From assembly GCF_024748615.1 (NCBI RefSeq), contig NZ_CP087168.1, forward strand, positions 2,728,001 through 2,792,000: DNA of 64,000 nucleotides. Direction: 5' to 3'. A model generated the notes under the pieces. The model saw nothing but the letters and a program-made list of their open reading frames with translations. It ran no database searches and was not told the origin of the DNA. This DNA comes from Pseudomonas sp. B21-048 (GTDB lineage: Bacteria > Pseudomonadota > Gammaproteobacteria > Pseudomonadales > Pseudomonadaceae). Below, in pieces: positions 1-64,000 of the stretch. The number at the start of each line of letters is the position of its first letter. The stretch's first letter is position 1. The position numbers and the translations under genes are program-made.

Positions 1-440
1 AAGATTGCATCACCCAGGCTTGGCTTCCCGGTAAAGCGCTCAAGCACTTCGAAGAGGATCATCCCCATCAGCATGGCTCCCAAAAACACGCCAGCCTGCC
101 AGAATCCGGCCCCCAGCCCAACGATTGCGGGGCCCGGGCAGATGCCGGCGATACCCCATCCGATGCCGAATGTCAGGCTTCCTGCGATCAAGCGTCGGTC
201 GAGTACCCGTTTCTGAGGCAGTTGCATTGCTTCACCCAGCAAAGAGTACTTTTTCCGTTTTGCCCAACCGAATGGCAAGGCAGCTATGGCAATGGCGCCG
301 ACCATCACCAGTGCCAGTGATGGGTCCCAAGTTCCGGTCAAATCGAGAAACCCCAATACTTTGGTGGGATTTGCCATACCCGCGAGCAATAAGCCCAGTC
401 CGAACATCAATCCTGCGAGCAACGCAATCAGCGCACGCAT
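1..440 (-). CDS. YeeE/YedE-family membrane protein, DUF6691 type (3' end cut by window)
   Basis: The reading frame starts at an ATG at 440 and stays open for 146 codons to the window edge. The translation begins MRALIALLAGLMFGLGLLL and carries the paired motifs GMANPTKV near the start and GWGIAGICPGPA near residue 110. These are typical of the short half-proteins of the YeeE/YedE (sulfur-compound transport) family, which are about 140 residues long, so almost the whole protein is present. It follows the other half-protein with only 2 bases between stop and start, so the two are surely co-translated and probably form one inner-membrane transporter. Family membership is recognised; the substrate (thiosulfate or a similar sulfur compound) is inference from the family. 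Confidence 0.85.
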   Translation of the reverse strand, partial: MRALIALLAGLMFGLGLLLAGMANPTKVLGFLDLTGTWDPSLALVMVGAIAIAALPFGWAKRKKYSLLGEAMQLPQKRVLDRRLIAGSLTFGIGWGIAGICPGPAIVGLGAGFWQAGVFLGAMLMGMILFEVLERFTGKPSLGDAI

Positions 441-442
441 GG

Positions 443-877
443 TCAGCCCTCCAATAGATGACGAACGACGAAAACGGTTACGAATCCCGCCGTCATGAAG
501 CTCAGCGTCGCCACCATGGAGCGGAATGACAATCTGGACAGACCGCATACACCATGTCCACTGGTACAACCTGATCCGTAACGAGTACCGAGCCCTACCA
601 GCAGCCCTGCCGACAGCAGGCTGAGCCCGCCATTCTGAAACTCGATGACGGGGAGGGGAGTGAACAGTAGCCAGATCAGTGGGGCAATAAACAACCCGAG
701 TAGAAAAGCAGCCTTTTCCGAACGACCTTCATGATCTCGACTGAGTAAGCTACCCAGTAAACCGCTGATCCCAGCCACTCTCCCATTGAGTACAACAAAG
801 AGCCCGGCAGCCAAGCCAATCAGAGCGCCTCCCGCCAATGACTTCCAAGGGGTGAAATTGATCCAGTCAATGATCAT
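443..877 (-). CDS. YeeE/YedE-family membrane protein
   Basis: This 144-residue protein has four to five hydrophobic segments and the family motif [20 protein letters not shown] near residue 100, whose conserved cysteines are thought to handle sulfur compounds. An in-frame ATG at 988 would give a longer protein, but the added part is polar and unlike the family; the start at 877 gives [13 protein letters not shown] and the usual length. The gene is directly upstream of the DUF6691 half (2-base gap) and about 75 bases downstream of a small reading frame on the same strand, so the three probably form one transcript from a promoter near 1.3 kb that contains an FNR/Anr box. Confidence 0.88.
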
Positions 878-951
878 AGAATGCTCTTGCGCAGGATAGT
901 GGGTGCCGATCATGGAATAACGGCAAGGGACATTGAGCCAACATCCTTCGC

Positions 952-1194
952 CTATTGTTGGCTGATCTTTTCCTTGACACGCAACCATTCCTGCCTGGCT
1001 TGCGGATATTTTTCATCAGCCTGTTTTTTTGCTTCAGAAAATCTTTGGAGGGTTTGAGTCGAAATTGGTTGCTCACTCAAGAGCGCATAGGCTTGAGCAC
1101 TGAGTCGATCGGCTTCGAAGAAGAGCTGATCGGTGCGACTGGTCGATTCAGGACCGGCAGCATGTCGTGTTTTTGTTGATTCTTTCAGGGTCAT
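952..1194 (-). CDS. Small conserved hypothetical protein, 80 aa
   Basis: An 80-residue, soluble, charged and probably all-helical protein with no signal peptide or membrane segment. It starts MTLKESTKTRH and ends KEKISQQ. I do not recognise a domain. The frame is open without interruption, the start is about 130 bases downstream of an FNR/Anr box at 1326-1339 on the correct strand, and the gene leads the two YeeE/YedE genes, so it is probably expressed under low oxygen. Function unknown. Confidence 0.6.
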   Translation of the reverse strand: MTLKESTKTRHAAGPESTSRTDQLFFEADRLSAQAYALLSEQPISTQTLQRFSEAKKQADEKYPQARQEWLRVKEKISQQ

Positions 1195-1325
1195 GACAGC
1201 ATTCCTTCCGGCGGAGCAGGAAATTACTGGAAAACGGTACTTCGCTACTAAGATGTCGAGTTGCGCAAATCAGAAACGGGGAATGGGGCTATTGTCCAAT
1301 CGTGCTGCCAATAGGGCTCATCTGT

Positions 1326-1339
1326 TTGATCTGTATCAA
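1326..1339. promoter_or_regulatory. FNR/Anr box, perfect (TTGATCTGTATCAA)
   Basis: Exact match to TTGAT-N4-ATCAA. It is placed to drive the leftward genes (start 1194): a possible -10 (CGATTG, 1297-1302 on the minus strand) lies 33 bases from the box centre, the spacing of class II activation. Confidence 0.75.
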
Positions 1340-1406
1340 TGTAGGGGGAGACTGCTGATGGTGTCCGACGTGTGGTCACGTCAATGGGCGCCCAAAGCCC
1401 GGATTC

Positions 1407-1420
1407 TTGACCATGATCAA
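1407..1420. promoter_or_regulatory. FNR/Anr box, one mismatch (TTGACCATGATCAA)
   Basis: One base off the consensus. A CAGTCT hexamer at 1443-1448, 32 bases from the box centre, could be the -10 of a rightward promoter for the gene at 1586. Confidence 0.6.
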
Positions 1421-1585
1421 CCTTTCGACTGTTATCCAGGCGCAGTCTGTATTGATTCATGAAACGTAATGCGCCGCTTTTATTTGGCGGGCAGAAGAAA
1501 TCGCCATACACAGTAAGACATGTGCAATCTGTTAGCAGGGAGGCTGTATTCCCATCCCCGAATGGGGGCGAACAGAGGACTTGTG

Positions 1586-1825
1586 ATGATCATTGAAATA
1601 CATAAGCAGCATTCAAGGAATCGTTGGTCGGTGCATATGGACGCTTGGGTGGCGGGTTTCAATAGCCTTGGTGAAGCCGAGTCATTCGTCAGGCTGCTCA
1701 AGGCGCGGATTGATGCGCCTCATGACTTGCCGGCCATACGCGAAACTGCATTGTCTGGGCATCTATCGTTTGGCATATCACCCAGACCTCCAGTATCGCG
1801 ACGCTTGCACGCAGACAGTGCTTGA
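1586..1825 (+). CDS. Small hypothetical protein, 79 aa
   Basis: Open frame starting ATGATCATTGAA, about 10 bases after an AGAGGA ribosome-binding sequence. The first 50 residues (MIIEIHKQHSRNRWSVHMD onward) alternate basic and aromatic residues, WxVxMDAWVAGFNSxxEAESF, like small DUF2188-type proteins; the last 25 residues look less constrained, so the true end may have been lost by frameshift. A minus-strand terminator and no plus-strand gene follow. An upstream FNR/Anr box (1407) is consistent with the surrounding regulon. Function unknown; the reading frame is moderately supported. Confidence 0.4.
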   Translation: MIIEIHKQHSRNRWSVHMDAWVAGFNSLGEAESFVRLLKARIDAPHDLPAIRETALSGHLSFGISPRPPVSRRLHADSA

Positions 1826-1936
1826 TCCCTAGGGCAAAACCATCAGCCCTGCCATCAGCCGCAAGCGATAGGCTGAAAGGCAAGGCTTAGGAGTACGTCC
1901 TGAGTTAACGTAGAACGCACTCCGCGATAAAAAAAA

Positions 1937-1966
1937 GCCAGCGAGCACCTACTTTGCTGGCGTAGC
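1937..1966 (-). terminator. Rho-independent terminator facing left
   Basis: Inverted repeat GCCAGC ... GCTGGC (1937-1942 and 1955-1960) preceded on the plus strand by a run of A, so on the minus strand the hairpin is followed by eight or more T. No leftward gene lies directly upstream of it now, so it may be left from a deleted gene. Confidence 0.55.
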
Positions 1967-1993
1967 CGGTGGCAGTCTCTTCCATCCATTGGT

Positions 1994-2007
1994 TTGATTT
2001 TGATCAA
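1994..2007. promoter_or_regulatory. FNR/Anr box, perfect (TTGATTTTGATCAA)
   Basis: Exact match. A TACACT hexamer at 2029-2034 lies 31 bases from the box centre, the position of a -10 in an FNR-activated promoter, and the next gene starts at 2073. This is one of the clearest promoters in the window. Confidence 0.8.
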
Positions 2008-2072
2008 CCTCTCCATTGCTTAGCTAGCTACACTGAAAATTAATACGACGTAATAAGTCGAGGTTGTACTTC

Positions 2073-2468
2073 ATGTACTGGTTCCGCCGTCACCGCCGAA
2101 GCCTATTGCACCTCACCCTCGTGGTATGGGTGTTAGCTGTGGCCGTGATGGCAATCCAGGGTTGTTTGGTGCAACCAAATCACAATATAGCCGCGCCACA
2201 CCATGCCGAGCAGTACGTAGTGGATGGGCATGCTCGCCATACCAGTGGTTGCCTTCAAAACTGTGAGGACACTGCCACGGCGATAAAACCTGCATTGCAG
2301 ACTCCAGCATTGGACCCCATCCAGTGGGCCGCCCTTTTGCTGTTAACTGCGGCAGTATTAATTGTGCTTAATCTCGAGGAAAAATCCTCTTTTGCCGCTC
2401 TTGCACTGAAGCGTCCCGCACCGCCAGAAGGCCCAGCTCGCCTGACTTTCGTCCGTTTCAACGATTAA
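2073..2468 (+). CDS. Hypothetical membrane protein at head of copper module
   Basis: 131 residues with an N-terminal membrane helix (about residues 12-30, LLHLTLVVWVLAVAVMAI), a periplasmic loop rich in His and Cys (HHAEQ, HARHTSGCLQNC) and a second helix near residues 85-105. Two Cys and several His in the loop suggest metal or redox chemistry. A TTG codon nine bases upstream is in frame, but ATG at 2073 is preferred. It is the first gene after a perfect FNR/Anr box and precedes a Met-rich secreted protein, so it probably belongs to the copper module. I do not recognise the family with certainty (it resembles short DUF2946-like proteins). Confidence 0.6.
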   Translation: MYWFRRHRRSLLHLTLVVWVLAVAVMAIQGCLVQPNHNIAAPHHAEQYVVDGHARHTSGCLQNCEDTATAIKPALQTPALDPIQWAALLLLTAAVLIVLNLEEKSSFAALALKRPAPPEGPARLTFVRFND

Positions 2469-2572
2469 TCCCTACCTCAGAGTGGCAGAGCACTGGTTGC
2501 TCCGTCCTGCTGCGCCGCTTTTTCGCGCCTCAGTTATTCCTGCTTATCCCCTCACAATCTCTGGAGTTCATC

Positions 2573-2980
2573 ATGCATAAACATTCGAAATTCCTTCTAG
2601 CTGCCGTCTTGACTAGCGGTGCACTCATGGCCTCTGCCGAGGATGCGCATCACCCAGCCGACGCACCAGGCGACGCAACTGAGAGCACAGCCCCAACGTC
2701 GACGGCCGTAACTAAAGCCATGACCGAGCAAATGGAGAAAATGCAGGCTGCACATGACAAAGCGGCAGCGGCTAAAACTCCCGCCGAGCGCCAGGCCGCC
2801 ATGCAAGAAGGCATGAAAGCAATGAGGGACAGCATGGCCATGATGAGCAAGGAGCAGACCGCAATGGGTTGTATGGGCATGTCTGGAGCTAAGGGCGGAG
2901 AAGGCAAAGGGATGATGGACATGATGATGCAGATGATGGAGCAGCAGTCGTCCATGATGGAAATGCCAATGAAAAAGTAA
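2573..2980 (+). CDS. Secreted Met/His-rich protein, probable periplasmic copper binder
   Basis: 135 residues. Residues 1-22 form a signal peptide (MHKHSKFLLAAVLTSGALMASA). The middle part, about residues 48-90, is a charged helix rich in Lys, Glu and Ala, and the C-terminal 45 residues are extremely Met-rich, with MxMM and MMDMMMQMM clusters plus two Met flanking the single Cys of GCMGM. Met clusters of this kind bind Cu(I) in periplasmic copper proteins. CTGGAG stands upstream of the start. The position just before the membrane methyltransferase, DUF5676 and CopA-type ATPase genes supports a role in copper buffering; this is inference from composition and context, as no named family is recognised. 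Confidence 0.75.
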   Translation: MHKHSKFLLAAVLTSGALMASAEDAHHPADAPGDATESTAPTSTAVTKAMTEQMEKMQAAHDKAAAAKTPAERQAAMQEGMKAMRDSMAMMSKEQTAMGCMGMSGAKGGEGKGMMDMMMQMMEQQSSMMEMPMKK

Positions 2981-3077
2981 ATGTGCGGTAGAGCTGCTGC
3001 AAATTACATGGCTCTGGTGCTGGCTGAGTGAATGCAGCCAGCACTCGTCTGATGTGCGTTGTTGAGGAGCGCCCACC

Positions 3078-3764
3078 ATGAACCATACTGAATCGGCCTA
3101 CGGTCTCTGGTCGCTGGTTATCATCAACTCATTGGTGTTTATCTTGTTCGCCTTCAGCTTCACCCGGCCCAAGACGAGCCGCGATTGGCGCTCCTTTGGC
3201 ATGTTCTCGGCGTTCCTGGTCGCGCTGTTTACCGAAATGTACGGTTTCCCACTGACTATCTACTTGTTGATGCCCTGGCTCACTCGCAACTTCCCTGGTA
3301 TCGACTTCCTCTCGCACGACGCAGGGCATTTGCTCGAAACAGTGATGGGCTGGAAGGTCAATCCGCACTGGGGGCCATTCCACATAATCAGCAATCTGCT
3401 GATCGCTGGCGGCTTCTGGTTATTAGCGGCCGCCTGGCGTGTACTCTACAAGGCCCAAAGTACTGGGCAACTAGCGCTCGATGGGCCTTATGCGCGGATC
3501 CGTCACCCACAGTACGCCGGCTTCGTGTTGATCATGTTTGGCTTTTTGTTGCAGTGGCCGACATTGATCACCCTAGTGATGTTTCCAATCCTCCTGGTGG
3601 TCTACGCCAAGCTGGCGAAGCGAGAGGAACGGGAGATGCTTACGCACTTCGGCGATACCTATCGCACTTACTGTCAAAAGACTCCGGCATTCCTGCCCTG
3701 GTCAGCCCCCCACAGTCCCAACACCCCTACTGGTGCCCCTCCAAGCTCAGGAAAACAGCCATGA
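3078..3764 (+). CDS. Membrane methyltransferase, isoprenylcysteine/phospholipid methyltransferase family
   Basis: 228 residues with about five membrane helices. The C-terminal half carries the signature of the ICMT/PEMT-type family: [13 protein letters not shown] near residue 137 (SAM-binding), followed after a helix by [18 protein letters not shown]. Such proteins methylate small lipophilic or thiol substrates at the membrane; in metal-resistance islands the substrate is unknown. The stop overlaps the next gene's ATG (ATGA), so it is co-translated with the DUF5676 protein and lies in the copper operon. Confidence 0.85.
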
Positions 3765-4030
3765 ACGCTCCTTGGAAAACCGGCATTTCTCTGGCTCTGA
3801 CCATGGCCATTTCCTACACCATCTGTGCGCTGCTCTATGCGCTATGGCCGGCGCAGGGTATCGCCTTTCTCAGCGCCTTGTTCCATGGACTCGACTTCGG
3901 TCGCCTTCAAGCTCCGCAAGACTACAGTGTGGCGACTTTCGTCGGGCCACTGCTGGTCTTGAGTGTATGGGGCGCGCTGGTCGGCACCTTGTTTGCGTGG
4001 CTGTCCGCCAAGCTCCATGGCAGGCCCTGA
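3761..4030 (+). CDS. DUF5676-family small membrane protein
   Basis: 89 residues, two hydrophobic segments (about 8-30 and 58-82), beginning [16 protein letters not shown]. The pattern matches DUF5676, a small family usually found beside heavy-metal P-type ATPases. It overlaps the methyltransferase stop by 4 bases and precedes the ATPase start by 25 bases, with an AGGAGG ribosome-binding site between. Function unknown; an accessory role in copper export is inferred from the operon. Confidence 0.8.
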
Positions 4031-4055
4031 TAGCCCCTTTGAGCAGGAGGCAACG

Positions 4056-6239
4056 ATGAACGAATCACACATGCAGCACAGTCAACATCAGCAGGCGCTT
4101 GCATCAGGGAAAATGGCGAAAGATCCGATCTGCGGGATGATGGTAGACAAGACCACAGCGTTATCACGAGAACGTGGCGGGCGCAGCTATTACTTTTGCA
4201 GCGATACCTGCTTGCGCACCTTCGAGTCGCCGGAAAGAGAACTGAAGGCGATGAAAACCCGCGTAACTATCGCCCTGACCGGTGTACTGGCCCTAGCGCT
4301 GCTGCGGGCGGGCGCCTTCATTGCACTCGCCGCCGGGGCCACACTGCTGACTTGGGTGCCGATCCCGGCGCTCCCTTGGTTCACGTGGGGTATATGGCTT
4401 TTCCTGTTGGTGACGCCGGTGCAGTTCATCGGAGGTTGGAGTTTCTATAAGGGGGCCTGGAACGCCATTCGCACCCGTAACATCAACATGGATTTTCTGA
4501 TCGCCCTCGGCACGTCGGTCGCCTATTTCTATAGTGTCGCGGTGTTGTTTTTCCCGGACGTCCTGCCGGTCAAGGTGGCCGAGCGCGACGTCTACTTCGA
4601 GGTGTCGGCGGTGATCATCGCCTTCGTACTGCTGGGTAGGTACATGGAGGAGATCATCAAGAAGAAGTCTTCAGCGGCAGTACGGCGCTTGCTTGATCTC
4701 AAACCAGCGATCGCGCATGTGATTCGTGATGGGCAAGAAGTCGACCTGCCTGCTGAACGCGTCATGGTCGGCGAGTTCCTGATAGTCAAACCTGGAGAAA
4801 AAATCCCCACCGATGGCGATGTAAGTGAAGGTCAGTCAACGGTAGACGAGTCCATGCTGACCGGCGAATCGATGCCCGTCGACAAGCACCCAGGCAGTCC
4901 GGTAATCGGAGGCACGCTCAATGGCAGTGGCGTGCTCACCTTCAAGGCGAGCAGGATCGGTGCCGATACCGCACTGGCGCAGATTATCAAGATGGTCGAG
5001 GAGGCGCAGACCAGCACAGCACAGATCCAGCGGTTGGCCGATCAGGTTACCGGCTACTTTGTGCCGGCAGTGGTAACGGTCGCGCTGCTGGCCCTGATGG
5101 GCTGGTCTCTTGCGGGGAGCTTTGCGCAGGGACTATTGGCCTTTATCGCGGTTCTGATCATTTCCTGCCCCTGCGCACTGGGCGTGGCGACACCCGCCGC
5201 ATTAATGGTCGGTGTTGGCAAGGGGGCCGATAACGGCATCCTTATCCGCGGTGGCGAAGTATTGGAGCGGGCAGAAAAACTGAGTACGGTGGTGTTCGAC
5301 AAAACCGGCACTATTACCCGAGGAGAACCCAACGTAACCGATGTGATCCCGCTTGGTACTGCGTTGGAAAACGAGGTCTTGATGCTCGCCGCCGCCGTGG
5401 AGTCTGGTTCAGAACATCCGCTCGGCGCAGCGATAGTGCGCGCCGCCCGGCATCGCGGCATCAGCTTGCCGAAAGCGATCGGCATCAATGGGATTGCCGG
5501 TCACGGCATCGAAGGCAGTATCGACAATCGCAAAATCTGGCTGGGCAACCGGCGTTTATTCGCCCGCCAAGGCATTTCGACCGAGGTTGCCGAGGAGCAC
5601 CTCATCAGCCTGGAAGCCGATGGCAAGACCGCGATGCTGGTCGGGGTCGGCGACAGCTTGCTCGGGGTGATTGCTGTCGCCGATACCATTAAACCTGAAG
5701 CGGCTGAAGCCGTTGCGGCATTGCAGGCAAGCGGCATCAAGGTCGTGCTACTGAGCGGCGACAACCATCGTACTGCGCAGGCAGTCGCGCGCCAGGTCGG
5801 CATTGAGCGAGTTATCGCCGAAGTCCTGCCGGACGACAAGGCCGCAGTGATCCGTCAATTACAAAGCGAAGGGCAGGTCGTGGCCATGGTTGGCGATGGT
5901 GTCAACGATGCACCTGCCCTGGCTACCGCGGACATCGGCATCGCCATCGGCTCGGGTTCCGATGTAGCCAAGGAAACTGGCGGCATCATCCTGCTCAAGA
6001 ACGATGTACGCGACGTGGTCACCGCGATCAAGCTGTCGCGCGCAACCATGGTCAAGATTAAACAAAACCTGTTCTGGGCATTCATCTACAACAGCATCGG
6101 CATTCCAATTGCGGCCTTTGGCCTGCTTAATCCCATCATCGCTGCCGCCGCTATGGCACTCAGCTCCTTGTCGGTAATCGCCAACTCCGCGCTGCTGAAA
6201 CGTGCCCGTATTGGCTTAAGTCGGGAGGCCAAATCATGA
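4056..6239 (+). CDS. copA: Cu(I)-type P1B ATPase with N-terminal YHS domain
   Basis: A 727-residue copper-exporting ATPase of the inner membrane. In order: a YHS metal-binding domain (residues about 20-60, DPICGMMVD ... YYFCSDTC), eight membrane helices, actuator motif TGES (269-272), transmembrane CPC (about 371-373) that marks the P1B-1 copper class, phosphorylation motif DKTGT (415-419), the P1B-specific SEHPLG (about 452) and the hinge GDGVNDAP (613). The usual N-terminal CxxC heavy-metal domains are replaced by the YHS domain, as in one well-known subgroup. I chose ATG 4056 because it follows GAGCAGGAGG and begins the YHS protein naturally; an in-frame ATG at 3963 lies inside the upstream gene. 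The stop overlaps the next start. Confidence 0.93.
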
Positions 6240-6454
6240 ATCGCGAAGTTTTAATTATCTGCCTCCTGGTGAGTGTTGTGGGTATCGCAGCGGTGGTTTA
6301 CCTGTTGGGGCTGACTGGCAAGTCGTTTGTCCTCGCAGCGATTTTCCTGCTGTGCCCGGTCTTGGTCGGGGTGCAACTTTTTCGCGGCGTCCGCCAATTT
6401 GATAAGGACATGGCCGAGGTTCATCGGCAACTGAAAAGGGAGAAACTGCCTTAA
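6236..6454 (+). CDS. Small two-helix membrane protein in copper operon
   Basis: 72 residues with two hydrophobic segments (5-24 and 29-50) and a charged C-terminal tail ([18 protein letters not shown]). It overlaps the ATPase stop by 4 bases (ATGA), so it is translationally coupled to it. No family recognised; an accessory subunit of the copper exporter is the simplest reading. Confidence 0.7.
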
Positions 6455-6606
6455 CACTTAATCCGACTCGCCCCCCTAAATTGCCGACGCGTTGGACAGG
6501 TAAACCAATGGTCTGGCTCGCTATGCTCACACCTACGAGCGTTCCAGCAAAATTGGAAGTGGCTGCGTTATGACCGTCCCACCCGTTTCCTCCAAGGAGT
6601 ACCGTC

Positions 6607-6900
6607 ATGAATCAACATAACTTGCCCCAGCACCGCGCAAGGGGCACCAACTGGTACTTTTTAGGCTTCCTTGTCATCGTCGGTTATTTCCTATTCACCG
6701 AGCACAGGGCCCACGTCATTCCGTATCTGCCATTCCTGCTATTACTGGCCTGTCCACTGATGCATTTTTTCATGCATCGTGGGCATGGCGGACATGAACA
6801 CGGTGAAAGTGGTGAACATAGCTGTGACCATCAGCACACCAGTCAGGAGCATGATGGTTTACCCGATAACAAGGCGAAATATCCCGATCGCCCTGTATAA
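6607..6900 (+). CDS. DUF2933-family protein with His-rich tail
   Basis: 97 residues: a short polar N-terminus, two hydrophobic segments (about 16-32 and 38-56), then a His-rich tail (HRGHGGHEHGESGEHSCDHQH) of the kind that binds divalent metals. The DUF2933 core (YFLFTEHRAHVIPYLPFLL) is clear. CCAAGGAG precedes the start. It closes the copper module; the role is probably metal sensing or buffering at the membrane, by inference. Confidence 0.82.
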   Translation: MNQHNLPQHRARGTNWYFLGFLVIVGYFLFTEHRAHVIPYLPFLLLLACPLMHFFMHRGHGGHEHGESGEHSCDHQHTSQEHDGLPDNKAKYPDRPV

Positions 6901-6964
6901 GCGATTCGTCGTATATGAGTCATGCCATGAAGCTAAGCAGTGGGTCAGGTCGGCTGTTGCCAAT

Positions 6965-6984
6965 TCCCTGAAACTGTTCAGGGA
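6965..6984. terminator. Hairpin after copper module
   Basis: Perfect 8-base arms TCCCTGAA / TTCAGGGA with a 4-base loop, about 65 bases after the DUF2933 stop. No U-run follows, so it may be an attenuating or mRNA-end-protecting hairpin rather than a classic terminator. Confidence 0.4.
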
Positions 6985-7086
6985 CGCGTGCGGCAAAACA
7001 GTCCACGCGATCAATGACTTTGAACACCTCTGATCGGGGGACCGTTGCCCGGTAGCCAAGGTTCCGGATCTATTCTGGAGGATTTC

Positions 7087-9450
7087 ATGAGTGATTTTCT
7101 GAGTGCTGAGCAGTTGAAAGGTATCGATGCCTACTGGCGGGCTTCCAATTACCTTGCCGTGGGCCAGATTTACCTCAAGGAAAACCCATTGCTGCGCACG
7201 CCCCTCAAACTGGAGCACATAAAGCCGCGGCTGCTGGGCCATTGGGGTACGACACCGGGACTGAACCTGATGTACGTTCACCTCAATCAGCTGATCAAAA
7301 CCTATGACCTGAACATGCTCTTCATCACCGGTCCTGGCCATGGTGGTCCGGCGATTGTTGCCCAGAGCTACCTGGAAGGGACTTACACGCAATTCGATCC
7401 TTCCGTGGAGCAGAACGTGAATGGGCTGACCCGGCTCTTTCGGCAGTTTTCCTGGCCTTACGGGCTCTCCAGCCACGTATCGGCGCAGATTCCCGGGTCG
7501 ATACACGAAGGTGGCGAACTGGGCTATTCATTGGCCCACGCCTATGGGGCGGCGTTCGATAACCCGGATCTGATCGTTGCCTGTGTGATCGGCGACGGCG
7601 AGGCCGAAACAGGCACATTGGCCGCCAGCTGGCACTCCAACAAATTTCTCAATCCGGAACGTGATGGGGCCGTGCTGCCCATTCTCCATCTTAACGGTTA
7701 CAAGATCGCCAATCCGACGGTGCTGTCCAGAATCAGCGAAGATGAGCTGTCGGCGCTGATGTATGGTTATGGGTACGACCCGTATTTTGTCGAGGGAGAC
7801 GATCCCGAGCAGGTCCATCAACTGCTGGCCAAAACCCTGGATACGATACTGCTGCAGATTTGCGAGATTCAGCGCGTCGCGCGAAACCGTTCACAGACCC
7901 ATGAGTTGGAGCGTCCGCTTTGGCCGATGCTGATACTGCGTACGCCAAAGGGCTGGACGGGCCCGAAATTCGTTGATGGCAAACAGGTTGAAGGTACCTG
8001 GCGTGCGCATCAGGTACCCCTCAGCGACTTCCAGCAACCGCTTCACCTGCTGCAGTTGGAACAATGGCTCAACAGCTACCGGCCTCATGAGCTGTTCGAC
8101 GCCAATGGTGCTTTGCTGCCCGCCATTGCTGCGCTGGCGCCAACCGGGCATCGGCGTATGGGCGCTAACCCCCATGGCAATGGTGGCCTGCTGTTGCAGC
8201 CGCTGGACCTCCCCAGGTTTGCCGATTACGCAGTGGACCTCCCTGCACCAGGTTGCCTGCGTGCGGAGGCAACCCGGGTATTAGGCGGCTTGCTCAGGGA
8301 TGTCATGAAGAACAACCTGCAACAGCGCAATTTTCGCGTGTTCGGCCCGGACGAAACCGCCTCCAACCGTCTCGATGCCATCTATGAGGTCAGCGCAAAA
8401 GAATGGATGGGCGCCCGGGAAAGTGAGGATGTCAATCTGGCCGCCGACGGTCGGGTGATGGAAATTCTCAGTGAACAGGTGTGTGAGGGCTGGCTGGAAG
8501 GTTATTTGTTGACCGGTCGTCACGGGCTGTTTTCCTGCTATGAAGCTTTCATTCACATCGTTGATTCGATGTTCAATCAGCATGCCAAATGGCTGAAAAT
8601 CGCCGCTGAAGTCCCATGGCGCAAACCGATTGCCTCACTCAACTATTTGCTCACGTCCCATGTCTGGCGACAGGACCACAATGGTTTTTCCCATCAGGAT
8701 CCAGGGTTCATCGACCATGTTGCAAACAAGAAATCCGACGTGGTTCGGATCTATCTGCCCCCCGATGCCAATTGCCTGCTGTCAGTGACTGACCATTGCT
8801 TGAGAAGTCGCGGCTACATCAATGTCATTGTCGCCGGCAAACAGCCCGAATGGCAGTGGCTGGATATCGATTCGGCCATTCGTCACTGTATGGCCGGGAT
8901 TGGCCGTTGGGACTGGGCCAGCCATAACGATGAGGACCCGGACGTGGTGATGGCGTGCGCGGGGGACGTTCCGACGCTGGAAACACTCGCCGCCGTGACA
9001 TTGCTGCGCGAGTACGTGCCGGATATCCGGATTCGGGTCGTCAACGTCGTGGACTTGATGGTGTTGCAGCCTTCATTTCAGCATCCTCATGGGCTGCAGG
9101 ACCGTGCGTTCGATGAACTGTTCACCGTCGACAAACCAGTGATTTTCGCGTTCCACGGATATCCGGCGCTCATTCACAAACTGGTCTATAAACGAAATAA
9201 CCACGCTAACTTTCATGTCCGTGGATTCAAGGAGGAGGGCGCAACCACGACACCGTTCGACATGGTAGTGATCAATAACCTTGATCGTTATCAGTTGGCA
9301 CTGGACGTCATTCAACGGGTTTCCCGCCTGCAAGGCCAGGTTGCAACAGCCACGGCGCGGTATTGGGAAACGATGGAGAAACACAAGCTCTACATCATCG
9401 AGCATGGGCAGGATATGCCCGAGGTTCTGCAGTGGCGCTGGACGTCTTGA
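7087..9450 (+). CDS. xfp: Xylulose-5-phosphate/fructose-6-phosphate phosphoketolase
   Basis: 787 residues, the usual length. Thiamine-diphosphate enzyme that splits xylulose-5-P (or fructose-6-P) with phosphate to give acetyl-phosphate and glyceraldehyde-3-P (or erythrose-4-P). Family motifs are intact: GPGHGGPA near residue 80, GDGEAETG (about 169, cofactor binding), [23 protein letters not shown] and [16 protein letters not shown] 7087 follows CTGGAGG by 7 bases; an in-frame ATG at 7045 has no such site. Acetyl-phosphate would normally feed acetate kinase for ATP, but the island's acetate kinase at 27.7-28.3 kb is broken, so a chromosomal Ack/Pta would be needed. Confidence 0.95.
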
Positions 9451-9467
9451 AAGTCCTTTACAAGGAT

Positions 9468-9481
9468 CTGATATAGATCAA
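9468..9481. promoter_or_regulatory. FNR/Anr box, one mismatch (CTGATATAGATCAA)
   Basis: Lies 18 bases after the phosphoketolase stop and 126 bases before the universal stress gene, with a possible -10 (GAATCT, 9504-9509) about 32 bases from the box centre. Confidence 0.65.
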
Positions 9482-9606
9482 AGCCAAGGAGATTCCAAGG
9501 GAGGAATCTGGGTCAACGCTGGTGTTCAACCCTGCGATGACGCGACGACCGACCATCGGCAAGGGCATCGGCAGGCGTCGAAGCCCAACCTTTCTGGAGT
9601 CGGATC

Positions 9607-10491
9607 ATGAGCCAGTATCAACGATTATTGCTGATCATCAACCCGGTCCTGCGCCATTCTCCTGCGATACACCATGCTACTGAGCTGGCCAAGGTCAGCG
9701 GGGCGAGTTTACACATTGCGGCGCTATTACCATCGCTGGATGTTCTCTCACTGCTCGAACAAGGCGACCGGCATAAGGCTCGGGAGAGTTACCTGCAGGA
9801 CCATCGCGATTGGCTGAAGGACCGGGCAAAAAATATCTGTCGCAAGGGTATCAACGTGACAACCGAAGTGGCGTGGGCCAACGATGTGCAACAGGAAATC
9901 CTTCAGCACGTCACGGAAATGCAGCCCGATCTGCTGATCAAGGAAGTACAGTATGAACCGGTGCTCAAACGCGCGTTCATCACCCCTATGGATTGGCACT
10001 TGTTGCGTCACTGTCCGGTGCCGGTCTATCTGGTGGGGGGCAGTGGCCATGCCTTGCCGCGCAAGGTAGTGGCGGCGGTTGATGTTTCGGGTACTGATTC
10101 AGACAGCGAGCTGAATGACCGGATCATCCAACAGGCTTTCGGCCTAGCCCTGCAGTGTGACGCCGAGTTGCATCTGCTGTATGCATGTGACATTTCGGTA
10201 GCCTGGCTGGCTGATCTGGGCGGCGGTTTGACGCTGTCAGAGCTTACCCGGGAATTGCGCAGGGACCTGGAAAAATCTTTTCTTGAATTGGCTGAGCGCT
10301 ACGGTGTGCCTTCTGACCGTCGACATTTCATAAAAGGGCAACCGGTCTCGGCGCTGAGTGAGTTTGCCAACGAGCATCAAGTGGATGTGATCGTGATGGG
10401 CAGGGTCCAGTCCCATGGGCTGCATAAGCTTGTCGGCAGCACGACCGAGCATATTCTGTATCAGGTGCCCTGCAGCGTTCTGGCGGTCTAG
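9607..10491 (+). CDS. Tandem-domain universal stress protein
   Basis: 294 residues holding two Usp folds (about 1-140 and 145-294). The first starts MSQYQRLLLIINPVL; the second ends with VIVMGRVQSHG ... LVGSTTEHILYQVPCSVLAV, the nucleotide-binding end of the family. Strong ribosome-binding site TCTGGAG. It follows phosphoketolase and an FNR/Anr box. In P. aeruginosa, tandem Usp proteins of this type are Anr-dependent and help survival under anaerobic energy stress; that role is inferred here. One of five intact paralogues in the window. Confidence 0.9.
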   Translation: MSQYQRLLLIINPVLRHSPAIHHATELAKVSGASLHIAALLPSLDVLSLLEQGDRHKARESYLQDHRDWLKDRAKNICRKGINVTTEVAWANDVQQEILQHVTEMQPDLLIKEVQYEPVLKRAFITPMDWHLLRHCPVPVYLVGGSGHALPRKVVAAVDVSGTDSDSELNDRIIQQAFGLALQCDAELHLLYACDISVAWLADLGGGLTLSELTRELRRDLEKSFLELAERYGVPSDRRHFIKGQPVSALSEFANEHQVDVIVMGRVQSHGLHKLVGSTTEHILYQVPCSVLAV

Positions 10492-10575
10492 GTTCGGGTC
10501 ATCATTGAGCCCGATTTTTTGCAACGGGCTGGCGCAGAGCATCCGGTACCAGTGTTTCCGGTCAGGAGAACTCCA

Positions 10576-11070
10576 GTGTTTGAACTTCACTATCGAAAGC
10601 TGGAGGGAAGCATGGAACTGTCCGCTGACCTGCGTCTGCCAATGAACGCTAGCGGCTTGGTGGTGTTCGTTCATGGCAGCGGTAGTGGTCGTTCAAGCCC
10701 GCGTAATCAACAAGTTGCACGGTCTCTGGCTGAGCGGGGCTGGGGACATTGCTGTTCGATCTGCTCACGGAGCCGGAGCAGTACCTGGACAACCAGACCT
10801 GGGAATTGCGTTTCAATATTGCGCTGCGGTCCAACCAACGGGTGAAGGTGATCGACTGGATTGGCCGAGACGCCGAACTGCAACCGCTACCGATCGGATT
10901 GTTCGCCGCAAGCACCGGTGCTGCGGCGGCGCTATTGGCAGCGGCCGAGCGGGCGGACCGATCTTGCGGGTGAGGCACTGTCCCGCGTGAAGGCGCCGAC
11001 CTTGCAGTTTGTCGGTGAGCTGGATCAGGTGGTGCTCAATCTCAATGTGCAAAGCAGTCGCCAGACTGGC
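10576..11070 (+). pseudogene. Alpha/beta hydrolase (dienelactone hydrolase family), frameshifted and internally deleted
   Basis: GTG start after CAGGAG gives MFELHYRKLEGS and the oxyanion-hole strand VVFVHGSGSGRSSPRNQQ. After AERGWG the frame breaks at about 10740 (one base lost); the homologous sequence continues in another frame as LLFDLLTEPEQYLDNQ to the nucleophile region GLFAASTGAAAALLAA, then after a deletion near 10965 as LSRVKAPTLQFVGELDQVVL. The active-site His segment is absent. It is therefore inactive. Intact homologues sit beside Usp, Hsp20 and erythromycin-esterase-like genes in other pseudomonads (recalled, not checked), and a scrap of the last one follows here. Confidence 0.8.
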
Positions 11071-11139
11071 CCGGCGACTGGTTCGAGAAGTATTTGCGAC
11101 GGTAGTCATCCAAAGCAGACAACCACCGTCTGATGACTG

Positions 11140-11361
11140 TCATATGCCGAATGGAAAGGTCTCGTCTTCCGGTTCCAGCGCCTGGCTTTTCGGCAGGGGC
11201 AATGCTGTTACCGGTTGCGTCTGTTCAATCCAGACCATGGCGTCGAATTGTTCGGTCAGCACTGACTCGAAGTAGTGGCTGCTGCGCTCGCTGGCGGGTC
11301 GATAAATCACACCGATGGCCCGCTCCAGCACAGATTTGGACAGGGCCCGGCGCAGCTCCAT
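11140..11361 (-). pseudogene. Erythromycin-esterase-like protein, C-terminal fragment
   Basis: The minus strand encodes about 73 residues, MELRRALSKSVLERAIGVIYRP then SHYFESVLTEQFDAMVWIEQT, the well-conserved C-terminus of the erythromycin-esterase family, ending at a natural stop. Everything upstream (roughly 350 residues including the catalytic His and Glu) is missing. The fragment abuts the hydrolase pseudogene, so one deletion probably removed the region between. Confidence 0.7.
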
Positions 11362-11448
11362 AGGCGGGTTGGCCGACGTGCAATGCTGCGTAGTGCCATG
11401 TCGACTGTCAGGGGCCGCGCTGACTTGCACTTTTTTGATCGGGTTCCT

Positions 11449-11486
11449 CTCAGAAAACAGCCCCCTGCCGGTTTCCCGGCAAGGGG
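11449..11486 (-). terminator. Terminator of hsp20
   Basis: Minus-strand hairpin with arms at 11461-11471 (CCCCCTGCCGG) and 11476-11486 (CCGGCAAGGGG), a 4-base loop, and TTTT on the minus strand after the stem; 13 bases past the hsp20 stop. Confidence 0.7.
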
Positions 11487-11498
11487 CCGGGCCTGCGG

Positions 11499-12041
11499 TC
11501 AGTCTGCTTTGATCGGCACGACTTTGTCCGCTTTCATGGCTTCGGGTTTTTTCGGCAGCGAGATGCTCAATACACCTTTTCTGAAGCTCGCTTCGATCTT
11601 CTCGGCGTCGACCCCTTTGGGCAGGTTGAACACCCGTTCGAAGGAGCCATAGTGACGCTCGCTGAGGTGATAACCCTTTCTCTTTTCTTCCTTGTCCTCT
11701 TTCTTTTCTCCTTTAATGATCAGGCAACCGTTGGACAGTTTGAGCTCGATGTTCTTCTGATCCATGCCGGGCAGTTCGGCAGTGATTTCGAAGCTCTTGT
11801 CTTTCTCGGTGATGTCCACGGCAGGCATGCCATAGCCTGTCAGTTCCTTGCGCCAGAGCGATTCGACATCGAACAGTCCCCGACCGAATGGCGACAGCCC
11901 TGTGCCGCGGCCGAAGTCTTCGAACGCGTGATCGATTTGTTGGCGAAGGTTTTCAAAGGGTCGCCATAGCTCGGTCGACATTGGCTGCGCAGCGGTTTTT
12001 TTTTCGGTTTGCGTCGGCATTTTTTTCACGGAGTTGGCCAT
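11499..12041 (-). CDS. Small heat-shock protein, Hsp20/alpha-crystallin family
   Basis: 180 residues. The alpha-crystallin domain covers about residues 75-170: PAVDITEKDKSFEITAELPG at its start, LIIKGEKKEDKEEK in the middle and the closing motif FRKGVLSISLPK. The N-terminal 70 residues contain WRPFENLRQQIDHAFEDF. ATP-independent holdase that keeps unfolding proteins soluble. ATG 12041 follows GAGAAAT; an in-frame ATG at 12110 would add 23 residues unlike the family. It has its own terminator, stands opposite to its neighbours and lies within the stress island. Confidence 0.93.
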   Translation of the reverse strand: MANSVKKMPTQTEKKTAAQPMSTELWRPFENLRQQIDHAFEDFGRGTGLSPFGRGLFDVESLWRKELTGYGMPAVDITEKDKSFEITAELPGMDQKNIELKLSNGCLIIKGEKKEDKEEKRKGYHLSERHYGSFERVFNLPKGVDAEKIEASFRKGVLSISLPKKPEAMKADKVVPIKAD

Positions 12042-12443
12042 TTCATTTCTCCTCTTGGCGAATAAGGTGAACCGCGAACATGGGGTTTGCGGCCCACCAC
12101 GACAAAACAAGAACCCGACACTCGCCCTTACAAGGCCAGTGTTCAGGACCGCAACATCCAGCCGGAAACGAAAGAGCGGGTGCCGGCTGCAGATACGGCG
12201 GCGTTAACGCTGACTCTCAATGTCTACGTGAACGGCCAATGCCTGTTTGATTTAGATCAGAAAGAAAGCAGGCAGCGATTTTATCCAGCAGCGAACATTG
12301 CGCTAACGTCAGGCGAAGCTTCAATTGATAACGTGCAGCGAACATGCCGGGCATTCGAGACCTAAGCTCTACCCAGACGGCGATGAGTCGCGGGCGTTTA
12401 TATCGCGAGGGATGCGCCGCGTTTTTTTGAGGAATCCACATCG
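12042..12443. other. Gap between hsp20 and P1B-5 ATPase
   Basis: 402 bases with the divergent promoters of hsp20 and the metal ATPase, and an FNR/Anr box at 12247. An open frame from a TTG at 12087 to 12365 crosses it on the plus strand (92 residues, one LNVYVNGQ segment), but it has no ribosome-binding site or recognised family, and the FNR/Anr box lies inside it; I do not count it as a gene. Confidence 0.5.
12247..12260. promoter_or_regulatory. FNR/Anr box, one mismatch (TTGATTTAGATCAG)
   Basis: Lies 184 bases before the P1B-5 ATPase start. The distance is longer than for the other boxes, so the transcript would have a leader of about 150 bases. Confidence 0.5.
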
Positions 12444-14721
12444 ATGCTCAGTAAGTGGCTGGACCCGGTTCTACTGCTGCTCACCACCCTGACCCTGCTG
12501 GCTGGGGGCATTGCGCAGGTTGCTCACAAGTCTGACTGGGCATCGATTTGCTGGGCCGTGGGCAGTCTGGTGATGGCCTTGGTGCTGCTCGTCGATATTG
12601 TCAGGCGCCTGGCCCGGCGCGAGGCAGGTGTGGACCTGATCGCTCTACTGTCGATAGCCGCTGCGTTGTTTTTTCAGCAGACGCTGGTGGCGGCGGTGAT
12701 TGCCCTGATGCTCGCGTCGGGGCGTATCCTGGAATTCTTCACCAAACAACGCGCCGAACGCGAACTACGTGCGCTGGTCGACCGGGCGCCACGCGTTGCC
12801 TGGCTGCAGGAGAACGGCAATTTACGGCAGATTCCGGTCGAGCAGATCCAGGCGCATCAGACGTTGCTTGTGCGCTTGGGGGAGGTGGTGCCGGTCGACG
12901 GCCGTCTACTCAGCCCCACCGCGATCCTCGACGAGTCGGCGCTCACCGGCGAGTCATTGCCGGTCACCCGCCGGGAAGGAGAACTACTGCCCAGCGGGGT
13001 GACCAATGTCGGTGCGCCAGTGCTGCTGACAGCCACTCGAACCGCAGCGCAGAGCACCTATGCCGGGGTGGTGCGCCTGGCTGAAGCGGCACGGCGCTCG
13101 CGCGCGCCTTTTGTGCGTTTGGCCGACCGTTACGCGTTGTTCTTCATTCCGCTGACATTGCTGATTGCCGGCATCGCCTGGTACATGAGTGGCGATTCTT
13201 TGCGCGCGCTGGCGGTGTTGGTGGTGGCCACGCCTTGCCCGTTGATCCTGGCAGTGCCGATTTCGATCATGTCAGGTATCTCGAGGGCGGCGCGGGATCC
13301 TGATCAAGGACGGCGTCACCCTGGAAGCGCTGGCCGAGGTCAAGCAAGTGTTTCTCGACAAGACTGGCACGTTGACCAGCGGCCATGCCCGTCTGCAGTC
13401 GATCGAGACCAACGGAACGCTTGATCCGCAGTGCCTGCTGGGCCTGGCTGCTTCGCTGGCGCAGGCCTCGACGCACCCCATCTCCCAGGCCATTGTCGAG
13501 GCGGCCTGTCAGCGTGGATTGCCACTCGGCGTGCCGCAGGCGGTCGAGGAAAGTCCGGGCTCTGGTCTTTGCGGGGTGATCGATGGCCGGCGGGTGCGTT
13601 TCGGCAGTTTGTCCTTTGTTCAACAAGAGTCACCGGTTGGCGACTGGGCCGTCACCATGCTGCGCCACATGGATTACCTGGCGTGCAGCGGCAGCTTCGT
13701 TGAAGTGGATGGGGCGCTCGCGGGCCTGCTGATTTTCTCGGACAAACTGCGTAGGGAAACCCCTCTGACCCTGCGCCGACTGCGCAACAGAGGCATCGAG
13801 CGGATCGTCATGCTCACGGGCGATCGTGTGGAAACCGCCGAGATGATTGCACTGTCGGCCGGGATCGACGAGTTGCGTGCCGGGTTGAGCCCAGGGGATA
13901 AAGTGCGTGCGGTACAAGATGCCTGCCTGCACGCCAGCACACTGATGGTCGGTGATGGCATCAACGATGCACCCGCCCTGGCGGCGGCCAATGTCGGGGT
14001 GGCCATGGGGGCCAGCGGTGCCACGGCGTCCGCACAAGCGGCGGGCGTTGTGCTGTTGGTGGATCGTCTGGATCGTCTGGTCGAGGCGCTGGACATCGCC
14101 CGTCAAACCCGCCATATCGCCCGTCAAGGCGTATTGGCCGGCATGGGCATGTCGGTGCTGGCCATGGGGGTGGCCGCCTTCGGCTACCTGCCGCCGCTGG
14201 TTGGCGCCGTGGTGCAAGAGGGCATTGATGTGGTGATCATTTTCAATGCCTTGCGTGCATTGGGGCCGTTTCCAGGTCGGCGCCAACGCAAGCTGGCCGC
14301 CGAGCATATCGATCACCTGCAGGACGAACACGACCAGCTCGCTTCGGTACTGAGCGATCTGCACCAACTGGCAAGCGACTTTGCCCAGCGCCCACTCGAG
14401 CAAGCGCAGACCGACCTGCGGGCGCTGGTAAAAAACCTGCAGGAATCACTGGTCCGCCATGAACGGGACGATGAAAACACCCTGTACCCGCTGTTGACGC
14501 AAAGCCTGCCAGGCGAGGACCCCATGTCGGCGATGAGCCACGTCCACCGCGAGATTTTTCGCCTGATCCATTTACTGGCGCGCATGAACACGGATTTCAG
14601 TATCGACCCGGCAACGGCTTCTGTCGATGAGATACAGCATCAGTTGATCCGCCTGGATACCCTCGTGCGGTCGCACTTCGATCAGGAGGAAGAACTCTTT
14701 CGTTACCTTGATAAGCGCTGA
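12444..14721 (+). pseudogene. P1B-5-type metal ATPase with C-terminal hemerythrin domain, frameshifted
   Basis: The first frame (12444 to about 13285) encodes membrane helices, TGES (168-171) and the transmembrane motif TPCP (263-266). It then breaks inside a GC-rich run near 13283-13297; reading resumes one frame over as ILIKDGVTLEALAEVKQVFL and DKTGT (13357), continuing with GDGINDAP and the last helices to 14721. The last 140 residues form a hemerythrin-like iron-binding domain (HLQDEHDQL, VRHERDDENTLYPLL, SHVHREI, HFDQEEELF). TPC plus a hemerythrin tail defines P1B-5 ATPases, such as Nia of Sinorhizobium meliloti, which exports nickel and iron. A two-base loss (or one-base gain) explains the break; a sequencing error cannot be excluded. 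With the shift there is no functional pump. Confidence 0.88.
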
Positions 14722-14759
14722 AAAGCCATGCAGCCACAGTGGAGGACCGCCGAATGGCA

Positions 14760-15021
14760 ACCTGTGACCTGCTCGCGGCCATCGAGCGATAGCACGCTGG
14801 TCTTGAATGAGCCGATACGGATCGCATACAGCAAGCGCAAGGGATCGCCTGCGCGGTAGAGGGAGTGCGCCTTTCCTGACCTTGAACCGTTGAAAAATCG
14901 GCTTGTCCAGGCGCTCGATTTCCTATTTGTTGAGACCAAAAGGCAGGCAAAACTCTAATGCACTGCAATTGGAACAGGCACCCTTGAGGTGTTGACCCTG
15001 AAGCAGGCGGACTTCAGCCAT
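14760..15021 (-). pseudogene. Truncated second copy of the FNR/Anr-like regulator
   Basis: From ATG 15021 the minus strand reads MAEVRLLQGQHLKGACSNCS, then ALEFCLPFGLNK and a TAG stop. Past the stop the homology to the regulator at 25200-25946 continues (EIERLDKPIFQRFKVRKGA), shifts frame in GGCGCACTCC, and goes on as SLYRAGDPLRLLYAIRIGSF to GREQVTG, where it ends. So there is one stop, one frameshift and loss of the last two thirds, including the DNA-binding domain. The N-terminal cysteine motif CxxC-x5-C is still readable. Confidence 0.85.
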
Positions 15022-15153
15022 GTCAATGGATTCATGTGGGTTATATATGAAGCATAGGTGTTGTGCACTTCGGCACGAATTCCGTTCGGAAGAGCTCCGG
15101 GAGCAATCGGCGAACGGGTAAAGCTCGGTTGACCCACCGCAAGCCCTTGATGC

Positions 15154-15179
15154 CCCGGGGAAACTATAGGTTCCCCGGG
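15154..15179. terminator. Strong hairpin downstream of BON remnant
   Basis: Perfect 9-base arms CCCGGGGAA / TTCCCCGGG with an 8-base loop, 10 bases beyond the leftward BON remnant's stop. Only a weak T-rich stretch (TTCTTTG) follows on the plus strand. Probably the original terminator of the BON gene. Confidence 0.55.
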
Positions 15180-15188
15180 TTCTTTGTC

Positions 15189-15409
15189 TCAGGCAATGCG
15201 CAAATGATCATCAACTTGCCTCACACCCGGTACTGACCAGGCGGCACGTTCGGCGATCTGACGTTCACGCCACAAATGAACTTTGCCTTCAAGCTTCACC
15301 ACATCGCCTTCGACCTTGATGTGAATTCCCTTGGCATCGACTTCGGCATTGCGTTTGAGGGCTTCTTCGATGCGACGCTGGATATCGTCCACGTTCACCT
15401 GCGGACGAC
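15189..15409 (-). pseudogene. BON-domain protein, C-terminal fragment
   Basis: About 73 residues, VNVDDIQRRIEEALKRNAEV to QVDDHLRIA, closely matching the third BON domain of the intact protein at 26889-27536 (VHLWRER and HAAWAVPGV against VHLWRER and RAAWSVPGV). The first two BON domains and the start are gone. At about 15410 the sequence switches directly into a P-type ATPase tail on the other strand. Confidence 0.8.
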
Positions 15410-16061
15410 GGTCTTTTTGGCTGTCATCGGTGCGGGCGTCATCGGCCTGGTTGATGAACGGGGTGGGATCGTCCTGCCGCTGCTGGCCACCCAGATTCTG
15501 TGGATCAATCTGATCACTGATGCGGCACCTGCCATCGCCATGGGGCTTGATCCGCATGATGAGGGTGTGATGAGGCGCAGCCCACGCAAGCCCACGGATC
15601 GAATCATCGATGCAAACATGTGGCGTGGCGTGCTCCAGGTCGGTCTGGTGATGGCGTTGGCGAGCTTGCTGACGGTCGACTGGATGCTGCCCGATGGTTT
15701 GATACCGGGGCATGAATCACTAGTTCAGGCACGCACTGCCGGTTTTACGGTCCTTGTGCTGGCGCAGCTGTTCAATGCGCTGAGTGCTCGCTCAGAGTCG
15801 GCCAGTGCGTTTATCGGGTTGTTCGCCAACCGGTGGCTCTGGGGGGCAATAGTGCTGGCGCTGACTTTGCAGGTTGCAGTGGTGCACTGGTCGCCACTCA
15901 ATAAGGCGTTCAGCACGAGTGCATTGACACTGAGCCAGTGGGGGCTCTGTTTTGCTATGGCCAGCACTGTTTTCTGGTTCAGTGAGCTGCGCAAACTGGT
16001 GATGCGTTTGAGGAACCCTGAGCTTCATGGCGCTGTTCAGCGCCCGGCAGTACACCAGTAG
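15410..16061 (+). pseudogene. Cation-transporting P-type ATPase (P2/P3 type), C-terminal fragment
   Basis: The plus strand encodes the last 215 or so residues of a Ca/H-type P-type ATPase: VFLAVIGAGVIGLV, then LPLLATQILWINLITD and APAIAMGLDP, a hallmark of this group, followed by four C-terminal membrane helices to a natural stop. The actuator, P and N domains (about 600 residues) are missing. The frame continues upstream of the junction only through antisense BON sequence, so any translated product would be a meaningless fusion. No start codon or ribosome-binding site of its own remains. Confidence 0.82.
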
Positions 16062-16113
16062 TGACCGGGCGCTGGCGTAACGTTGTGTGGTCGCGGCTGC
16101 GCGAAACAGCGCT

Positions 16114-17034
16114 CTACAGTTCTTCAGGTGAAACCACCCATACACTGCACGGCATTTTATACAGCAGATGCTCCACCGTGCTGCCCACCAGTCGGCCCAC
16201 GCCTCGGTGGCCGACCCGGCCCATGACAATCACGTCGATGTCGTAGGCGTCGGCGTATTGGGTAAGGATCTTGGTCGGATTGCCCATGATCATGTGCTGT
16301 TGCTCTGGCGCAATACCATTGCGCTCGGTCAGTTCGCGGAAAGCATCGGCCTGAGCATCAAATAACGTCTTGGCTTTGTGTGGGGAAAACAGCGCCGAGC
16401 TACTGTCGAAATCGAACTCGTCTGCGCTGATAGATGAAAGGTCGTGGGCGTAGATCACGTCGAGCTGAGCGTTGCAGGTGCTTGCCAGTTTTGAGGCCTC
16501 GCGCAAAATTCTGTCGTTGAAATCCTTGTACTGAGTGTTGCTATGGAAGGGATCGACCGCAGCGACGATCTTGCGCGGCAGCACGTGCTTCACGTGGCTG
16601 ACAAAATGCAGCGGCACCGGGCATTCGCGCAGTAAATGGATATCCAGGGGCGTGAACATTATCCGTGACAGCAGCGACTCGTATTCCAGTGCCTTGATCA
16701 GTACCGCCATGGGCTGTTCTTTGAGATGAATGAGGATTTCCTGCAAAGGTCTTTCAACCCAAATCACCTCCGTGGTGACGGGCACCCCGATTTTACGCAA
16801 GGGGCGGGCCTGTTCTTCGAGCCATTGCCGATGGCGCTCGACATACCCGAGCCGCATCTGCTCCAGCGCTTGTTCGTTGACCATGCTCGCCGTTGCCAAG
16901 CCTTCCAGGTAATCGAAGGCGACGATGTGCAGGGCTGCGCCTGCAGCCTTGGTCAACGCGGCGGCGCGGTCGAACGCGGAGCTGTTTTCCATAAGCGGCG
17001 AGACGACCAGCATGAAGCGTGATTGCTCAGACAT
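16114..17034 (-). CDS. Tandem-domain universal stress protein
   Basis: 306 residues, two Usp domains. Begins MSEQSRFMLVVSPLMENSSA; the second domain ends DIDVIVMGRVGHRGVGRLVG then STVEHLLYKMPCSVWVV. Soluble nucleotide-binding stress protein by family. ATG 17034 is chosen because it aligns with the paralogues; the 40 codons upstream to 17154 read through the promoter. A perfect FNR/Anr box lies 107 bases upstream. The gene is divergent from the DUF4010 membrane protein gene, with a second box on that side. Confidence 0.9.
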   Translation of the reverse strand: MSEQSRFMLVVSPLMENSSAFDRAAALTKAAGAALHIVAFDYLEGLATASMVNEQALEQMRLGYVERHRQWLEEQARPLRKIGVPVTTEVIWVERPLQEILIHLKEQPMAVLIKALEYESLLSRIMFTPLDIHLLRECPVPLHFVSHVKHVLPRKIVAAVDPFHSNTQYKDFNDRILREASKLASTCNAQLDVIYAHDLSSISADEFDFDSSSALFSPHKAKTLFDAQADAFRELTERNGIAPEQQHMIMGNPTKILTQYADAYDIDVIVMGRVGHRGVGRLVGSTVEHLLYKMPCSVWVVSPEEL

Positions 17035-17140
17035 GACCAAACTCCCGTCAATAGTCGTAGATATTCCTGTACTCACTGGCACCCCTTGCGTTTGCTCAGG
17101 AAGCCTAGTTTTTATCCTGCCGCCGAACGGGGGAGAAGAA

Positions 17141-17154
17141 TTGATCTTTATCAA
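17141..17154. promoter_or_regulatory. FNR/Anr box, perfect (TTGATCTTTATCAA)
   Basis: Exact match, on the usp side of the divergent gap. A possible minus-strand -10 (GATAAA, 17111-17116) lies 34 bases from its centre. Confidence 0.8.
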
Positions 17155-17216
17155 TCTGGCGAGTGATGCAGCAGGCAGCCCGACGTGTGGTGAGTCGCGC
17201 GTCCATTTACAAAATA

Positions 17217-17230
17217 TTGACCATTATCAA
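17217..17230. promoter_or_regulatory. FNR/Anr box, one mismatch (TTGACCATTATCAA)
   Basis: On the plus-strand side of the divergent gap, 58 bases before the start of the DUF4010 gene; CAGTCT at 17252-17257 is 31 bases from the box centre. Confidence 0.7.
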
Positions 17231-17287
17231 CCTCTCTTGCGTCATACCGCGCAGTCTGGGGCTTGTGGTTTACCCGGACGCAATCGC

Positions 17288-18526
17288 ATGAACGACACCT
17301 TGGGCCTGGCAGGCGCGGCGGCTGCGCTGGGGATTGGCATGCTCATCGGCCTTGAACGTGAACGGCACAAGGGCCGGGGGGAGAGTCGCGCCTGTGCTGG
17401 ATTGCGCACGTTCGCGATCACCGCTTTGCTGGGTTATGTGGCGATGCAGGTCGGTGGGGGGTTGCTGGTGGGTATCATGGCGATTTCTGTGGCCTTGCTG
17501 GTCACCGTGGCTTACTGGCGGAGCCTGGGCACTGACCCTGGTGTCACCAGTGAAGTAGCGCTGTTCACGGTATTGGCACTGGGGGCATTGTGTGGAACCG
17601 CGCCCGAGCTGGCTATCGCCATTGGAGTGGTGGTGGCGGGTCTGCTGACGTATCGGCAAAAACTGCACCATTTTGCGCGCAGCCAATTGACCGAAGCGGA
17701 AATGCGCGACGGCCTGGTGCTGTTGGTCGCCGCCCTGGTGGTGTTGCCCTTGGCGCCGGACCGCTTTATCGGCCCATATGCCGCCATTAATCTGCGCACC
17801 ATTTGCACTCTGACGGTGTTGCTGATGGCCGTCGGGGCGATAGGGCATATTGCCGTTCGTACCTTGGGTGCCCGTTACGGCTATATGGTCAGCGCCATCG
17901 CCTCCGGGTTTGCTTCCAGCATCGCGACCATCGCCGCGATGGGGCACCTTGTCGCCAAGGAGCCAGGCAACATCAAAGTCCTGAGCGCGGCAGCGATGCT
18001 GTCCAACCTGGCTACCATCATTCAGGTCGGCCTGATCCTGGGGGCAGTCGATACCGGTCTATTGCGGCACATGTGGGGGCCGCTGTTGTTGGGTACCGCC
18101 GCCACGGCGCTGTATGGCTTGAGCCTGATGCTGCCCAAACCTGAGAGTGGCGCCAATCAGCCGATCAAGGTCGGTGGGGCGTTCAACCTCACACTGGCGT
18201 TGGTCATCGCACTGACCATGACAGGCATCACCTTTGTGTCATCGATGGTGCTCAGCCACTTTGGTGAAGTGGGCGTGATGGTCACGACGACGCTCACCGG
18301 TTTCGCCGATGCACATTCTTCGACGGCGTCCATTGGCGCCCTGGCCAAGGCCGGGCTGTTGCCGTTCGACGCCATTGTTGCGCCCACACTGGTTGCCGTC
18401 AGCAGTAACTCCCTGAGCAAATGCCTGGTGGCCTGGGTCAGCGGCGGGCGACGGTTCGCCGCGTATGTCATTCCCGGCCAGATCTTGCTGACGTTGGCGA
18501 TGTGGGCGGGCATGTTGCTGCATTAA
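17288..18526 (+). CDS. MgtC/SapB N-terminal plus DUF4010 membrane protein
   Basis: 412 residues, about twelve membrane helices. Residues 1-130 are MgtC/SapB-like (GIGMLIGLERERHKG, CAGLRTFAITALLGYVA), residues 180-412 are DUF4010 (GFASSIATIAAMGHLVAKEP, TGFADAHSSTASIGALA). Integral inner-membrane protein; MgtC-type proteins are tied to growth at low magnesium and to membrane energetics, but the role of the two-domain form is not known. ATG 17288 starts the protein cleanly; longer in-frame starts overlap the divergent promoter. Driven by an FNR/Anr-boxed promoter. Confidence 0.9.
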   Translation: MNDTLGLAGAAAALGIGMLIGLERERHKGRGESRACAGLRTFAITALLGYVAMQVGGGLLVGIMAISVALLVTVAYWRSLGTDPGVTSEVALFTVLALGALCGTAPELAIAIGVVVAGLLTYRQKLHHFARSQLTEAEMRDGLVLLVAALVVLPLAPDRFIGPYAAINLRTICTLTVLLMAVGAIGHIAVRTLGARYGYMVSAIASGFASSIATIAAMGHLVAKEPGNIKVLSAAAMLSNLATIIQVGLILGAVDTGLLRHMWGPLLLGTAATALYGLSLMLPKPESGANQPIKVGGAFNLTLALVIALTMTGITFVSSMVLSHFGEVGVMVTTTLTGFADAHSSTASIGALAKAGLLPFDAIVAPTLVAVSSNSLSKCLVAWVSGGRRFAAYVIPGQILLTLAMWAGMLLH

Positions 18527-18546
18527 CGTGCATCCGCGCGCTGTAG

Positions 18547-18560
18547 CTGACAAAGATCAA
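18547..18560. promoter_or_regulatory. FNR/Anr box, degenerate (CTGACAAAGATCAA)
   Basis: Two mismatches in the left half and a perfect right half; 70 bases upstream of the universal stress gene at 18631, the same placement as in its paralogues. Confidence 0.5.
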
Positions 18561-18630
18561 GTCACCCGATTCTGCTGCTATCACTCTAGGGTTCTACTCA
18601 CATCGAGATGGCCGCGTGCCGAGGTGTCCC

Positions 18631-19554
18631 ATGTCGCAGATTCAGCGTTTACTGTTGATCGCCCCCCAATCCATGACCCGTACCCCGGCGTTCGACCGGG
18701 CCGCCGCGTTGGCCCGCGCGATGCAATCGCCGCTGCACATCGTGGCATTCGACTACTTGCAGGCCCTGGCCATCGCCGGCCTGTTTGCCCCCGAGCAAAT
18801 CGCCCAGGCCCGGGACGGTTATTTGAATACCCATCGGCAATGGCTTGTCGAACAGGCCGAATTGATGAAAAAACACGGCGTCGAGGTCACCAGTGAGGTG
18901 GTGTGGGTGCAGCATCCTTACGAGGAAATCCTGCGCTTCGTCAATGAGATGCCGCTGAGACTGATCATCAAGGATGCCCAGGAAGAGTCGGCGTTGAAGC
19001 GGGTTTTTTTCACACCGCTGGATTGGCAGTTGTTGCGCGACTGTCCGGTGCCGGTGCATCTGGTGACCAACGCCCTGAACCCGCGGCCACGCAACGTGCT
19101 GGCCATCGTCGATGTTTTGCGTAGTGAAGAGCAGGACCTGGTATTCAATGACCAGATTATCGACGCTGCCACCAAGCTGGCTGAACAGTGTGAGGCGCAG
19201 ATCGAGTTGGTACATGTGTATGACTGGACAGCCGTGTATGCCTTGGACATGGGCGTTGGCGCACTGCCGTTGGCCTCCGGTCTTTACGAAGCCATGGGCA
19301 CGGCGCAACACCAGGCGTTTACGGCGTTGGCCGAGCGTCACGGCGTGCCGTCGGAGCATCGGCACTTCATCGAAGGTGCGCCATTGCCGAGTATTTGCAA
19401 GTTCGCCGATGACCATCGCACCGATGTCATTGTGATGGGGACGGTGCAGCACTCGGGGTTGAACAAGCTATTGGGGACGACTGCCGAGCAGCTCTTGCAC
19501 CGAGCTCCTTGCAGTGTGCTGGCGATCAAACCCAACAGGCTGTTGCAATCCTGA
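18631..19554 (+). CDS. Tandem-domain universal stress protein
   Basis: 307 residues, two Usp domains; starts MSQIQRLLLIAPQSMTRTPA and ends LLHRAPCSVLAIKPNRLLQS. Close paralogue of the gene at 19921 (shared LLLIAP and HIVAFDYLQALA). ATG 18631 follows GAGGTGTCCC; an in-frame GTG at 18616 is less likely. Upstream FNR/Anr box, downstream inverted repeat. Probable role in survival during oxygen or energy limitation, by family and promoter. Confidence 0.9.
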   Translation: MSQIQRLLLIAPQSMTRTPAFDRAAALARAMQSPLHIVAFDYLQALAIAGLFAPEQIAQARDGYLNTHRQWLVEQAELMKKHGVEVTSEVVWVQHPYEEILRFVNEMPLRLIIKDAQEESALKRVFFTPLDWQLLRDCPVPVHLVTNALNPRPRNVLAIVDVLRSEEQDLVFNDQIIDAATKLAEQCEAQIELVHVYDWTAVYALDMGVGALPLASGLYEAMGTAQHQAFTALAERHGVPSEHRHFIEGAPLPSICKFADDHRTDVIVMGTVQHSGLNKLLGTTAEQLLHRAPCSVLAIKPNRLLQS

Positions 19555-19562
19555 GCGTTGAC

Positions 19563-19603
19563 TTGCCCCACGGCGAACCGTTGGCCGGTACGTCGTGGGG
19601 CAA
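19563..19603. terminator. Inverted repeat between convergent usp and GNAT remnant
   Basis: Perfect 10-base arms TTGCCCCACG (19563-19572) and CGTGGGGCAA (19594-19603). It sits 9 bases after the usp stop and 8 bases before the leftward GNAT remnant's stop, so it is probably a bidirectional terminator. Confidence 0.55.
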
Positions 19604-19610
19604 TCGGCTT

Positions 19611-19664
19611 TTACAACATATACAGACGATGAATGACCTGGCGGCTGTCGTCAGGATCATTGTG
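19611..19664 (-). pseudogene. GNAT acetyltransferase, last 17 codons only
   Basis: The minus strand reads HNDPDDSRQVIHRLYML and stop, matching HDPDDSRQVIHSLYL at the end of the intact GNAT gene at 22483-23046. The rest is missing; the sequence switches at about 19664 into the tail of a universal stress gene on the other strand. Confidence 0.75.
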
Positions 19665-19829
19665 TTTGTCGAGCAATACCTGGCGGATGTGGTGGTGATG
19701 AGCACGGATCGCGTGGGGATCGACCGGTTGATCGGCAGTAACACGGAGCGGGTGCTGTACTCGGTGCCGGGCAGCATTCTGGCGGTCAGGCAGCCGGGCT
19801 CGAGCGTCAGGCGGCGAGCCGATGGCTAG
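19665..19829 (+). pseudogene. Universal stress protein, C-terminal fragment
   Basis: 54 codons, FVEQYLADVVVMSTDRVGID to SVPGSILAVRQPGSSV, nearly identical in pattern to the end of the intact protein at 23272-24192 (FVEEYLVDVVVMGTVHRVGF ... SVPGSILAVKQPGS). The first 250 residues are gone. Together with the GNAT scrap it is a miniature of the intact GNAT/usp pair 3 kb to the right. Confidence 0.82.
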
Positions 19830-19840
19830 TCGGCCATTAG

Positions 19841-19854
19841 TTGATAAAAATCAG
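19841..19854. promoter_or_regulatory. FNR/Anr box, one mismatch (TTGATAAAAATCAG)
   Basis: 67 bases before the next usp start; GATACT at 19876-19881 is 31 bases from the box centre and suits a -10. Confidence 0.7.
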
Positions 19855-19920
19855 AGCCTCACGGCGAGAGCCCCCGATACTTAAGTCAATCCTGAAGCTA
19901 TCCAGATGAGGTGGGTGAGG

Positions 19921-20838
19921 GTGAAAATTCAACGTTTGCTATTGATTGCCCCGACCGAAATGGTCCGCACCCCGGCGTTCGAACGAGCGCGAGCCCTGGC
20001 CTGTGCAACCGGTGCGGTGCTGCACATTGTCGCTTTTGATTATGTCCAGGCGTTGGCGGCGGCCGGCCTGTTTGACCATGACGCAATGGCCCAGGCGCGT
20101 GAAGGTTACTTGCAGGTTCATCGTCACTGGCTGGAGCAGCAGGCCCGGTTTCAACGATGCGAAGGCGTGCAGGTGAGCACTGAAGTGGTGTGGGCCAGAC
20201 CGACCCTGGCGCATCTGTTGGAGTACGTGAATGACTTCCATGCAGACCTGGTGATCAAGGACACACACCGCGTATCGGCACTCGATCGCGCCTTTCATCG
20301 GCCGCTGGACTGGCAGTTGCTGCGCGACTGTCCGGCCCCCTTGCACCTGGTCATAGATGCCACAAACCCCAAGCCGTTGAGAATACTCGCGAGCATCGAT
20401 TTGTCCCATCTGGAGGAGCTGACCCAAGGGCTCAATGACCGGATTCTCGACCTGGCTTCGAGCCTGGCCGAACCTTGTGGCGCCACCGTGCACCTGCTCA
20501 ATGTCAGCGGCTGGTCGGAGCTGGGGGAGGCTGAAGTGAACGTGCCGACCGCGACACTGGATGGCAGTTTGAGAGATGCGGTCAGCGATGCTCAGCTGGA
20601 GGCTTTTGAGGTGCTTGCCGAACGCTACGGAATAGAGAAACAACAGCGCCATTTGCTGCCCGGCACTCCCCCCGCGGTGATTGCCCGTTTCGCACAACAA
20701 TGTGCCTTCGACATGGTGGTGCTGGGAACGACCTACCATCGCGGGATCGATATATTCATCGGCAGTACGGCCGAAAGTGTATTGAACCGGTCACCCTGCA
20801 GCCTGACGATCGTCAAGCCATTGCCCCGGCTCGACTGA
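19921..20838 (+). CDS. Tandem-domain universal stress protein
   Basis: 305 residues with GTG start: MKIQRLLLIAPTEMVRTPAF, matching the paralogue at 18631 from its fourth residue. An in-frame ATG at 19906 is possible but adds residues absent from relatives; GAGG at 19908-19911 serves the GTG with good spacing. Second domain ends ESVLNRSPCSLTIVKPLP. Compared with paralogues the second domain's binding loop is TTYHRGIDIFIGSTAES. Promoter with FNR/Anr box directly upstream. Confidence 0.88.
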   Translation: MKIQRLLLIAPTEMVRTPAFERARALACATGAVLHIVAFDYVQALAAAGLFDHDAMAQAREGYLQVHRHWLEQQARFQRCEGVQVSTEVVWARPTLAHLLEYVNDFHADLVIKDTHRVSALDRAFHRPLDWQLLRDCPAPLHLVIDATNPKPLRILASIDLSHLEELTQGLNDRILDLASSLAEPCGATVHLLNVSGWSELGEAEVNVPTATLDGSLRDAVSDAQLEAFEVLAERYGIEKQQRHLLPGTPPAVIARFAQQCAFDMVVLGTTYHRGIDIFIGSTAESVLNRSPCSLTIVKPLPRLD

Positions 20839-20863
20839 AAAAGATGAACCCGTGCGGCTTCCG

Positions 20864-20877
20864 TTGATAAAAATCAA
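20864..20877. promoter_or_regulatory. FNR/Anr box, perfect (TTGATAAAAATCAA)
   Basis: Exact match, 25 bases after the usp stop and 59 bases before the beta-CASP gene start, so it drives the latter. Confidence 0.8.
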
Positions 20878-20936
20878 CTGCCCATGGGCGTAAAGGAGTG
20901 ATCAATAGCACTCCATGAATGCGCAAGGAAACGGCC

Positions 20937-22304
20937 ATGCAAATGACATTTCTCGGTGCTGCGGGCACGGTTACAGGCAGCAAGTACCTCCTGGAACATC
21001 GCGACCAGCATGTGCTGATCGATTGCGGCCTGTTCCAGGGCTATAAACAACTGCGCTTGCACAACTGGGACCCGTTCCAGCTGCCGGTTCGCGACCTCGA
21101 AGCCATTGTGCTGACCCACGCTCATCTGGATCACAGCGGCTACCTGCCGGTGTTGGTGCGCAACGGTTATCGCGGCCCGGTGTATGCCACGCCTGCCACC
21201 TGTGAACTGGTGAAAGTCCTGCTGCGCGACAGCGGCCGCTTGCAGGAAGAGGAGGCCGAGTTCGCCAATCGCCATGGCTTTTCCAAACATTCTCCGGCCT
21301 TGCCGCTGTATACCGAACAAGACGCAGAGCGGGCGTTGAAATTGCTGCGGCCGGTGCAGTTGCACCACCGGGTCGATATTGTTCCGGGAATGAGTATTCT
21401 GTTGCGCGGTGCCGGGCATATTCTGGGCGCAGCGACGGTGGAAGTCGTCGCCGATGGCGTCACGCTTGTGTTCTCCGGGGATCTGGGGCGGCCGAACGAT
21501 CCACTGATGTTTGCCCCGGAGACGATCGAGCAGGCCGATTATCTGCTGGTGGAGTCGACTTACGGTGACCGTCGGCATCCCGACGAATCCCCGGAGGATC
21601 AACTGGCCGAAGTCATCACCCGTACCGCGCTGCGCCATGGCATCACGCTGGTGCCATCGTTTGCGGTCGGTCGCGCGCAGTTGCTGATGTACCACCTGTA
21701 TCGCTTGCAACAGAAACACGCGATTCCTGACCTACCGATCTACCTCAACAGCCCCATGGCCACCGACGTCACGCGTTTGTATCAGCGCTTTCGCAGTGAA
21801 CACCGGTTATCGCTGGAAGAGTGCGAAGGCATGTGCCATGTCACGCGTTTTGTGCGCTCCACCAGAGACTCCATCGACCTGGACCAGCGGCGTACACCGG
21901 CGGTGATCATCGCCGCCAGCGGCATGGCCACTGGCGGGCGGGTGCTGCACCACCTCAAGGCGCTGGCGCCTAACCCGATCAATACGCTGCTGGTGCCGGG
22001 CTTTCAGGCGGGCGGCACCCGCGGCGCGCAAATCATCGCAGGCGCCCCGTCGGTACGTATTCACGGCAAAGACGTGCCGATCCGGGCCGAAGTAGTGCCG
22101 ATGCAAACCCTGTCTGCGCACGCTGACGCCGATGAAATCATGGCGTGGCTGCGCGGCTTCAAGCAGCCACCGAAACACACCTATGTGGTGCATGGCGAAC
22201 CCAATGCCTCGGATGTATTGCGCCGACGCATCAGCCTGGAGCTGGGCTGGTCGGTCTCGGTACCGGAGTACCGTGACAGCGTGGAACTGATGGGTTCTCT
22301 TTAG
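20937..22304 (+). CDS. Metallo-beta-lactamase-fold RNase, beta-CASP type
   Basis: 455 residues. Metallo-beta-lactamase core with THAHLDHSGYLP (zinc ligands HxHxDH, about residues 61-66), GAGHILGAATVE and SGDLGRPNDPL; a beta-CASP insert (FAVGRAQLLMYHL); and the C-terminal RNA-specificity motif VVPMQTLSAHADADEI plus VVHGEPNAS. Family members are RNA endo/exonucleases of the YSH1/RNase J-like class. ATG 20937 follows AAGGAAA; an in-frame ATG at 20919 is weaker. The FNR/Anr box implies a role in RNA turnover when oxygen falls, by inference. Confidence 0.92.
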   Translation: MQMTFLGAAGTVTGSKYLLEHRDQHVLIDCGLFQGYKQLRLHNWDPFQLPVRDLEAIVLTHAHLDHSGYLPVLVRNGYRGPVYATPATCELVKVLLRDSGRLQEEEAEFANRHGFSKHSPALPLYTEQDAERALKLLRPVQLHHRVDIVPGMSILLRGAGHILGAATVEVVADGVTLVFSGDLGRPNDPLMFAPETIEQADYLLVESTYGDRRHPDESPEDQLAEVITRTALRHGITLVPSFAVGRAQLLMYHLYRLQQKHAIPDLPIYLNSPMATDVTRLYQRFRSEHRLSLEECEGMCHVTRFVRSTRDSIDLDQRRTPAVIIAASGMATGGRVLHHLKALAPNPINTLLVPGFQAGGTRGAQIIAGAPSVRIHGKDVPIRAEVVPMQTLSAHADADEIMAWLRGFKQPPKHTYVVHGEPNASDVLRRRISLELGWSVSVPEYRDSVELMGSL

Positions 22305-22313
22305 TAAAGGCAA

Positions 22314-22342
22314 GCCATTTTTGCGTTAGCTGCAAAATGGCG
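22314..22342. terminator. Hairpin after beta-CASP gene
   Basis: GCCATTTTTGC / GCAAAATGGC with a 7-base loop and one bulged T, 10 bases after the stop. No U-run; a processing or weak termination hairpin. Confidence 0.4.
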
Positions 22343-22444
22343 ATCACCAGATTTATTCGTAAGCCTCGTGTTTTGCTGGCGGACAGTGTGTGAAAAAAAG
22401 CGAATAGCTGACCGGTGCCAGCTGTTGCAGCCCTGAGTTGAAAT

Positions 22445-22484
22445 GTCCCTCGGCGGATCCAATGACGCCGAGGGACGCTTTTTT
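22445..22484 (+). terminator. Rho-independent terminator facing right
   Basis: Perfect 11-base arms GTCCCTCGGCG / CGCCGAGGGAC, 10-base loop, then GCTTTTTT. The T-run overlaps the stop codon of the leftward GNAT gene, so it stops rightward transcription before it runs antisense into that gene. Confidence 0.85.
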
Positions 22485-23046
22485 ACAGATAGAGGCTGTG
22501 AATGACCTGACGGCTGTCATCGGGATCGTGGCGGGTCTCGAAGCCCAGGGCTTGGGCCAGATCACGCATGGGGGCATTGCTGGCGGCGTCGACGGAATAC
22601 ATCTGGCGAAAACCGTTCTTGCGCGCGGCCTTGATCAAGTGCTCCATCAGCGCCGTTCCCAGGCCCAGATGCTGGTACTCGTCAGCAACCGTCACGGCGC
22701 ATTCACACTCATGGTCGCCGGTGGCGGCATAGCGGCTGACACCGATTTCAATCAGCTGGCCATTGTCGTGAATCAGGGCGATGTAGGCCATTCGCTTCTT
22801 GCCGTCGACATCCATCAACTGGTCGAGCATGGCCTTGCCGGGCTCATTGACTTGCGCCAGAAAGCGCATGTGCCGCGACTCCGGGGACAGGCGTTTGATA
22901 AAGGCGTATTCACGTTCGCGGTCTTTCTCCGCCAGCGGTCGGATCAGCACATGGCGGCCGTCCCTGAGCCCTTCAATCCAGTACTGTCCGGTGACGGCGG
23001 CGTAAGCGGCTGCGGCTCTGTCGTTATGATCTTTAACAGTGAGCAT
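22483..23046 (-). CDS. GNAT-family N-acetyltransferase
   Basis: 187 residues. Acetyl-CoA-binding motif EYQHLGLGTALMEHLIKAAR near residues 132-151; N-terminal HVLIRPLAEKDREREYAFIK resembles the GNAT domain of Pat-type protein acetyltransferases. Substrate unknown. ATG 23046 (MLTVKDHNDRAAAAY) follows GGAG by 10 bases; an in-frame ATG at 23106 sits in the promoter. Divergent from the usp gene at 23272, with an FNR/Anr-like palindrome on its side of the gap. The 3' end of a lost copy is at 19611. Confidence 0.88.
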   Translation of the reverse strand: MLTVKDHNDRAAAAYAAVTGQYWIEGLRDGRHVLIRPLAEKDREREYAFIKRLSPESRHMRFLAQVNEPGKAMLDQLMDVDGKKRMAYIALIHDNGQLIEIGVSRYAATGDHECECAVTVADEYQHLGLGTALMEHLIKAARKNGFRQMYSVDAASNAPMRDLAQALGFETRHDPDDSRQVIHSLYL

Positions 23047-23136
23047 GGTGCAATTCTCCATTCTGGATTGAAGGGCTTGCGCGTCGCAACGAATCACGCG
23101 GTTCATTTCTTTTTACGCCGCTGGTGGCGCTTGAAT

Positions 23137-23150
23137 CTGATCTGGATCAG
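23137..23150. promoter_or_regulatory. FNR/Anr-like palindrome (CTGATCTGGATCAG)
   Basis: Symmetrical, with the outer base of each half changed; placed for the leftward GNAT gene. Confidence 0.5.
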
Positions 23151-23183
23151 ACACTCGTGAGACGCAGGCTGAAACGCGCGTAT

Positions 23184-23197
23184 CTGATGTAAATCAA
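23184..23197. promoter_or_regulatory. FNR/Anr box, one mismatch (CTGATGTAAATCAA)
   Basis: 75 bases before the usp start; CAATCT at 23221-23226 is about 33 bases from the box centre. Confidence 0.65.
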
Positions 23198-23271
23198 CCC
23201 GGGGCAGGGGGCAACGAGTGCAATCTGGGAACATGCCGGCGCTTGGGACCGGTGCCGAATCGAGGTGTGTG

Positions 23272-24192
23272 ATGGGTCAATATCAACGTGTGTTGCTGAT
23301 CGCCGACCGAACCCTTTACCAGTCCCCAGCCTTGCTGCGTGCCGTTGCCCTCGCCAAGGCCAGCGGGGCGGCGCTGGATGTGCGGGCGTTTATCGAGCCG
23401 GCACCGATCATCCATTTGTGGGAGGAAAAAACCGATGAGGCGGAGTACCAGCGCTATCTGCGCCGCTATCGCCGCTGGATGGCGGAAGAAATCCAGCGCC
23501 TCAGCGGTGAGGGATTGAAAGTAAGCGTGGAGGTGGTCTTCACCACTCATCCATTACTGGACATCTTGAGGTGCGTCGAAGAACTCAAACCCGACCTGCT
23601 GATCAAGGACGCTACGTTGGAGCCGCTGCTCAAACGTGTGTTCATCACCCCTCTGGACTGTCACCTGCTGCGCGAATGCAGGGTGCCGGTGCACCTGGTC
23701 AATCAGGCCCGTTACGGTTTGCCGCACCGGATCGTGGCGGCAGTGGACCCGTTCGACCCCTCGACGCAAATCAGTGGCCTCAACGACACCATCATTCAAT
23801 CGGCCAATGCACTGGCCCTGCAATGTGATGCACCGCTGCATCTGCTGTATGCGTATGACTTGTCGCCGGCCTTCAATGGCGATGCGCCTCTGGCTAGCGG
23901 CGGGTGGAATGTGGACTTCATGGAGGAGCTGCGGCAATCCCTGCATCAGGCGTTTGTCACCCTGGCTGATCGTTATGGCGTGCCGCCAGAGCGCCGACAT
24001 TTCATCATGGGCCTGCCGGTACCGGTGCTGAGTGAGTTTGTCGAGGAGTATCTGGTCGATGTGGTGGTGATGGGCACCGTGCATCGAGTGGGGTTCGATC
24101 GGTTGATCGGCAGCAATACGGAACGGGCCCTTTACTCGGTGCCGGGCAGTATTCTGGCGGTCAAACAGCCGGGGTCGCTCGTCAGGGGATGA
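23272..24192 (+). CDS. Tandem-domain universal stress protein
   Basis: 306 residues, two Usp domains. Starts MGQYQRVLLIADRTLYQSPA, ends LYSVPGSILAVKQPGSLVRG. Of the paralogues it is closest to the gene at 9607 in its first domain and to the remnant at 19665 in its last 50 residues. ATG 23272 is preferred to the in-frame ATG at 23233. Its 3' end overlaps the convergent alcohol dehydrogenase by 11 bases, so there is no terminator between them. Confidence 0.9.
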   Translation: MGQYQRVLLIADRTLYQSPALLRAVALAKASGAALDVRAFIEPAPIIHLWEEKTDEAEYQRYLRRYRRWMAEEIQRLSGEGLKVSVEVVFTTHPLLDILRCVEELKPDLLIKDATLEPLLKRVFITPLDCHLLRECRVPVHLVNQARYGLPHRIVAAVDPFDPSTQISGLNDTIIQSANALALQCDAPLHLLYAYDLSPAFNGDAPLASGGWNVDFMEELRQSLHQAFVTLADRYGVPPERRHFIMGLPVPVLSEFVEEYLVDVVVMGTVHRVGFDRLIGSNTERALYSVPGSILAVKQPGSLVRG

Positions 24193-25165
24193 GCACGATC
24201 GCCCCTTTGACCTGACCGGCCCTCAGGCTTGCCAGCGCCTGGTTGGCATCGTCCAGGGCGAAACAGGTGACGTCGCTGTGCACGGGCGTATGACGCAGCT
24301 CTGCAAAAAACGCCGTGCCGTCTTCGCGGGTCAGGTTGGCGACCGAACGGATGCTGCGTTCGCCCCACAGCAATCGATAAGGGAAGCTGGGGATGTCGCT
24401 CATGTGGATGCCCGCGCAAATCACACAGCCGCCCTTGACGGTGGCCTCCAGCGCCAACGGCACCAGCGCACCGACGGGGGCGAAGATCAGGCTGGCGTCG
24501 AGCGGATGCGGCGGCGGTTGATCCGAGGGGCCTGCCCATTCGGCGCCCAGGGTTCGGGCATAGGCCTGGCCCTCGTTGTCGCCCGGGCGGGTGAAGGCAT
24601 ACACCTGCTGCCCCCGGCCCCGCGCCACCTGAATCGCCAGATGCGCCGCCGCGCCGAAGCCATAAAGGCCCAGATGACGCGCCCCTTTGGCCATTTGCAA
24701 TGCGCGAAAACCGATCAGCCCGGCACACAGCAGCGGTGCGGCTTCGGCGGCCGAGAGCGCGTCCGGAATGGGGAAACAGAAATGGGCGTCGGCCACGGTG
24801 TACTCGGCATAACCACCATCCAGGTGACAGCCGGTGAACTGGGCCTGGTCACAGAGGTTCTCGCGGCCCGAGCGGCAGAATGTACATTCACCGCACGTCC
24901 AGCCAAGCCAGGGAACGCCGACGCGCCTGCCAACCCAGCCGGGCGCCACATCGGCACCCACCGCCGTCACCTCACCGACGATTTCATGGCCCGGCACCCG
25001 CGGCAGCACCGCTTGCGGTAATTCACCGTCCACCAGATGCAAATCAGTGCGGCACACGCCACACGCCAGGACTTTGATTAACAGTTGGTGTGCGTCGGGT
25101 GTCGGGATGGCACGCTCTTCCCGTTGCAGCGGCTGACCGGGGGCATGCAGAACCATGGCGCGCAT
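24182..25165 (-). CDS. Zinc-dependent alcohol dehydrogenase
   Basis: 327 residues, medium-chain dehydrogenase family. Catalytic zinc ligands in CGVCRTDLHLVDGE (about 36) and VPGHEIVGEV (about 58); structural zinc cysteines in CGECTFCRSGRENLC (about 90-104); nucleotide-binding region LGLYGFGAAAHLAIQVA near 165, where the usual GxGxxG reads GFGAAA. Interconverts alcohols and aldehydes with NAD(P), acting as a fermentative electron sink or in alcohol oxidation. It resembles Anr-controlled AdhA of P. aeruginosa. It lies downstream of the FNR-like regulator on the opposite side of a 35-base gap, same strand, so the two may be co-transcribed. Confidence 0.9.
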   Translation of the reverse strand: MRAMVLHAPGQPLQREERAIPTPDAHQLLIKVLACGVCRTDLHLVDGELPQAVLPRVPGHEIVGEVTAVGADVAPGWVGRRVGVPWLGWTCGECTFCRSGRENLCDQAQFTGCHLDGGYAEYTVADAHFCFPIPDALSAAEAAPLLCAGLIGFRALQMAKGARHLGLYGFGAAAHLAIQVARGRGQQVYAFTRPGDNEGQAYARTLGAEWAGPSDQPPPHPLDASLIFAPVGALVPLALEATVKGGCVICAGIHMSDIPSFPYRLLWGERSIRSVANLTREDGTAFFAELRHTPVHSDVTCFALDDANQALASLRAGQVKGAIVLIP

Positions 25166-25199
25166 GACGACTCTCCAAAAGCCTGTGCACCGTAGGGCG

Positions 25200-25946
25200 T
25201 CAGAGGGGTGACTGCCGGTGACAGCCGGCGACCAGTTGCTTGAGCCCGTCCAGATTCAGGACTTTGACGTTACGCCCGGCAATCTCGACCAACCCCTGAT
25301 CCCGCAGATGAGCGATGCCCCGGCAGATGGTTTCCAGGCGCAGGCCCAGATACGAGCCGATCTCTTCACGGCGCATCTTCAGCACAAAGTCTCTAGACGA
25401 GTACCCGCGAATGCTCAGCCGTTGCGATAGGTTCAGCAGGAAGGCTGCCAGGCGTTCATCGGAGTTCATGTTGCCCATCATCATGAGCAGGCTGTGATCA
25501 CGCACGATTTCCCGGCTCAGGAGCTTGTTCAAGTTGTGTTGCAGTGAGGGCAGTTCCTGGGCGAGTTTCTCCAGTTGGATGTAGTGCAGGGGGCAGACTT
25601 CGCTGTCCTCAAGGGCAAAGGCACTGCAGGCGTGCCGATCGTCGCTGATGGCATCCAGACCGAGCATCTCGCCGGGTATCTGAAAACCGGTCACCTGCTC
25701 GCGGCCGTCGACCGACAGCATGCTGGTCTTGAATGAACCGATGCGTACCGCATACAGCGAGCGCAACGGATCACCGGCCCGGTACAGGGCGGCACCTTTT
25801 TTAATCTTTACCCGCTGAACGATCAGGGTATCCAGCCGCTCGACCTCCTGGCCGGTCAAGCCGATCGGCAGGCACAACTCCAAGACGCTGCAATTGGAGC
25901 ATGCGGCCTTCAGATAATGATGTTGGTATGGCCGGGTTTCAGGCAT
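25200..25946 (-). CDS. FNR/Anr-family oxygen-sensing regulator (paralogue)
   Basis: 248 residues. N-terminal CSNCSVLELC (two Cys of CxxC plus one) and a further Cys in HACSAF (about 108) supply the four ligands for a 4Fe-4S cluster, so it should sense oxygen, unlike DNR which lacks them. A cAMP-type sensor domain (GAALYRAGDPLRSLYAVRIG) and a dimer helix precede a Crp-type helix-turn-helix, REEIGSYLGLRLETICRGIA. In E. coli FNR the recognition helix reads E-T-I-S-R; here the Ser is Cys while Glu and Arg are kept, so TTGAT recognition is likely. ATG 25946 gives the family start; an in-frame ATG at 25997 is in the leader. A perfect FNR box upstream suggests autoregulation. Confidence 0.9.
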   Translation of the reverse strand: MPETRPYQHHYLKAACSNCSVLELCLPIGLTGQEVERLDTLIVQRVKIKKGAALYRAGDPLRSLYAVRIGSFKTSMLSVDGREQVTGFQIPGEMLGLDAISDDRHACSAFALEDSEVCPLHYIQLEKLAQELPSLQHNLNKLLSREIVRDHSLLMMMGNMNSDERLAAFLLNLSQRLSIRGYSSRDFVLKMRREEIGSYLGLRLETICRGIAHLRDQGLVEIAGRNVKVLNLDGLKQLVAGCHRQSPL

Positions 25947-26082
25947 GGTAAAGGCCCTTAACAGAGGATTTAAGCATAGTTCGGATAATGGACTCACTCG
26001 GGTGCTCTATCGGGAGCATCGACGAGTGGGGGGCTTGGCAGTTGTTCAAGCCAGCATAGAGCCGGACGGGCGGCGTAAGAGC

Positions 26083-26096
26083 TTGATGTAGATCAA
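26083..26096. promoter_or_regulatory. FNR/Anr box, perfect (TTGATGTAGATCAA)
   Basis: Exact match upstream of the FNR-like gene. On the minus strand a TATGCT hexamer near 26053-26058 lies 33 bases from the box centre, fitting an activated (autoregulated) promoter. It could also serve a rightward start at 26168. Confidence 0.8.
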
Positions 26097-26167
26097 CGCT
26101 AGCGTGGTGCAGACTCCCAGAATCTGCGCATCCCCTGGTTTATCCGAGGCCTTGGCGGAGGGATGTC

Positions 26168-26232
26168 ATGATGCAGGAACACAAGTTTTACCTCATAGAA
26201 GCGGTTGATGCAGGCAAGGTGTCGAGGCAGCC
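26168..26232 (+). pseudogene. Possible 5' remnant of an unidentified gene
   Basis: GGCGGAGGGATGTC followed by ATGATG gives MMQEHKFYLIEAVDAGKVSR before running into the antisense of the ion-channel 3' end. The good ribosome-binding site and the FNR/Anr box 72 bases upstream suggest the start of a real gene whose remainder was deleted. The family is not recognisable from 20 residues. Confidence 0.3.
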
Positions 26233-26237
26233 GGGTG

Positions 26238-26663
26238 CTATTTGCTCTTCCAGTACTTCTGCATCTCCAGAAACAGAAACGAAGCCGTCCAGGAGATCAG
26301 TACCAGGCCGGTCAGTGCCTGCAATCCGGTCAGGTACTTGAGTTGACCCATGGGTGAAATATCGCCAAAACCGATGGTGGTAAAAGTGGTGAAGGAAAAG
26401 TACACGCAGTCCATGAACGAGCCATCGAAATTGCCGCTCAGGCTGCCCCATTCACCGGAGCGGACCAGCAGGTAATAGACCAGTGCGAAACACCAGACTT
26501 CTATCGCATGGGCCAGCATCGCGCCGAACACCCCAACTACGATCCTGAAGCGGCTCCAGAGTTTGAGCCTGGGCAGCCAATCGTTCAGGCGCAACAGGCA
26601 TTCGTAGTGGATCACCACTGTGACAATCACCACCAGCGTATTGATTAACGTAATCGAAAACAT
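26238..26663 (-). CDS. Two-helix potassium-type ion channel
   Basis: 141 residues: three to four hydrophobic segments with a pore loop and the selectivity filter TTIGFGD near residue 94 (FSFTTFTTIGFGDISP), followed by the inner helix. The canonical filter is TVGYGD; Ile and Phe replacements occur in bacterial ion-channel-2 family members. It lacks a cytoplasmic RCK/TrkA-N domain. ATG 26663 starts MFSITLINTLVVIV; the upstream in-frame ATG at 26723 adds unrelated residues. Probable K+ conductance that adjusts membrane potential under stress, by family. Confidence 0.82.
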   Translation of the reverse strand: MFSITLINTLVVIVTVVIHYECLLRLNDWLPRLKLWSRFRIVVGVFGAMLAHAIEVWCFALVYYLLVRSGEWGSLSGNFDGSFMDCVYFSFTTFTTIGFGDISPMGQLKYLTGLQALTGLVLISWTASFLFLEMQKYWKSK

Positions 26664-26888
26664 AGGGTGCCTCGAACATCCAGAAGCTGCTATCGCGGCG
26701 AAGTCGGCGCGCACTGTCAGCATAAGTAGCGCACCTAGGTTGCACCAACAATAGGCGTTATGAGGCCAGTTTTGAGCCCGTGCTATCGACAGTGCAAGTG
26801 CAGTGCAGACATTGACAGAATGATGCGAGGCGGGGGAGTTGAAAACCGACGCTTCTGTAGCACTGAATGATCAACGTTTCAGGTCGGA

Positions 26889-27536
26889 TCAGGCGATGAG
26901 TATGTGGTTTTCCACATGCATCACCCCCGGGACCGCCCAAGCCGCATGTTCAGTAGCCTTCCGCTCTCGCCACAGATGAACGCAGCCTTCGAGTTTTACC
27001 GTCGTTCCCTCCACCGTAACGCGGATGTGGCTGGTATCCAGCTCTGCATTTCGCGCCATCGCATTTTCTATGCGGCGTTTGACATCTTCCAGACTGACCT
27101 TGGGTTTGACGATCAACAGATTGTTGATGCCGACGACCCCTGCCAGCTTACACATAGCCCTTTCAGCGTCTTCTTTTTGATATTGCCACTCCACTTCACC
27201 TTCAAGCGTGACCCATCCTTGCTGAACCTTGACCTGTATCTGGTCTTCTGGAATGTCAACATTCCATTGGATGATGTCCATGCAGCGGGACGCTATGACG
27301 TCATCTGCGACATCAGCATCGCCTGGTATCCGAACTTCGATTTCTTCGGCAACAGCATGTACGCCTTTAACGCGCTTTACAGCGCGTTCGGCCGCGATTT
27401 TTTCAGCGTAGGTCCGGACATGTCCGGTGAGGCTGACAACCCCGTTTTCTACAGCGACACCTATAGCCGCAGCATCAATGTGGGGTTGAAACTCAAGCTC
27501 ATCGAGAATATCTCGGCGCAACTTTAAATCGTTCAT
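26889..27536 (-). CDS. Triple BON-domain protein
   Basis: 215 residues made of three BON repeats (about 1-68, 78-145, 148-215), each with the GxVxLxGxV core: NGVVSLTGHV, QGWVTLEGEV and GTTVKLEGCV. No signal peptide is apparent (MNDLKLRRDILDELEF), so it is probably cytoplasmic or membrane-peripheral. BON proteins bind phospholipid and are often osmotically or stress induced. A fragment of a second copy lies at 15189. Confidence 0.88.
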   Translation of the reverse strand: MNDLKLRRDILDELEFQPHIDAAAIGVAVENGVVSLTGHVRTYAEKIAAERAVKRVKGVHAVAEEIEVRIPGDADVADDVIASRCMDIIQWNVDIPEDQIQVKVQQGWVTLEGEVEWQYQKEDAERAMCKLAGVVGINNLLIVKPKVSLEDVKRRIENAMARNAELDTSHIRVTVEGTTVKLEGCVHLWRERKATEHAAWAVPGVMHVENHILIA

Positions 27537-27669
27537 GATGATTCCTCATTCATAGGGCAGACGTTCAAGGCCAGAAAAATCAGCCAGTTATGCCCATTCA
27601 ACTGGTATCCAAAAATAGAAAACTGTGTTTTGTCATGGTTTGATTCGAAAGATTAGCTCAGAGCTGGCT

Positions 27670-28265
27670 TCATCGATTTTGTTCGGTCAGTCTGTGGGCG
27701 GCGAGCGCTATGACCCATTCTTCGTTTGTAGGTTCGACCATCACCTTGACTCGGCTGGCCGGGGTCGAGATCACGGCGGCATTGGCCAGATTGGCGGTTC
27801 GTCCAGTTCGATGCCCAGATAATGCAGGCCCGCGCACATCCGGGAGCGAATTGCCGCGTTATGTTCACCAATACCTGCGGTGAACACCAGCATGTCCAGG
27901 CCTCCCAGGATCGCAACAAGGGCACCGGCTTCGTGGATGAAACGGCGCAAGTACAACGCAAGGGCCATGGCTGCGCGTGGTTCGGCAGCTTCGACTTCGA
28001 GCAATACGCGCGGGTCGCTGGAAATGCCGGAAACCCCAAGCAGCCCAGATTCGTGATACAGGACGTGGCTAACCTGCTCCAGGTTCAACTTCCAGATTCC
28101 CATCAGGAAAATCACCGCGCCAGGGTCCATCGCCCCGCACCGGGTACCCATCATCAAGCCATCCAGCGCTGAGAAACCCATGGTGGTGGCGACGCTTTTC
28201 AAATCTCGCATGCCGCATAGGCTGGCGCCGCTACCCAGATGCGCGACCACCGTCCGACCACGAGC
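27670..28265 (-). pseudogene. ackA: Acetate kinase, 5'-truncated and frameshifted
   Basis: The minus strand encodes the second half of acetate kinase: ARGRTVVAHLGSGASLCGM, GFSALDGLMMGTRCGAMDPG, then LGGLDMLVFTAGIGEHNAAI and MCAGLHYLGIELDE. At about 27790 the frame breaks; the C-terminus resumes in another frame as AAVISTPASRVKVMVEPTNE and ends LTEQNR-stop at 27670. The first half, including the N-terminal phosphate-binding loop, is missing. The enzyme would have converted acetyl-phosphate from phosphoketolase to acetate plus ATP; this copy cannot. Confidence 0.87.
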
Positions 28266-28327
28266 CTGGCTGTTCGTCGAGAACCAGAGACTGATTGTCG
28301 CCACCGTTTATTCCGACATTTTACGAG

Positions 28328-28474
28328 CTAATTTTTTAAGCTGATTTTTCTGTTTTTAAAGTGACAATGACAGGACATGTCGCGTGCATAGTTTTTGACA
28401 GTGATGTCTTTCAAATCAGATATTTTCTTACCGATATGCTCGACAGCGCGGTTGGGCCTCCAATTCTTACTCAC
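28328..28474 (-). pseudogene. 5' remnant of an unidentified gene (possibly nucleotide-cyclase-like)
   Basis: A GTG at 28474 preceded by AAAGGAGAAGCTCA starts MSKNWRPNRAVEHIGKKISD then LKDITVKNYARDM before meaningless residues and a stop. The N-terminal pattern recalls proteins with adenylate/guanylate cyclase domains, but 35 residues are too few to be sure. The strong ribosome-binding site indicates a genuine gene start cut off by the deletion that also truncated acetate kinase. Confidence 0.4.
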
Positions 28475-28749
28475 TGAGCTTCTCCTTTCCTGAGGGACGC
28501 ATAACCATGCATGGCACAGGGCTGTAGCTGGCTGATGATGAACCCGTTCACATCCTCTGTGATCGGGCATCAAGGGCCATTTTCGTGAGGCCTTGCTGGA
28601 TGCCATGCAGAAGTTTTCCGGATTGGCAAAGGTTGGGATGATCGTTTGACGCTTGGCAGAAACAGGTGAGCTGAAGACTACAAGACGTAATAAAAGCGGA
28701 CTTCCGCACACATGAATGAGCCGAGATCGAATTACAGCTTGCGTAGACA

Positions 28750-29295
28750 CTATTTACTTTGCACCACTCGAACATGGGCTTGGCTTATGGCCTTGTAGAT
28801 GCGAATCGATCGTAAAAGCGGCCACCAGTCGTATAGAAAAATCTGCAGCGGTCGCCACATTGCCACCCAGCCACCGATTATCAGGCTTTCGCGCGCTATG
28901 TTGACGAAAGCGCCAGTGCCAAATTGACCAATGACATCAGCTAAGCTCAGGCACAGGATCACAAAGGAGATGCCGATCAATAGGCTAATACGGCCGTCCC
29001 GAAGGAGATGCTTCAACTCACCGCGTACGAGACCTGCCTTACGATCAAAGTAATTGTGGATTGCCTCGAGCATGATCGCGCTTGGCTCGCCTTCTGCAGG
29101 CATATGCTCAAGATGAATTGTAATCCTGAGCCGGCTGTCCGACTTGAATTCCGCCGCCCAGGTCTCGATGAACGCTTCCGCTTCACGATCGAGATCCTTG
29201 TTAAGGAAAGGTGTCGGATCCATAGAGTTAAACAACTGCGCAAGTTCGCGTACCCGGAGTTGAAGGTGATGCTCAGGTGGTGACTTTTTTTTCAT
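28750..29295 (-). CDS. Hypothetical membrane protein, 181 aa
   Basis: N-terminal 95 residues are soluble and acidic (LRVRELAQLFNSMDPTPFLN), followed by two membrane helices (about 104-122 and 130-150) and a basic tail. ATG 29295 starts MKKKSPPEHHLQL. I recall similar proteins in Pseudomonas stress islands but can name no domain. It lies alone between the cyclase-like remnant and the island's right edge. Confidence 0.75.
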   Translation of the reverse strand: MKKKSPPEHHLQLRVRELAQLFNSMDPTPFLNKDLDREAEAFIETWAAEFKSDSRLRITIHLEHMPAEGEPSAIMLEAIHNYFDRKAGLVRGELKHLLRDGRISLLIGISFVILCLSLADVIGQFGTGAFVNIARESLIIGGWVAMWRPLQIFLYDWWPLLRSIRIYKAISQAHVRVVQSK

Positions 29296-29429
29296 CGTGC
29301 TACCCGATTGTCATGGGTTGGCAATTTCGAGTTTCGCGACGCGCTTTCGCTGTGCATCCGTCTTGCGGTCGCCTCCAACTCTACCGTATCTCGTTGCTAG
29401 GGAACCGAACAGGTGGCTGGCTATTTCTT

Positions 29430-29459
29430 GGCCGAATTAAAAGGCCGGCAAGAAATAAA
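29430..29459. terminator. Hairpin near island edge
   Basis: Arms TTTCTTGGCCG and CCGGCAAGAAA (one slip) around a 10-base A-rich loop. It lies between two weakly supported genes; no clear U-run. Confidence 0.3.
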
Positions 29460-29483
29460 ACGCCTGGCGAGGGAGGAGTCACT

Positions 29484-29672
29484 ATGTCCGAAAAAAGATT
29501 TCTAACAATTGTCATAGTAATTTCATTTGCAGAACATGCTTGGTTTTATTGCGTGTTCGTTACGCGGAGGCATCCGGTACTGCCATCCCTGCTAGGAATG
29601 CAGGATTGGTTTATCGCGCGGTCGCAACCGCTCAAAAGCTTGCGTAGCATCGCACCGACTATGTCGCGATGA
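29484..29672 (+). CDS. Short hypothetical reading frame, probably truncated
   Basis: 62 codons from ATG 29484 after GGGAGGAG. The first 27 residues (MSEKRFLTIVIVISFAEHAW) form a plausible membrane helix; the rest looks random and runs into the IS3 scrap, so the original gene was probably cut. No family recognised. Confidence 0.3.
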   Translation: MSEKRFLTIVIVISFAEHAWFYCVFVTRRHPVLPSLLGMQDWFIARSQPLKSLRSIAPTMSR

Positions 29673-29720
29673 TTTCGCCGCTGTAGAGATCAAGTACCGG
29701 TGAGAGGTAAAGCTTTCGCT
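29660..29720 (-). mobile_element. IS3-family transposase (OrfB) scrap
   Basis: The minus strand reads KLYLSPVLDLYSGEIIA, a conserved stretch around the second catalytic Asp of IS3-family DDE integrases. Only about 20 codons remain; no ends or target duplication seen. Confidence 0.7.
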
Positions 29721-29759
29721 AGGGGCATGATCGACCGCGACTCTGCCCGGATCCAAGAA

Positions 29760-30498
29760 TTACTTTCGCATCTTTAGTCCTTTTACTGATCTGGCTCGTT
29801 GCTCGTCCAGACTGTTGTAGTAGGTGTTTTGCGTTGTGCTCAGGCTGTTATGACGCAGATCGGCTTGAAGGTCTTTCATACCGCGAAGCGGCGCGTCGAA
29901 TGTGGCTGCTGTGTGCCGTAGCCAGTGGAGCGAGGCAGAGCGAAGTTGGTCAATCTCATCCTCACTCCAACCTTCACTCTGCATGCGCTGCAAAGCGCGA
30001 TCAAACACTGCTTGAAGAAGCGACCCTACATGTAGGTCCGATAGCCCACCGCGGCCTTTCAGTGTGGTAATCCGTGGCGTTTGTTCCTGTGGTGAGGGCA
30101 GGGGAGAGAGCTTTTAGAAAGTGGCGATATCTCACGAGATAGCGCTCGACGTACTCGTCTCTCACACTGATCTTGGCCGCTTTGTTACCTTTGCCGACGA
30201 CGTGGAACCACCAATTGCCCGTTGTATCCCGCCGCAAATCTCCCATTGTTGGCCGCCAGTTATCACGGCCGATCAGGTCAGACACACGGAGGTACATAGC
30301 AAAGAGCGTCGCCACGACAAACAGCGTCCGCTCATGGGCTGGATCATCGTCAGCCATCAGTTCCGCAGTATCAATCACGAAACTCCATTGCAACTCGGTC
30401 AAGGACCGAGACGCCACGTCCAGCGTGTTTCGCTGCTTATAGATCGACTTCTGCTTGATGGCACGGAAGGGATTTGCTTCCGTAAGACCTTCATCCAT
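29760..30498 (-). pseudogene. Tyrosine site-specific integrase, frameshifted and 5'-truncated
   Basis: From 30498 the minus strand gives DEGLTEANPFRAIKQKSIYK, the catalytic Arg region ATLFAMYLRVSDLIGRDN and VVGKGNKAAKISVRDEYVER (beta-hairpin Lys). At about 30090 the frame breaks after HFLKALS; the remainder continues in the next frame as LKGRGGLSDLHVGSLLQAVF to the HxxR box SLHWLRHTAATFDAP and the nucleophile STTQNTYYNS, ending at 29760. All catalytic residues are still legible across the two frames, but the N-terminal arm-binding domain is lost. Marks the likely right end of the island. Confidence 0.87.
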
Positions 30499-30663
30499 CT
30501 TTCCAGTTCCTCTTAATCCGAGGAACATGATCGACCGGGCGCTCCGTCCAGCAATGGCCCGGCCGCAGGAAACTCTCACAAGATTGAGGACTTCATCACG
30601 CCCTGCAAATTCAGGAGCTCTCTTTCCTGTGCTTGGTGCAAAAGGATTACGGCTAGAATCCAT
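30499..30663 (-). pseudogene. AAA-type ATPase, N-terminal fragment fused to the integrase
   Basis: The first 55 codons, MDSSRNPFAPSTGKRAPEFA then GRDEVLNLVR, end in a Walker A core GLRGTGK and pass without a stop into integrase sequence (MDEGLTEANPF). In full ATPases of this type GLRGxGKT is followed by the rest of the ATP-binding domain. An in-frame deletion joined the two genes, so a 220-codon chimera is open from 30663 to 30001. Confidence 0.72.
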
Positions 30664-31009
30664 ATGCTATTTCCCGGGAATCGCTTGGAAGTACGCTATC
30701 TTGGATTTCCTTCCGAGTTTAGACAAAGATTTGCTTCCGCGTTCTTCCAGCGCAGAGTCTTTCCTGGCTATCTGACGGCTGCCTTTGGGAAGTAAATATC
30801 CAAAGGCGGGTAGGATTCCCCGATTTGGACAATTACTTCACAGAAATTTGGATGTTTGCTTCCGGGTACTGGAATAGAGAATATTTTTATTAAGGATTTT
30901 TTCAGCTCCGACACATCGTTTAACATAATATACATTACACGTAACATCTTGTTTCAAGATTAGCCTGGTTGCACGCAGATTTTGCAGCCCTCAATTCCCC
31001 CAAACCTCC
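30664..31009. other. AT-rich gap at island edge
   Basis: 346 bases, clearly richer in A and T than its surroundings, especially 30860-30960. It should hold the promoter of the ATPase/integrase chimera. I see no gene, direct repeat or tRNA 3' end that would serve as an attachment site. Confidence 0.5.
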
Positions 31010-31534
31010 TCATCCTTGCGTCAGCTTCCCAATCAGCTCCGAATGCTCGGGAAACTGCGCTCTGAGCTTCTGCCGGTTGCCCATCTCCATATCTGCAAAA
31101 TCAAACCCTGGTGAAACCGCTTCACTGATCAAACCGTATTTCGCTGAACCATTCATAAGCTGCGAAGCTTTCCAGACGCCACCAGGTACATGCATCTGCA
31201 AACATTGCCCGGCGATAATGTCGCTGCCCATCACCACAGTTTTCAACGTGCCGTCTGGAAAGATCAGGCTGTACTGAATCGGGTTTCCCAAATGGTAGTA
31301 ATGAACGATGTCCGATTGATTCAGGTGGAAATGACCGATCGGCGAATCCTTGGTCAGCAAGTAATAAATTGAAGTCATCAGGTGACGTTGACCACCATTG
31401 ATCTCGACCATAGCGTGGTGATTGGATTGAAAGCTTCTTCGGTAGAAACCGCCTTCCATGTGAGGCTCCAGAGCCAATGCGGCGATCACTGCTTCAGCGT
31501 TGGGGATTTGAGTATCGAATTCACTGTTGGTCAT
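31010..31534 (-). CDS. Cupin_5 (DUF985) family protein
   Basis: 174 residues. Starts MTNSEFDTQIPNAEAVIAAL; family motifs HMEGGFYRRSFQS near 31, STSIYYLL-type strand MTSIYYLLTKDSPIGHFHL, SDIVHYYHLGNPIQYSLI, and GVWKASQL near 127. A single-domain beta-barrel; members often have unknown or sugar-epimerase-like roles. ATG 31534 is preferred over the in-frame ATG at 31558. A perfect 12-base palindromic operator lies 60-90 bases upstream, so it is under a dedicated repressor or activator. Confidence 0.88.
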   Translation of the reverse strand: MTNSEFDTQIPNAEAVIAALALEPHMEGGFYRRSFQSNHHAMVEINGGQRHLMTSIYYLLTKDSPIGHFHLNQSDIVHYYHLGNPIQYSLIFPDGTLKTVVMGSDIIAGQCLQMHVPGGVWKASQLMNGSAKYGLISEAVSPGFDFADMEMGNRQKLRAQFPEHSELIGKLTQG

Positions 31535-31592
31535 GCAGATGCCCTCCCTTAAAAACACTATGCCTATTAGATTTGTTTTGTCGATAGACTAT

Positions 31593-31622
31593 AACTATAC
31601 TAAACAGTCATTTAGTATAGTT
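31593..31622. promoter_or_regulatory. Palindromic operator
   Basis: Perfect inverted repeat with 12-base arms AACTATACTAAA (31593-31604) and TTTAGTATAGTT (31611-31622), 6-base spacer. The TATACT within each arm also suits a -10 element. Shape and size fit a dimeric repressor such as a TetR, GntR or HxlR protein; the regulator is not recognisable nearby. Confidence 0.7.
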
Positions 31623-31744
31623 GTTGATTAGAGCCAAGACATTTGGTCCTGCATCAGGGGATCCAGCCTCCCCCGTTAGTTTCCACTTTATCCATCAGAA
31701 GGCAGCCCCTTAACTATCGGGTGCCAGGCACCAAATCGAGTATT

Positions 31745-32947
31745 TCATCGATCCCGAGGCAACGAGGTTCCATCTCCAGCGTTCGACCATTGAGCAGTAT
31801 TCCATCCGCGACATCTCTCATCGCCAGTGACGTCGCCGAGGCCGCCAAACAACACTGGCGCCAGCGCTCCCCCACCGATGGTGCCGGTATAGAACACGGC
31901 GAAGGCATGCTCTCGCTTGCCAGGGCTGGCCAGATCCGGCACGGCGCCATACAACACCGATGATGTTCCGTTCAACGCCAGACCCAGCAGCGGCAACATC
32001 GCCATCAGGCCGAAAATCGGCAGGTACACGGCCATGATGATCAACATCGCGGTGGAGAACTCGGTCAGCCACACGGTTTTCATCATGCCGATGCGTGCAC
32101 CCAAGTAGCCGCACAGCAACTTGCCGAACGCACCGCCCACGAACAACATCGTCAGCGCCAGGCCTATACCCGCCGTCCCGGCCCCCTTCTCTTTCAGCAG
32201 GAACGGCAAGAAGGTGAGAAACCCCATTCGCACCGCACTGTCCAGTGTGCCGGTCACGATCAGCGCGCGCAGCCCGCTGGCGGAGCCATTTCCCATGATT
32301 ACCCTGGAGGACTTGCCCTGACCGGACGAGGAAACGGCGCGCGCCGGGATCAGCCACCACAGCAGGCCGGCTGCGGCCAGACCGAGCAGGCCCATCAGCG
32401 TGACACTCGCCCGCCAGCTGATGACTGTCAGCAACAGGCCGACCAACCCCGGTATCAGCGTTTTGCCGATGTCCCCGAAAAAGTTGTACTGCGACAACGC
32501 TTGCTTGACGCCCCCGCCCGCCTCGTGAGTATCGGTGATCAACGAAGACGCCAGCGGATGTTGGGTACTCGCGCCCAATCCGCCCAACAACAGCGCCAAC
32601 AACAGCACCGTCAAACCGCCTGCCTGCCCCGCCAGCAAGTAAGCCAGCCCCGCGAGTGCGGTCCCGCCCACCAGCATGCTCTCTCGCCCCCATCGCCTGG
32701 CGGCCCGGCTCGCCAATAGCTGGAAACCGGCCATCATCCCGGAGTAAGCGCCGCGCAACAGGCCGATCTGGGCGTAGCTCATGGCGAACTGCGCCTGCCA
32801 GATCGGTAACAGCACATAGATAACGTCGGTCAGACCATCATGCACGGCGTGGGCGCCACAGCCAGCCACCAGGGATCGGCGACGTACAGAAGCATCAGCC
32901 AATTGCGACTCTTGCAAGGACGATACTTCGTCTTTCAGATCGTTCAT
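31745..32947 (-). CDS. MFS transporter, 3' end altered
   Basis: 400 residues; about eleven membrane helices recognisable, starting at VAGCGAHAVHDGLTDVIYVL (cytoplasmic MFS motif in LLRGAYSGMMAGFQLLASRA). The family's last helix should follow LFGGLGDVTG, but here the frame continues into DERCRGWNTAQWSNAGDGTS and stops, so the final helix is missing. The replaced sequence reads better in a different frame (AMRDVADGILLNGRTLEMEP). Function as an exporter is doubtful. Its start lies 10 bases after the haem-oxygenase-like gene, so both are in one operon. Confidence 0.75.
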   Translation of the reverse strand: MNDLKDEVSSLQESQLADASVRRRSLVAGCGAHAVHDGLTDVIYVLLPIWQAQFAMSYAQIGLLRGAYSGMMAGFQLLASRAARRWGRESMLVGGTALAGLAYLLAGQAGGLTVLLLALLLGGLGASTQHPLASSLITDTHEAGGGVKQALSQYNFFGDIGKTLIPGLVGLLLTVISWRASVTLMGLLGLAAAGLLWWLIPARAVSSSGQGKSSRVIMGNGSASGLRALIVTGTLDSAVRMGFLTFLPFLLKEKGAGTAGIGLALTMLFVGGAFGKLLCGYLGARIGMMKTVWLTEFSTAMLIIMAVYLPIFGLMAMLPLLGLALNGTSSVLYGAVPDLASPGKREHAFAVFYTGTIGGGALAPVLFGGLGDVTGDERCRGWNTAQWSNAGDGTSLPRDR

Positions 32948-32957
32948 CGCTCCACCA

Positions 32958-33788
32958 TTACTGCAACAGTTGCGCGCAATCCTTCATCACGCCGGATTTG
33001 CGACGCAGGTAGTCGGCGAAAATCTCCCGGGCGGTTTCCTGGTCGACAGCAATCTGCATCGCATCGACAAATTCGTTCACGGCCGCTACGGCATGGGCGA
33101 AATGATTGCTCTCGGTCCCACCGGTATGCACGGTGACCCAGGCGACTGTAGCGCGGGCCTTTTCCGCTGGCACGCCCATGTCGCGGACAAACCACTGTTT
33201 GTACAGCGGATGGATAAACTCCACTTCGCCATGGGTATACACCTCATGGATCAAAGTGGTCAGCAAGCCTTGCAACAAATCGCGATCGCGCAGGCGGCGA
33301 GCGTCAGTCCAGTCTTTGAAGGACTGGGCCGAAGGCAGGCAGTTTTCTTTCAACAGCCACAGGTCATCGCCGCACAGAGGCGTGGCCATGTTGTAGAACA
33401 GGTCCGAGTGCAAGGTATTGCCCAGCGCGCCCAAGTCCTCATCGGTAATCCGTTGCAGACTGCCGCAGGCCCGATAGAGCCTCTCGGCGGCCTCGGAGCC
33501 CTGCTCTGAGCGCGCCAGTAAAGTAATGCGGTTGGCCAGGCCCGAGACGCTGGCGGCCGAGTTGTTGGTCTTGGACCAACTGGCGAAAAACTTGCGCAAG
33601 GCCACCGGCGAATGGCGACGCGCGGTGAGTGTCTCGAAGGCACTTTCGATGTCCACAAGCGCACCCTCTTCGCTCCAGAACGCCTCGAACAGTGCATGTT
33701 TCAAGACACTGGCAGGCATGTCGTTCAACACCGGTTCGACGATTTTCAACAACTGGCTCTGTCGGGTCATTACGTTACTCATGGTCAT
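32958..33788 (-). CDS. Haem-oxygenase-like (TenA/PqqC/diiron-oxidase fold) enzyme
   Basis: 276 residues, all-helical and soluble. Three His/Glu-rich helices stand out: LGNTLHSDLFYNM, TTLIHEVYTHGEVEFIHPLY and VTVHTGGTESNHFAHAVAAV, the arrangement of metal ligands in haem-oxygenase-like diiron enzymes and PqqC/TenA relatives. Several starts are possible; ATG 33788 (MTMSNVMTRQ) follows AAAGGAATATGTGAG. Flanked by two MFS transporters on the same strand and a divergent LysR regulator, so it probably makes or degrades a small molecule that the transporters export. The precise reaction is unknown. Confidence 0.75.
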   Translation of the reverse strand: MTMSNVMTRQSQLLKIVEPVLNDMPASVLKHALFEAFWSEEGALVDIESAFETLTARRHSPVALRKFFASWSKTNNSAASVSGLANRITLLARSEQGSEAAERLYRACGSLQRITDEDLGALGNTLHSDLFYNMATPLCGDDLWLLKENCLPSAQSFKDWTDARRLRDRDLLQGLLTTLIHEVYTHGEVEFIHPLYKQWFVRDMGVPAEKARATVAWVTVHTGGTESNHFAHAVAAVNEFVDAMQIAVDQETAREIFADYLRRKSGVMKDCAQLLQ

Positions 33789-33816
33789 CTCACATATTCC
33801 TTTATTGGATGATGAA

Positions 33817-35028
33817 TCAGGCAGGTTCACCGGTTCGCTCGGAACCGTTACGGTCGTGCGCGACCGGCGTATCGGGTTTGAGGGGTTTCCAGCCGGTCAA
33901 GGCGATCAACAGCGACAACAACTGAAAGCCGATGATCAGCACCACGCAGCCCTGCCAGCCCCAGCGACTCCAGATCATCGCGGGGACGATGGCGCCGAAG
34001 CTGCCCCCCAGGTAATAACCCGTCAGGTACAGCCCCACTGCCCCGGCCTTGTCATGTCGGGCCGTGGCCGTGATAAAGGCGTTGGCAGAGGCCTGGGCCA
34101 GAAACACGCCGGTCGAACTCAGGGCCAGGCCCAGCACGATCAGCCACAGCGACGGCAGCAGGGTCAGGATCGAACCACTGACTCCCAACACCACTGCGCC
34201 CACCAGCAACTCGGATTGCGGCCGCAATTTGCTCAAGCGCCCGGCGATGGGAATCACCACCAATGCCAGCAGGAACACCGCATAGATCGTCCCCAGGGCC
34301 GCGGCTCCGAGGTTGAACGGTGTCTGACTGAGGTACAGACCGGCGTAAGTGAAGGTCGCCACTTGCGAGAACAGCACACAAAAACCGACGCCATAGGCCG
34401 CCAGCAAAGGTTTGCTGCACAGTTCGCGAAGCGCTTGCAGACGGATAGGTGAAGCCCTGGCAGCCAACACTGGATTGGCCGGCAGCAAAAAGTGGATGGC
34501 CACGCCGACGAACAGACTCATCGCCGCCAACAGTTCAAAGGCCTCTCGCCAGCCCACATATTCGGTCATGATCCCTGTCACGAAGCGTCCGGCAAATCCG
34601 CCCAGCACGGTACCGGCCACATAGAGGCTGGTGATGACAGTCACCGTGCCACCGCTCCAGCGGTCGCCGATGTAGGCTACGCTCGTGGCGAACACCACCG
34701 GAATCAACATGCCTTCGACAAAACGCCAGACCAACAGCTCGGCAAAGCTGCCGGCATGGGCTGTCAATAGTGCCGGCACCGCCAATAGCAGTGCTGCGCA
34801 GACAATCACCGAGCGTTGCTCAAAGCGACCGGCAAGACGGCTGACAAAGGGCGCAGTGAGGGCGACCGCCAGGGTGGTCACCGTTATGCTCCATCCTGCT
34901 TGCCGGGCACTCACCTGAAAACTCAGGGCAAACTCCTGAAGTATGCTCTGGGTTGAATACAAGTTAAGGAAGGCCGCACAACCACACAGAAACAGGGCGA
35001 CGCGAGCACTATGCAGGCGCGAATTCAT
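33817..35028 (-). CDS. MFS transporter, YnfM-like
   Basis: 403 residues, twelve membrane helices. MFS motifs: TVTTLAVALTAPFVSRLAGR near helices 2-3 and GRLSKLRPQSELLVG between helices 8 and 9. Starts MNSRLHSARVALFLCGCAAF; the upstream in-frame ATG at 35154 overlaps the divergent regulator. An exporter of drug-like or metabolite substrates by family; adjacent LysR gene probably controls it. Confidence 0.9.
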   Translation of the reverse strand: MNSRLHSARVALFLCGCAAFLNLYSTQSILQEFALSFQVSARQAGWSITVTTLAVALTAPFVSRLAGRFEQRSVIVCAALLLAVPALLTAHAGSFAELLVWRFVEGMLIPVVFATSVAYIGDRWSGGTVTVITSLYVAGTVLGGFAGRFVTGIMTEYVGWREAFELLAAMSLFVGVAIHFLLPANPVLAARASPIRLQALRELCSKPLLAAYGVGFCVLFSQVATFTYAGLYLSQTPFNLGAAALGTIYAVFLLALVVIPIAGRLSKLRPQSELLVGAVVLGVSGSILTLLPSLWLIVLGLALSSTGVFLAQASANAFITATARHDKAGAVGLYLTGYYLGGSFGAIVPAMIWSRWGWQGCVVLIIGFQLLSLLIALTGWKPLKPDTPVAHDRNGSERTGEPA

Positions 35029-35137
35029 GAGGCCTCTCGTTTTATGACCCGAGGCCTTTATAGAATATGCAGGTTGCCGAAGACCAATACCGAATTCGGA
35101 CCGATCAATACCCAAGAAACAGGACGCTTGGCCTACG

Positions 35138-36121
35138 ATGCTTGATCTACGCAAGTTACGTTATTTTTTGACGGTCGCCCAAGAGCTGCACTTTGGTCGC
35201 GCAGCATTGCGTCTGCACCTCGCCCAGCCGCCGTTGACCCGGCAGATTTCGGCTCTGGAAGCAGAGCTCGGTTTTCGCCTGTTCGATCGCACCAGCCGAA
35301 CGGTGTCGCTCACTGCACAAGGCCGACATTTCCTGCCTTACGCGCGCGCCGTACTGGAACAGGCCGACCTGACCGAAGTCATCGCCAGCAAATTGGCTGC
35401 GGGATCGGCCGGGCAACTGGCACTGGGTTATGCCAGTTCGATTGCTTTGTCGGACATGTTCAGCCAGGCCATTCAAGCCTTTGCCCAACGCTTTCCAGCA
35501 GTTCAGCTGACGCTGGTGGAAGGTGCGTCTGGCAGTCTGTGGTCGCAAGTCGTCGATGGTCGTATCGATATCGGCATGAGCCGACTGCAGCTTCAAAGCG
35601 GGCAAACAGAGGTCCGGGCATTGTCCCTGGGAGAGGAGCCGCTGGTGGCCGCTCTTTCCAGCGACAACCCGTTGGCCAGCCAAGCCGAGGTCACCCTGGC
35701 CCAGCTTAGCGCGCACCCATTGATTTTGTTTCCGGTCGATTACGGCTCGGGGCTCAACGAGTCGATTGAACAATTGTACCGGCGCAGCGGCCTGCCCCTG
35801 CGTCCAGGCCCGTCCGGACGACAGATCACTTCGATCATCGCGTTAGTGGCCGCCGGGCAAGGTGTTGCGCTGGTGCCCCAGTGCACACAGACTCTGGTGA
35901 AAAAGGGCGTGACCTACCGGCCGCTGGCAGATCCCGAAGCCTGCGCGCAACTGCTGATACTCACGCGAACCCGGGGGCGTAGCCTGTTGGTCGAGGCCTT
36001 CATGGGGGTGATTGACGAACTGTTGCAGGCGCGGCAGCGTCATCAACCGAGCCAGTCAGTTAAAGCACAATCCATGCAGGAGCGGGCTTGCTCGCGAAAA
36101 GGTCGTGCCAGTCGACATTAA
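35138..36121 (+). CDS. LysR-family regulator with REP-derived tail
   Basis: 327 residues. N-terminal winged helix-turn-helix MLDLRKLRYFLTVAQELHFG, LHLAQPPLTRQISALE; a substrate-binding domain of two lobes follows (GYASSIALSDMFSQAI, GQGVALVPQC). Residues past about 305 (VKAQSMQERACSRKGRASRH) are not LysR-like: they are encoded by a REP hairpin that supplies the stop codon. Divergent from the MFS operon, 109-base gap, the classic arrangement for LysR control of the neighbour. Confidence 0.92.
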   Translation: MLDLRKLRYFLTVAQELHFGRAALRLHLAQPPLTRQISALEAELGFRLFDRTSRTVSLTAQGRHFLPYARAVLEQADLTEVIASKLAAGSAGQLALGYASSIALSDMFSQAIQAFAQRFPAVQLTLVEGASGSLWSQVVDGRIDIGMSRLQLQSGQTEVRALSLGEEPLVAALSSDNPLASQAEVTLAQLSAHPLILFPVDYGSGLNESIEQLYRRSGLPLRPGPSGRQITSIIALVAAGQGVALVPQCTQTLVKKGVTYRPLADPEACAQLLILTRTRGRSLLVEAFMGVIDELLQARQRHQPSQSVKAQSMQERACSRKGRASRH

Positions 36122-36157
36122 TGTTGAATGACACACCTCTTTCGCGAGCAAGCCCGC
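36082..36157. repeat. REP pair (REPIN-like)
   Basis: Two inverted copies of the Pseudomonas REP core: GCGGGCTTGCTCGCGAA (from 36082) and TTCGCGAGCAAGCCCGC (36141-36157). The left copy overlaps the last codons of the LysR gene. Such hairpins stabilise mRNA ends or terminate transcription. Confidence 0.85.
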
Positions 36158-36208
36158 TGCCATACAGACCTGCTCTCGCATTACATCCGATAACCCGATA
36201 TCAGCGGG

Positions 36209-36406
36209 TCAACAGCACTTCGGTCCCGCCTTGCCACCGTAACGGGCTTCCTGACGTTCGCGAAAGAACACCTCGTAACTCATCACCGGTTTGTCCGGGT
36301 GTCTGGTTTGCATATGCTCGACGTAAGTGTCGTAGTCAGGCATGCCAACCATCAGGCGTGCAGCCTGACCGAGGTATTTACCAAGGCGACTCAGGTCATT
36401 GAACAT
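36209..36406 (-). CDS. ybdD: YbdD/YjiX family protein (DUF466)
   Basis: 65 residues, starting [20 protein letters not shown] and containing [20 protein letters not shown] and the basic end [10 protein letters not shown]. Small cytoplasmic partner of CstA/BtsT-type pyruvate/peptide transporters, needed for their transport activity. ATG 36406 after GGAGGAGG; a GTG two codons earlier is in frame. It follows cstA by 15 bases on the same strand. Confidence 0.93.
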
Positions 36407-36421
36407 GGGCACCCTCCTCCA

Positions 36422-38479
36422 TCAAGCATCCGGCAGAGCCTGGAATGGCGCTTCTTTATCCGTACGTTCCTTGGTGCCCCAGGCGGCAATGCCGACCTTG
36501 AGCGCAAAGAACAGGATGCTGAACACCACGAGCAAAAACAGCACAGTCAGCGTCGCATTGGTGTAGGCGTTGTAGATCACGTGCTGCATCTGCTCGATGC
36601 TCTTGGCCGGCGCCAGAACCTGACCGTTGGCCAGGGCATCGCTGTACTTCTTGGCCAGCGCCAGGAAACCGATGGCCGGGTTGGCGTCGAACAGCTTGAT
36701 GAAGCCTGCGGTGGTGGTGCAGATCAGCAACCACACGGCTGGCAGCAGGGTCACCCAGACATAGCGTTGGCGTTTCATTTTGATCAGCACAACGGTTGCC
36801 AGCATCAGCGCGATACCCGCCAGCATCTGGTTGGAGATGCCGAACAACGGCCACAAGGTGTTGATCCCGCCCAGCGGGTCGATCACGCCTTGGTACAGCA
36901 GGTAACCCCACATCGCCACACAACCGGCGGTGGCGATCAGGTTGGCGGTCCAGGATTCGGTGCGTTTGAGCGCCGGCACAAAGGAGCCGAGCAAGTCCTG
37001 CAGCATGAAACGCCCGGCACGGGTACCGGCGTCGACCGCGGTCAGGATGAACAGCGCTTCGAACAGGATTGCGAAGTGGTACCAGAACGCCATGGTGTTT
37101 TCACCCGGCAGCACGTGGTGCAGGATCTGCGCAATACCGACCGCCAAGGTCGGCGCACCGCCGGCACGGGCCAGGATGGTGGTTTCACCGATGTCCTTGG
37201 CCACCGCTTGCAGCGCTTCCGGGGTAATTGCAAAACCCCAGCTGCTGACGGTCTGAGCCACCGAAACAGCATCCGCGCCGACAAGGGCCGCCGGGCTGTT
37301 CATGGCGAAGTACACGCCTGGCTCGATCACCGAAGCAGCAACCATTGCCATGATCGCCACGAAGGATTCCATCAGCATGCCGCCATAACCGATGTAACGG
37401 GCATGGCCTTCGCTGGCGAGCAATTTCGGCGTGGTGCCGGAAGCAATCAGTGCGTGGAAACCGGATACCGCGCCACAGGCGATGGTGATGAACAGGAACG
37501 GGAACAGACCGCCCTTCCACACCGGCCCCGTGCCGTCGATGAATTGAGTCAATGCCGGCATTTTCAGGTCGGGCATGGTGATCAGGATGCCGATCGCCAG
37601 CGCAACGATGGTGCCGATCTTGAGGAAGGTCGACAGGTAATCACGCGGCGCCAGAATCAGCCACACCGGCAGTACCGCCGCGACGAAACCGTAGCCGATC
37701 AACATCCAGGTGATCTGAATCCCGGTGAAGCTGAACGCCTTGGCCCACACCGGGTCAGCGGCAATCTGCCCGCCCAGCCAGATCGAACCCAGCAGCAACG
37801 CCACGCCGATTACCGAGATTTCACCGATGCGACCCGGGCGGATGTAGCGCATGTAAATGCCCATGAACATCGCGATCGGGATGGTCGCCATCACCGTGAA
37901 AATGCCCCACGGGCTTTCGGCCAGGGCCTTGACCACGATCAGCGCCAGCACTGCGAGGATAATGATCATGATCAGGAAGCAACCGAACAGCGCGATGGTC
38001 CCGGGGATGCGGCCCATTTCTTCACGGACCATATCGCCCAGGGAACGGCCGTTGCGGCGGGTGGACATGAACAGGACCATGAAGTCCTGCACCGCACCGG
38101 CCAGCACCACCCCGGCAATCAGCCACAGCGTACCGGGCAGGTAGCCCATCTGCGCCGCCAATACCGGACCGACCAGCGGCCCCGCGCCGGCGATGGCCGC
38201 GAAGTGGTGACCGAACAGCACGTGTTTGTTGGTCGGCACGTAGTCCAGACCATCATTGTTAAGTACGGCGGGAGTGGCTCGATTGGGATCGAGTTGCATC
38301 ACCTTGGTGGCGATGAACAGGCTGTAATAGCGGTATGCGACAAGGTAGATAGCGACTGCTGCGACTACGATCCAGAGGGCGTTGATGGCTTCGCCGCGGC
38401 GCAGGGCCACGACACTCAGCGCAAACGCTCCCAGGACAGCCACGGCAAACCAGGCGAGGTGTTTAGCCAGACGGGGCAT
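36422..38479 (-). CDS. cstA: Carbon starvation protein CstA (pyruvate/peptide permease)
   Basis: 685 residues, about 16-18 membrane helices. Recognisable CstA segments: VLFGHHFAAIAGAGPLVGPV, MGYLPGTLWLIAGVVLAGAV, SGFHALIASGTTPKLLASE and WPLFGISNQMLAGIALM. A proton-driven carrier for pyruvate and perhaps peptides in the inner membrane. ATG 38479 follows CAGGAGAC; the longer in-frame start (38554) is unlikely. Its upstream region has a large near-perfect hairpin with CTACGTAG-like arms, a candidate regulator site. Confidence 0.95.
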   Translation of the reverse strand: MPRLAKHLAWFAVAVLGAFALSVVALRRGEAINALWIVVAAVAIYLVAYRYYSLFIATKVMQLDPNRATPAVLNNDGLDYVPTNKHVLFGHHFAAIAGAGPLVGPVLAAQMGYLPGTLWLIAGVVLAGAVQDFMVLFMSTRRNGRSLGDMVREEMGRIPGTIALFGCFLIMIIILAVLALIVVKALAESPWGIFTVMATIPIAMFMGIYMRYIRPGRIGEISVIGVALLLGSIWLGGQIAADPVWAKAFSFTGIQITWMLIGYGFVAAVLPVWLILAPRDYLSTFLKIGTIVALAIGILITMPDLKMPALTQFIDGTGPVWKGGLFPFLFITIACGAVSGFHALIASGTTPKLLASEGHARYIGYGGMLMESFVAIMAMVAASVIEPGVYFAMNSPAALVGADAVSVAQTVSSWGFAITPEALQAVAKDIGETTILARAGGAPTLAVGIAQILHHVLPGENTMAFWYHFAILFEALFILTAVDAGTRAGRFMLQDLLGSFVPALKRTESWTANLIATAGCVAMWGYLLYQGVIDPLGGINTLWPLFGISNQMLAGIALMLATVVLIKMKRQRYVWVTLLPAVWLLICTTTAGFIKLFDANPAIGFLALAKKYSDALANGQVLAPAKSIEQMQHVIYNAYTNATLTVLFLLVVFSILFFALKVGIAAWGTKERTDKEAPFQALPDA

Positions 38480-38598
38480 AGCGTGTCTCCTGCCGACAGC
38501 CATGGCTGCGGCGGTAATTTTTATAATTGTGTCCGCTGTGCGGAGCCAGCCCAATATCTGCGCATGTTGTCGACAAATAAATCCGCGTTACTACGTAC

Positions 38599-38630
38599 GC
38601 GGCATCTGCGTAGTTCTACGTAGATGCCGC
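38599..38630. promoter_or_regulatory. Long palindrome upstream of cstA
   Basis: 15-base arms GCGGCATCTGCGTAG and CTACGTAGATGCCGC with a 2-base loop and one G-T mismatch; neighbouring CTACGTACGC repeats the inner half. Could be an activator site for a LuxR-type response regulator or a terminator of leftward read-through; there is no T-run. Confidence 0.5.
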
Positions 38631-38758
38631 TGATCTGTCAGTTGAAATGCAAGCCCCTCCGCAGGCCACCTCGGTGTTCATTAGATATGAGAGCAATGTC
38701 ATTAGGCTTGGATAAGGAAATCGTCGACGACCGCAATGCACCGATGAACTCCTGTGTA

Positions 38759-38925
38759 TTGCCGAGCTGGGCCCTGAGCGCGGTTTGCCACGTACCGGGC
38801 GGAGCGCATCCTTCCTACGCCCACGATTACAACGAGCGCGACAACCGCTTCTATCAGGCCTGGGACCCGATTGCCCGCGATCGTGAAACCTTCACCGCGT
38901 GGATCAACGAATACATCCACGCGGC
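38759..38925 (+). pseudogene. CoA-transferase subunit A, C-terminal fragment
   Basis: About 55 codons: LPSWALSAVCHVPGGAHPSY, AHDYNERDNRFYQAW, DPIARDRETFTAWINEY. GGAHPS and the DNRFY-x4-D pattern are typical of the end of acyl-CoA transferase alpha subunits. The upstream part of the frame is unrelated and downstream it reads antisense into the SDR gene, so only a fragment remains. Confidence 0.6.
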
Positions 38926-38982
38926 GGAGGTCACCGCCCATGCCTTCTTGCCTCCAGTGACCTTCAACGGTCACCCTCTGCA

Positions 38983-39777
38983 TCAGGCGATGGAGCGAAC
39001 CACGCCACCATCGACACGCATCGCCGCACCGGTGGTTGCGCTGGCTTGAAGCGACGCCAGATAGACCACCAGATTCGCCACTTCTTCAGTCGTCGCCAAA
39101 CGCTTGATCAGCGAGCTTGCGCGATGTTGCGCGATGAAGCTCTTCTCCAGCTGCTCAGACGGCACGCCTTGTTCTTCGGCCATCTGCGCGAAGAAACCGC
39201 CGACACCTTCAGAACGCGTTGGTCCCGGCAGTACCGCGTTGACCGTCACACCGGTGCCGGCCAGCGTTTCCGCCAGACCACGAGAGATTGCCAGCAGCGC
39301 GGTTTTGGTGGTGCCGTAATGGACCATTTCAGCCGGAATCTGCAACGCCGATTCACTGGACAGGAACAACACCCGACCCCAGCCACGTTCAGCCATGGCC
39401 GGCGCATAGTGACGTGACAGACGCACTGCGCTCATCACGTTGACGTCGAAAAAACGCTGCCAGTCAGCATCGGTAATATCAAAGAAACCCTTGGGCTCGA
39501 AGATCCCCAGGTTGTTCACCAGGATGTCGACATTCAAGATTTTGGAGAACAGTTCCCGCGCGCCTTCCACGGTTCCCAGATCGGCTGCAAGACCGATCAG
39601 CCGAGCACCCGGCAGTCGGCTCAGAATGTGCTCGATAGCCTTGCGCACCCTCTCCTCGCTGCGCCCGTTGATGACCACTTCAGCACCCGCCTCGGCCAGA
39701 CCGAAAGCAATAGCCAGACCAATACCGGCTGTGGAACCACTGACGATCGCGCGCTTTCCGTGCAACGATATGTTCAT
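38983..39777 (-). CDS. Short-chain dehydrogenase/reductase (SDR)
   Basis: 264 residues. NAD(P)-binding GSTAGIGLAIAFGL near residue 14, NNLGIF (for NNAG) near 88, and the catalytic Ser-Tyr-Lys as SSES ... YGTTK near 141-157; C-terminal TGAAMRVDGG. An FabG-like fold with unknown substrate. ATG 39777 (MNISLHGKRAIV) follows GAGAAAGTAAGC; the longer frame upstream is not family-like. Lies before an efflux operon on the same strand, with an 83-base gap. Confidence 0.92.
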   Translation of the reverse strand: MNISLHGKRAIVSGSTAGIGLAIAFGLAEAGAEVVINGRSEERVRKAIEHILSRLPGARLIGLAADLGTVEGARELFSKILNVDILVNNLGIFEPKGFFDITDADWQRFFDVNVMSAVRLSRHYAPAMAERGWGRVLFLSSESALQIPAEMVHYGTTKTALLAISRGLAETLAGTGVTVNAVLPGPTRSEGVGGFFAQMAEEQGVPSEQLEKSFIAQHRASSLIKRLATTEEVANLVVYLASLQASATTGAAMRVDGGVVRSIA

Positions 39778-39859
39778 GCTTACTTTCTCCGATGGATGAT
39801 GTAACGACACAAAAGGCGGACTCAAGGTCCGCCGTAATTGATTCGAAAAGCCTGGCGCC

Positions 39860-41329
39860 TCAATCAGTGGTACCGGCATCAGCCGTTGCCAGCGGATAAA
39901 TCGACTGCCAGCCGCCACCTAGTGATTTATATAGCCCAACCATGGCCAACGAGACCGTGGTCGAGCTTTCCACCAGTTGTTCCTGATTCGCCAACAAGGC
40001 GCTCTGAACCGTCAGCACGTTGAGAAAATCCACCGCCCCTTCGACGTACTGGCTTTGCGCAGTTTCCAGCGCAATCCGGTTCTGCCGCACCGCTTCGGCC
40101 AGTCGGTCACGTCGCAGTTGGCTGGCGTTGTACAAGGTCAGCACATCATCAATTTCATGCCAGGCCCGCAGCACCACCTGTTGGTAATCGAGCGCCGCTT
40201 CCTGTTGCTGCGCCTCGCGCAACTTGACCATCCCACGCAAACGCCCACCCTCGAAAATCGGCAGGCTCAACTGTGGGCCTATAGCAAATTGGCGCGAGCC
40301 CCAGGACCCGAAATCCGATAGCTGCATCGACTGGAAACCAACGTTGCCGGACAGACGAATGCGCGGATAGAAATCACCCTTGGCCACTCCGATCCCAGCC
40401 GTCGCGGCATGCAGACGGGCTTCGGCCTGACGAATATCCGGACGCCGCTCGGCCAGCTCCGACGGCAAGCCAATTGCGAAGTTTTGTGGGGTTTGCGGTA
40501 CTTGTGCCGGTCGTTCCAGTTCGGCCTGCAAGGCTCTTGGTGGCTCGGCCAACAGCAGGCTCAAAGCATTGATCAACTGTGCCTGACGCTGTTCGAGCGA
40601 CGGTAAGCGAGCTTCGACTGCGGCGACCTGCGCAGCGGCTTCAGCCACATCCAGATTGGTCGCGATGCCATCAGCCAAACGCATCTGCGACAGCTTTAGG
40701 CTGTGCCGGGAAACATCAAGGTTCTCGCGAGTGACCGCGAGAGTGCTCTGCACGCCGCGCAGCTGAATGTAATCGTGAGCGGTCTCGGCCAGAATCGACA
40801 GCAGGACCATGCGCCGGTCGTTCTCAGCCACCTCGACCGATGCATCGGCCGCTTCCACTTCGCGCTGGACCCGACCCCACAAGTCTAGCTCCCAGGCAGC
40901 GGTGAAATCGCCCTCCCAGAGATTGAAGGCAGACTTGCCGCCCTTGCCCGAAGGATCGTTCAGGCCCTTGCTGCTATTGCGTGCCCGCTCATAGCCGATA
41001 CCGGCATCAAGGCTCGGATATTGATCGGCGGCGATGGTCTGGCGCGCCGCTCGACTCTGCTGCAGACGAGCACTGGCGATTTTTATATCGAGGTTGCTGG
41101 TGACAACACGGCGAGCCAGGGCAGACAACTGCGTGTCGTGAAAGAGGTCCCACCAGCGTTCTTCCACCGGCGAAGCCTCTGGGCGACTGGCGGCAGCCTG
41201 GCCTTGCAGCACGGACCACTTTGCGTTACCTGGCCCCTGAGGCTTCTGAAAGTCCGGACCAACGCTGCAAGCCGAGAGCATCAACACGCTCGACAACAAT
41301 AATGGCTGAACAGGGAAAGTCCGACTCAT
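39860..41329 (-). CDS. Outer-membrane efflux lipoprotein (NodT/OprM family)
   Basis: 489 residues. Lipoprotein signal with lipobox LSAC near residue 21 (MLSACSVGPDFQKP), then the two OEP repeats of the TolC-like fold (ARLQQSRAARQTIAADQYPS; RLHAATAGIGVAKGDFYPRI; TAQSQYVEGAVDFLNVL). Forms the outer-membrane channel. It starts inside the last codons of the HlyD gene (ATGA-type overlap at 41326-41329), so EmrB, EmrA and this protein are made from one operon as a tripartite pump. Confidence 0.93.
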   Translation of the reverse strand: MSRTFPVQPLLLSSVLMLSACSVGPDFQKPQGPGNAKWSVLQGQAAASRPEASPVEERWWDLFHDTQLSALARRVVTSNLDIKIASARLQQSRAARQTIAADQYPSLDAGIGYERARNSSKGLNDPSGKGGKSAFNLWEGDFTAAWELDLWGRVQREVEAADASVEVAENDRRMVLLSILAETAHDYIQLRGVQSTLAVTRENLDVSRHSLKLSQMRLADGIATNLDVAEAAAQVAAVEARLPSLEQRQAQLINALSLLLAEPPRALQAELERPAQVPQTPQNFAIGLPSELAERRPDIRQAEARLHAATAGIGVAKGDFYPRIRLSGNVGFQSMQLSDFGSWGSRQFAIGPQLSLPIFEGGRLRGMVKLREAQQQEAALDYQQVVLRAWHEIDDVLTLYNASQLRRDRLAEAVRQNRIALETAQSQYVEGAVDFLNVLTVQSALLANQEQLVESSTTVSLAMVGLYKSLGGGWQSIYPLATADAGTTD

Positions 41330-42402
41330 CGAAGGGTGACCTCTTTACGTGCGTCGTTGCCCTGCGGGTCCTGCGTCTCGATACTGGCTTCCACCGACAT
41401 GCCCACACGCAGGCGGTTCGCCAACGGTTGATCGGCATCCAGCGCAATCTTCACCGGTATCCGCTGCACGACTTTGGTGAAGTTGCCCGTCGCATTGTCC
41501 GGTTTGACCGAAGCAAAGGTCACCCCGGTCGCCGGCGCAATACTATCGACCCGACCGGTGAGGCTCTCGCCACTAAAGGTGTCGACGCGGATCTTCACGG
41601 GCTGTCCTGGCTGCACATGCGTCAACTGGGTTTCCTGGAAGTTGCCAACCACATAGGCCCGATCCAGAGGAACAATCGCCATGATCTTCGCGCCGGGATT
41701 GACATAGGCCCCGACACGCGCAGCACGTTCACCGACTACACCATCAATGGGTGCCACGAGACGAGTGTAAGACAGATCAAAACGGGCCCGCTCCAAAGAT
41801 GCCAATGCATGTTTATGGCCTCCGTCGGCACTGTCGAGCTGGGCCTTGAGGATATCCACCTGCTTACGCGAAGCGGCCAAGGCAGCGGTCGAGTTGGCTA
41901 AGCGGGCGCTGGCTTGATCCACCCGGCTGCGGGCCTGCTGAGCATTTTGCACGGTCCCGGCGCCCTGGCCTGCGAGATGGTTGTAGCGCGTCAGTTCGTG
42001 CTCCGCGAATGCTTGCTCAGCCTTGTCGGCAGCCACCATGGCCTGCGCCTGAGCGATCAATGACGACTGGCGTTCCAGCGTGGCTTGCGCGTTTTGGAAC
42101 TGCGCCTGCGAAACCAGTGACTGTGCTTCGGCCGCCTGGAGCGCAGCCTGATAGTCACGATCATCGATTACCACCAGCAATTGACCGGCCTTCACCGGCT
42201 GGTTGTCCTCCACCAGCACCTGACTAATAAAGCCCGAAACCTTCGGCGCCACCAACGTGTAGTCCGCCGTGATAAACGCATCGTTAGTGGTTTGCAGTGA
42301 GCCGGAACCAAACAGGCGCGGCGCTGCCAGGTAGATGACCCCGCCAAGAGCAACCAAGGCAACCGTGTACAAGGCAATTTTCTGATTTTTACTCGTAGTC
42401 AT
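41326..42402 (-). CDS. EmrA-type membrane-fusion protein
   Basis: 358 residues. One N-terminal membrane helix (IALYTVALVALGGVIYLAA), a biotinyl-lipoyl half (TTNDAFITADYTLVAPKVSG), a coiled-coil hairpin (about 95-200), and the return strand RLVAPIDGVVGERAARVGAY. Periplasmic adaptor linking the MFS pump to the outer-membrane channel. ATG 42402 follows GAGAGAAAGTCGTT; the in-frame ATG at 42441 is unlikely. Confidence 0.92.
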   Translation of the reverse strand: MTTSKNQKIALYTVALVALGGVIYLAAPRLFGSGSLQTTNDAFITADYTLVAPKVSGFISQVLVEDNQPVKAGQLLVVIDDRDYQAALQAAEAQSLVSQAQFQNAQATLERQSSLIAQAQAMVAADKAEQAFAEHELTRYNHLAGQGAGTVQNAQQARSRVDQASARLANSTAALAASRKQVDILKAQLDSADGGHKHALASLERARFDLSYTRLVAPIDGVVGERAARVGAYVNPGAKIMAIVPLDRAYVVGNFQETQLTHVQPGQPVKIRVDTFSGESLTGRVDSIAPATGVTFASVKPDNATGNFTKVVQRIPVKIALDADQPLANRLRVGMSVEASIETQDPQGNDARKEVTLR

Positions 42403-42427
42403 AACGACTTTCTCTCTGAATGGAACG

Positions 42428-43975
42428 CTATGCCACCGCACGAGGTGGATAGATCCGGGAAGGCATCAACGGAATCAACAGAATCAAGGCCAGTGCCAGC
42501 AGCGCCATGCAGTAGTACAAGTCCGAAGACGTCAGTACGACCGCCTGTTCGTGGATGCGATAGGCAAGCCCTTCAGCGTCGCTGTCTGCCAGAGGCGAGT
42601 TGCCCAGGCGATCGACCAGCATGGTTGAGTGGAAATGCAGCCGCGCCGTGGTCAGCACATCCAGCACGCCGGTAGCAAGGACCGCCGAAAACCCTTTGAC
42701 GGTGTTGAACCAGGCGGAAGCGAACGGGCCGTCTTGCGGCGCCAGGCCACCGGTAGCGAGCATCAGCAACGGGATCACCGCCATCGGCTGACCAAACACC
42801 TGGAATAGCTGCAAGATGTAGAAGTTGTCACGAATCCACTGGGAAGTGATTTGCGTGCCGCCAGCACAGGCCAGCGCCAGCAATCCAAGACCGATAGCCA
42901 GAACCCATCGGCAGTCGACCCGACGGATGTTGCACAAGGCCGCCACCAGCGGTAACGCCAGCAACTGCGGCAAGGCCACCATCAGCAATACGGGCGCAGT
43001 TTGAACCGGGCGATATCCCTGCACCTGAGCCAAGTAGCTGGAAGGGATGATGATCACCGCCAGCAATATAATCAGTACCCCGCCGAGGGTTAGCAACGAG
43101 TGCGACAGGTTCAGGTTGGTCAGCATCTGCAATTTAAAGAACGGCAGCGGGTGCGACCATTCATTAATAAAGAACAACACCAACAGCACCATACCGCCAC
43201 CAAGCAGCCAGCAAATCAGCGTGGACTCGAACCAGTCCAGACGATTGCCCTGGGACAGACCGATCACCAGCGCACAAATCGCCGGAAAACCGAGCAACAA
43301 GCCACGCCAGTCAAACTGTTTGAAACGCTCAAAGCGCATCGGGTCCCGCGGCAAGCCATATGCAACCGCGACCATCGCCAACAAGCAGGGTGGGACAATC
43401 TGCCAGAACGCCCATTGCCAACCGACGTATTCGGTCCACAACGCGGCCAACGGAGTCCCCAGGCTCGGACCGAAGGTGGCAGTCAACGCATAACTTGCCA
43501 GCCCGTAAAGCTTGACGCCGGGCGGGAGAAAACGCAGCGCGACGGTCATCAGCATCGGCGGCAGACTGCCCCCGGCCAGCCCCTGCAAAGTTCGTAACAC
43601 CATCAGGCTTTCGAGGTTCGGAGCGAACGGGCAGAGAACCCCAAGCACGGTAAACGCACCGATCGCGCTGAGAGTGAAGCGACGCAGGGAGAAGGTGACC
43701 GAACACCAGGGCGCAAACGCCATGGCCGAGACTGAGGTGGCAGCGTAAGTGGCGATCAACCAGGTACCTTCATCCGCGCCGATATACAGCGCGCCACGAA
43801 TGTCAGGCATGGCCACTTTGGCGACCATCTCGTTGAGACCGGCCACCAATACGGCAATCAGCACCCCGACCAGCCCGATCACAATACGCAGGCCAAACAC
43901 TGGCGCAGCGGCCGGTGCGGGTTTCGCCACTTCCAGCGCCGGGGCCATAACAGCAGAGGCTGCGAGCGAACTCAC
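42428..43975 (-). CDS. EmrB-type MFS drug exporter (DHA2, 14 helices)
   Basis: About 515 residues and fourteen membrane helices. N-terminal LNEMVAKVAMPDIRGALYIG and LRTLQGLAGGSLPPMLM carry the DHA2 motifs; late motif WFNTVKGFSAVLATGV. Proton-driven efflux of hydrophobic compounds. The start is uncertain: GTG 43975 (MSSLAASAVMAPALEVAKPA) or ATG 43948; neither has a strong ribosome-binding site. First gene of the efflux operon. Confidence 0.9.
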   Translation of the reverse strand: MSSLAASAVMAPALEVAKPAPAAAPVFGLRIVIGLVGVLIAVLVAGLNEMVAKVAMPDIRGALYIGADEGTWLIATYAATSVSAMAFAPWCSVTFSLRRFTLSAIGAFTVLGVLCPFAPNLESLMVLRTLQGLAGGSLPPMLMTVALRFLPPGVKLYGLASYALTATFGPSLGTPLAALWTEYVGWQWAFWQIVPPCLLAMVAVAYGLPRDPMRFERFKQFDWRGLLLGFPAICALVIGLSQGNRLDWFESTLICWLLGGGMVLLVLFFINEWSHPLPFFKLQMLTNLNLSHSLLTLGGVLIILLAVIIIPSSYLAQVQGYRPVQTAPVLLMVALPQLLALPLVAALCNIRRVDCRWVLAIGLGLLALACAGGTQITSQWIRDNFYILQLFQVFGQPMAVIPLLMLATGGLAPQDGPFASAWFNTVKGFSAVLATGVLDVLTTARLHFHSTMLVDRLGNSPLADSDAEGLAYRIHEQAVVLTSSDLYYCMALLALALILLIPLMPSRIYPPRAVA

Positions 43976-44310
43976 AGGGTCACCCGTTGGCCAGCGCCCC
44001 GAAAGACAGAAAACAACACAAGACACATTGCGTCATGACTCCAAGTAAAGGATTTACCTGGATAGTTTATGAAGACGCAATAGTTCCGAAAACTGACATA
44101 TGGGAAGCTTTAAGCTGCACCCAGCGCACGTATCAATCCACAGAAACTATCCAGCTCCAAATTGCCCTTCGGCAGATGCTTACAGAGATTGGGAGCTACC
44201 TGGAAAACATCGGGTTACTCGGTTGGCGTAGCTGCTGCCGCAGGCTGCGATAAGCCGGGGTCGTGCTCGGCCCGAAAGGGCTTGGGGCGATCCTGGAAGC
44301 GCAAGCTGCT
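43976..44310. other. Promoter gap of the efflux operon
   Basis: 335 bases between the pump operon and the 3' end of the LysR gene. It should contain the pump promoter and operator; nothing gene-like was found. A short REP-like fragment (CCGCAGGCTGCGAT) lies near 44239-44252. Confidence 0.4.
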
Positions 44311-45225
44311 TCAAACCCGTGGCGAGGAGTACTTGGCGCAGCTCTCTTTCAACGTCTGACGCAGCCAGCGATGGGCCGAGTCGTTATCAAAGCGTGGATG
44401 CCAGGCCTGCATGATCACCACCGTCTCCAGCGCCATAGGGATACGGAACGAACGCAACGGCAACCCCAGCCGCGAGACGCTCCACAACACATGCTCCGGC
44501 AGCGGCAGCAACAGGTCGGAATCGGGCAAGGCGAACATCGCCGAGTGAAAGCTAGGGGTGATCAACGCGACACGCCGCTGCAAGCCCATCCCGGCCAAAG
44601 CGGTATCGATCGGCCCGGTTGCACGCCCGCGTCGCGACACGCTGACCTGCGCATAGGAGGCGAAACGTTTGGGAGTGATTTCTTCCTGAAAGATTGGGTG
44701 ATCCACCCGGGCCAGGCCGACAAAGGTCGTGGTAAACAGGCTCTGGACTTTGATTTCCGGCCCAAGATTGCGCGTCGCACTGATATAAAGATCGATCCGC
44801 CCTTCGCGCAACGCGTCATCCTCACCCTCGCCTTCCGGCACGAAGCGCAGCACGGTACGTGGGGCCTTTTTGCGCATGATTTCCAGCAGTTGCGCACCAA
44901 AGGCCGCGACAAATACGTCATTCGCCCGCAAGTTGTAGCAGCGTTCCAGCGTCGTCAGATCGACCTCATCACCCGAAAGGAACACCTGCGCCGCTTGCTC
45001 GACCAAGCTGCGCACCTGAGCCCGTAATGCCAGGGCCTTGGGTGTCGGCACCAGGCCACGCCCGGCGCGCACCAGAATCGGATCACCGACTGCGCTACGT
45101 ATCCGGGTCAAGGTCCGGCTCATGGCCGCGGGACTCAAGCTCATGCGCCGGGCAGCACCGACCACACTGCCCTCGTCCAGCAGCGCATCCAAGGCCACCA
45201 GCAGATTCATATCTGGAAGATGCAC
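44311..45225 (-). CDS. LysR-family regulator
   Basis: 304 residues. N-terminal helix-turn-helix DMNLLVALDALLDEGSVVGA, ARRMSLSPAAMSRTLTRIR; the effector domain follows (CYNLRANDVFVAAFGAQLLE; PEGEGEDDALREGRIDLYIS), as in NahR/NodD-like LysR regulators. The GTG at 45225 has AAGGAG at the right distance; the GTG at 45234 overlaps that sequence and is rejected. It lies upstream of, and on the same strand as, the EmrAB-type pump, so it may control it. Confidence 0.9.
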   Translation of the reverse strand: MHLPDMNLLVALDALLDEGSVVGAARRMSLSPAAMSRTLTRIRSAVGDPILVRAGRGLVPTPKALALRAQVRSLVEQAAQVFLSGDEVDLTTLERCYNLRANDVFVAAFGAQLLEIMRKKAPRTVLRFVPEGEGEDDALREGRIDLYISATRNLGPEIKVQSLFTTTFVGLARVDHPIFQEEITPKRFASYAQVSVSRRGRATGPIDTALAGMGLQRRVALITPSFHSAMFALPDSDLLLPLPEHVLWSVSRLGLPLRSFRIPMALETVVIMQAWHPRFDNDSAHRWLRQTLKESCAKYSSPRV

Positions 45226-45402
45226 AACAAACACTCCTTGTGAAAATCAATTAATTCTGGCGCAATCCTAGCAGTTTCTGACCAAGCACCAATGGGCGCG
45301 AAGCCTGCGCCGTATCCTGCAGATGGCGCCGCTACTGGACACGCGTATCTTTGGCATATGATGCCGGGCCCGCGCCTTCCCTCGGTGTAGCCAGGAGTAG
45401 AG

Positions 45403-46764
45403 ATGCAACTCAAACATAAAATCGTCGCGCTCGGGATTCTGCCGCTGGTGTTGGCGATCGCGGTCATCTGCGCGCTGGTGATTTCCCTGAACCGCCAACT
45501 GGGTGATCAACAGGCGCAACTGATCGAAGACAGCATTCTGGCCAGCAAACGCGCAGAGCTGAAAAACTACGTCGAAATGGCGCAAAGCCTGATCGCGCCG
45601 CTGTATGACGACGGTCGCGGCGATGAGCACGCGCAGCAACAAGTGCTGGAAGAACTGCGCAAGCTCAGCTTTGGCATCAATGGCTACTTCTTCGTTTACG
45701 ACCACGAGGGTCGCAGTCTGATGCACGCGCGCCAGTCAGAGCTGGTGGGCAAATACCTGTGGGACATGACCGACCCTCACGGCTTACCCGTGATCCAGGC
45801 GTTGCTCAAAAGTGCGCAATCAGGCGAAGGCTTTCAGCGTTACGCCTGGAACAAACCCTCTTCAGGCCAAGTGACCGACAAGCTCGCCTACGTGGTGATG
45901 CTGGACCGTTGGGGCTGGATGCTCGGCACCGGTATCTACCTTGAAGACGTTGAACGCGCCACCCAGCAAGCGCGTGCCGAAGTGGCTCAGGGCATCCGTA
46001 AAACCATGGGGGCGATTGCTGCGGTGGCCCTCGTGGCGGTGCTGTTTGTGTTCGCCAGCGGCATGACGCTGAACGTCAGCGAACATCGCCTGGCCGACAA
46101 AAAACTGCAGCGCCTGACCCAACGCATCGTCAGCCTGCAAGAGGAAGAGCGCTCACGGGTTTCCCGAGAGCTGCACGACGGCATCAGCCAGCTACTGGTG
46201 TCTATCAAGTTTCAGTTCGAACTGGCCAGCCATGTGCTGGAGAATGGGCAAGATAAGGGCTTGGGCATTTTAAGAGACGCCACGCAGCGCCTCGGGGAGG
46301 CGATTGGCGAAGTTCGCAGCCTCTCTCACGACTTGCGTTCGTCGCTGCTTGACACCCTCGGCCTGCCAGCGGCCATCGGTCAACTCGCCGCGGAATTCGA
46401 GCAACGCAGCGGTCTTGTCGTGACCTTCAACGATAACGAATTCGACTGTCTTCTGGTCGATGGCGCCGCCGTCTCGTTGTTTCGCATCGTGCAAGAAGGC
46501 CTGACCAATATCGAACGCCACGCACAAGCAAAACACGTCATCATTACCCTGCACGGTTCTGAAAAGTCCGTACGGTTGACGGTGGTCGATGACGGTATCG
46601 GTTTCAACGTTGCCCAGGTCGAACGTCGTCACACCGGCATTGGCCTGCGTAATATCCGTGAACGTGTCGAGCATTTTGGCGGTCGATTCGACCTGACCTC
46701 GATGCCGGGAAGAAGTGAGCTGGACGTGCTGCTGCCGATGAAACTGCCCGGTACAGAACGCTGA
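45403..46764 (+). CDS. Sensor histidine kinase with Cache domain (NarL-type, HisKA_3)
   Basis: 453 residues. Membrane helix 1 (about 7-29), periplasmic single-Cache domain (NGYFFVYDHEGRSLMHARQS ... DMTDPHGLPVIQAL, about 92-135), helix 2 (about 204-222), then HisKA_3 with phospho-His in EERSRVSRELHDGISQLL and the ATPase boxes IVQEGLTNIERHA and DDGIGF, GIGLRNIRERV. Senses an external small molecule, probably an organic acid by domain type. Forms a pair with the regulator 33 bases downstream. Confidence 0.93.
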   Translation: MQLKHKIVALGILPLVLAIAVICALVISLNRQLGDQQAQLIEDSILASKRAELKNYVEMAQSLIAPLYDDGRGDEHAQQQVLEELRKLSFGINGYFFVYDHEGRSLMHARQSELVGKYLWDMTDPHGLPVIQALLKSAQSGEGFQRYAWNKPSSGQVTDKLAYVVMLDRWGWMLGTGIYLEDVERATQQARAEVAQGIRKTMGAIAAVALVAVLFVFASGMTLNVSEHRLADKKLQRLTQRIVSLQEEERSRVSRELHDGISQLLVSIKFQFELASHVLENGQDKGLGILRDATQRLGEAIGEVRSLSHDLRSSLLDTLGLPAAIGQLAAEFEQRSGLVVTFNDNEFDCLLVDGAAVSLFRIVQEGLTNIERHAQAKHVIITLHGSEKSVRLTVVDDGIGFNVAQVERRHTGIGLRNIRERVEHFGGRFDLTSMPGRSELDVLLPMKLPGTER

Positions 46765-46797
46765 CTCACCCCATAACAATTAGAGTGAATGCCTGCG

Positions 46798-47430
46798 ATG
46801 AACCTGCCCTACCCGATCCGCGTCGCCCTGGTCGACGATCACTCCCTGGTCCGCGACGGAATCAAATCGCTGCTGGCGGTCATGGCGCCACTGGAAGTGG
46901 TGGGAGAAGCCGAAAATGGCGCGGATGCCATTGAAATGGTCGGGCGCTGCCAGCCAGATCTGTTGCTGGTTGACATCAGCCTGAAGGACATCAACGGCCT
47001 CGAGCTGACCCGGTTGTTACGCAGCCAGTACCCGTCGCTCAAGGTGCTGGTGTTGAGCATGTACGACAACTATGAATACGTCAGTGAATCCGTGCGCTCG
47101 GGTGCCAGCGGCTATGTGCTGAAGAACGCGCCTTCGCGGGAAATCATTGCGGCGATCGAAGCCATTGTCAGTGGAGGGACGTTCTACAGTGCCGAAATCG
47201 CACAGCGCCTCATCGCCGATAAAAGCACCGACAATGAGCTGACTCCGCGCGAAAGCCAGGTGCTGTACAAGATGGCTCAGGGGCTGAACAACAAGGAAAT
47301 GGCTCGCGAACTGGACATCAGTGTCCGGACAGTAGAAACCCATCGCCTGAGTATCCGTCGCAAGCTCAACATCGACAAACCCGCCGCCCTCGTAAAGTAC
47401 GCGATCGATCACGGGATTATTTCGCGGTAG
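46798..47430 (+). CDS. LuxR/NarL-family response regulator
   Basis: 210 residues. Receiver domain with acidic pair VALVDDH, phospho-Asp in LLVDISLKDINGLEL and Lys in GYVLKNAPSRE; C-terminal GerE helix-turn-helix TPRESQVLYKMAQGLNNKEM, ISVRTVETHRLSIRRKL. Partner of the preceding kinase. ATG 46798 (MNLPYPIRVALVDD) fits relatives; an in-frame ATG at 46789 is also possible. Confidence 0.92.
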   Translation: MNLPYPIRVALVDDHSLVRDGIKSLLAVMAPLEVVGEAENGADAIEMVGRCQPDLLLVDISLKDINGLELTRLLRSQYPSLKVLVLSMYDNYEYVSESVRSGASGYVLKNAPSREIIAAIEAIVSGGTFYSAEIAQRLIADKSTDNELTPRESQVLYKMAQGLNNKEMARELDISVRTVETHRLSIRRKLNIDKPAALVKYAIDHGIISR

Positions 47431-47437
47431 GCGCGAT

Positions 47438-47959
47438 TCACACCGCAGTCGTATTCACCACACGTGCCGTGCGAATAAACAACGCGCGTACCTTGTCCCA
47501 GAAATTCCCGCCCAGTACGAAGAAGCTGCCGATCAGCATGGCATCGCCCAGCGCCTGGAGCTGCCAGAGATTCGGTCTCAGCCCCGGCCAAAGAGTGTCT
47601 ATGTAAGGTTCGAGAAATGCCGAGATCAGCGGCAGGCAAAACATTACAAGACCGATTCTATGACGAGCCGGGCCTACTTCCACGTCTGCCGGTGCCAGCG
47701 TGGAGACGTAACCAAACAGGCTGCGCTTGAGTTGCTGAAAGCCGGCTTTGCCCATGATCGCAATCGCGAGAATCAACAGAATTTTGTTACTGATAAATAA
47801 AACGCCGGTCAGGGCCGCAATCTTTGAACCTGATACATCCGCCGCGGCAGCGAGAGGCACCATCAGCCACGATCCCAGCATCAAACAGATAATCGCGATG
47901 CCCACTTTGAAACGCCATCCGGTGGAGCTGGGTACATTGTCATCCTGAGGGTTGCTCAT
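47438..47959 (-). CDS. Transporter-suffix-domain membrane protein
   Basis: 173 residues, four membrane helices (about 18-36, 50-68, 98-116, 138-155). The sequence GKAGFQQLKRSLFGYV and YIDTLWPGLRPNLWQLQALG match the short family annotated as transporter suffix proteins; function unknown. ATG 47959 follows GGTTAAGAAGACC; the upstream in-frame ATG at 47989 is less likely. Convergent with the response regulator, 8-base gap. Confidence 0.75.
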   Translation of the reverse strand: MSNPQDDNVPSSTGWRFKVGIAIICLMLGSWLMVPLAAAADVSGSKIAALTGVLFISNKILLILAIAIMGKAGFQQLKRSLFGYVSTLAPADVEVGPARHRIGLVMFCLPLISAFLEPYIDTLWPGLRPNLWQLQALGDAMLIGSFFVLGGNFWDKVRALFIRTARVVNTTAV

Positions 47960-48153
47960 GGTCTTCTTAACCTTCTTTTCTGGCCGCAATTAATAGATCT
48001 TCAGAAGCGTAGCAGTTGGTCGATCCTATGATCATTCAACATGACCTTGTATTTGTCCGGGCTGTACTAACCTAAGCGAACCGGTAACCAACGCCATTTC
48101 AATGCCAGGGATGTTCGGATGACGTTTTCCCAAGATCTACTATCAGTGCACCG

Positions 48154-49686
48154 ATGCTAACGCGCTCAGGTCCTCTGCTTCTATTGGTCGCCCTTGGCCT
48201 TGGCGGTTGTGTCCGTCTAGGGCCGGATTTTCAGCACCCGGGCGAAGCCTGGACAAAACTCTGGAGCAGCCCCGCGCTTGAGCAGGCCAGCCAACGAAGC
48301 CTGAATCCCGACCTTCGCCAGTGGTGGCAAGTGTTCGCCGACCCGGTCCTCGACGCGCTGATCGCCGAATCGGACGCGCACAATTCAGACCTGAAAATTG
48401 CCGGCCTTCGCGTCATGGAAGCCCGTGCGCGGTTGGGCATTGCGCAAAGCGGACGCTATCCGCAACTGCAACAGGCCAGCGCCGACAGCCTGTACTTCAA
48501 CCGCCAGCAGTCCGGCGGCAACAACCCGCAAGACAGCCACTTCTGGCAACACAGCGCGGGCTTTGACGTTGGCTGGGAACTGGACTTCTGGGGGCGTTTC
48601 AGTCGAGCCATCGAGTCATCCGATGCCAGTTACTTTGCGGCTCAAGCCAACTATGAAGACGTACTTGTACTGCTGCGTGCTCAGGTGGCCGATACCTACT
48701 TTTCGTTGCGCACCACCGAAGCGCGTTTGCGCGTTGCCCGCGAAAACGCCCAACAGCAGAAGCGCAACTTTGAGATCACCGAGAAACTGTTCAACAGTGG
48801 CCAGAGCGCCGAACTCGACTTGCAACAAGCCAAGACCCAATACCTGGGCACCTTGAGCAGCATTCCGGATTTTGAGGCGCAAGTACTGCGCACCCGCAAC
48901 GCGTTGGCCGTGCTGATCGGCCGGCCACCCAGTGCCCTGCCCCAATTGCTCGAAAATGAAGGGCTGATCCCGCTGGTGGACCGAGCCGTGCTGCAAGACG
49001 TGCCGGCCAGCCTGTTGTTGCGTCGACCGGACGTGCGCGCCGCCGAGCTCAATGTCGCGGCCCAGTCGGCACTGATCGGTGTAGCGGAAACCGACTTCTA
49101 TCCGTCGCTGACCTTGCTGGGCAGCATCGTCTGGACCACCGACACGTTGAGCGGCACCTCCAACAGCCTGGACCTGATCGGCGGCCCCAGTTTGCGCTGG
49201 AACCTGTTTGACCACGGCCAGATCAGCAACAACGTGCGTGTACAAGATGCGCGATTACAGCAGCTGATTGAGGTTTATCGCGACAAAGTCCGCCAGGCCG
49301 CACGGGAGGCCGATGATGCCGCCGGCAGTCTGATCAAATCACTGGAGCGCGAGCGCATCCTGGGTGAAGCACAGATCGCCGCCGCGCGTTCGTTGAGCCT
49401 GGCCAGCACTCAATACCGGGAAGGTTACTCGGACTTCCAGCGCGTGCTGGATGCTCAACGCGCATTGCTCGAACAGCAGGACAACTACCTGCTCAGCCGC
49501 AGTAATGCGGTGAGCAACCTGATCGCACTGTACAAAGCCCTTGGCGGTGGTTGGTACAGCGCCCAGACGACAGTCGATCAAGAAACTCGCCAGCAAATGG
49601 AACAACGCACCGACTGGGGTAACCTGCTGAATGAGCCGGCCCCTTCGCAAGCATCCTATCCTGTGCCAGAAGGTCAAAGCCGATGA
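48154..49686 (+). CDS. Outer-membrane efflux lipoprotein (NodT family)
   Basis: 510 residues. Lipobox GLGGC near residue 19 (LGLGGCVRLGPDFQHPG), then duplicated OEP repeats (AESDAHNSDLKIAGLRVMEA; ELNVAAQSALIGVAETDFYP). The C-terminal 40 residues are a Gln/Pro-rich extension. Its stop overlaps the next gene's start (ATGA), so the export operon is translationally coupled: outer-membrane channel, adaptor, then inner-membrane DUF2955 protein. Confidence 0.92.
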   Translation: MLTRSGPLLLLVALGLGGCVRLGPDFQHPGEAWTKLWSSPALEQASQRSLNPDLRQWWQVFADPVLDALIAESDAHNSDLKIAGLRVMEARARLGIAQSGRYPQLQQASADSLYFNRQQSGGNNPQDSHFWQHSAGFDVGWELDFWGRFSRAIESSDASYFAAQANYEDVLVLLRAQVADTYFSLRTTEARLRVARENAQQQKRNFEITEKLFNSGQSAELDLQQAKTQYLGTLSSIPDFEAQVLRTRNALAVLIGRPPSALPQLLENEGLIPLVDRAVLQDVPASLLLRRPDVRAAELNVAAQSALIGVAETDFYPSLTLLGSIVWTTDTLSGTSNSLDLIGGPSLRWNLFDHGQISNNVRVQDARLQQLIEVYRDKVRQAAREADDAAGSLIKSLERERILGEAQIAAARSLSLASTQYREGYSDFQRVLDAQRALLEQQDNYLLSRSNAVSNLIALYKALGGGWYSAQTTVDQETRQQMEQRTDWGNLLNEPAPSQASYPVPEGQSR

Positions 49687-50822
49687 CTGAACCCTCGCCG
49701 CCCTCCACTGAGGCACCCTCCCCCAAGGCGCCAGAGCCTGCTGCCGATCCCGCAAAAAAGGGCATCAAATGGGTGATGCTGCTGATCGTATTGAGCCTGG
49801 CCTGGTACTTGTTGGCTGACCGGTTCACGCCGTATACGCAACAGGCTCGGGTGGGCGCCTTTGTCATTCCGGTGGCATCCGAAGTGGCCGGTCGGGTGAT
49901 CCGTGTGAATGTGCGCAACAATCAGGACGTCAAAGCGGGCGATGTGTTGTTTGAAGTGGATCAGCAGCCCTATCAAATAGCCGTCGACCGCGCCCGCGCA
50001 GACCTGGAGTCCACACGCCGCCAGATCGGTGCCAGCACCGCCGGTATTGCTTCGGCTCAAGCCAATTTGCGCGCCGCCCAGGCCAATGAACTCAAGGCGC
50101 GACAGGACAATCAGCGTCTTGAAGGTTTGTACCGCGAAGACCCCGGCACCATTTCCGTGCGCCTGCTTGAGGTGTCTCGGGCCAGCCGTGAACAGGCCGT
50201 CAGTCAGGTCGCCGCAGCCCATGCCGAAGTCCAGCGGGCACGGGAACAGGAAGGCGGCAGCGAGGACGACAACGCGCTGTTGCGTAGCGCTGCCACGGCG
50301 TTGTCAAAAGCCGAACTGGACTTGTCCAACACGCAGATACGCGCACGGTCAGCGGGTCTGATTACCGATCTGCGCACCGATGTCGGACAGTTCGCCACTG
50401 CCGGCAGCCCGGTCATGACCCTGATTGCCATCCATGATGTGTGGATCAGCGCGGACATGACCGAAAACAACCTCGGCCTGGTCGAGGTCGACACCCCTGT
50501 TTCGATCGTTCTGGATGCCCTGCCGGGAAAGGTTTTCGACGGCCGTGTGCGCAGTGTCGGCTACGGCGTCAGCGTGGGGCAGACCACTGCGCCCGGCAGC
50601 CTCCCCAGTGTGCAGAACAGTCGTGACTGGCTGCGTCCGGCCCAGCGTTTTCCGGTGATTATCGAGTTTTCGGAGGAATCGAGGAAAACGCTGTTCGACA
50701 GTCGCGCCATCCGTGCCGGTGGGCAGGCTGAAGTGATGGCGTTTCCTACCGAAGACAATCCGCTGAATCTGCTCGGCCGATTGTTTGTGGGGCTGATGAG
50801 CTGGCTGAGCTATGCCTATTAA
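49683..50822 (+). CDS. HlyD-family membrane-fusion protein
   Basis: 379 residues. A Pro/Glu-rich cytoplasmic lead, one membrane helix (about 29-46), biotinyl-lipoyl strand RVGAFVIPVASEVAGRVIRV, a coiled coil (about 100-205) and return strand NTQIRARSAGLITDLRTDVG. The form resembles AaeA-type adaptors that work with FUSC/DUF2955 partners. Overlaps both neighbours. Confidence 0.92.
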   Translation: MTEPSPPSTEAPSPKAPEPAADPAKKGIKWVMLLIVLSLAWYLLADRFTPYTQQARVGAFVIPVASEVAGRVIRVNVRNNQDVKAGDVLFEVDQQPYQIAVDRARADLESTRRQIGASTAGIASAQANLRAAQANELKARQDNQRLEGLYREDPGTISVRLLEVSRASREQAVSQVAAAHAEVQRAREQEGGSEDDNALLRSAATALSKAELDLSNTQIRARSAGLITDLRTDVGQFATAGSPVMTLIAIHDVWISADMTENNLGLVEVDTPVSIVLDALPGKVFDGRVRSVGYGVSVGQTTAPGSLPSVQNSRDWLRPAQRFPVIIEFSEESRKTLFDSRAIRAGGQAEVMAFPTEDNPLNLLGRLFVGLMSWLSYAY

Positions 50823-51858
50823 GGGCGTGCCTACTCAGCGCACGCCTCGTGTTCAACGGGCGTTGCGTCTCGCCACCGGCACGGCGCTGTGCCTGGCCAT
50901 CAGCTACGGCCTGGCGCTGCCGATCCCCTTTATTTCGCCAGTGCTCGCCGTGTTGCTATTGGCCTCGCTCAATCAGCCTTTGCCATTCAAGGCCGGATTG
51001 ATTCTCGCACTGGCTGCGATGTTAACCACTGGTGTCGGCCTGTTGTTGATTCCGATCCTGCGTTATTACCCGATTACCGGCGTGCTGCTGATTGGAGTCA
51101 GTTTGTTCCTGGCCTTTGGTTTTGGCCTGCGCGGCGGCAACACCTTGATCATGACCTTCCTGATCATTGGTCTGACCATGATTTCCTCGGCCGGCGTTGC
51201 CGATTTCGATCTGGCGATGATGGTCATTGGTGCCTTGGTCATGGGCTTGATCCTCGCCGTCATCGTCGTGGCGTTCAGTCATTGGTTGTTTCCCGACCCG
51301 GCCAATGCGCCCACCTCACCCGCCGCCAGCGCGCTGCCGGCGCAGGAGGTGGGCCGGGTTGCCCTGCGTGCGACTCTGATTGTTATACCGGCGTTCCTGT
51401 TGGCGCTGATCGACCCGGCCAGCTACCTGCCGATCATTTTGAAAGCGGTCAGCCTTGGTCAGCAGAGTTCGACGACAACGGCGCGCAACGCTGCTCATGA
51501 ACTGCTCGGCTCGACCTTCATGGGCGGGCTGTTGGCTATTATGTTCTGGTGCGCGCTCAGCCTGTTTGTGCACCTGTGGATGTTCTTTCTGTGGATGCTC
51601 CTGTTCGGCTTGCTGTTGGCACGCAAGCTCTATGCCCTGAGCCCGACCCGACAAACCCCGGGGTTCTGGCTCAACAGCCTGGTCACGTTGATCATCCTGC
51701 TGGGCCAGTCGGTTCAGGACAGCCTCGCCGGCAAGGACGTCTATACCGCCTTCGTCGTGCGCATGGGGCTGTTTGTCGCCCTCACGTTCTATGCGTGTCT
51801 GATGGTTTATCTACTCGATCAGCGGCAGCGAACCCCAGACACTCAAGGGGTGACTTGA
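50812..51858 (+). CDS. DUF2955 (FUSC-like) inner-membrane exporter subunit
   Basis: 348 residues with two sets of membrane helices (about 20-165 and 180-335), the layout of FUSC/AaeB-like exporters. Recognisable core: LAVLLLASLNQPLPFKAGLI and AHELLGSTFMGGLLAIMFWC. Starts 11 bases before the adaptor's stop. With its two partners it forms a tripartite exporter for aromatic acids or similar, by analogy to AaeAB; its 3' end overlaps the Gly-zipper gene by 16 bases. Confidence 0.88.
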   Translation: MPIKGVPTQRTPRVQRALRLATGTALCLAISYGLALPIPFISPVLAVLLLASLNQPLPFKAGLILALAAMLTTGVGLLLIPILRYYPITGVLLIGVSLFLAFGFGLRGGNTLIMTFLIIGLTMISSAGVADFDLAMMVIGALVMGLILAVIVVAFSHWLFPDPANAPTSPAASALPAQEVGRVALRATLIVIPAFLLALIDPASYLPIILKAVSLGQQSSTTTARNAAHELLGSTFMGGLLAIMFWCALSLFVHLWMFFLWMLLFGLLLARKLYALSPTRQTPGFWLNSLVTLIILLGQSVQDSLAGKDVYTAFVVRMGLFVALTFYACLMVYLLDQRQRTPDTQGVT

Positions 51859-52291
51859 TAACCCCGCCCTTGCAGGCAACCGGTATAGGCCGTTGAACCG
51901 GTCGCCGCGCTGGTCTGTTGTTGCGCGCGACGCTCCTGACGCTGACGCGCGCCACCGACCACCGCACCCGCCGCTGCGGTTTGCCCGGCCCGGTTCTGTC
52001 GATAATCCTGTTTCACATCATTGTCGACCTGATCGTAGAATTCGTCATGCTGACGCCCACGCACCCCGGCGCCCACAGCTCCCGCAGCGGCACCCACCGC
52101 AGCACCGCGCAGTCTCCCGCCCGAGGGGGGCGGACTTGAGGCACTCTGACTGGCCGCAACAGTGTGGCAATCATTGATATCCAGCTGGATTTGTTGCGAG
52201 CTCTGCCCTTTCAAGGGCACAACCGTTTCGGCCTGAACCTGCGTATAGACCATTGACATTACGGCACACAGGCTAAAAGACGTTAACCGAC

Positions 52292-52295
<4 letters not shown>
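51843..52295 (-). CDS. Secreted Gly-zipper (YMGG-like) protein
   Basis: 150 residues; signal peptide MSRLTSFSLCAVMSMVYTQV-QA, a Cys in DINDCHTVAA, then the Gly-zipper RGAAVGAAAGAVGAGVRG and AGAVVGG repeats that insert in membranes, and a C-terminal CLQGRGYQV. Envelope protein of unknown role. ATG 52295 overlaps the stop of the AraC remnant (ATGA). Confidence 0.82.
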
Positions 52296-54201
<1,906 letters not shown>

Positions 54202-54349
54202 AGTTCGTGCCAATCACCTCGCAGCAAATGCCCATCTGATCCTGGAGGTCCAATGCATCCCTTGAATAGTCTTTTAATTTGCTCAATCGCAAGTCACTTC
54301 TATATTGAGGGTGTGCTCTGACTTTTCTGCCTTCCGGCGAGTGCGGCCC

Positions 54350-54946
54350 ATGGCGACGATTGACTCACTGATCATCTGCGAGCACTGCGACTGCGTGTTT
54401 GAAAAAGTCACGCTCGCCAAACATCAAAAAGCTTTGTGCACACGCTGCGGCGGCGTCCTCCAGCGTTATAACGGACTGTCGGTGGAGCCGCGTCTGGCGT
54501 TGGCTTTCACGGCAATGATGCTGTGGATTTTCGCCAACTTCTATCCCGTCATGAGCATCAGCATGAAGGGCCTGAAAAACAGTGCGACGCTGTGGGATTC
54601 GGTATTGGCATTGAGCCAGGGGCCGATCACCTTTATTGCGTTGGTGGCGGCGATCTCCATCATCCTCGCACCGCTTTTTCAGCTTGTGTTGCTGATCTGG
54701 GTCTTGAGCTTCGCCCTCAGGCATCGGCGCTCGCCCGGTTTCAAACTGTGCATGCGCTGGCTGGAAACCCTCAGGCCCTGGAGCATGCTTGAAGTCTGTC
54801 TGTTGGGCGCAATGGTCGCGGTGTTCAAACTTGCAGGGTTACTGGATGTCATCCCCGGCATCGGCCTGTTTGCCCTGGCCGTTCTCAGCCTGCTGTTGAT
54901 TCGCATCGCCGGGCGCGATGTGCGCGAACTGTGGAACATTTTATGA
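54350..54946 (+). CDS. pqiA: PqiA-domain membrane protein, first copy
   Basis: 198 residues. N-terminal zinc-ribbon-like cysteines IICEHCDCVF and LCTRCGGVL, then four membrane helices of the PqiA domain (ANFYPVMSISMKGLKNSATL; LRPWSMLEVCLLGAMVAVFK). Cytoplasmic-membrane component of the Pqi intermembrane lipid transport system. ATG 54350 gives the family start; an in-frame start at 54305 is unlikely. Overlaps the second pqiA by 4 bases. Confidence 0.9.
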   Translation: MATIDSLIICEHCDCVFEKVTLAKHQKALCTRCGGVLQRYNGLSVEPRLALAFTAMMLWIFANFYPVMSISMKGLKNSATLWDSVLALSQGPITFIALVAAISIILAPLFQLVLLIWVLSFALRHRRSPGFKLCMRWLETLRPWSMLEVCLLGAMVAVFKLAGLLDVIPGIGLFALAVLSLLLIRIAGRDVRELWNIL

Positions 54947-55599
54947 ACACGCCACCGCTCGCCAGCGAACTCAATCTGTGCCTGTGCCATAGCTGCGGCC
55001 TGGCTTGCGACATCACCGACAACCCTCATGAATGCGAACGCTGTGGCGCGCCACTGCATGCCCGTAAAGCCGATTCATTGACCCGCACATGGGCCTATCT
55101 GCTGGCCGCATTGGTGTTTTACATCCCGGCCAATCTGCTGCCGGTCATGAACACCAGTCTGTTCGGCAACGGCTCCGACAGCACCATCATGAGCGGTGTG
55201 CTGGAGTTCTGGGAACATGGTGCGTGGGACATTGCCCTGATCATTTTCATCGCCAGTATTGCGGTGCCGGGTATCAAGTTCGTTGCCCTCTCTTTGCTGC
55301 TGATCACGGTGCAACGCGGCAGTATCTGGGCTCGCAAGGAACGTTCGAAGCTTTACCGTTTCGTCGAGCTGATCGGCTACTGGTCGATGCTCGATGTAAT
55401 TGTTGTCGCGCTGGTCGCCGCACTGGTTAAATTCCAGGCGCTGGGCGATATTCAACCGCGTCTGGGCATTCTGTTTTTTGGTTTGGTGGTGGTATTCACC
55501 ATGCTGTCGGCGATGAGTTTCGACCCGCGATTGATCTGGGATAAGGCGCGGGAAAAATCACAAAACGAGGAGCTCACGGATGAAGTCGCAAGCCACTGA
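54943..55599 (+). CDS. pqiA: PqiA-domain membrane protein, second copy
   Basis: 218 residues, same layout as its neighbour: cysteines LCLCHSCGLACD and CERCGAPL, then the PqiA helices (IPANLLPVMNTSLFGNGSDS; IGYWSMLDVIVVALVAALVK). E. coli PqiA is a fusion of two such halves; here the halves are separate genes. ATG 54943 overlaps the previous stop; an in-frame GTG at 54931 is rejected. The 3' end overlaps pqiB by 20 bases. Confidence 0.9.
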   Translation: MNTPPLASELNLCLCHSCGLACDITDNPHECERCGAPLHARKADSLTRTWAYLLAALVFYIPANLLPVMNTSLFGNGSDSTIMSGVLEFWEHGAWDIALIIFIASIAVPGIKFVALSLLLITVQRGSIWARKERSKLYRFVELIGYWSMLDVIVVALVAALVKFQALGDIQPRLGILFFGLVVVFTMLSAMSFDPRLIWDKAREKSQNEELTDEVASH

Positions 55600-57235
55600 T
55601 GGGCCCCAAGGCCCTGGCCAGGCCAATATCAAGACCCGTCGCTTCAGCGTTTCGCTGGTGTGGATCGTGCCGATCGTTGCGGTGCTGGTGGGGATCTCTC
55701 TGGTTATACACAACGTGATGCAGGAAGGTCCGATCATCACTGTCACCTTCAAGACCGGTAGCGGCCTTACGGCCAACAAGACCGAGGTCAAATACCGCAA
55801 CGTAGTCATCGGCCATGTCTCGGAAGTGAAGCTGAGCAACGATCAGAAAAGCGTCAACGCCACGATCAAACTCGACAAACAGGCAGAAAGCTTCTCCCGC
55901 GAAGATTCGCAGTTCTGGGTCGTGCGGCCGCGCATTGGTGCTGGCGGAGTCTCGGGCATCGATACCCTGCTGTCGGGTGACTACATTGGCGCCGACATCG
56001 GTCAGGCCAATGCCCGTTCCAAACACTTCATCGGTCTGGAAAACCCGCCGCCCATTACCTATGGCGAGCCGGGCAAACGCTTCACCTTGCACACGCAGGA
56101 CCTCGGCTCACTGGATATCGGTTCGCCGGTCTACTACCGCAAGATCCCGGTTGGGCAAGTGGTGGCGTATGCGCTGGACGCCGAAGGTAAAGGGGTGAAC
56201 ATCGAAATCTTCGTCTATGCGCCCAATGACGTCTACGTCACGCAGAACACCCGGTTCTGGAACGCCAGCGGTATTGATGTGAACGTCGGCGCCAACGGTT
56301 TTTCGGTGAGTACCGAATCCTTGTCATCCTTGCTGGTGGGCGGCATCGCGTTTCGCGCGCCGGAATACAGCCCCAACGATCAGGTGGCCAACGAAGATAA
56401 AGCCTTCGACCTGTTCGAAGATCAGCAAACCGCCCTTGCGCCTCCTCACGGTAAGGGGCAGTACTTGAGCCTGCGTTTCGATCAGGCTTTGCGCGGTCTC
56501 AAGATCGATGCGCCGGTGGAATTCCTCGGCATCGAATTTGGCAAAGTCGTGTCGGTCAATCTGGATTTCGACGCAAAAAAACGCAGTTTTCCGGTCAATG
56601 TCGGCATCGTGATCTACCCGCAGCGACTCGGCCAGGCTCATGAAAAGATGCTTAAGGCCTTGAATCATGACCCCAATGACGAAGCCGCCAGCATAAAACT
56701 GATGGGCAGCTTCATCGAAAACGGTCTGCGGGCCCAGGCCCGTAGCGGCAATCTGTTGACCGGCCAGCTTTACATCGCGCTGGACTTCTACCCCAAAGCG
56801 GAGAAAGTCGTGTTCGACCCGACCGCCCGTCCCGTCATGGTCCCCACCATTCCTGGCAGTCTCGAACAGCTGCAGGAAAAACTCGAAGGCATGGTCAACA
56901 AGATCAACCAGCTGCCCATCGAACGCATTGCCGGCAACCTCGACAGCAACCTCGTCGAGTTGCGTAAAGGTCTTGCGCAGTTCAACGCCAAAACGTTGCC
57001 CGGTGTGCAGACCACGCTGGCGGATGTCAGCAAGACCTTGCAATCGGCCAGTTCGACGCTCGCCGATGATTCACCACAACGGGAACAACTGAGCCAGACC
57101 CTGGATGAACTCGGGCGCATGTCGCGCTCACTGCGTGAGCTCTCGGATTACCTGGGTCGGCACCCGGAATCACTGATTCGCGGTCGTCCCGACAATGCCG
57201 CACCGATTGATATGCAGGCGCCACCGCGCAACTGA
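55580..57235 (+). CDS. pqiB: Intermembrane transport protein PqiB (MCE family)
   Basis: 551 residues. One N-terminal membrane helix (about 26-47) and three MCE/MlaD domains (about 48-150, 160-275, 290-410), each with the strand pattern of GSGLTANKTEVKYRNVVIG, LGSLDIGSPVYYRKIPVG and GLKIDAPVEFLGIEFG, followed by a coiled-coil tail rich in Leu. Forms a hexameric tunnel across the periplasm for lipids. 551 residues is the usual length. Confidence 0.94.
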   Translation: MKSQATDGPQGPGQANIKTRRFSVSLVWIVPIVAVLVGISLVIHNVMQEGPIITVTFKTGSGLTANKTEVKYRNVVIGHVSEVKLSNDQKSVNATIKLDKQAESFSREDSQFWVVRPRIGAGGVSGIDTLLSGDYIGADIGQANARSKHFIGLENPPPITYGEPGKRFTLHTQDLGSLDIGSPVYYRKIPVGQVVAYALDAEGKGVNIEIFVYAPNDVYVTQNTRFWNASGIDVNVGANGFSVSTESLSSLLVGGIAFRAPEYSPNDQVANEDKAFDLFEDQQTALAPPHGKGQYLSLRFDQALRGLKIDAPVEFLGIEFGKVVSVNLDFDAKKRSFPVNVGIVIYPQRLGQAHEKMLKALNHDPNDEAASIKLMGSFIENGLRAQARSGNLLTGQLYIALDFYPKAEKVVFDPTARPVMVPTIPGSLEQLQEKLEGMVNKINQLPIERIAGNLDSNLVELRKGLAQFNAKTLPGVQTTLADVSKTLQSASSTLADDSPQREQLSQTLDELGRMSRSLRELSDYLGRHPESLIRGRPDNAAPIDMQAPPRN

Positions 57236-57251
57236 CCACAGGAGCAACACC

Positions 57252-57803
57252 ATGGCTTTTTCGCTGAAAATCACGCTGGTCACTGCGTTGCTGTTGCTCA
57301 CTGCTTGCCGCAGCGACCCGATTCGGTTCCACACCCTGACCCCGGCCCAACTGAGTGGCGCAAACAGTAGCGCGGAGATCCAGATCGAAAGCATCACCGT
57401 GCCGCCCCAGGTTGACCGCCCACAGATTGTCATTCGCGAAGGCAACAGCGGGCTGGCGATCCTCGAAACCGAATGGTGGGCGGCCAGCCTGGTGGATGAG
57501 TTGCGCAGCGCCCTGGTCGATCAACTGGTCAACAGTAACCTGCAACGCAAAGTATCGTTGCGTCTGGATGTGCAACGCTTTGATTCGATTCCCGGCCAAT
57601 ACGCGTTGATCGACGTCAAATGGCGCCTGCGCAGTCTCGGCCATGGAGATCCGGCATTGATCACCTGTCGCAGCACGTTGCAGACCGCTGCCGGTGCGAG
57701 CATCGATGACCTGGTGGTCGCTCATCAGAACAATGTGAAACGCTTGGCTGCCGCGATCAGCCAGGCGATCGGCTCGCAAAAAGGGTGTCCTTCGGCGTCC
57801 TGA
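57252..57803 (+). CDS. pqiC: Lipoprotein PqiC
   Basis: 183 residues. Lipoprotein signal LLLLTAC near residue 19, then the ABC-transport auxiliary (PqiC/YmbA) domain: RFHTLTPAQL, ITVPPQVDRPQIVIREGN, and WWAASLVDELRSALVDQL. Outer-membrane anchor of the PqiB tube. Starts 17 bases after pqiB with GGAGCAAC. Confidence 0.92.
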   Translation: MAFSLKITLVTALLLLTACRSDPIRFHTLTPAQLSGANSSAEIQIESITVPPQVDRPQIVIREGNSGLAILETEWWAASLVDELRSALVDQLVNSNLQRKVSLRLDVQRFDSIPGQYALIDVKWRLRSLGHGDPALITCRSTLQTAAGASIDDLVVAHQNNVKRLAAAISQAIGSQKGCPSAS

Positions 57804-57810
57804 TAGTGGT

Positions 57811-58749
57811 TCACAAATCGAAGCGATCCACCGCCCGCCGGCGTTCATTGTCGTCACGCACATCGTAATTGGCCGTGGTCTGGATGTTGCTGTGATGGGC
57901 CAGTTTCTGCGCGATTGACAGGTCGTGCTCTTCAATCACTCGGGTAATGAACGACCGGCGGAAATCGTGCGGCATGATTTTCACCCCGACTTGTGCGCCG
58001 CGTTGCCGGGCGATGTAGTAGATCGCATGTTTGGTGATGCGCTCACGGGTAATGTGGCTGCCACGTCGGATGCGGTTGAACAGGAACGGATCATCCGTTT
58101 CTCCCTCCTTTAACTGCGAACGCCGCAACTCCAGCCACGCATCCAGTTTGGCGAAGGCCCAGGCTGGCGCGTACTTGATCAGCTGTTTGTTGCCCTTGGC
58201 GGTGACGCACAGGCTGCGCTCGGTGAAGTCCACTTGGGCCAGGTCCAGATTCACCGATTCCGATTTGCGCATCCCCGAACCGTACAGAATCCCGATGATT
58301 GCCGCGTCCCGTAGCCCTTGCGGCCGTGGATCGGCGGCGCAGACCTCCATTAAGTCGCGAATCAAGGTGCGCTTGAGGTTGCGCCCCTGGGACAGTCGCG
58401 TGCCGGCAATGCCTTTGACCGAGCGCATTTTCAGCAAGTGCTCCTGACTGATCAGACTCATGCGCCACGCTTCGTTCATCACCCCGCGCACCGCATTAAC
58501 GTAGAGCGACGAGGTATTTGGCGCGTAGCCGTCTTCGCGCAAGGTCGCCACCAGCGCAACAACATCCTCGGGCTGCAGTTGATGCCAGGGAATCTCTTCG
58601 ATGTTCATGTCTTCGAAGTCCAGACGGTCGGCGGCGTCCTGCAACACATAACGCATGGTCAACTGGCTGGATGGTGCCAGACGCGCCAGGTACAGGGTCA
58701 ATGGGTTGGCTTTTGAAACGAGGGATTCAGTAGCAGGTAAGTCAATCAA
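57811..58749 (-). CDS. Tyrosine site-specific recombinase
   Basis: 312 residues. N-terminal SAM-like domain (about 15-110) and catalytic domain with Arg in LYGSGMRKSESVNL (about 170), Lys in VTAKGNKQLIKYAP, HxxR in MPHDFRRSFITRVI, His in KLAHHSN and nucleophile Tyr in TTANYDVRDD: all catalytic residues present, so it should be active. Convergent with pqiC, 7-base gap. No phage or plasmid genes are nearby. It stands exactly beside the broken end of the arn operon, so it may mark the edge of a rearrangement. Confidence 0.9.
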   Translation of the reverse strand: MIDLPATESLVSKANPLTLYLARLAPSSQLTMRYVLQDAADRLDFEDMNIEEIPWHQLQPEDVVALVATLREDGYAPNTSSLYVNAVRGVMNEAWRMSLISQEHLLKMRSVKGIAGTRLSQGRNLKRTLIRDLMEVCAADPRPQGLRDAAIIGILYGSGMRKSESVNLDLAQVDFTERSLCVTAKGNKQLIKYAPAWAFAKLDAWLELRRSQLKEGETDDPFLFNRIRRGSHITRERITKHAIYYIARQRGAQVGVKIMPHDFRRSFITRVIEEHDLSIAQKLAHHSNIQTTANYDVRDDNERRRAVDRFDL

Positions 58750-58929
58750 TGAAACGGGCCTTGAAATGAATAAATACGCAGGCTCCCGTCATCCATTGAG
58801 CCAGCCGGGCCGTCACGCTGCCGACCATGGACTGGAAAGTCAATGGTGGCTTCTTGGGTTGTCGGCGAAACCAGGCATCGCCAATACCGAACGTCTGCTT
58901 GACTGGAAACAACACGATAGACGAATTGA

Positions 58930-59058
58930 AACATGGCCTGGCCTATCCTGATTCAGCAACCGCGGCTGCTCGAAGTCCACCAGCGACTGCCCAAGGATGG
59001 CAAACGTTATGAACAAGGCAATCTGATGATGCTGATTTTGCCTCAGGAGGCCTCATGA
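58930..59058 (+). pseudogene. arnT: Probable ArnT, C-terminal fragment
   Basis: The frame ending at 59058 reads LIQQPRLLEVHQRLPKDGKR then [16 protein letters not shown] and overlaps arnE by 4 bases, the place of arnT in Pseudomonas arn operons. Upstream there is an in-frame stop at 58927 and no arnT-like sequence. Identification rests mainly on position and ending, so it is inferred. Confidence 0.55.
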
Positions 59059-59399
59059 GCCTGCTGCTCGTATTGGCTGCCTGCCTGCTGACCTGCCTGG
59101 GCCAAATCGCCCAGAAGTACGCCGTGGAAAGTTGGCGCGGCAAGACGTCGGGCTGGGGCGAGAAACTGCGCTCGCCGTGGCTGTGGCTGGCGCTCGCTTC
59201 TTTGGGGTTGGGCTTGCTGGTCTGGCTGCTGGTGTTGCAGCGCCTGGAAGTTGGCGTCGCCTACCCCATGCTTAGCCTGAATTTCGTCTTGATCACATTG
59301 GTTGCGCGCTTCGTCTTTCACGAAACCATCGACCGCCGTCACTGGCTGGGCGTGGCGCTGGTGATCGGTGGCGTGGCGTTGCTGGGGCAACACGCATGA
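59055..59399 (+). CDS. arnE: ArnE, undecaprenyl-phosphate-aminoarabinose flippase subunit
   Basis: 114 residues, four membrane helices in the EmrE fold: [56 protein letters not shown]. Works with ArnF to flip undecaprenyl-P-4-amino-4-deoxy-L-arabinose across the inner membrane for lipid A modification. Overlaps both neighbours by 4 bases. Confidence 0.9.
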
Positions 59400-59809
59400 G
59401 CCTGCGTCGTGGACTCGCCTTCGCCCTGGGCAGCGTGCTGCTGGGTAGCGCCGCACAGTTGGGCATGCGCTGGAGCATGACCCGCTTGCCGCATCCCGAA
59501 CAATGGTTACCCGCCTTGAGCAACGGCAGCATTAATGTGTCCGCCGTGGCCGTCGTGCTGGCCGCCATTCTCGCCTATGCCGTGTCGATGCTCACCTGGC
59601 TCGCCGCCCTGCGGGATTTACCGCTGGGTAGGGCCTATTCGCTGCTGAGCATCAGCTACGCGCTGGTGTATGTGCTGGCCGCCAGCCTGCCGTTATTCAA
59701 CGAAACTTTCAGTCTTTCGAAAACCCTGGGGGTGGCGCTGGTCATCCTCGGTGTGATCACGATCAACTCTCGACCTGCTCGTGCGCCTGAAATTAGGAGT
59801 GCTCCATGA
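59396..59809 (+). CDS. arnF: ArnF, flippase partner subunit
   Basis: 137 residues, four helices ([58 protein letters not shown]). Partner of ArnE. Without ArnB, ArnC, ArnA, ArnD and a whole ArnT nearby, the flippase has no substrate unless those genes are elsewhere. Confidence 0.9.
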
Positions 59810-61185
59810 AAATCAGTGTATTTGGCAGCGGTTACGTTGGCCTGGTGCAAGCCGCCGTCCTGGCTGAAGTCGGCCACGACGTGGTGTGCATGGACATTGA
59901 CGAGAATAAAGTCGCGCTGCTGCAACAAGGCCACGTCAGCATCTTCGAACCGGGGCTGGCCAGCCTGGTGCGCGAAAGCCTGGAAGCCAAACGGCTGCAG
60001 TTCACCACAGACGAAAAATTCGCGGTGCAGCATGGCCAGGTGTTGTTCATCGCCGTCGGCACGCCTTCGCGGGATGATGGTTCGGCGGACTTGCGCTACG
60101 TGTTGTCGGTGGGTGAAGCAGTGGCGCGTCACCGTGAACAACCGGTGATTCTGGTGGAGAAATCCACAGTGCCGGTGGGCACGGGCGATACGCTGCGCGC
60201 GCATATCGATAAGTGCCTGCTCAAGGTCGGTCGGCTGCTGCAGTTCGATATTGTCTCCAACCCCGAGTTTCTCAAGGAAGGTTCGGCCGTGGCCGATTGC
60301 CGGCGCCCGGACCGCATCATCATCGGCTGTGAGCGCGATGAGGTGCGCGACGTGATGCGCGACCTCTACGCCCCGTTCAACCGCAACCATGACCGCATCA
60401 TGTTCATGGACCTGCGCAGCGCCGAGCTGACCAAATACGCCGCCAACTGCATGCTGGCGACCAAGATCAGTTTCATCAACCAGATCGCCGAGCTGGCCGA
60501 GCACCTGGGCGCCGATATCGAATCGGTGCGGTTGGGCATCGGCGCCGATTCACGTATCGGTTACCACTTCATCTATCCCGGCTGCGGTTACGGTGGTTCG
60601 TGTTTCCCCAAGGACATGCGCGCGCTGATTCACAGTGCCGAAGAGGCTCATTGCTCCAGCGACCTGCTGCAAGCGGTGGAAGCCATCAACCAGCGGCAGA
60701 AACACAAACTGTTCGAACGCATCAATGCCTTCTACCAAGGCGATTTGCGCGGCAAGACTTTCGCCGTGTGGGGCCTGGCCTTCAAGCCCAACACCGACGA
60801 CATGCGCGATGCGCCGAGCCGGGTGCTGCTGGAATCGCTGTGGGCCGCCGGGGCCAATGTGCGGGCGTTCGACCCGGAAGCCATGCAGGAAACCCAGCGT
60901 CTGTACCCTGACGAGTCGAAACTGATGCTCATGGGCACGCCGGAATCGGTGCTGTCGGGCGCCGACGCACTGATCATCTGCACCGAATGGCAGCAGTTCA
61001 AGGCACCGGACTTCGACCTGATCCAGCAACGGCTCAATGAACCGGTAATCTTCGACGGGCGCAACCTGTACGACGCCGAACGCCTGGCCCGCAGTGGCTT
61101 CCTGTATTTCCCGATGGGGCGCGGTGAGTCGCGCAAGTTGCCGATTCCCCTTCAGCAATGGCCAGCGGCCTCAGTCGTCGCGTGA
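59806..61185 (+). CDS. ugd: UDP-glucose 6-dehydrogenase
   Basis: 459 residues. NAD motif [20 protein letters not shown] at the start, catalytic Cys in [17 protein letters not shown] (about 265) and late [16 protein letters not shown]. Oxidises UDP-glucose to UDP-glucuronate, the precursor of aminoarabinose and some capsules. Last gene of the arn set; overlaps arnF by 4 bases and is followed by a terminator hairpin at 61397. Confidence 0.94.
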
Positions 61186-61396
61186 ACACGGTTTCGCCCG
61201 GGACCTGCCTGCCGCGGGTTGGTCAGCCAGACCGAAAAAACGATTTCGTGTTGCTTCACGCGCCTCCCGTGTGAAGTAGCGGGTGACGATACTGCAAAAA
61301 TAATGCACTCAAGCAGCATTAATATGAATTTGTCACCATCAGGACTGATGGGCACACTGTGCGCTGTTCCTCCCCCAATAGTTGGAACGACTTTAA

Positions 61397-61431
61397 GGGC
61401 TTTCTGGGTCTCCCAGCTAAGCCTTTTTTTT
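61397..61431 (+). terminator. Rho-independent terminator after ugd
   Basis: Interrupted stem: GGCTT and CTGGG on the left pair with CCCAG and AAGCC on the right around a 3-base loop, followed by eight T. Confidence 0.8.
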
Positions 61432-61461
61432 GCCTCGATTTTTTTACGGATCGTTTGCCTC

Positions 61462-62160
61462 ATGTTCGCTCGCTGGTTACCTGCCGCCATCAATACCCGT
61501 CCTTCAGAATGGAGCCGCGCCGCTATCGGCATGGCTTTGGGCACAATGTTCAGCGTCTGGCTATGCAGTCAGGTATTCGGCATGGAAGTGGCGCTGCACC
61601 TGATCGGCCCGCTGGGTGCATCCGCCGTATTGCTGTTTGCTGTGTCCTCAGGCGCCCTCGCCCAGCCGTGGTCGATTCTTGGCGGTTACTTGAGCGCCGG
61701 GGTGATTTCGCTGCTGGTCGCTCACGTACTCGGACGAACCTTGGGCAGCGCCTGCCTCGCGGCGGGCATGGCGCTGATTCTGATGTGCTGGCTGCGTTGC
61801 CTGCACCCACCGGCCGGGGCGTTGGCGTTGCTTATGGTGGTGGCAGACCCGGCGACCATTGCCATGGAGTGGAAAGCCCTTGGCCCGGTGATGCTCAGCG
61901 CCTCCACCCTGTTGCTCAGCGCCCTCGCCTATAACAACCTGACGCGCATCCGTTACCCCAAACGCGCCAGCGAACCGGCACCCCTGATGATGCCCGTCCC
62001 CGACATCCAGGCGATCACTGCCGCGGATCTGAAACTGGCACTTGCCGACATGGAGGCCTTCTACGACGTCACCCCCGAAGACCTCGAGCAACTGATTCAT
62101 GCCAGCGAGTTGCACGCCAAGCGACGTAGCATCAGAGAGGTATTTTCCAACAAGGGTTGA
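61462..62160 (+). CDS. HPP-family membrane protein
   Basis: 232 residues. N-terminal part with four to five membrane helices and the HPP signature LHLIGPLGASAVLLFAVSSG and CWLRCLHPPAGALALLMVVA near residue 115; the C-terminal 60 residues are cytoplasmic (TAADLKLALADMEAFYDVTP). HPP proteins include nitrite transporters of chloroplasts and cyanobacteria; the substrate here is unknown. The in-frame region upstream crosses the ugd terminator and is rejected as coding; ATG 61462 gives MFARWLPAAINTRP. Confidence 0.88.
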   Translation: MFARWLPAAINTRPSEWSRAAIGMALGTMFSVWLCSQVFGMEVALHLIGPLGASAVLLFAVSSGALAQPWSILGGYLSAGVISLLVAHVLGRTLGSACLAAGMALILMCWLRCLHPPAGALALLMVVADPATIAMEWKALGPVMLSASTLLLSALAYNNLTRIRYPKRASEPAPLMMPVPDIQAITAADLKLALADMEAFYDVTPEDLEQLIHASELHAKRRSIREVFSNKG

Positions 62161-62163
62161 AGA

Positions 62164-62257
62164 TCAAAAGATCGCAGCCTTCGGCAGCTCCTGCGTTGAC
62201 CGTGTTCACCGCCGTTTTTTCGCATGAACACCCCTCGCGCAGGCTGCGATCTTTTGA
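62164..62257. repeat. Long inverted repeat of the Pseudomonas intergenic type
   Basis: Perfect outer arms TCAAAAGATCGCAGCCT (62164-62180) and AGGCTGCGATCTTTTGA (62241-62257) with a partly paired interior (GCTCCTGCG and CGCGCAGG). Four bases after the HPP stop. A REP-like element that probably protects or ends the mRNA. Confidence 0.8.
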
Positions 62258-62390
62258 TTTTGTCTTAAGGCAAAAATGCAAACAGCACCTGCACGTATCC
62301 CGGTTGTACATCACAAATTTGCACTGATACGATCCAGCATCGCTCGCGCGCGAGTTTTCTATAAAAAACAATAAAAGCAGGGAGTTAGTG

Positions 62391-63497
62391 ATGACTGCTC
62401 AGGTTTCATCCGCGCAAACACAGCCCATGGATGCCACGCAAAATGAAGTGTTGGCCGAGGTTCGCAATCACATTGGTCACCTGACCCTCAATCGCCCCGC
62501 CGGCCTCAACGCCATTACCCTGGACATGGTTCGCAGCCTGCACCTGCAGCTCGATGCCTGGGCGCAGGATCCGCAGGTGCATGCGGTGGTGTTGCGCGGC
62601 GCCGGTGAGAAAGCGTTCTGTGCCGGCGGCGATATTCGCTCGCTGTACGACAGTTTCAAAAGTGGCGACTCCCTGCACGAAGACTTCTTCGTCGAAGAGT
62701 ACGCACTCGACCTCGCCATTCATCACTATCGCAAACCGGTCCTGGCCTTGATGGATGGCTTCGTGCTGGGCGGTGGCATGGGGCTGGTGCAAGGCGCCGA
62801 TTTGCGAGTGGTCACCGAACGCAGCCGCCTGGCGATGCCGGAAGTGGCCATCGGTTATTTCCCGGACGTTGGCGGCAGCTACTTCCTGCCACGCATTCCC
62901 GGTGAGCTGGGCATCTATCTCGGTGTCAGCGGCGTGCAGATTCGCGCCGCCGATGCGCTCTATTGCGGCCTGGCCGACTGGTATCTGGAAAGCGCCAGCC
63001 TGGGCACGCTGGACGAGCAGCTCGATCACCTCGAATGGCACGACGCGCCGCTCAAGGACCTGCAAGGCATGCTGGCGAAACTCGCCGTGCAGCAACTGCC
63101 GGGAGCGCCCTTGGCGGCATTGCGGCCGGCCATCGATCACTTCTTCGCCCTGCCCGACGTGCCGAGTATGGTGGAGCAAATGCGCGAAGTGACGGTCGCC
63201 GACAGTCACGAATGGGCGAAAACCACGGCGGATCTGCTGGAAAGCCGTTCACCACTGGCCATGGGTGTGACCCTGGAAATGCTGCGGCGCGGTCGACGCT
63301 TGAGCCTGGAGCAGTGCTTTAGCCTCGAACTGCACCTGGATCGCCAGTGGTTCGAACGCGGCGACCTGATCGAAGGCGTGCGCGCCTTGCTGATCGACAA
63401 AGACAAGAAGCCGCGCTGGAACCCGCCGACCCTGCAGGCGCTGGGCGCCGAGCACGTGGCGAGTTTTTTCACCGGGTTCGACCCAAGCTGGAGCTGA
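62391..63497 (+). CDS. Enoyl-CoA hydratase/isomerase family, 3-hydroxyisobutyryl-CoA hydrolase type
   Basis: 368 residues, longer than ordinary crotonases, as in 3-hydroxyisobutyryl-CoA hydrolases of valine breakdown. Crotonase motifs: AGEKAFCAGGDIRSLYDS near residue 70 and KPVLALMDGFVLGGGMGLVQ near 118; PEVAIGYFPDVGGSYFLPRI supplies the catalytic Glu/Asp pair; C-terminal ALLIDKDKKPRWNPP is typical of the hydrolase subgroup. ATG 62391 follows GCAGGGAG; the GTG just before it is rejected. The next gene starts 3 bases later. Confidence 0.92.
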   Translation: MTAQVSSAQTQPMDATQNEVLAEVRNHIGHLTLNRPAGLNAITLDMVRSLHLQLDAWAQDPQVHAVVLRGAGEKAFCAGGDIRSLYDSFKSGDSLHEDFFVEEYALDLAIHHYRKPVLALMDGFVLGGGMGLVQGADLRVVTERSRLAMPEVAIGYFPDVGGSYFLPRIPGELGIYLGVSGVQIRAADALYCGLADWYLESASLGTLDEQLDHLEWHDAPLKDLQGMLAKLAVQQLPGAPLAALRPAIDHFFALPDVPSMVEQMREVTVADSHEWAKTTADLLESRSPLAMGVTLEMLRRGRRLSLEQCFSLELHLDRQWFERGDLIEGVRALLIDKDKKPRWNPPTLQALGAEHVASFFTGFDPSWS

Positions 63498-63500
63498 GTC

Positions 63501-64000
63501 ATGCACGATATCGAATTGAGCGAAGAGCAAGTGATGATCCGCGACATGGCCCGGGATTTTGCCCGCGGCGAAATCGCGCCCCACGCACAAGCCTGGGAAA
63601 AGGCCGGCTGGATCGATGACGGTCTGGTGGCGAAGATGGGTGAGCTGGGCCTGCTGGGCATGGTGGTGCCCGAGGAATGGGGCGGCACTTATGTCGACTA
63701 CGTCGCCTACGCCTTGGCGGTGGAAGAGATTTCGGCCGGTGACGGCGCCACCGGTGCGCTGATGAGCATCCACAATTCCGTGGGCTGCGGGCCGGTGCTC
63801 AACTACGGCACCGAAGAACAGAAACAGCAATGGTTGCCGGACCTCGCCAGCGGCCAGGCCATCGGTTGCTTTTGCCTCACCGAACCCCAGGCCGGTTCCG
63901 AAGCTCATAACCTGCGCACCCGCGCCGAACTGCGCGACGGCCAGTGGGTGATCAACGGCGCCAAGCAATTCGTCAGCAACGGCAAACGGGCGAAGCTGGC
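63501..64000 (+). CDS. Acyl-CoA dehydrogenase (3' end cut by window)
   Basis: The first 166 codons of an acyl-CoA dehydrogenase: [36 protein letters not shown], and the FAD/substrate motif [20 protein letters not shown]. In branched-chain amino acid catabolism such enzymes act on isobutyryl-CoA, fitting its co-operonic neighbour. It lies 3 bases after the hydrolase stop. Confidence 0.9.

Follow-up and report, generated by a model that had tools for sequence, protein, structure and literature searches.

The window is a 64,000-nucleotide stretch of the Pseudomonas sp. B21-048 genome (contig NZ_CP087168.1, positions 2,728,001 to 2,792,000), of which positions 1326-26096 are here called the island. 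Its left part holds a run of forward-strand genes (2064-6900) encoding small proteins, an ICMT-like protein, a DUF5676 protein, a YHS/P-type ATPase (4056-6239) and a DUF2933 protein, which we take to be a copper-type module, followed by a phosphoketolase gene (XFP; 7087-9450, +). Then come genes for a tandem universal stress protein (Usp1; 9607-10491, +), an Hsp20 small heat shock protein (11499-12041, −) and a metal P-type ATPase with a hemerythrin-like tail (12444-14721, +), which is split into two overlapping frames and looks broken. Remnants of a second, decayed copy of the resident FNR-type regulator gene (14754-15033, −) precede the C-terminal part of a cation ATPase (15276-16061, +), which is overlapped by a BON-domain ORF (15189-15713, −). 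The series continues with Usp2 (16114-17034, −), an MgtC/DUF4010 membrane protein (17288-18526, +), Usp3 (18631-19554, +; nearest NCBIfam model UspE, score below the cut-off), Usp4 (19921-20838, +), an MBL-fold beta-CASP RNase-like protein (20937-22304, +), a GNAT acetyltransferase (22483-23106, −) and Usp5 (23272-24192, +). A zinc alcohol dehydrogenase gene (ADH; 24182-25165, −), which has no box of its own, lies directly behind that of the resident FNR/Anr-type, FnrC-like regulator (25200-25946, −; a longer reading starts at 25997). To the right are an ion channel and a triple-BON protein (26241-27536, −), which adjoin the regulator in many relatives, a piece of acetate kinase (27771-28304, −; profile positions 201-356 of 392) and a short ORF (29760-30008, −) with a weak resemblance to the C-terminus of a tyrosine integrase (E=1.8e-6 against PHROG; Pfam gave no match). 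Because several genes are broken or survive as remnants, the island is partly decayed.

A sequence-only reading had proposed thirteen FNR/Anr boxes here, five exact and eight with one or two mismatches. A pattern scan of the window for TTGATN4ATCAA found all 13 of 13 at the same starts, and the near-matches resolved into six with one mismatch and two with two. The exact boxes lie at 1326-1339 (138 bp upstream of the gene that precedes YeeE (−) and 187 bp upstream of ORF 1520 (+)), 1994-2007 (63 bp before 2064, the first gene of the copper-type run), 17141-17154 (between Usp2 and the MgtC-like gene), 20864-20877 (66 bp before the MBL/beta-CASP gene) and 26083-26096 (143 bp before the regulator). 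Those with one mismatch are at 1407-1420 (106 bp upstream of ORF 1520), 9468-9481 (132 bp before Usp1), 12247-12260 (between Hsp20 and the metal ATPase), 17217-17230 (64 bp before the MgtC-like gene), 19841-19854 (73 bp before Usp4) and 23184-23197 (81 bp before Usp5). The two-mismatch sites are at 18547-18560, 77 bp before Usp3 and in the same or similar form in relatives, and at 23137-23150, 37 bp before the GNAT gene. Hexamers resembling a −10 element accompany the boxes at 1994 (TACACT), 19841 (GATACT), 23137 (TAAAAA), 23184 (TGCAAT) and 26083 (TATGCT, 24 bases past the box). Coverage is not as fully island-wide as had been suggested: all thirteen boxes are present, but the genes for the phosphoketolase, the ion channel and the BON protein have none of their own, with no site of up to two mismatches in 5489-7113, upstream of the phosphoketolase, or in 26097-28400, which includes the ion channel and BON genes. 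Three further one-mismatch sites in the island (9281, 9628 and 24103) fall within genes and are probably chance matches. The rest of the window, where no boxes had been noticed, indeed holds no exact site, but it has three with one mismatch (41428, 57606 and 59753), whose centres are G+C-rich. Just left of the window is an OmpR-type response regulator gene with no box of at most one mismatch nearby, followed by an apparent kinase remnant of which only the end is left.

A box density equal to the genome average had been named beforehand as a result that would speak against a shared regulon; the island's density is far above that average. Across the 5,714,883 bp scanned (one contig) the pattern occurs 25 times exactly and 333 times with at most one mismatch, as against 0 and 22 for the reversed pattern. 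The island, 0.43% of this sequence, contains 5 of the 25 and 14 of the 333; the rest of the genome predicts 0.09 and 1.4. When 25 sites were scattered at random, 1 of 5000 trials placed five of them inside any one stretch of 24.8 kb; with 333 sites, 0 of 5000 trials gathered a group of 14. The degenerate form YTGAYN4RTCAR occurs 15 times in the island versus 16 times in a 400-kb sample of the same genome (20 stretches of 20 kb), and the window holds 61 sites with up to two mismatches versus 20.8 ± 5.5 in shuffles.

The boxes had also been placed in gaps before genes, and 13/13 are intergenic, although only 17.9% of the stretch is intergenic by a hand-set gene list that counts decayed stretches as such. 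The best mean match to a −10-like hexamer lies 21 bases past the box, which puts about 31 bases between the two centres, in keeping with the 31-34 bases noted earlier; random shifts over the 14 oriented flanks that the 13 sites provide gave P=0.002. The same peak appeared in 473 flanks from 39 related Pseudomonas loci, where 0 of 2000 shifts scored as high. This agrees with class II promoter geometry (box near −41.5, −10 about 31 bases from its centre) as a mean peak; single sites vary and start positions are predicted.

In those 39 loci, 184 of 270 orthologue starts had, at a distance of 20-250 bp upstream, a box (YTGAYN4RTCAR or a site with no more than one mismatch), compared with 3 of 270 equal-width control stretches 290-520 bp past the start. 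Both this footprint and the −10 P value in the relatives are optimistic, because the loci are related and not independent, divergent genes share boxes, starts are extrapolated and the control stretches are coding, hence of different base composition from upstream stretches. Boxes preceded 32/33 orthologues of Usp3, 23/25 of GNAT, 18/21 of Usp5, 17/28 of the regulator, 12/16 of Usp4, 11/15 of Usp1, 12/14 of MBL, 9/13 of BON3, 9/9 of Usp2, 8/17 of Kch and 3/3 of ORF 1520. The phosphoketolase, which has no box directly upstream in the island, has one in 12/17 relatives. ADH (6/18), MgtC (6/19), Hsp20 (3/7) and AckA (0/5) orthologues mostly lacked one; the metal ATPase had 3/5 (second piece 0/4) and ORF 952 0/1. 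Exact boxes numbered 77 in 779 kb of the Pseudomonas loci versus 9 in 757 kb around FNR in 41 other loci. Box centres in the Pseudomonas loci are AT-rich (G+C 0.30 for exact, 0.40 for one-mismatch sites, versus 0.69 in the genome sample's one-mismatch sites); in betaproteobacterial loci box G+C is 0.64-0.66, so AT-rich centres are no general mark. Taken together, density, intergenic placement, class II spacing and boxes before orthologues support FNR/Anr-type control of the stretch.

The resident regulator has cNMP-binding and Crp helix-turn-helix domains (PF00027, PF13545) and gives a 226-residue alignment (E ~5e-53) with chains named FNR type regulator. Its four cluster cysteines (C33, C36, C42 and C135, numbered on the longer reading from 25997) are invariant in 10 aligned sequences and stand opposite those of solved FNR proteins. 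The recognition helix, LRLETICR, retains the Glu and Arg and carries Cys in place of Ser, a substitution found in 36/39 Pseudomonas loci and 0/41 others. Core Anr of this genome (C1:1885887-1886579) is 39% identical to it. The resident regulator is an Anr paralogue and, judged by these residues, probably of the PP_3287/FnrC type. According to passages of PMC4505428, Pseudomonas putida PP_3287 likewise has Cys for Ser in its recognition helix and a [4Fe-4S] cluster that reacts with oxygen; preliminary shift assays showed it binding an FNR box and, over-expressed, it drove a class II FNR promoter, less so in air.

The surroundings of PP_3287 in strain KT2440, compared by description, are also alike: excerpts of PMC7801951 place an acetyltransferase, Usp proteins, an MBL protein and a membrane protein at PP_3289-PP_3294, and the island similarly has its Cys-for-Ser regulator near acetyltransferase, Usp and MBL genes. 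The island is larger than the cluster so described, and adds copper-type, metal ATPase and phosphoketolase genes. The lxa locus of Burkholderia cenocepacia (BCAM0275-BCAM0323) is described in passages of PMC6127331 as containing Usp, heat shock, BON, zinc ADH and MBL genes, and in passages of PMC4505428 as having an FNR protein, BCAM0287, and an FNR-box-like motif at many low-oxygen-induced genes. By protein families taken from these descriptions, not from lxa DNA, the island shares the grouping of Usp, heat shock, BON, ADH, MBL and FNR genes; the DUF1488, nitroreductase-like, phosphate acetyltransferase-like and phosphofructokinase members named there had no match among the 30 ORFs scanned. 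The lxa locus includes a two-component system, and none was found among the same 30 ORFs; the OmpR-type response regulator gene mentioned above lies just outside the window. Two Burkholderiaceae plasmids carry similar box-dense stretches, one of which resembles lxa. On Paraburkholderia phytofirmans pOLGA1 (47 kb; FNR 48%, MBL 54% and BON 35% identical) there are 6 exact and 8 one-mismatch boxes and 0 of the reversed pattern, and the plasmid differs in also having ATP synthase, arginine deiminase and two-component genes. The 45-kb stretch of a Cupriavidus oxalaticus plasmid (FNR 45%, MBL 55% and BON 43% identical; 6 exact and 7 one-mismatch boxes, reversed pattern 0) combines FNR, MBL, Hsp20, BON, metal ATPase, copper ATPase and DUF2933 genes. 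The core Anr regulon of Pseudomonas uses the same box, but the 11 boxes that a five-species study reports as common to all precede other genes, and passages of that study describe no such island (PMC6588701).

Comparable islands are present in other Pseudomonas and on plasmids of the Burkholderia family, so this one appears to be a genuine low-oxygen survival module whose kind is largely known already. From box clustering, placement, −10 spacing, boxes before orthologues, regulator residues and accessory distribution, each directly observed, we infer with considerable confidence an accessory low-oxygen survival island whose boxes would be read by an FNR-family protein that activates the adjacent genes. 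As oxygen falls, such a protein with an intact [4Fe-4S] cluster would bind TTGATN4ATCAA, and bound sites centred near −41 would activate the universal stress proteins, the RNase-like protein, the acetyltransferase, Hsp20, the metal and copper-type transport ATPases and others. With a box before its own gene, the resident regulator probably acts in a loop, or in a cascade that starts from core Anr.

Rather than one regulon, the island may be a patchwork, in which a core stress module (~9-26 kb) was joined by a copper/YeeE module (1-7 kb) that was acquired separately and has boxes of its own; we give this an appreciable minority chance. Gene order is shuffled between species, and within ~10 kb of the regulator YeeE was found in 2/39 Pseudomonas loci (L081, L082) and copper-ATPase-like matches, 29-45% identical, in 2/39 (L082, L124), although loci of this size would miss these genes if they lay, as in the window, 19-25 kb away. 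The interval 2008-9467 has a single site with at most one mismatch, the in-gene one at 9281. Against separate acquisition, the C. oxalaticus plasmid joins a copper ATPase (80% identical) and DUF2933 to its FNR stretch, and all three left boxes are intergenic. A patchwork origin is compatible with joint control.

As to which of two proteins binds in the cell, the island's own paralogue may act alongside core Anr or in its place. That core Anr alone reads the boxes, leaving the FnrC-type paralogue a passenger or a minor part, seems unlikely, if not markedly so. Core Anr is encoded in the genome and the boxes match the general FNR consensus; 4 of 5 Usp3 genomes without a strong resident regulator retain a box (at most two mismatches) 64-82 bp before Usp3, and a Usp3 orthologue at ≥65% identity is missing from 14 of the 30 genomes that have a strong regulator. 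At native levels on a P. putida test promoter, passages of PMC4505428 give 8550 Miller units for ANR versus 184 for PP_3287, whose transcript was about fivefold lower in that comparison. What argues for a part of the paralogue is its linkage to box-bearing genes: among 199 genus genomes, 21 have a Usp3 orthologue (≥65% identity) and 30 a strong resident regulator, which is present in 16 of the 21 (Fisher P ~1e-11, inflated by kinship). Its own gene is preceded by a box in 17/28 orthologues. That the sites serve Dnr, responding to nitric oxide, or another FNR-like protein that is not an oxygen sensor is improbable: a Crp/Fnr protein adjoins denitrification genes in the same genome, and passages of PMC6588701 describe the Anr and Dnr boxes of P. 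aeruginosa as indistinguishable, but the island regulator has all four cluster cysteines and lxa is described as responding to low oxygen (excerpts of PMC9733578 and PMC6127331). Chance matches in an acquired, A+T-richer stretch can be dismissed with near certainty, for although G+C is lower (0.53-0.59) in parts of the first 10 kb, it is 0.57-0.62 at 10-26 kb, similar to the genome sample, and shuffles, reversed pattern, genome counts, intergenic placement, −10 spacing and boxes in relatives all oppose it.

More tentatively, at somewhat below an even chance, the island could be a portable regulon: horizontally moving stress genes with their own oxygen sensor, whose set point differs from that of core Anr, and with operators that the host Anr can read. 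The sensor would then be less oxygen-sensitive, as for PP_3287, the regulon would work at once in a new host, and the same organisation, with gene content varying, would recur in Pseudomonas and on Burkholderiaceae plasmids. An FnrC-type protein travelling with a box-dense stress island could have that island as its main regulon, a testable answer to a question posed by Ibrahim and others in 2015. The comparison also sets the Pseudomonas clusters beside lxa, studied for persistence in limited oxygen, and the 39 named Pseudomonas loci allow the joint movement of regulator and operators to be followed. Elsewhere in the genome, another box-rich region, at 3.36-3.43 Mb, has five exact sites spread across 69 kb; the 20 kb examined there includes denitrification genes and one of the five sites.

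We scanned the pattern TTGATN4ATCAA over the window and over the whole genome (5,714,883 bp, one contig). All thirteen boxes listed by the sequence-only reading were recovered in the window, as five exact, six one-mismatch and two two-mismatch sites. Genome-wide the scan returned 25 exact boxes and 333 sites with at most one mismatch; five of the former and 14 of the latter lie in the stress-gene island at window 1326-26096, for which the remaining genome predicts 0.09 and 1.4, respectively. The proposed comparison with the genome average thus bore out an enrichment. When sites were placed at random, five exact boxes were reached anywhere in 1 of 5,000 trials and 14 sites with at most one mismatch in none of 5,000. 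The rest of the window had been described as free of boxes; this holds for exact sites, of which window 26097-64000 contains none, and was slightly overstated for one-mismatch sites, of which it contains three. The 20 kb left of the window were free of exact and one-mismatch sites in the same scan. A second group of five exact boxes extends over 69 kb elsewhere in this genome (G000:C1:3363968-3432838; 3.36-3.43 Mb). The 20 kb of it that we fetched (3400001-3420000) contain one of these five boxes, four one-mismatch sites and denitrification genes, a known target of FNR-type regulators: two cytochrome d1 proteins, a COX1-type subunit, NnrS and a Crp/Fnr protein.

With gene starts placed by hand from translations, all 13 boxes were intergenic, in a stretch that is itself 17.9% intergenic by the same gene list. 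The mean TATAAT match downstream of the boxes, oriented to the genes, peaked at 21 bases beyond the box (P=0.002, random shifts). On average, the spacing matches that of class II FNR promoters, with the box centre near -41. Single sites vary: weak hexamers stand at the expected distance for 1407, 17217 and a few others, and the -10-like TATGCT of the regulator lies 24 bases past its box. An identical peak was obtained from 473 flanks of 39 related loci, where 0 of 2,000 shifts scored as high, and a peak at 22 in 41 other loci served as a positive control for spacing; flanks sharing their first 40 bases were counted once, here and in the upstream-box count below.

These loci come from one scan of named genomes, which confirmed at least 557 places; the best 80 were kept. 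Among them, 77 exact and 160 one-mismatch boxes were counted over the 779 kb of the 39 Pseudomonas loci, compared with 9 and 63 over the 757 kb of the other 41, most of which are betaproteobacterial; the reversed pattern, counted over all 80 together, gave no exact and three one-mismatch sites. Genome-wide counts, shuffled sequence and the reversed pattern all argue against boxes arising by chance. In 38 of the 39 Pseudomonas loci from these best 80, the regulator has at least one further island gene (Usp, GNAT, ADH, MgtC, MBL, XFP, ion channel, Hsp20, BON or others) no more than about 10 kb away, the order differing between loci; one locus (L055) has no other island gene within that distance. 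Across the 39 loci a box was present 20-250 bp upstream of 184/270 orthologue starts compared with 3/270 equal-width stretches further in, a count that drops matches starting after query residue 25 or within 260 bases of the locus end and whose control stretch may pass the gene end in short genes. The share was low for ADH, MgtC, Hsp20 and AckA orthologues, and in many of 23 rows compared the Usp3 box had the uneven form CTGAY-N4-ATCAA. At E up to 1e-60 the regulator is present in 42 of 199 genomes drawn from the genus, and the island is therefore accessory in the genus. Stricter hand counts from the tables gave 30 of 199 for the regulator (E up to 1e-90), 21 for Usp3 (at least 65% identity, two of these with an internal stop) and 16 for both together.

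The resident regulator is encoded on the minus strand (its ORF ends at 25200 and starts at 25946 or further up) and comprises cNMP-binding and Crp-type HTH domains. Solved FNR proteins align with it, and its four cluster cysteines are invariant in a ten-sequence alignment. With the core Anr of this genome it shares 39% identity; its recognition helix reads LRLETICR as against LAVETVSR in core Anr. The helix Cys is found in 36/39 Pseudomonas loci and 0/41 others. In a tree from which two of the 41 non-Pseudomonas rows (L099 and L125) are missing, rows with a stop in the translated match being left out, a well-supported branch (99/99) sets the Pseudomonas proteins apart from the other rows used. 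According to PMC4505428, Cys replaces Ser at the same helix place in PP_3287 (FnrC) of P. putida; preliminary assays showed this protein to bind an FNR box, and its reaction with oxygen was slower than that of ANR. The neighbouring genes PP_3289-PP_3294 include an acetyltransferase, Usp proteins, an MBL protein and a membrane protein (PMC7801951). Because of the Cys-for-Ser helix and the like neighbours, the window regulator is FnrC-like by comparison with the published description of PP_3287.

These sequences are best read as a stress island of FNR type that is activated by low oxygen and has a sensor of its own: an FNR-type protein would activate the island's stress genes at low oxygen, the sensor being encoded within the island. 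As to which protein acts on the boxes, the simplest reconciliation is that core Anr and the resident paralogue would share the operator. Action of the resident paralogue is favoured by the linkage of the regulator with the island genes. Action of core Anr is favoured by the retention of a box in four of five genomes that lack a strong resident copy (one of these, G059, has a weak broken match) and by the much stronger activity of ANR than of PP_3287 on a P. putida test promoter at native levels, reported in PMC4505428. The boxes in those four genomes weaken a strict model in which only the resident regulator acts.

Comparable stretches occur on two Burkholderiaceae plasmids, picked because they were common to the FNR and MBL search lists and thus not a random sample. 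On pOLGA1 the stretch spans 47 kb (L161, 185000-232000) and on a Cupriavidus oxalaticus plasmid 45 kb; each carries FNR, MBL and other shared genes, with six exact boxes apiece and eight and seven one-mismatch boxes, respectively; the reversed pattern was absent from both. Beside the Usp genes of the pOLGA1 stretch, an lxa-like cluster, lie an ATP synthase gene set and genes of the arginine deiminase pathway. A Herbaspirillum study (PMC5934665) reportedly describes three Fnr proteins. The gene list of the pOLGA1 stretch resembles that of the low-oxygen lxa locus of Burkholderia cenocepacia, which has been linked to persistence when oxygen is limited (PMC6127331). From this association and from the gene families, we infer that the island may benefit its host by helping it to survive energy stress once oxygen is exhausted.

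The box, the regulator type and the gene families are already known, with two close precedents in the FnrC cluster and the lxa locus. The nearest published accounts among the papers searched are PMC4505428 and PMC7801951; the accessible part of PMC2864759 contains nothing on such an island. Our analysis adds a count of the boxes, which shows them clustered in the island and present again ahead of its genes in many Pseudomonas, and a comparison of the FnrC cluster with the lxa locus.

A fixed chromosomal site for the island is not supported, given the distances of flanking-gene homologues from the regulator. In the window genome, CstA, the right-hand neighbour, is 10 kb away from the regulator; its closest homologue (96-97%) is 569, 522 and 629 kb away in G005, G070 and G149, and in three of seven genomes (G033, G135 and G188) it is on a different contig. 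In G204 the only copy, 3.2 Mb away, is 94% identical, lacks the first 27 residues and is perhaps a paralogue. The left-hand neighbour, which we take to be decarboxylase-like, has a close homologue (87%) in one of seven genomes, there 1 Mb from the regulator. Chromosome rearrangement could lie behind part of this displacement. Scans of the window against Rfam (gathering threshold) and for tRNAs gave no match and thus do not point to a tRNA insertion site.

Right of the island, a short ORF (29760-30008, minus strand) is weakly similar to the C-terminal end of a tyrosine integrase. On the left, an OmpR-type response regulator is followed by what, by motif, is apparently only the end of a histidine kinase, and then by YeeE-type genes; the OmpR-type regulator and kinase end, at L163:231-1134, start about 870 bases outside the window, reach 34 bases into it and possibly mark the left edge of an insertion. 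The left flank contains a YobI-like P-loop NTPase gene (L031:10253-14221), and a large protein that resembles a mannuronan epimerase lies left of the island (L031:3241-8067). Within the island, the metal P-type ATPase with its hemerythrin-like C-terminal tail (12444-14721) is split over two overlapping frames, and pieces of an acetate kinase and a cation ATPase are further remnants. A short ORF beside Usp3 (19509-19829), whose end is like the C-terminal end of Usp5, is probably another. Stop-containing pieces at 14754-15033 (minus strand), 54% and 76% identical to the resident regulator, represent a decayed second copy.
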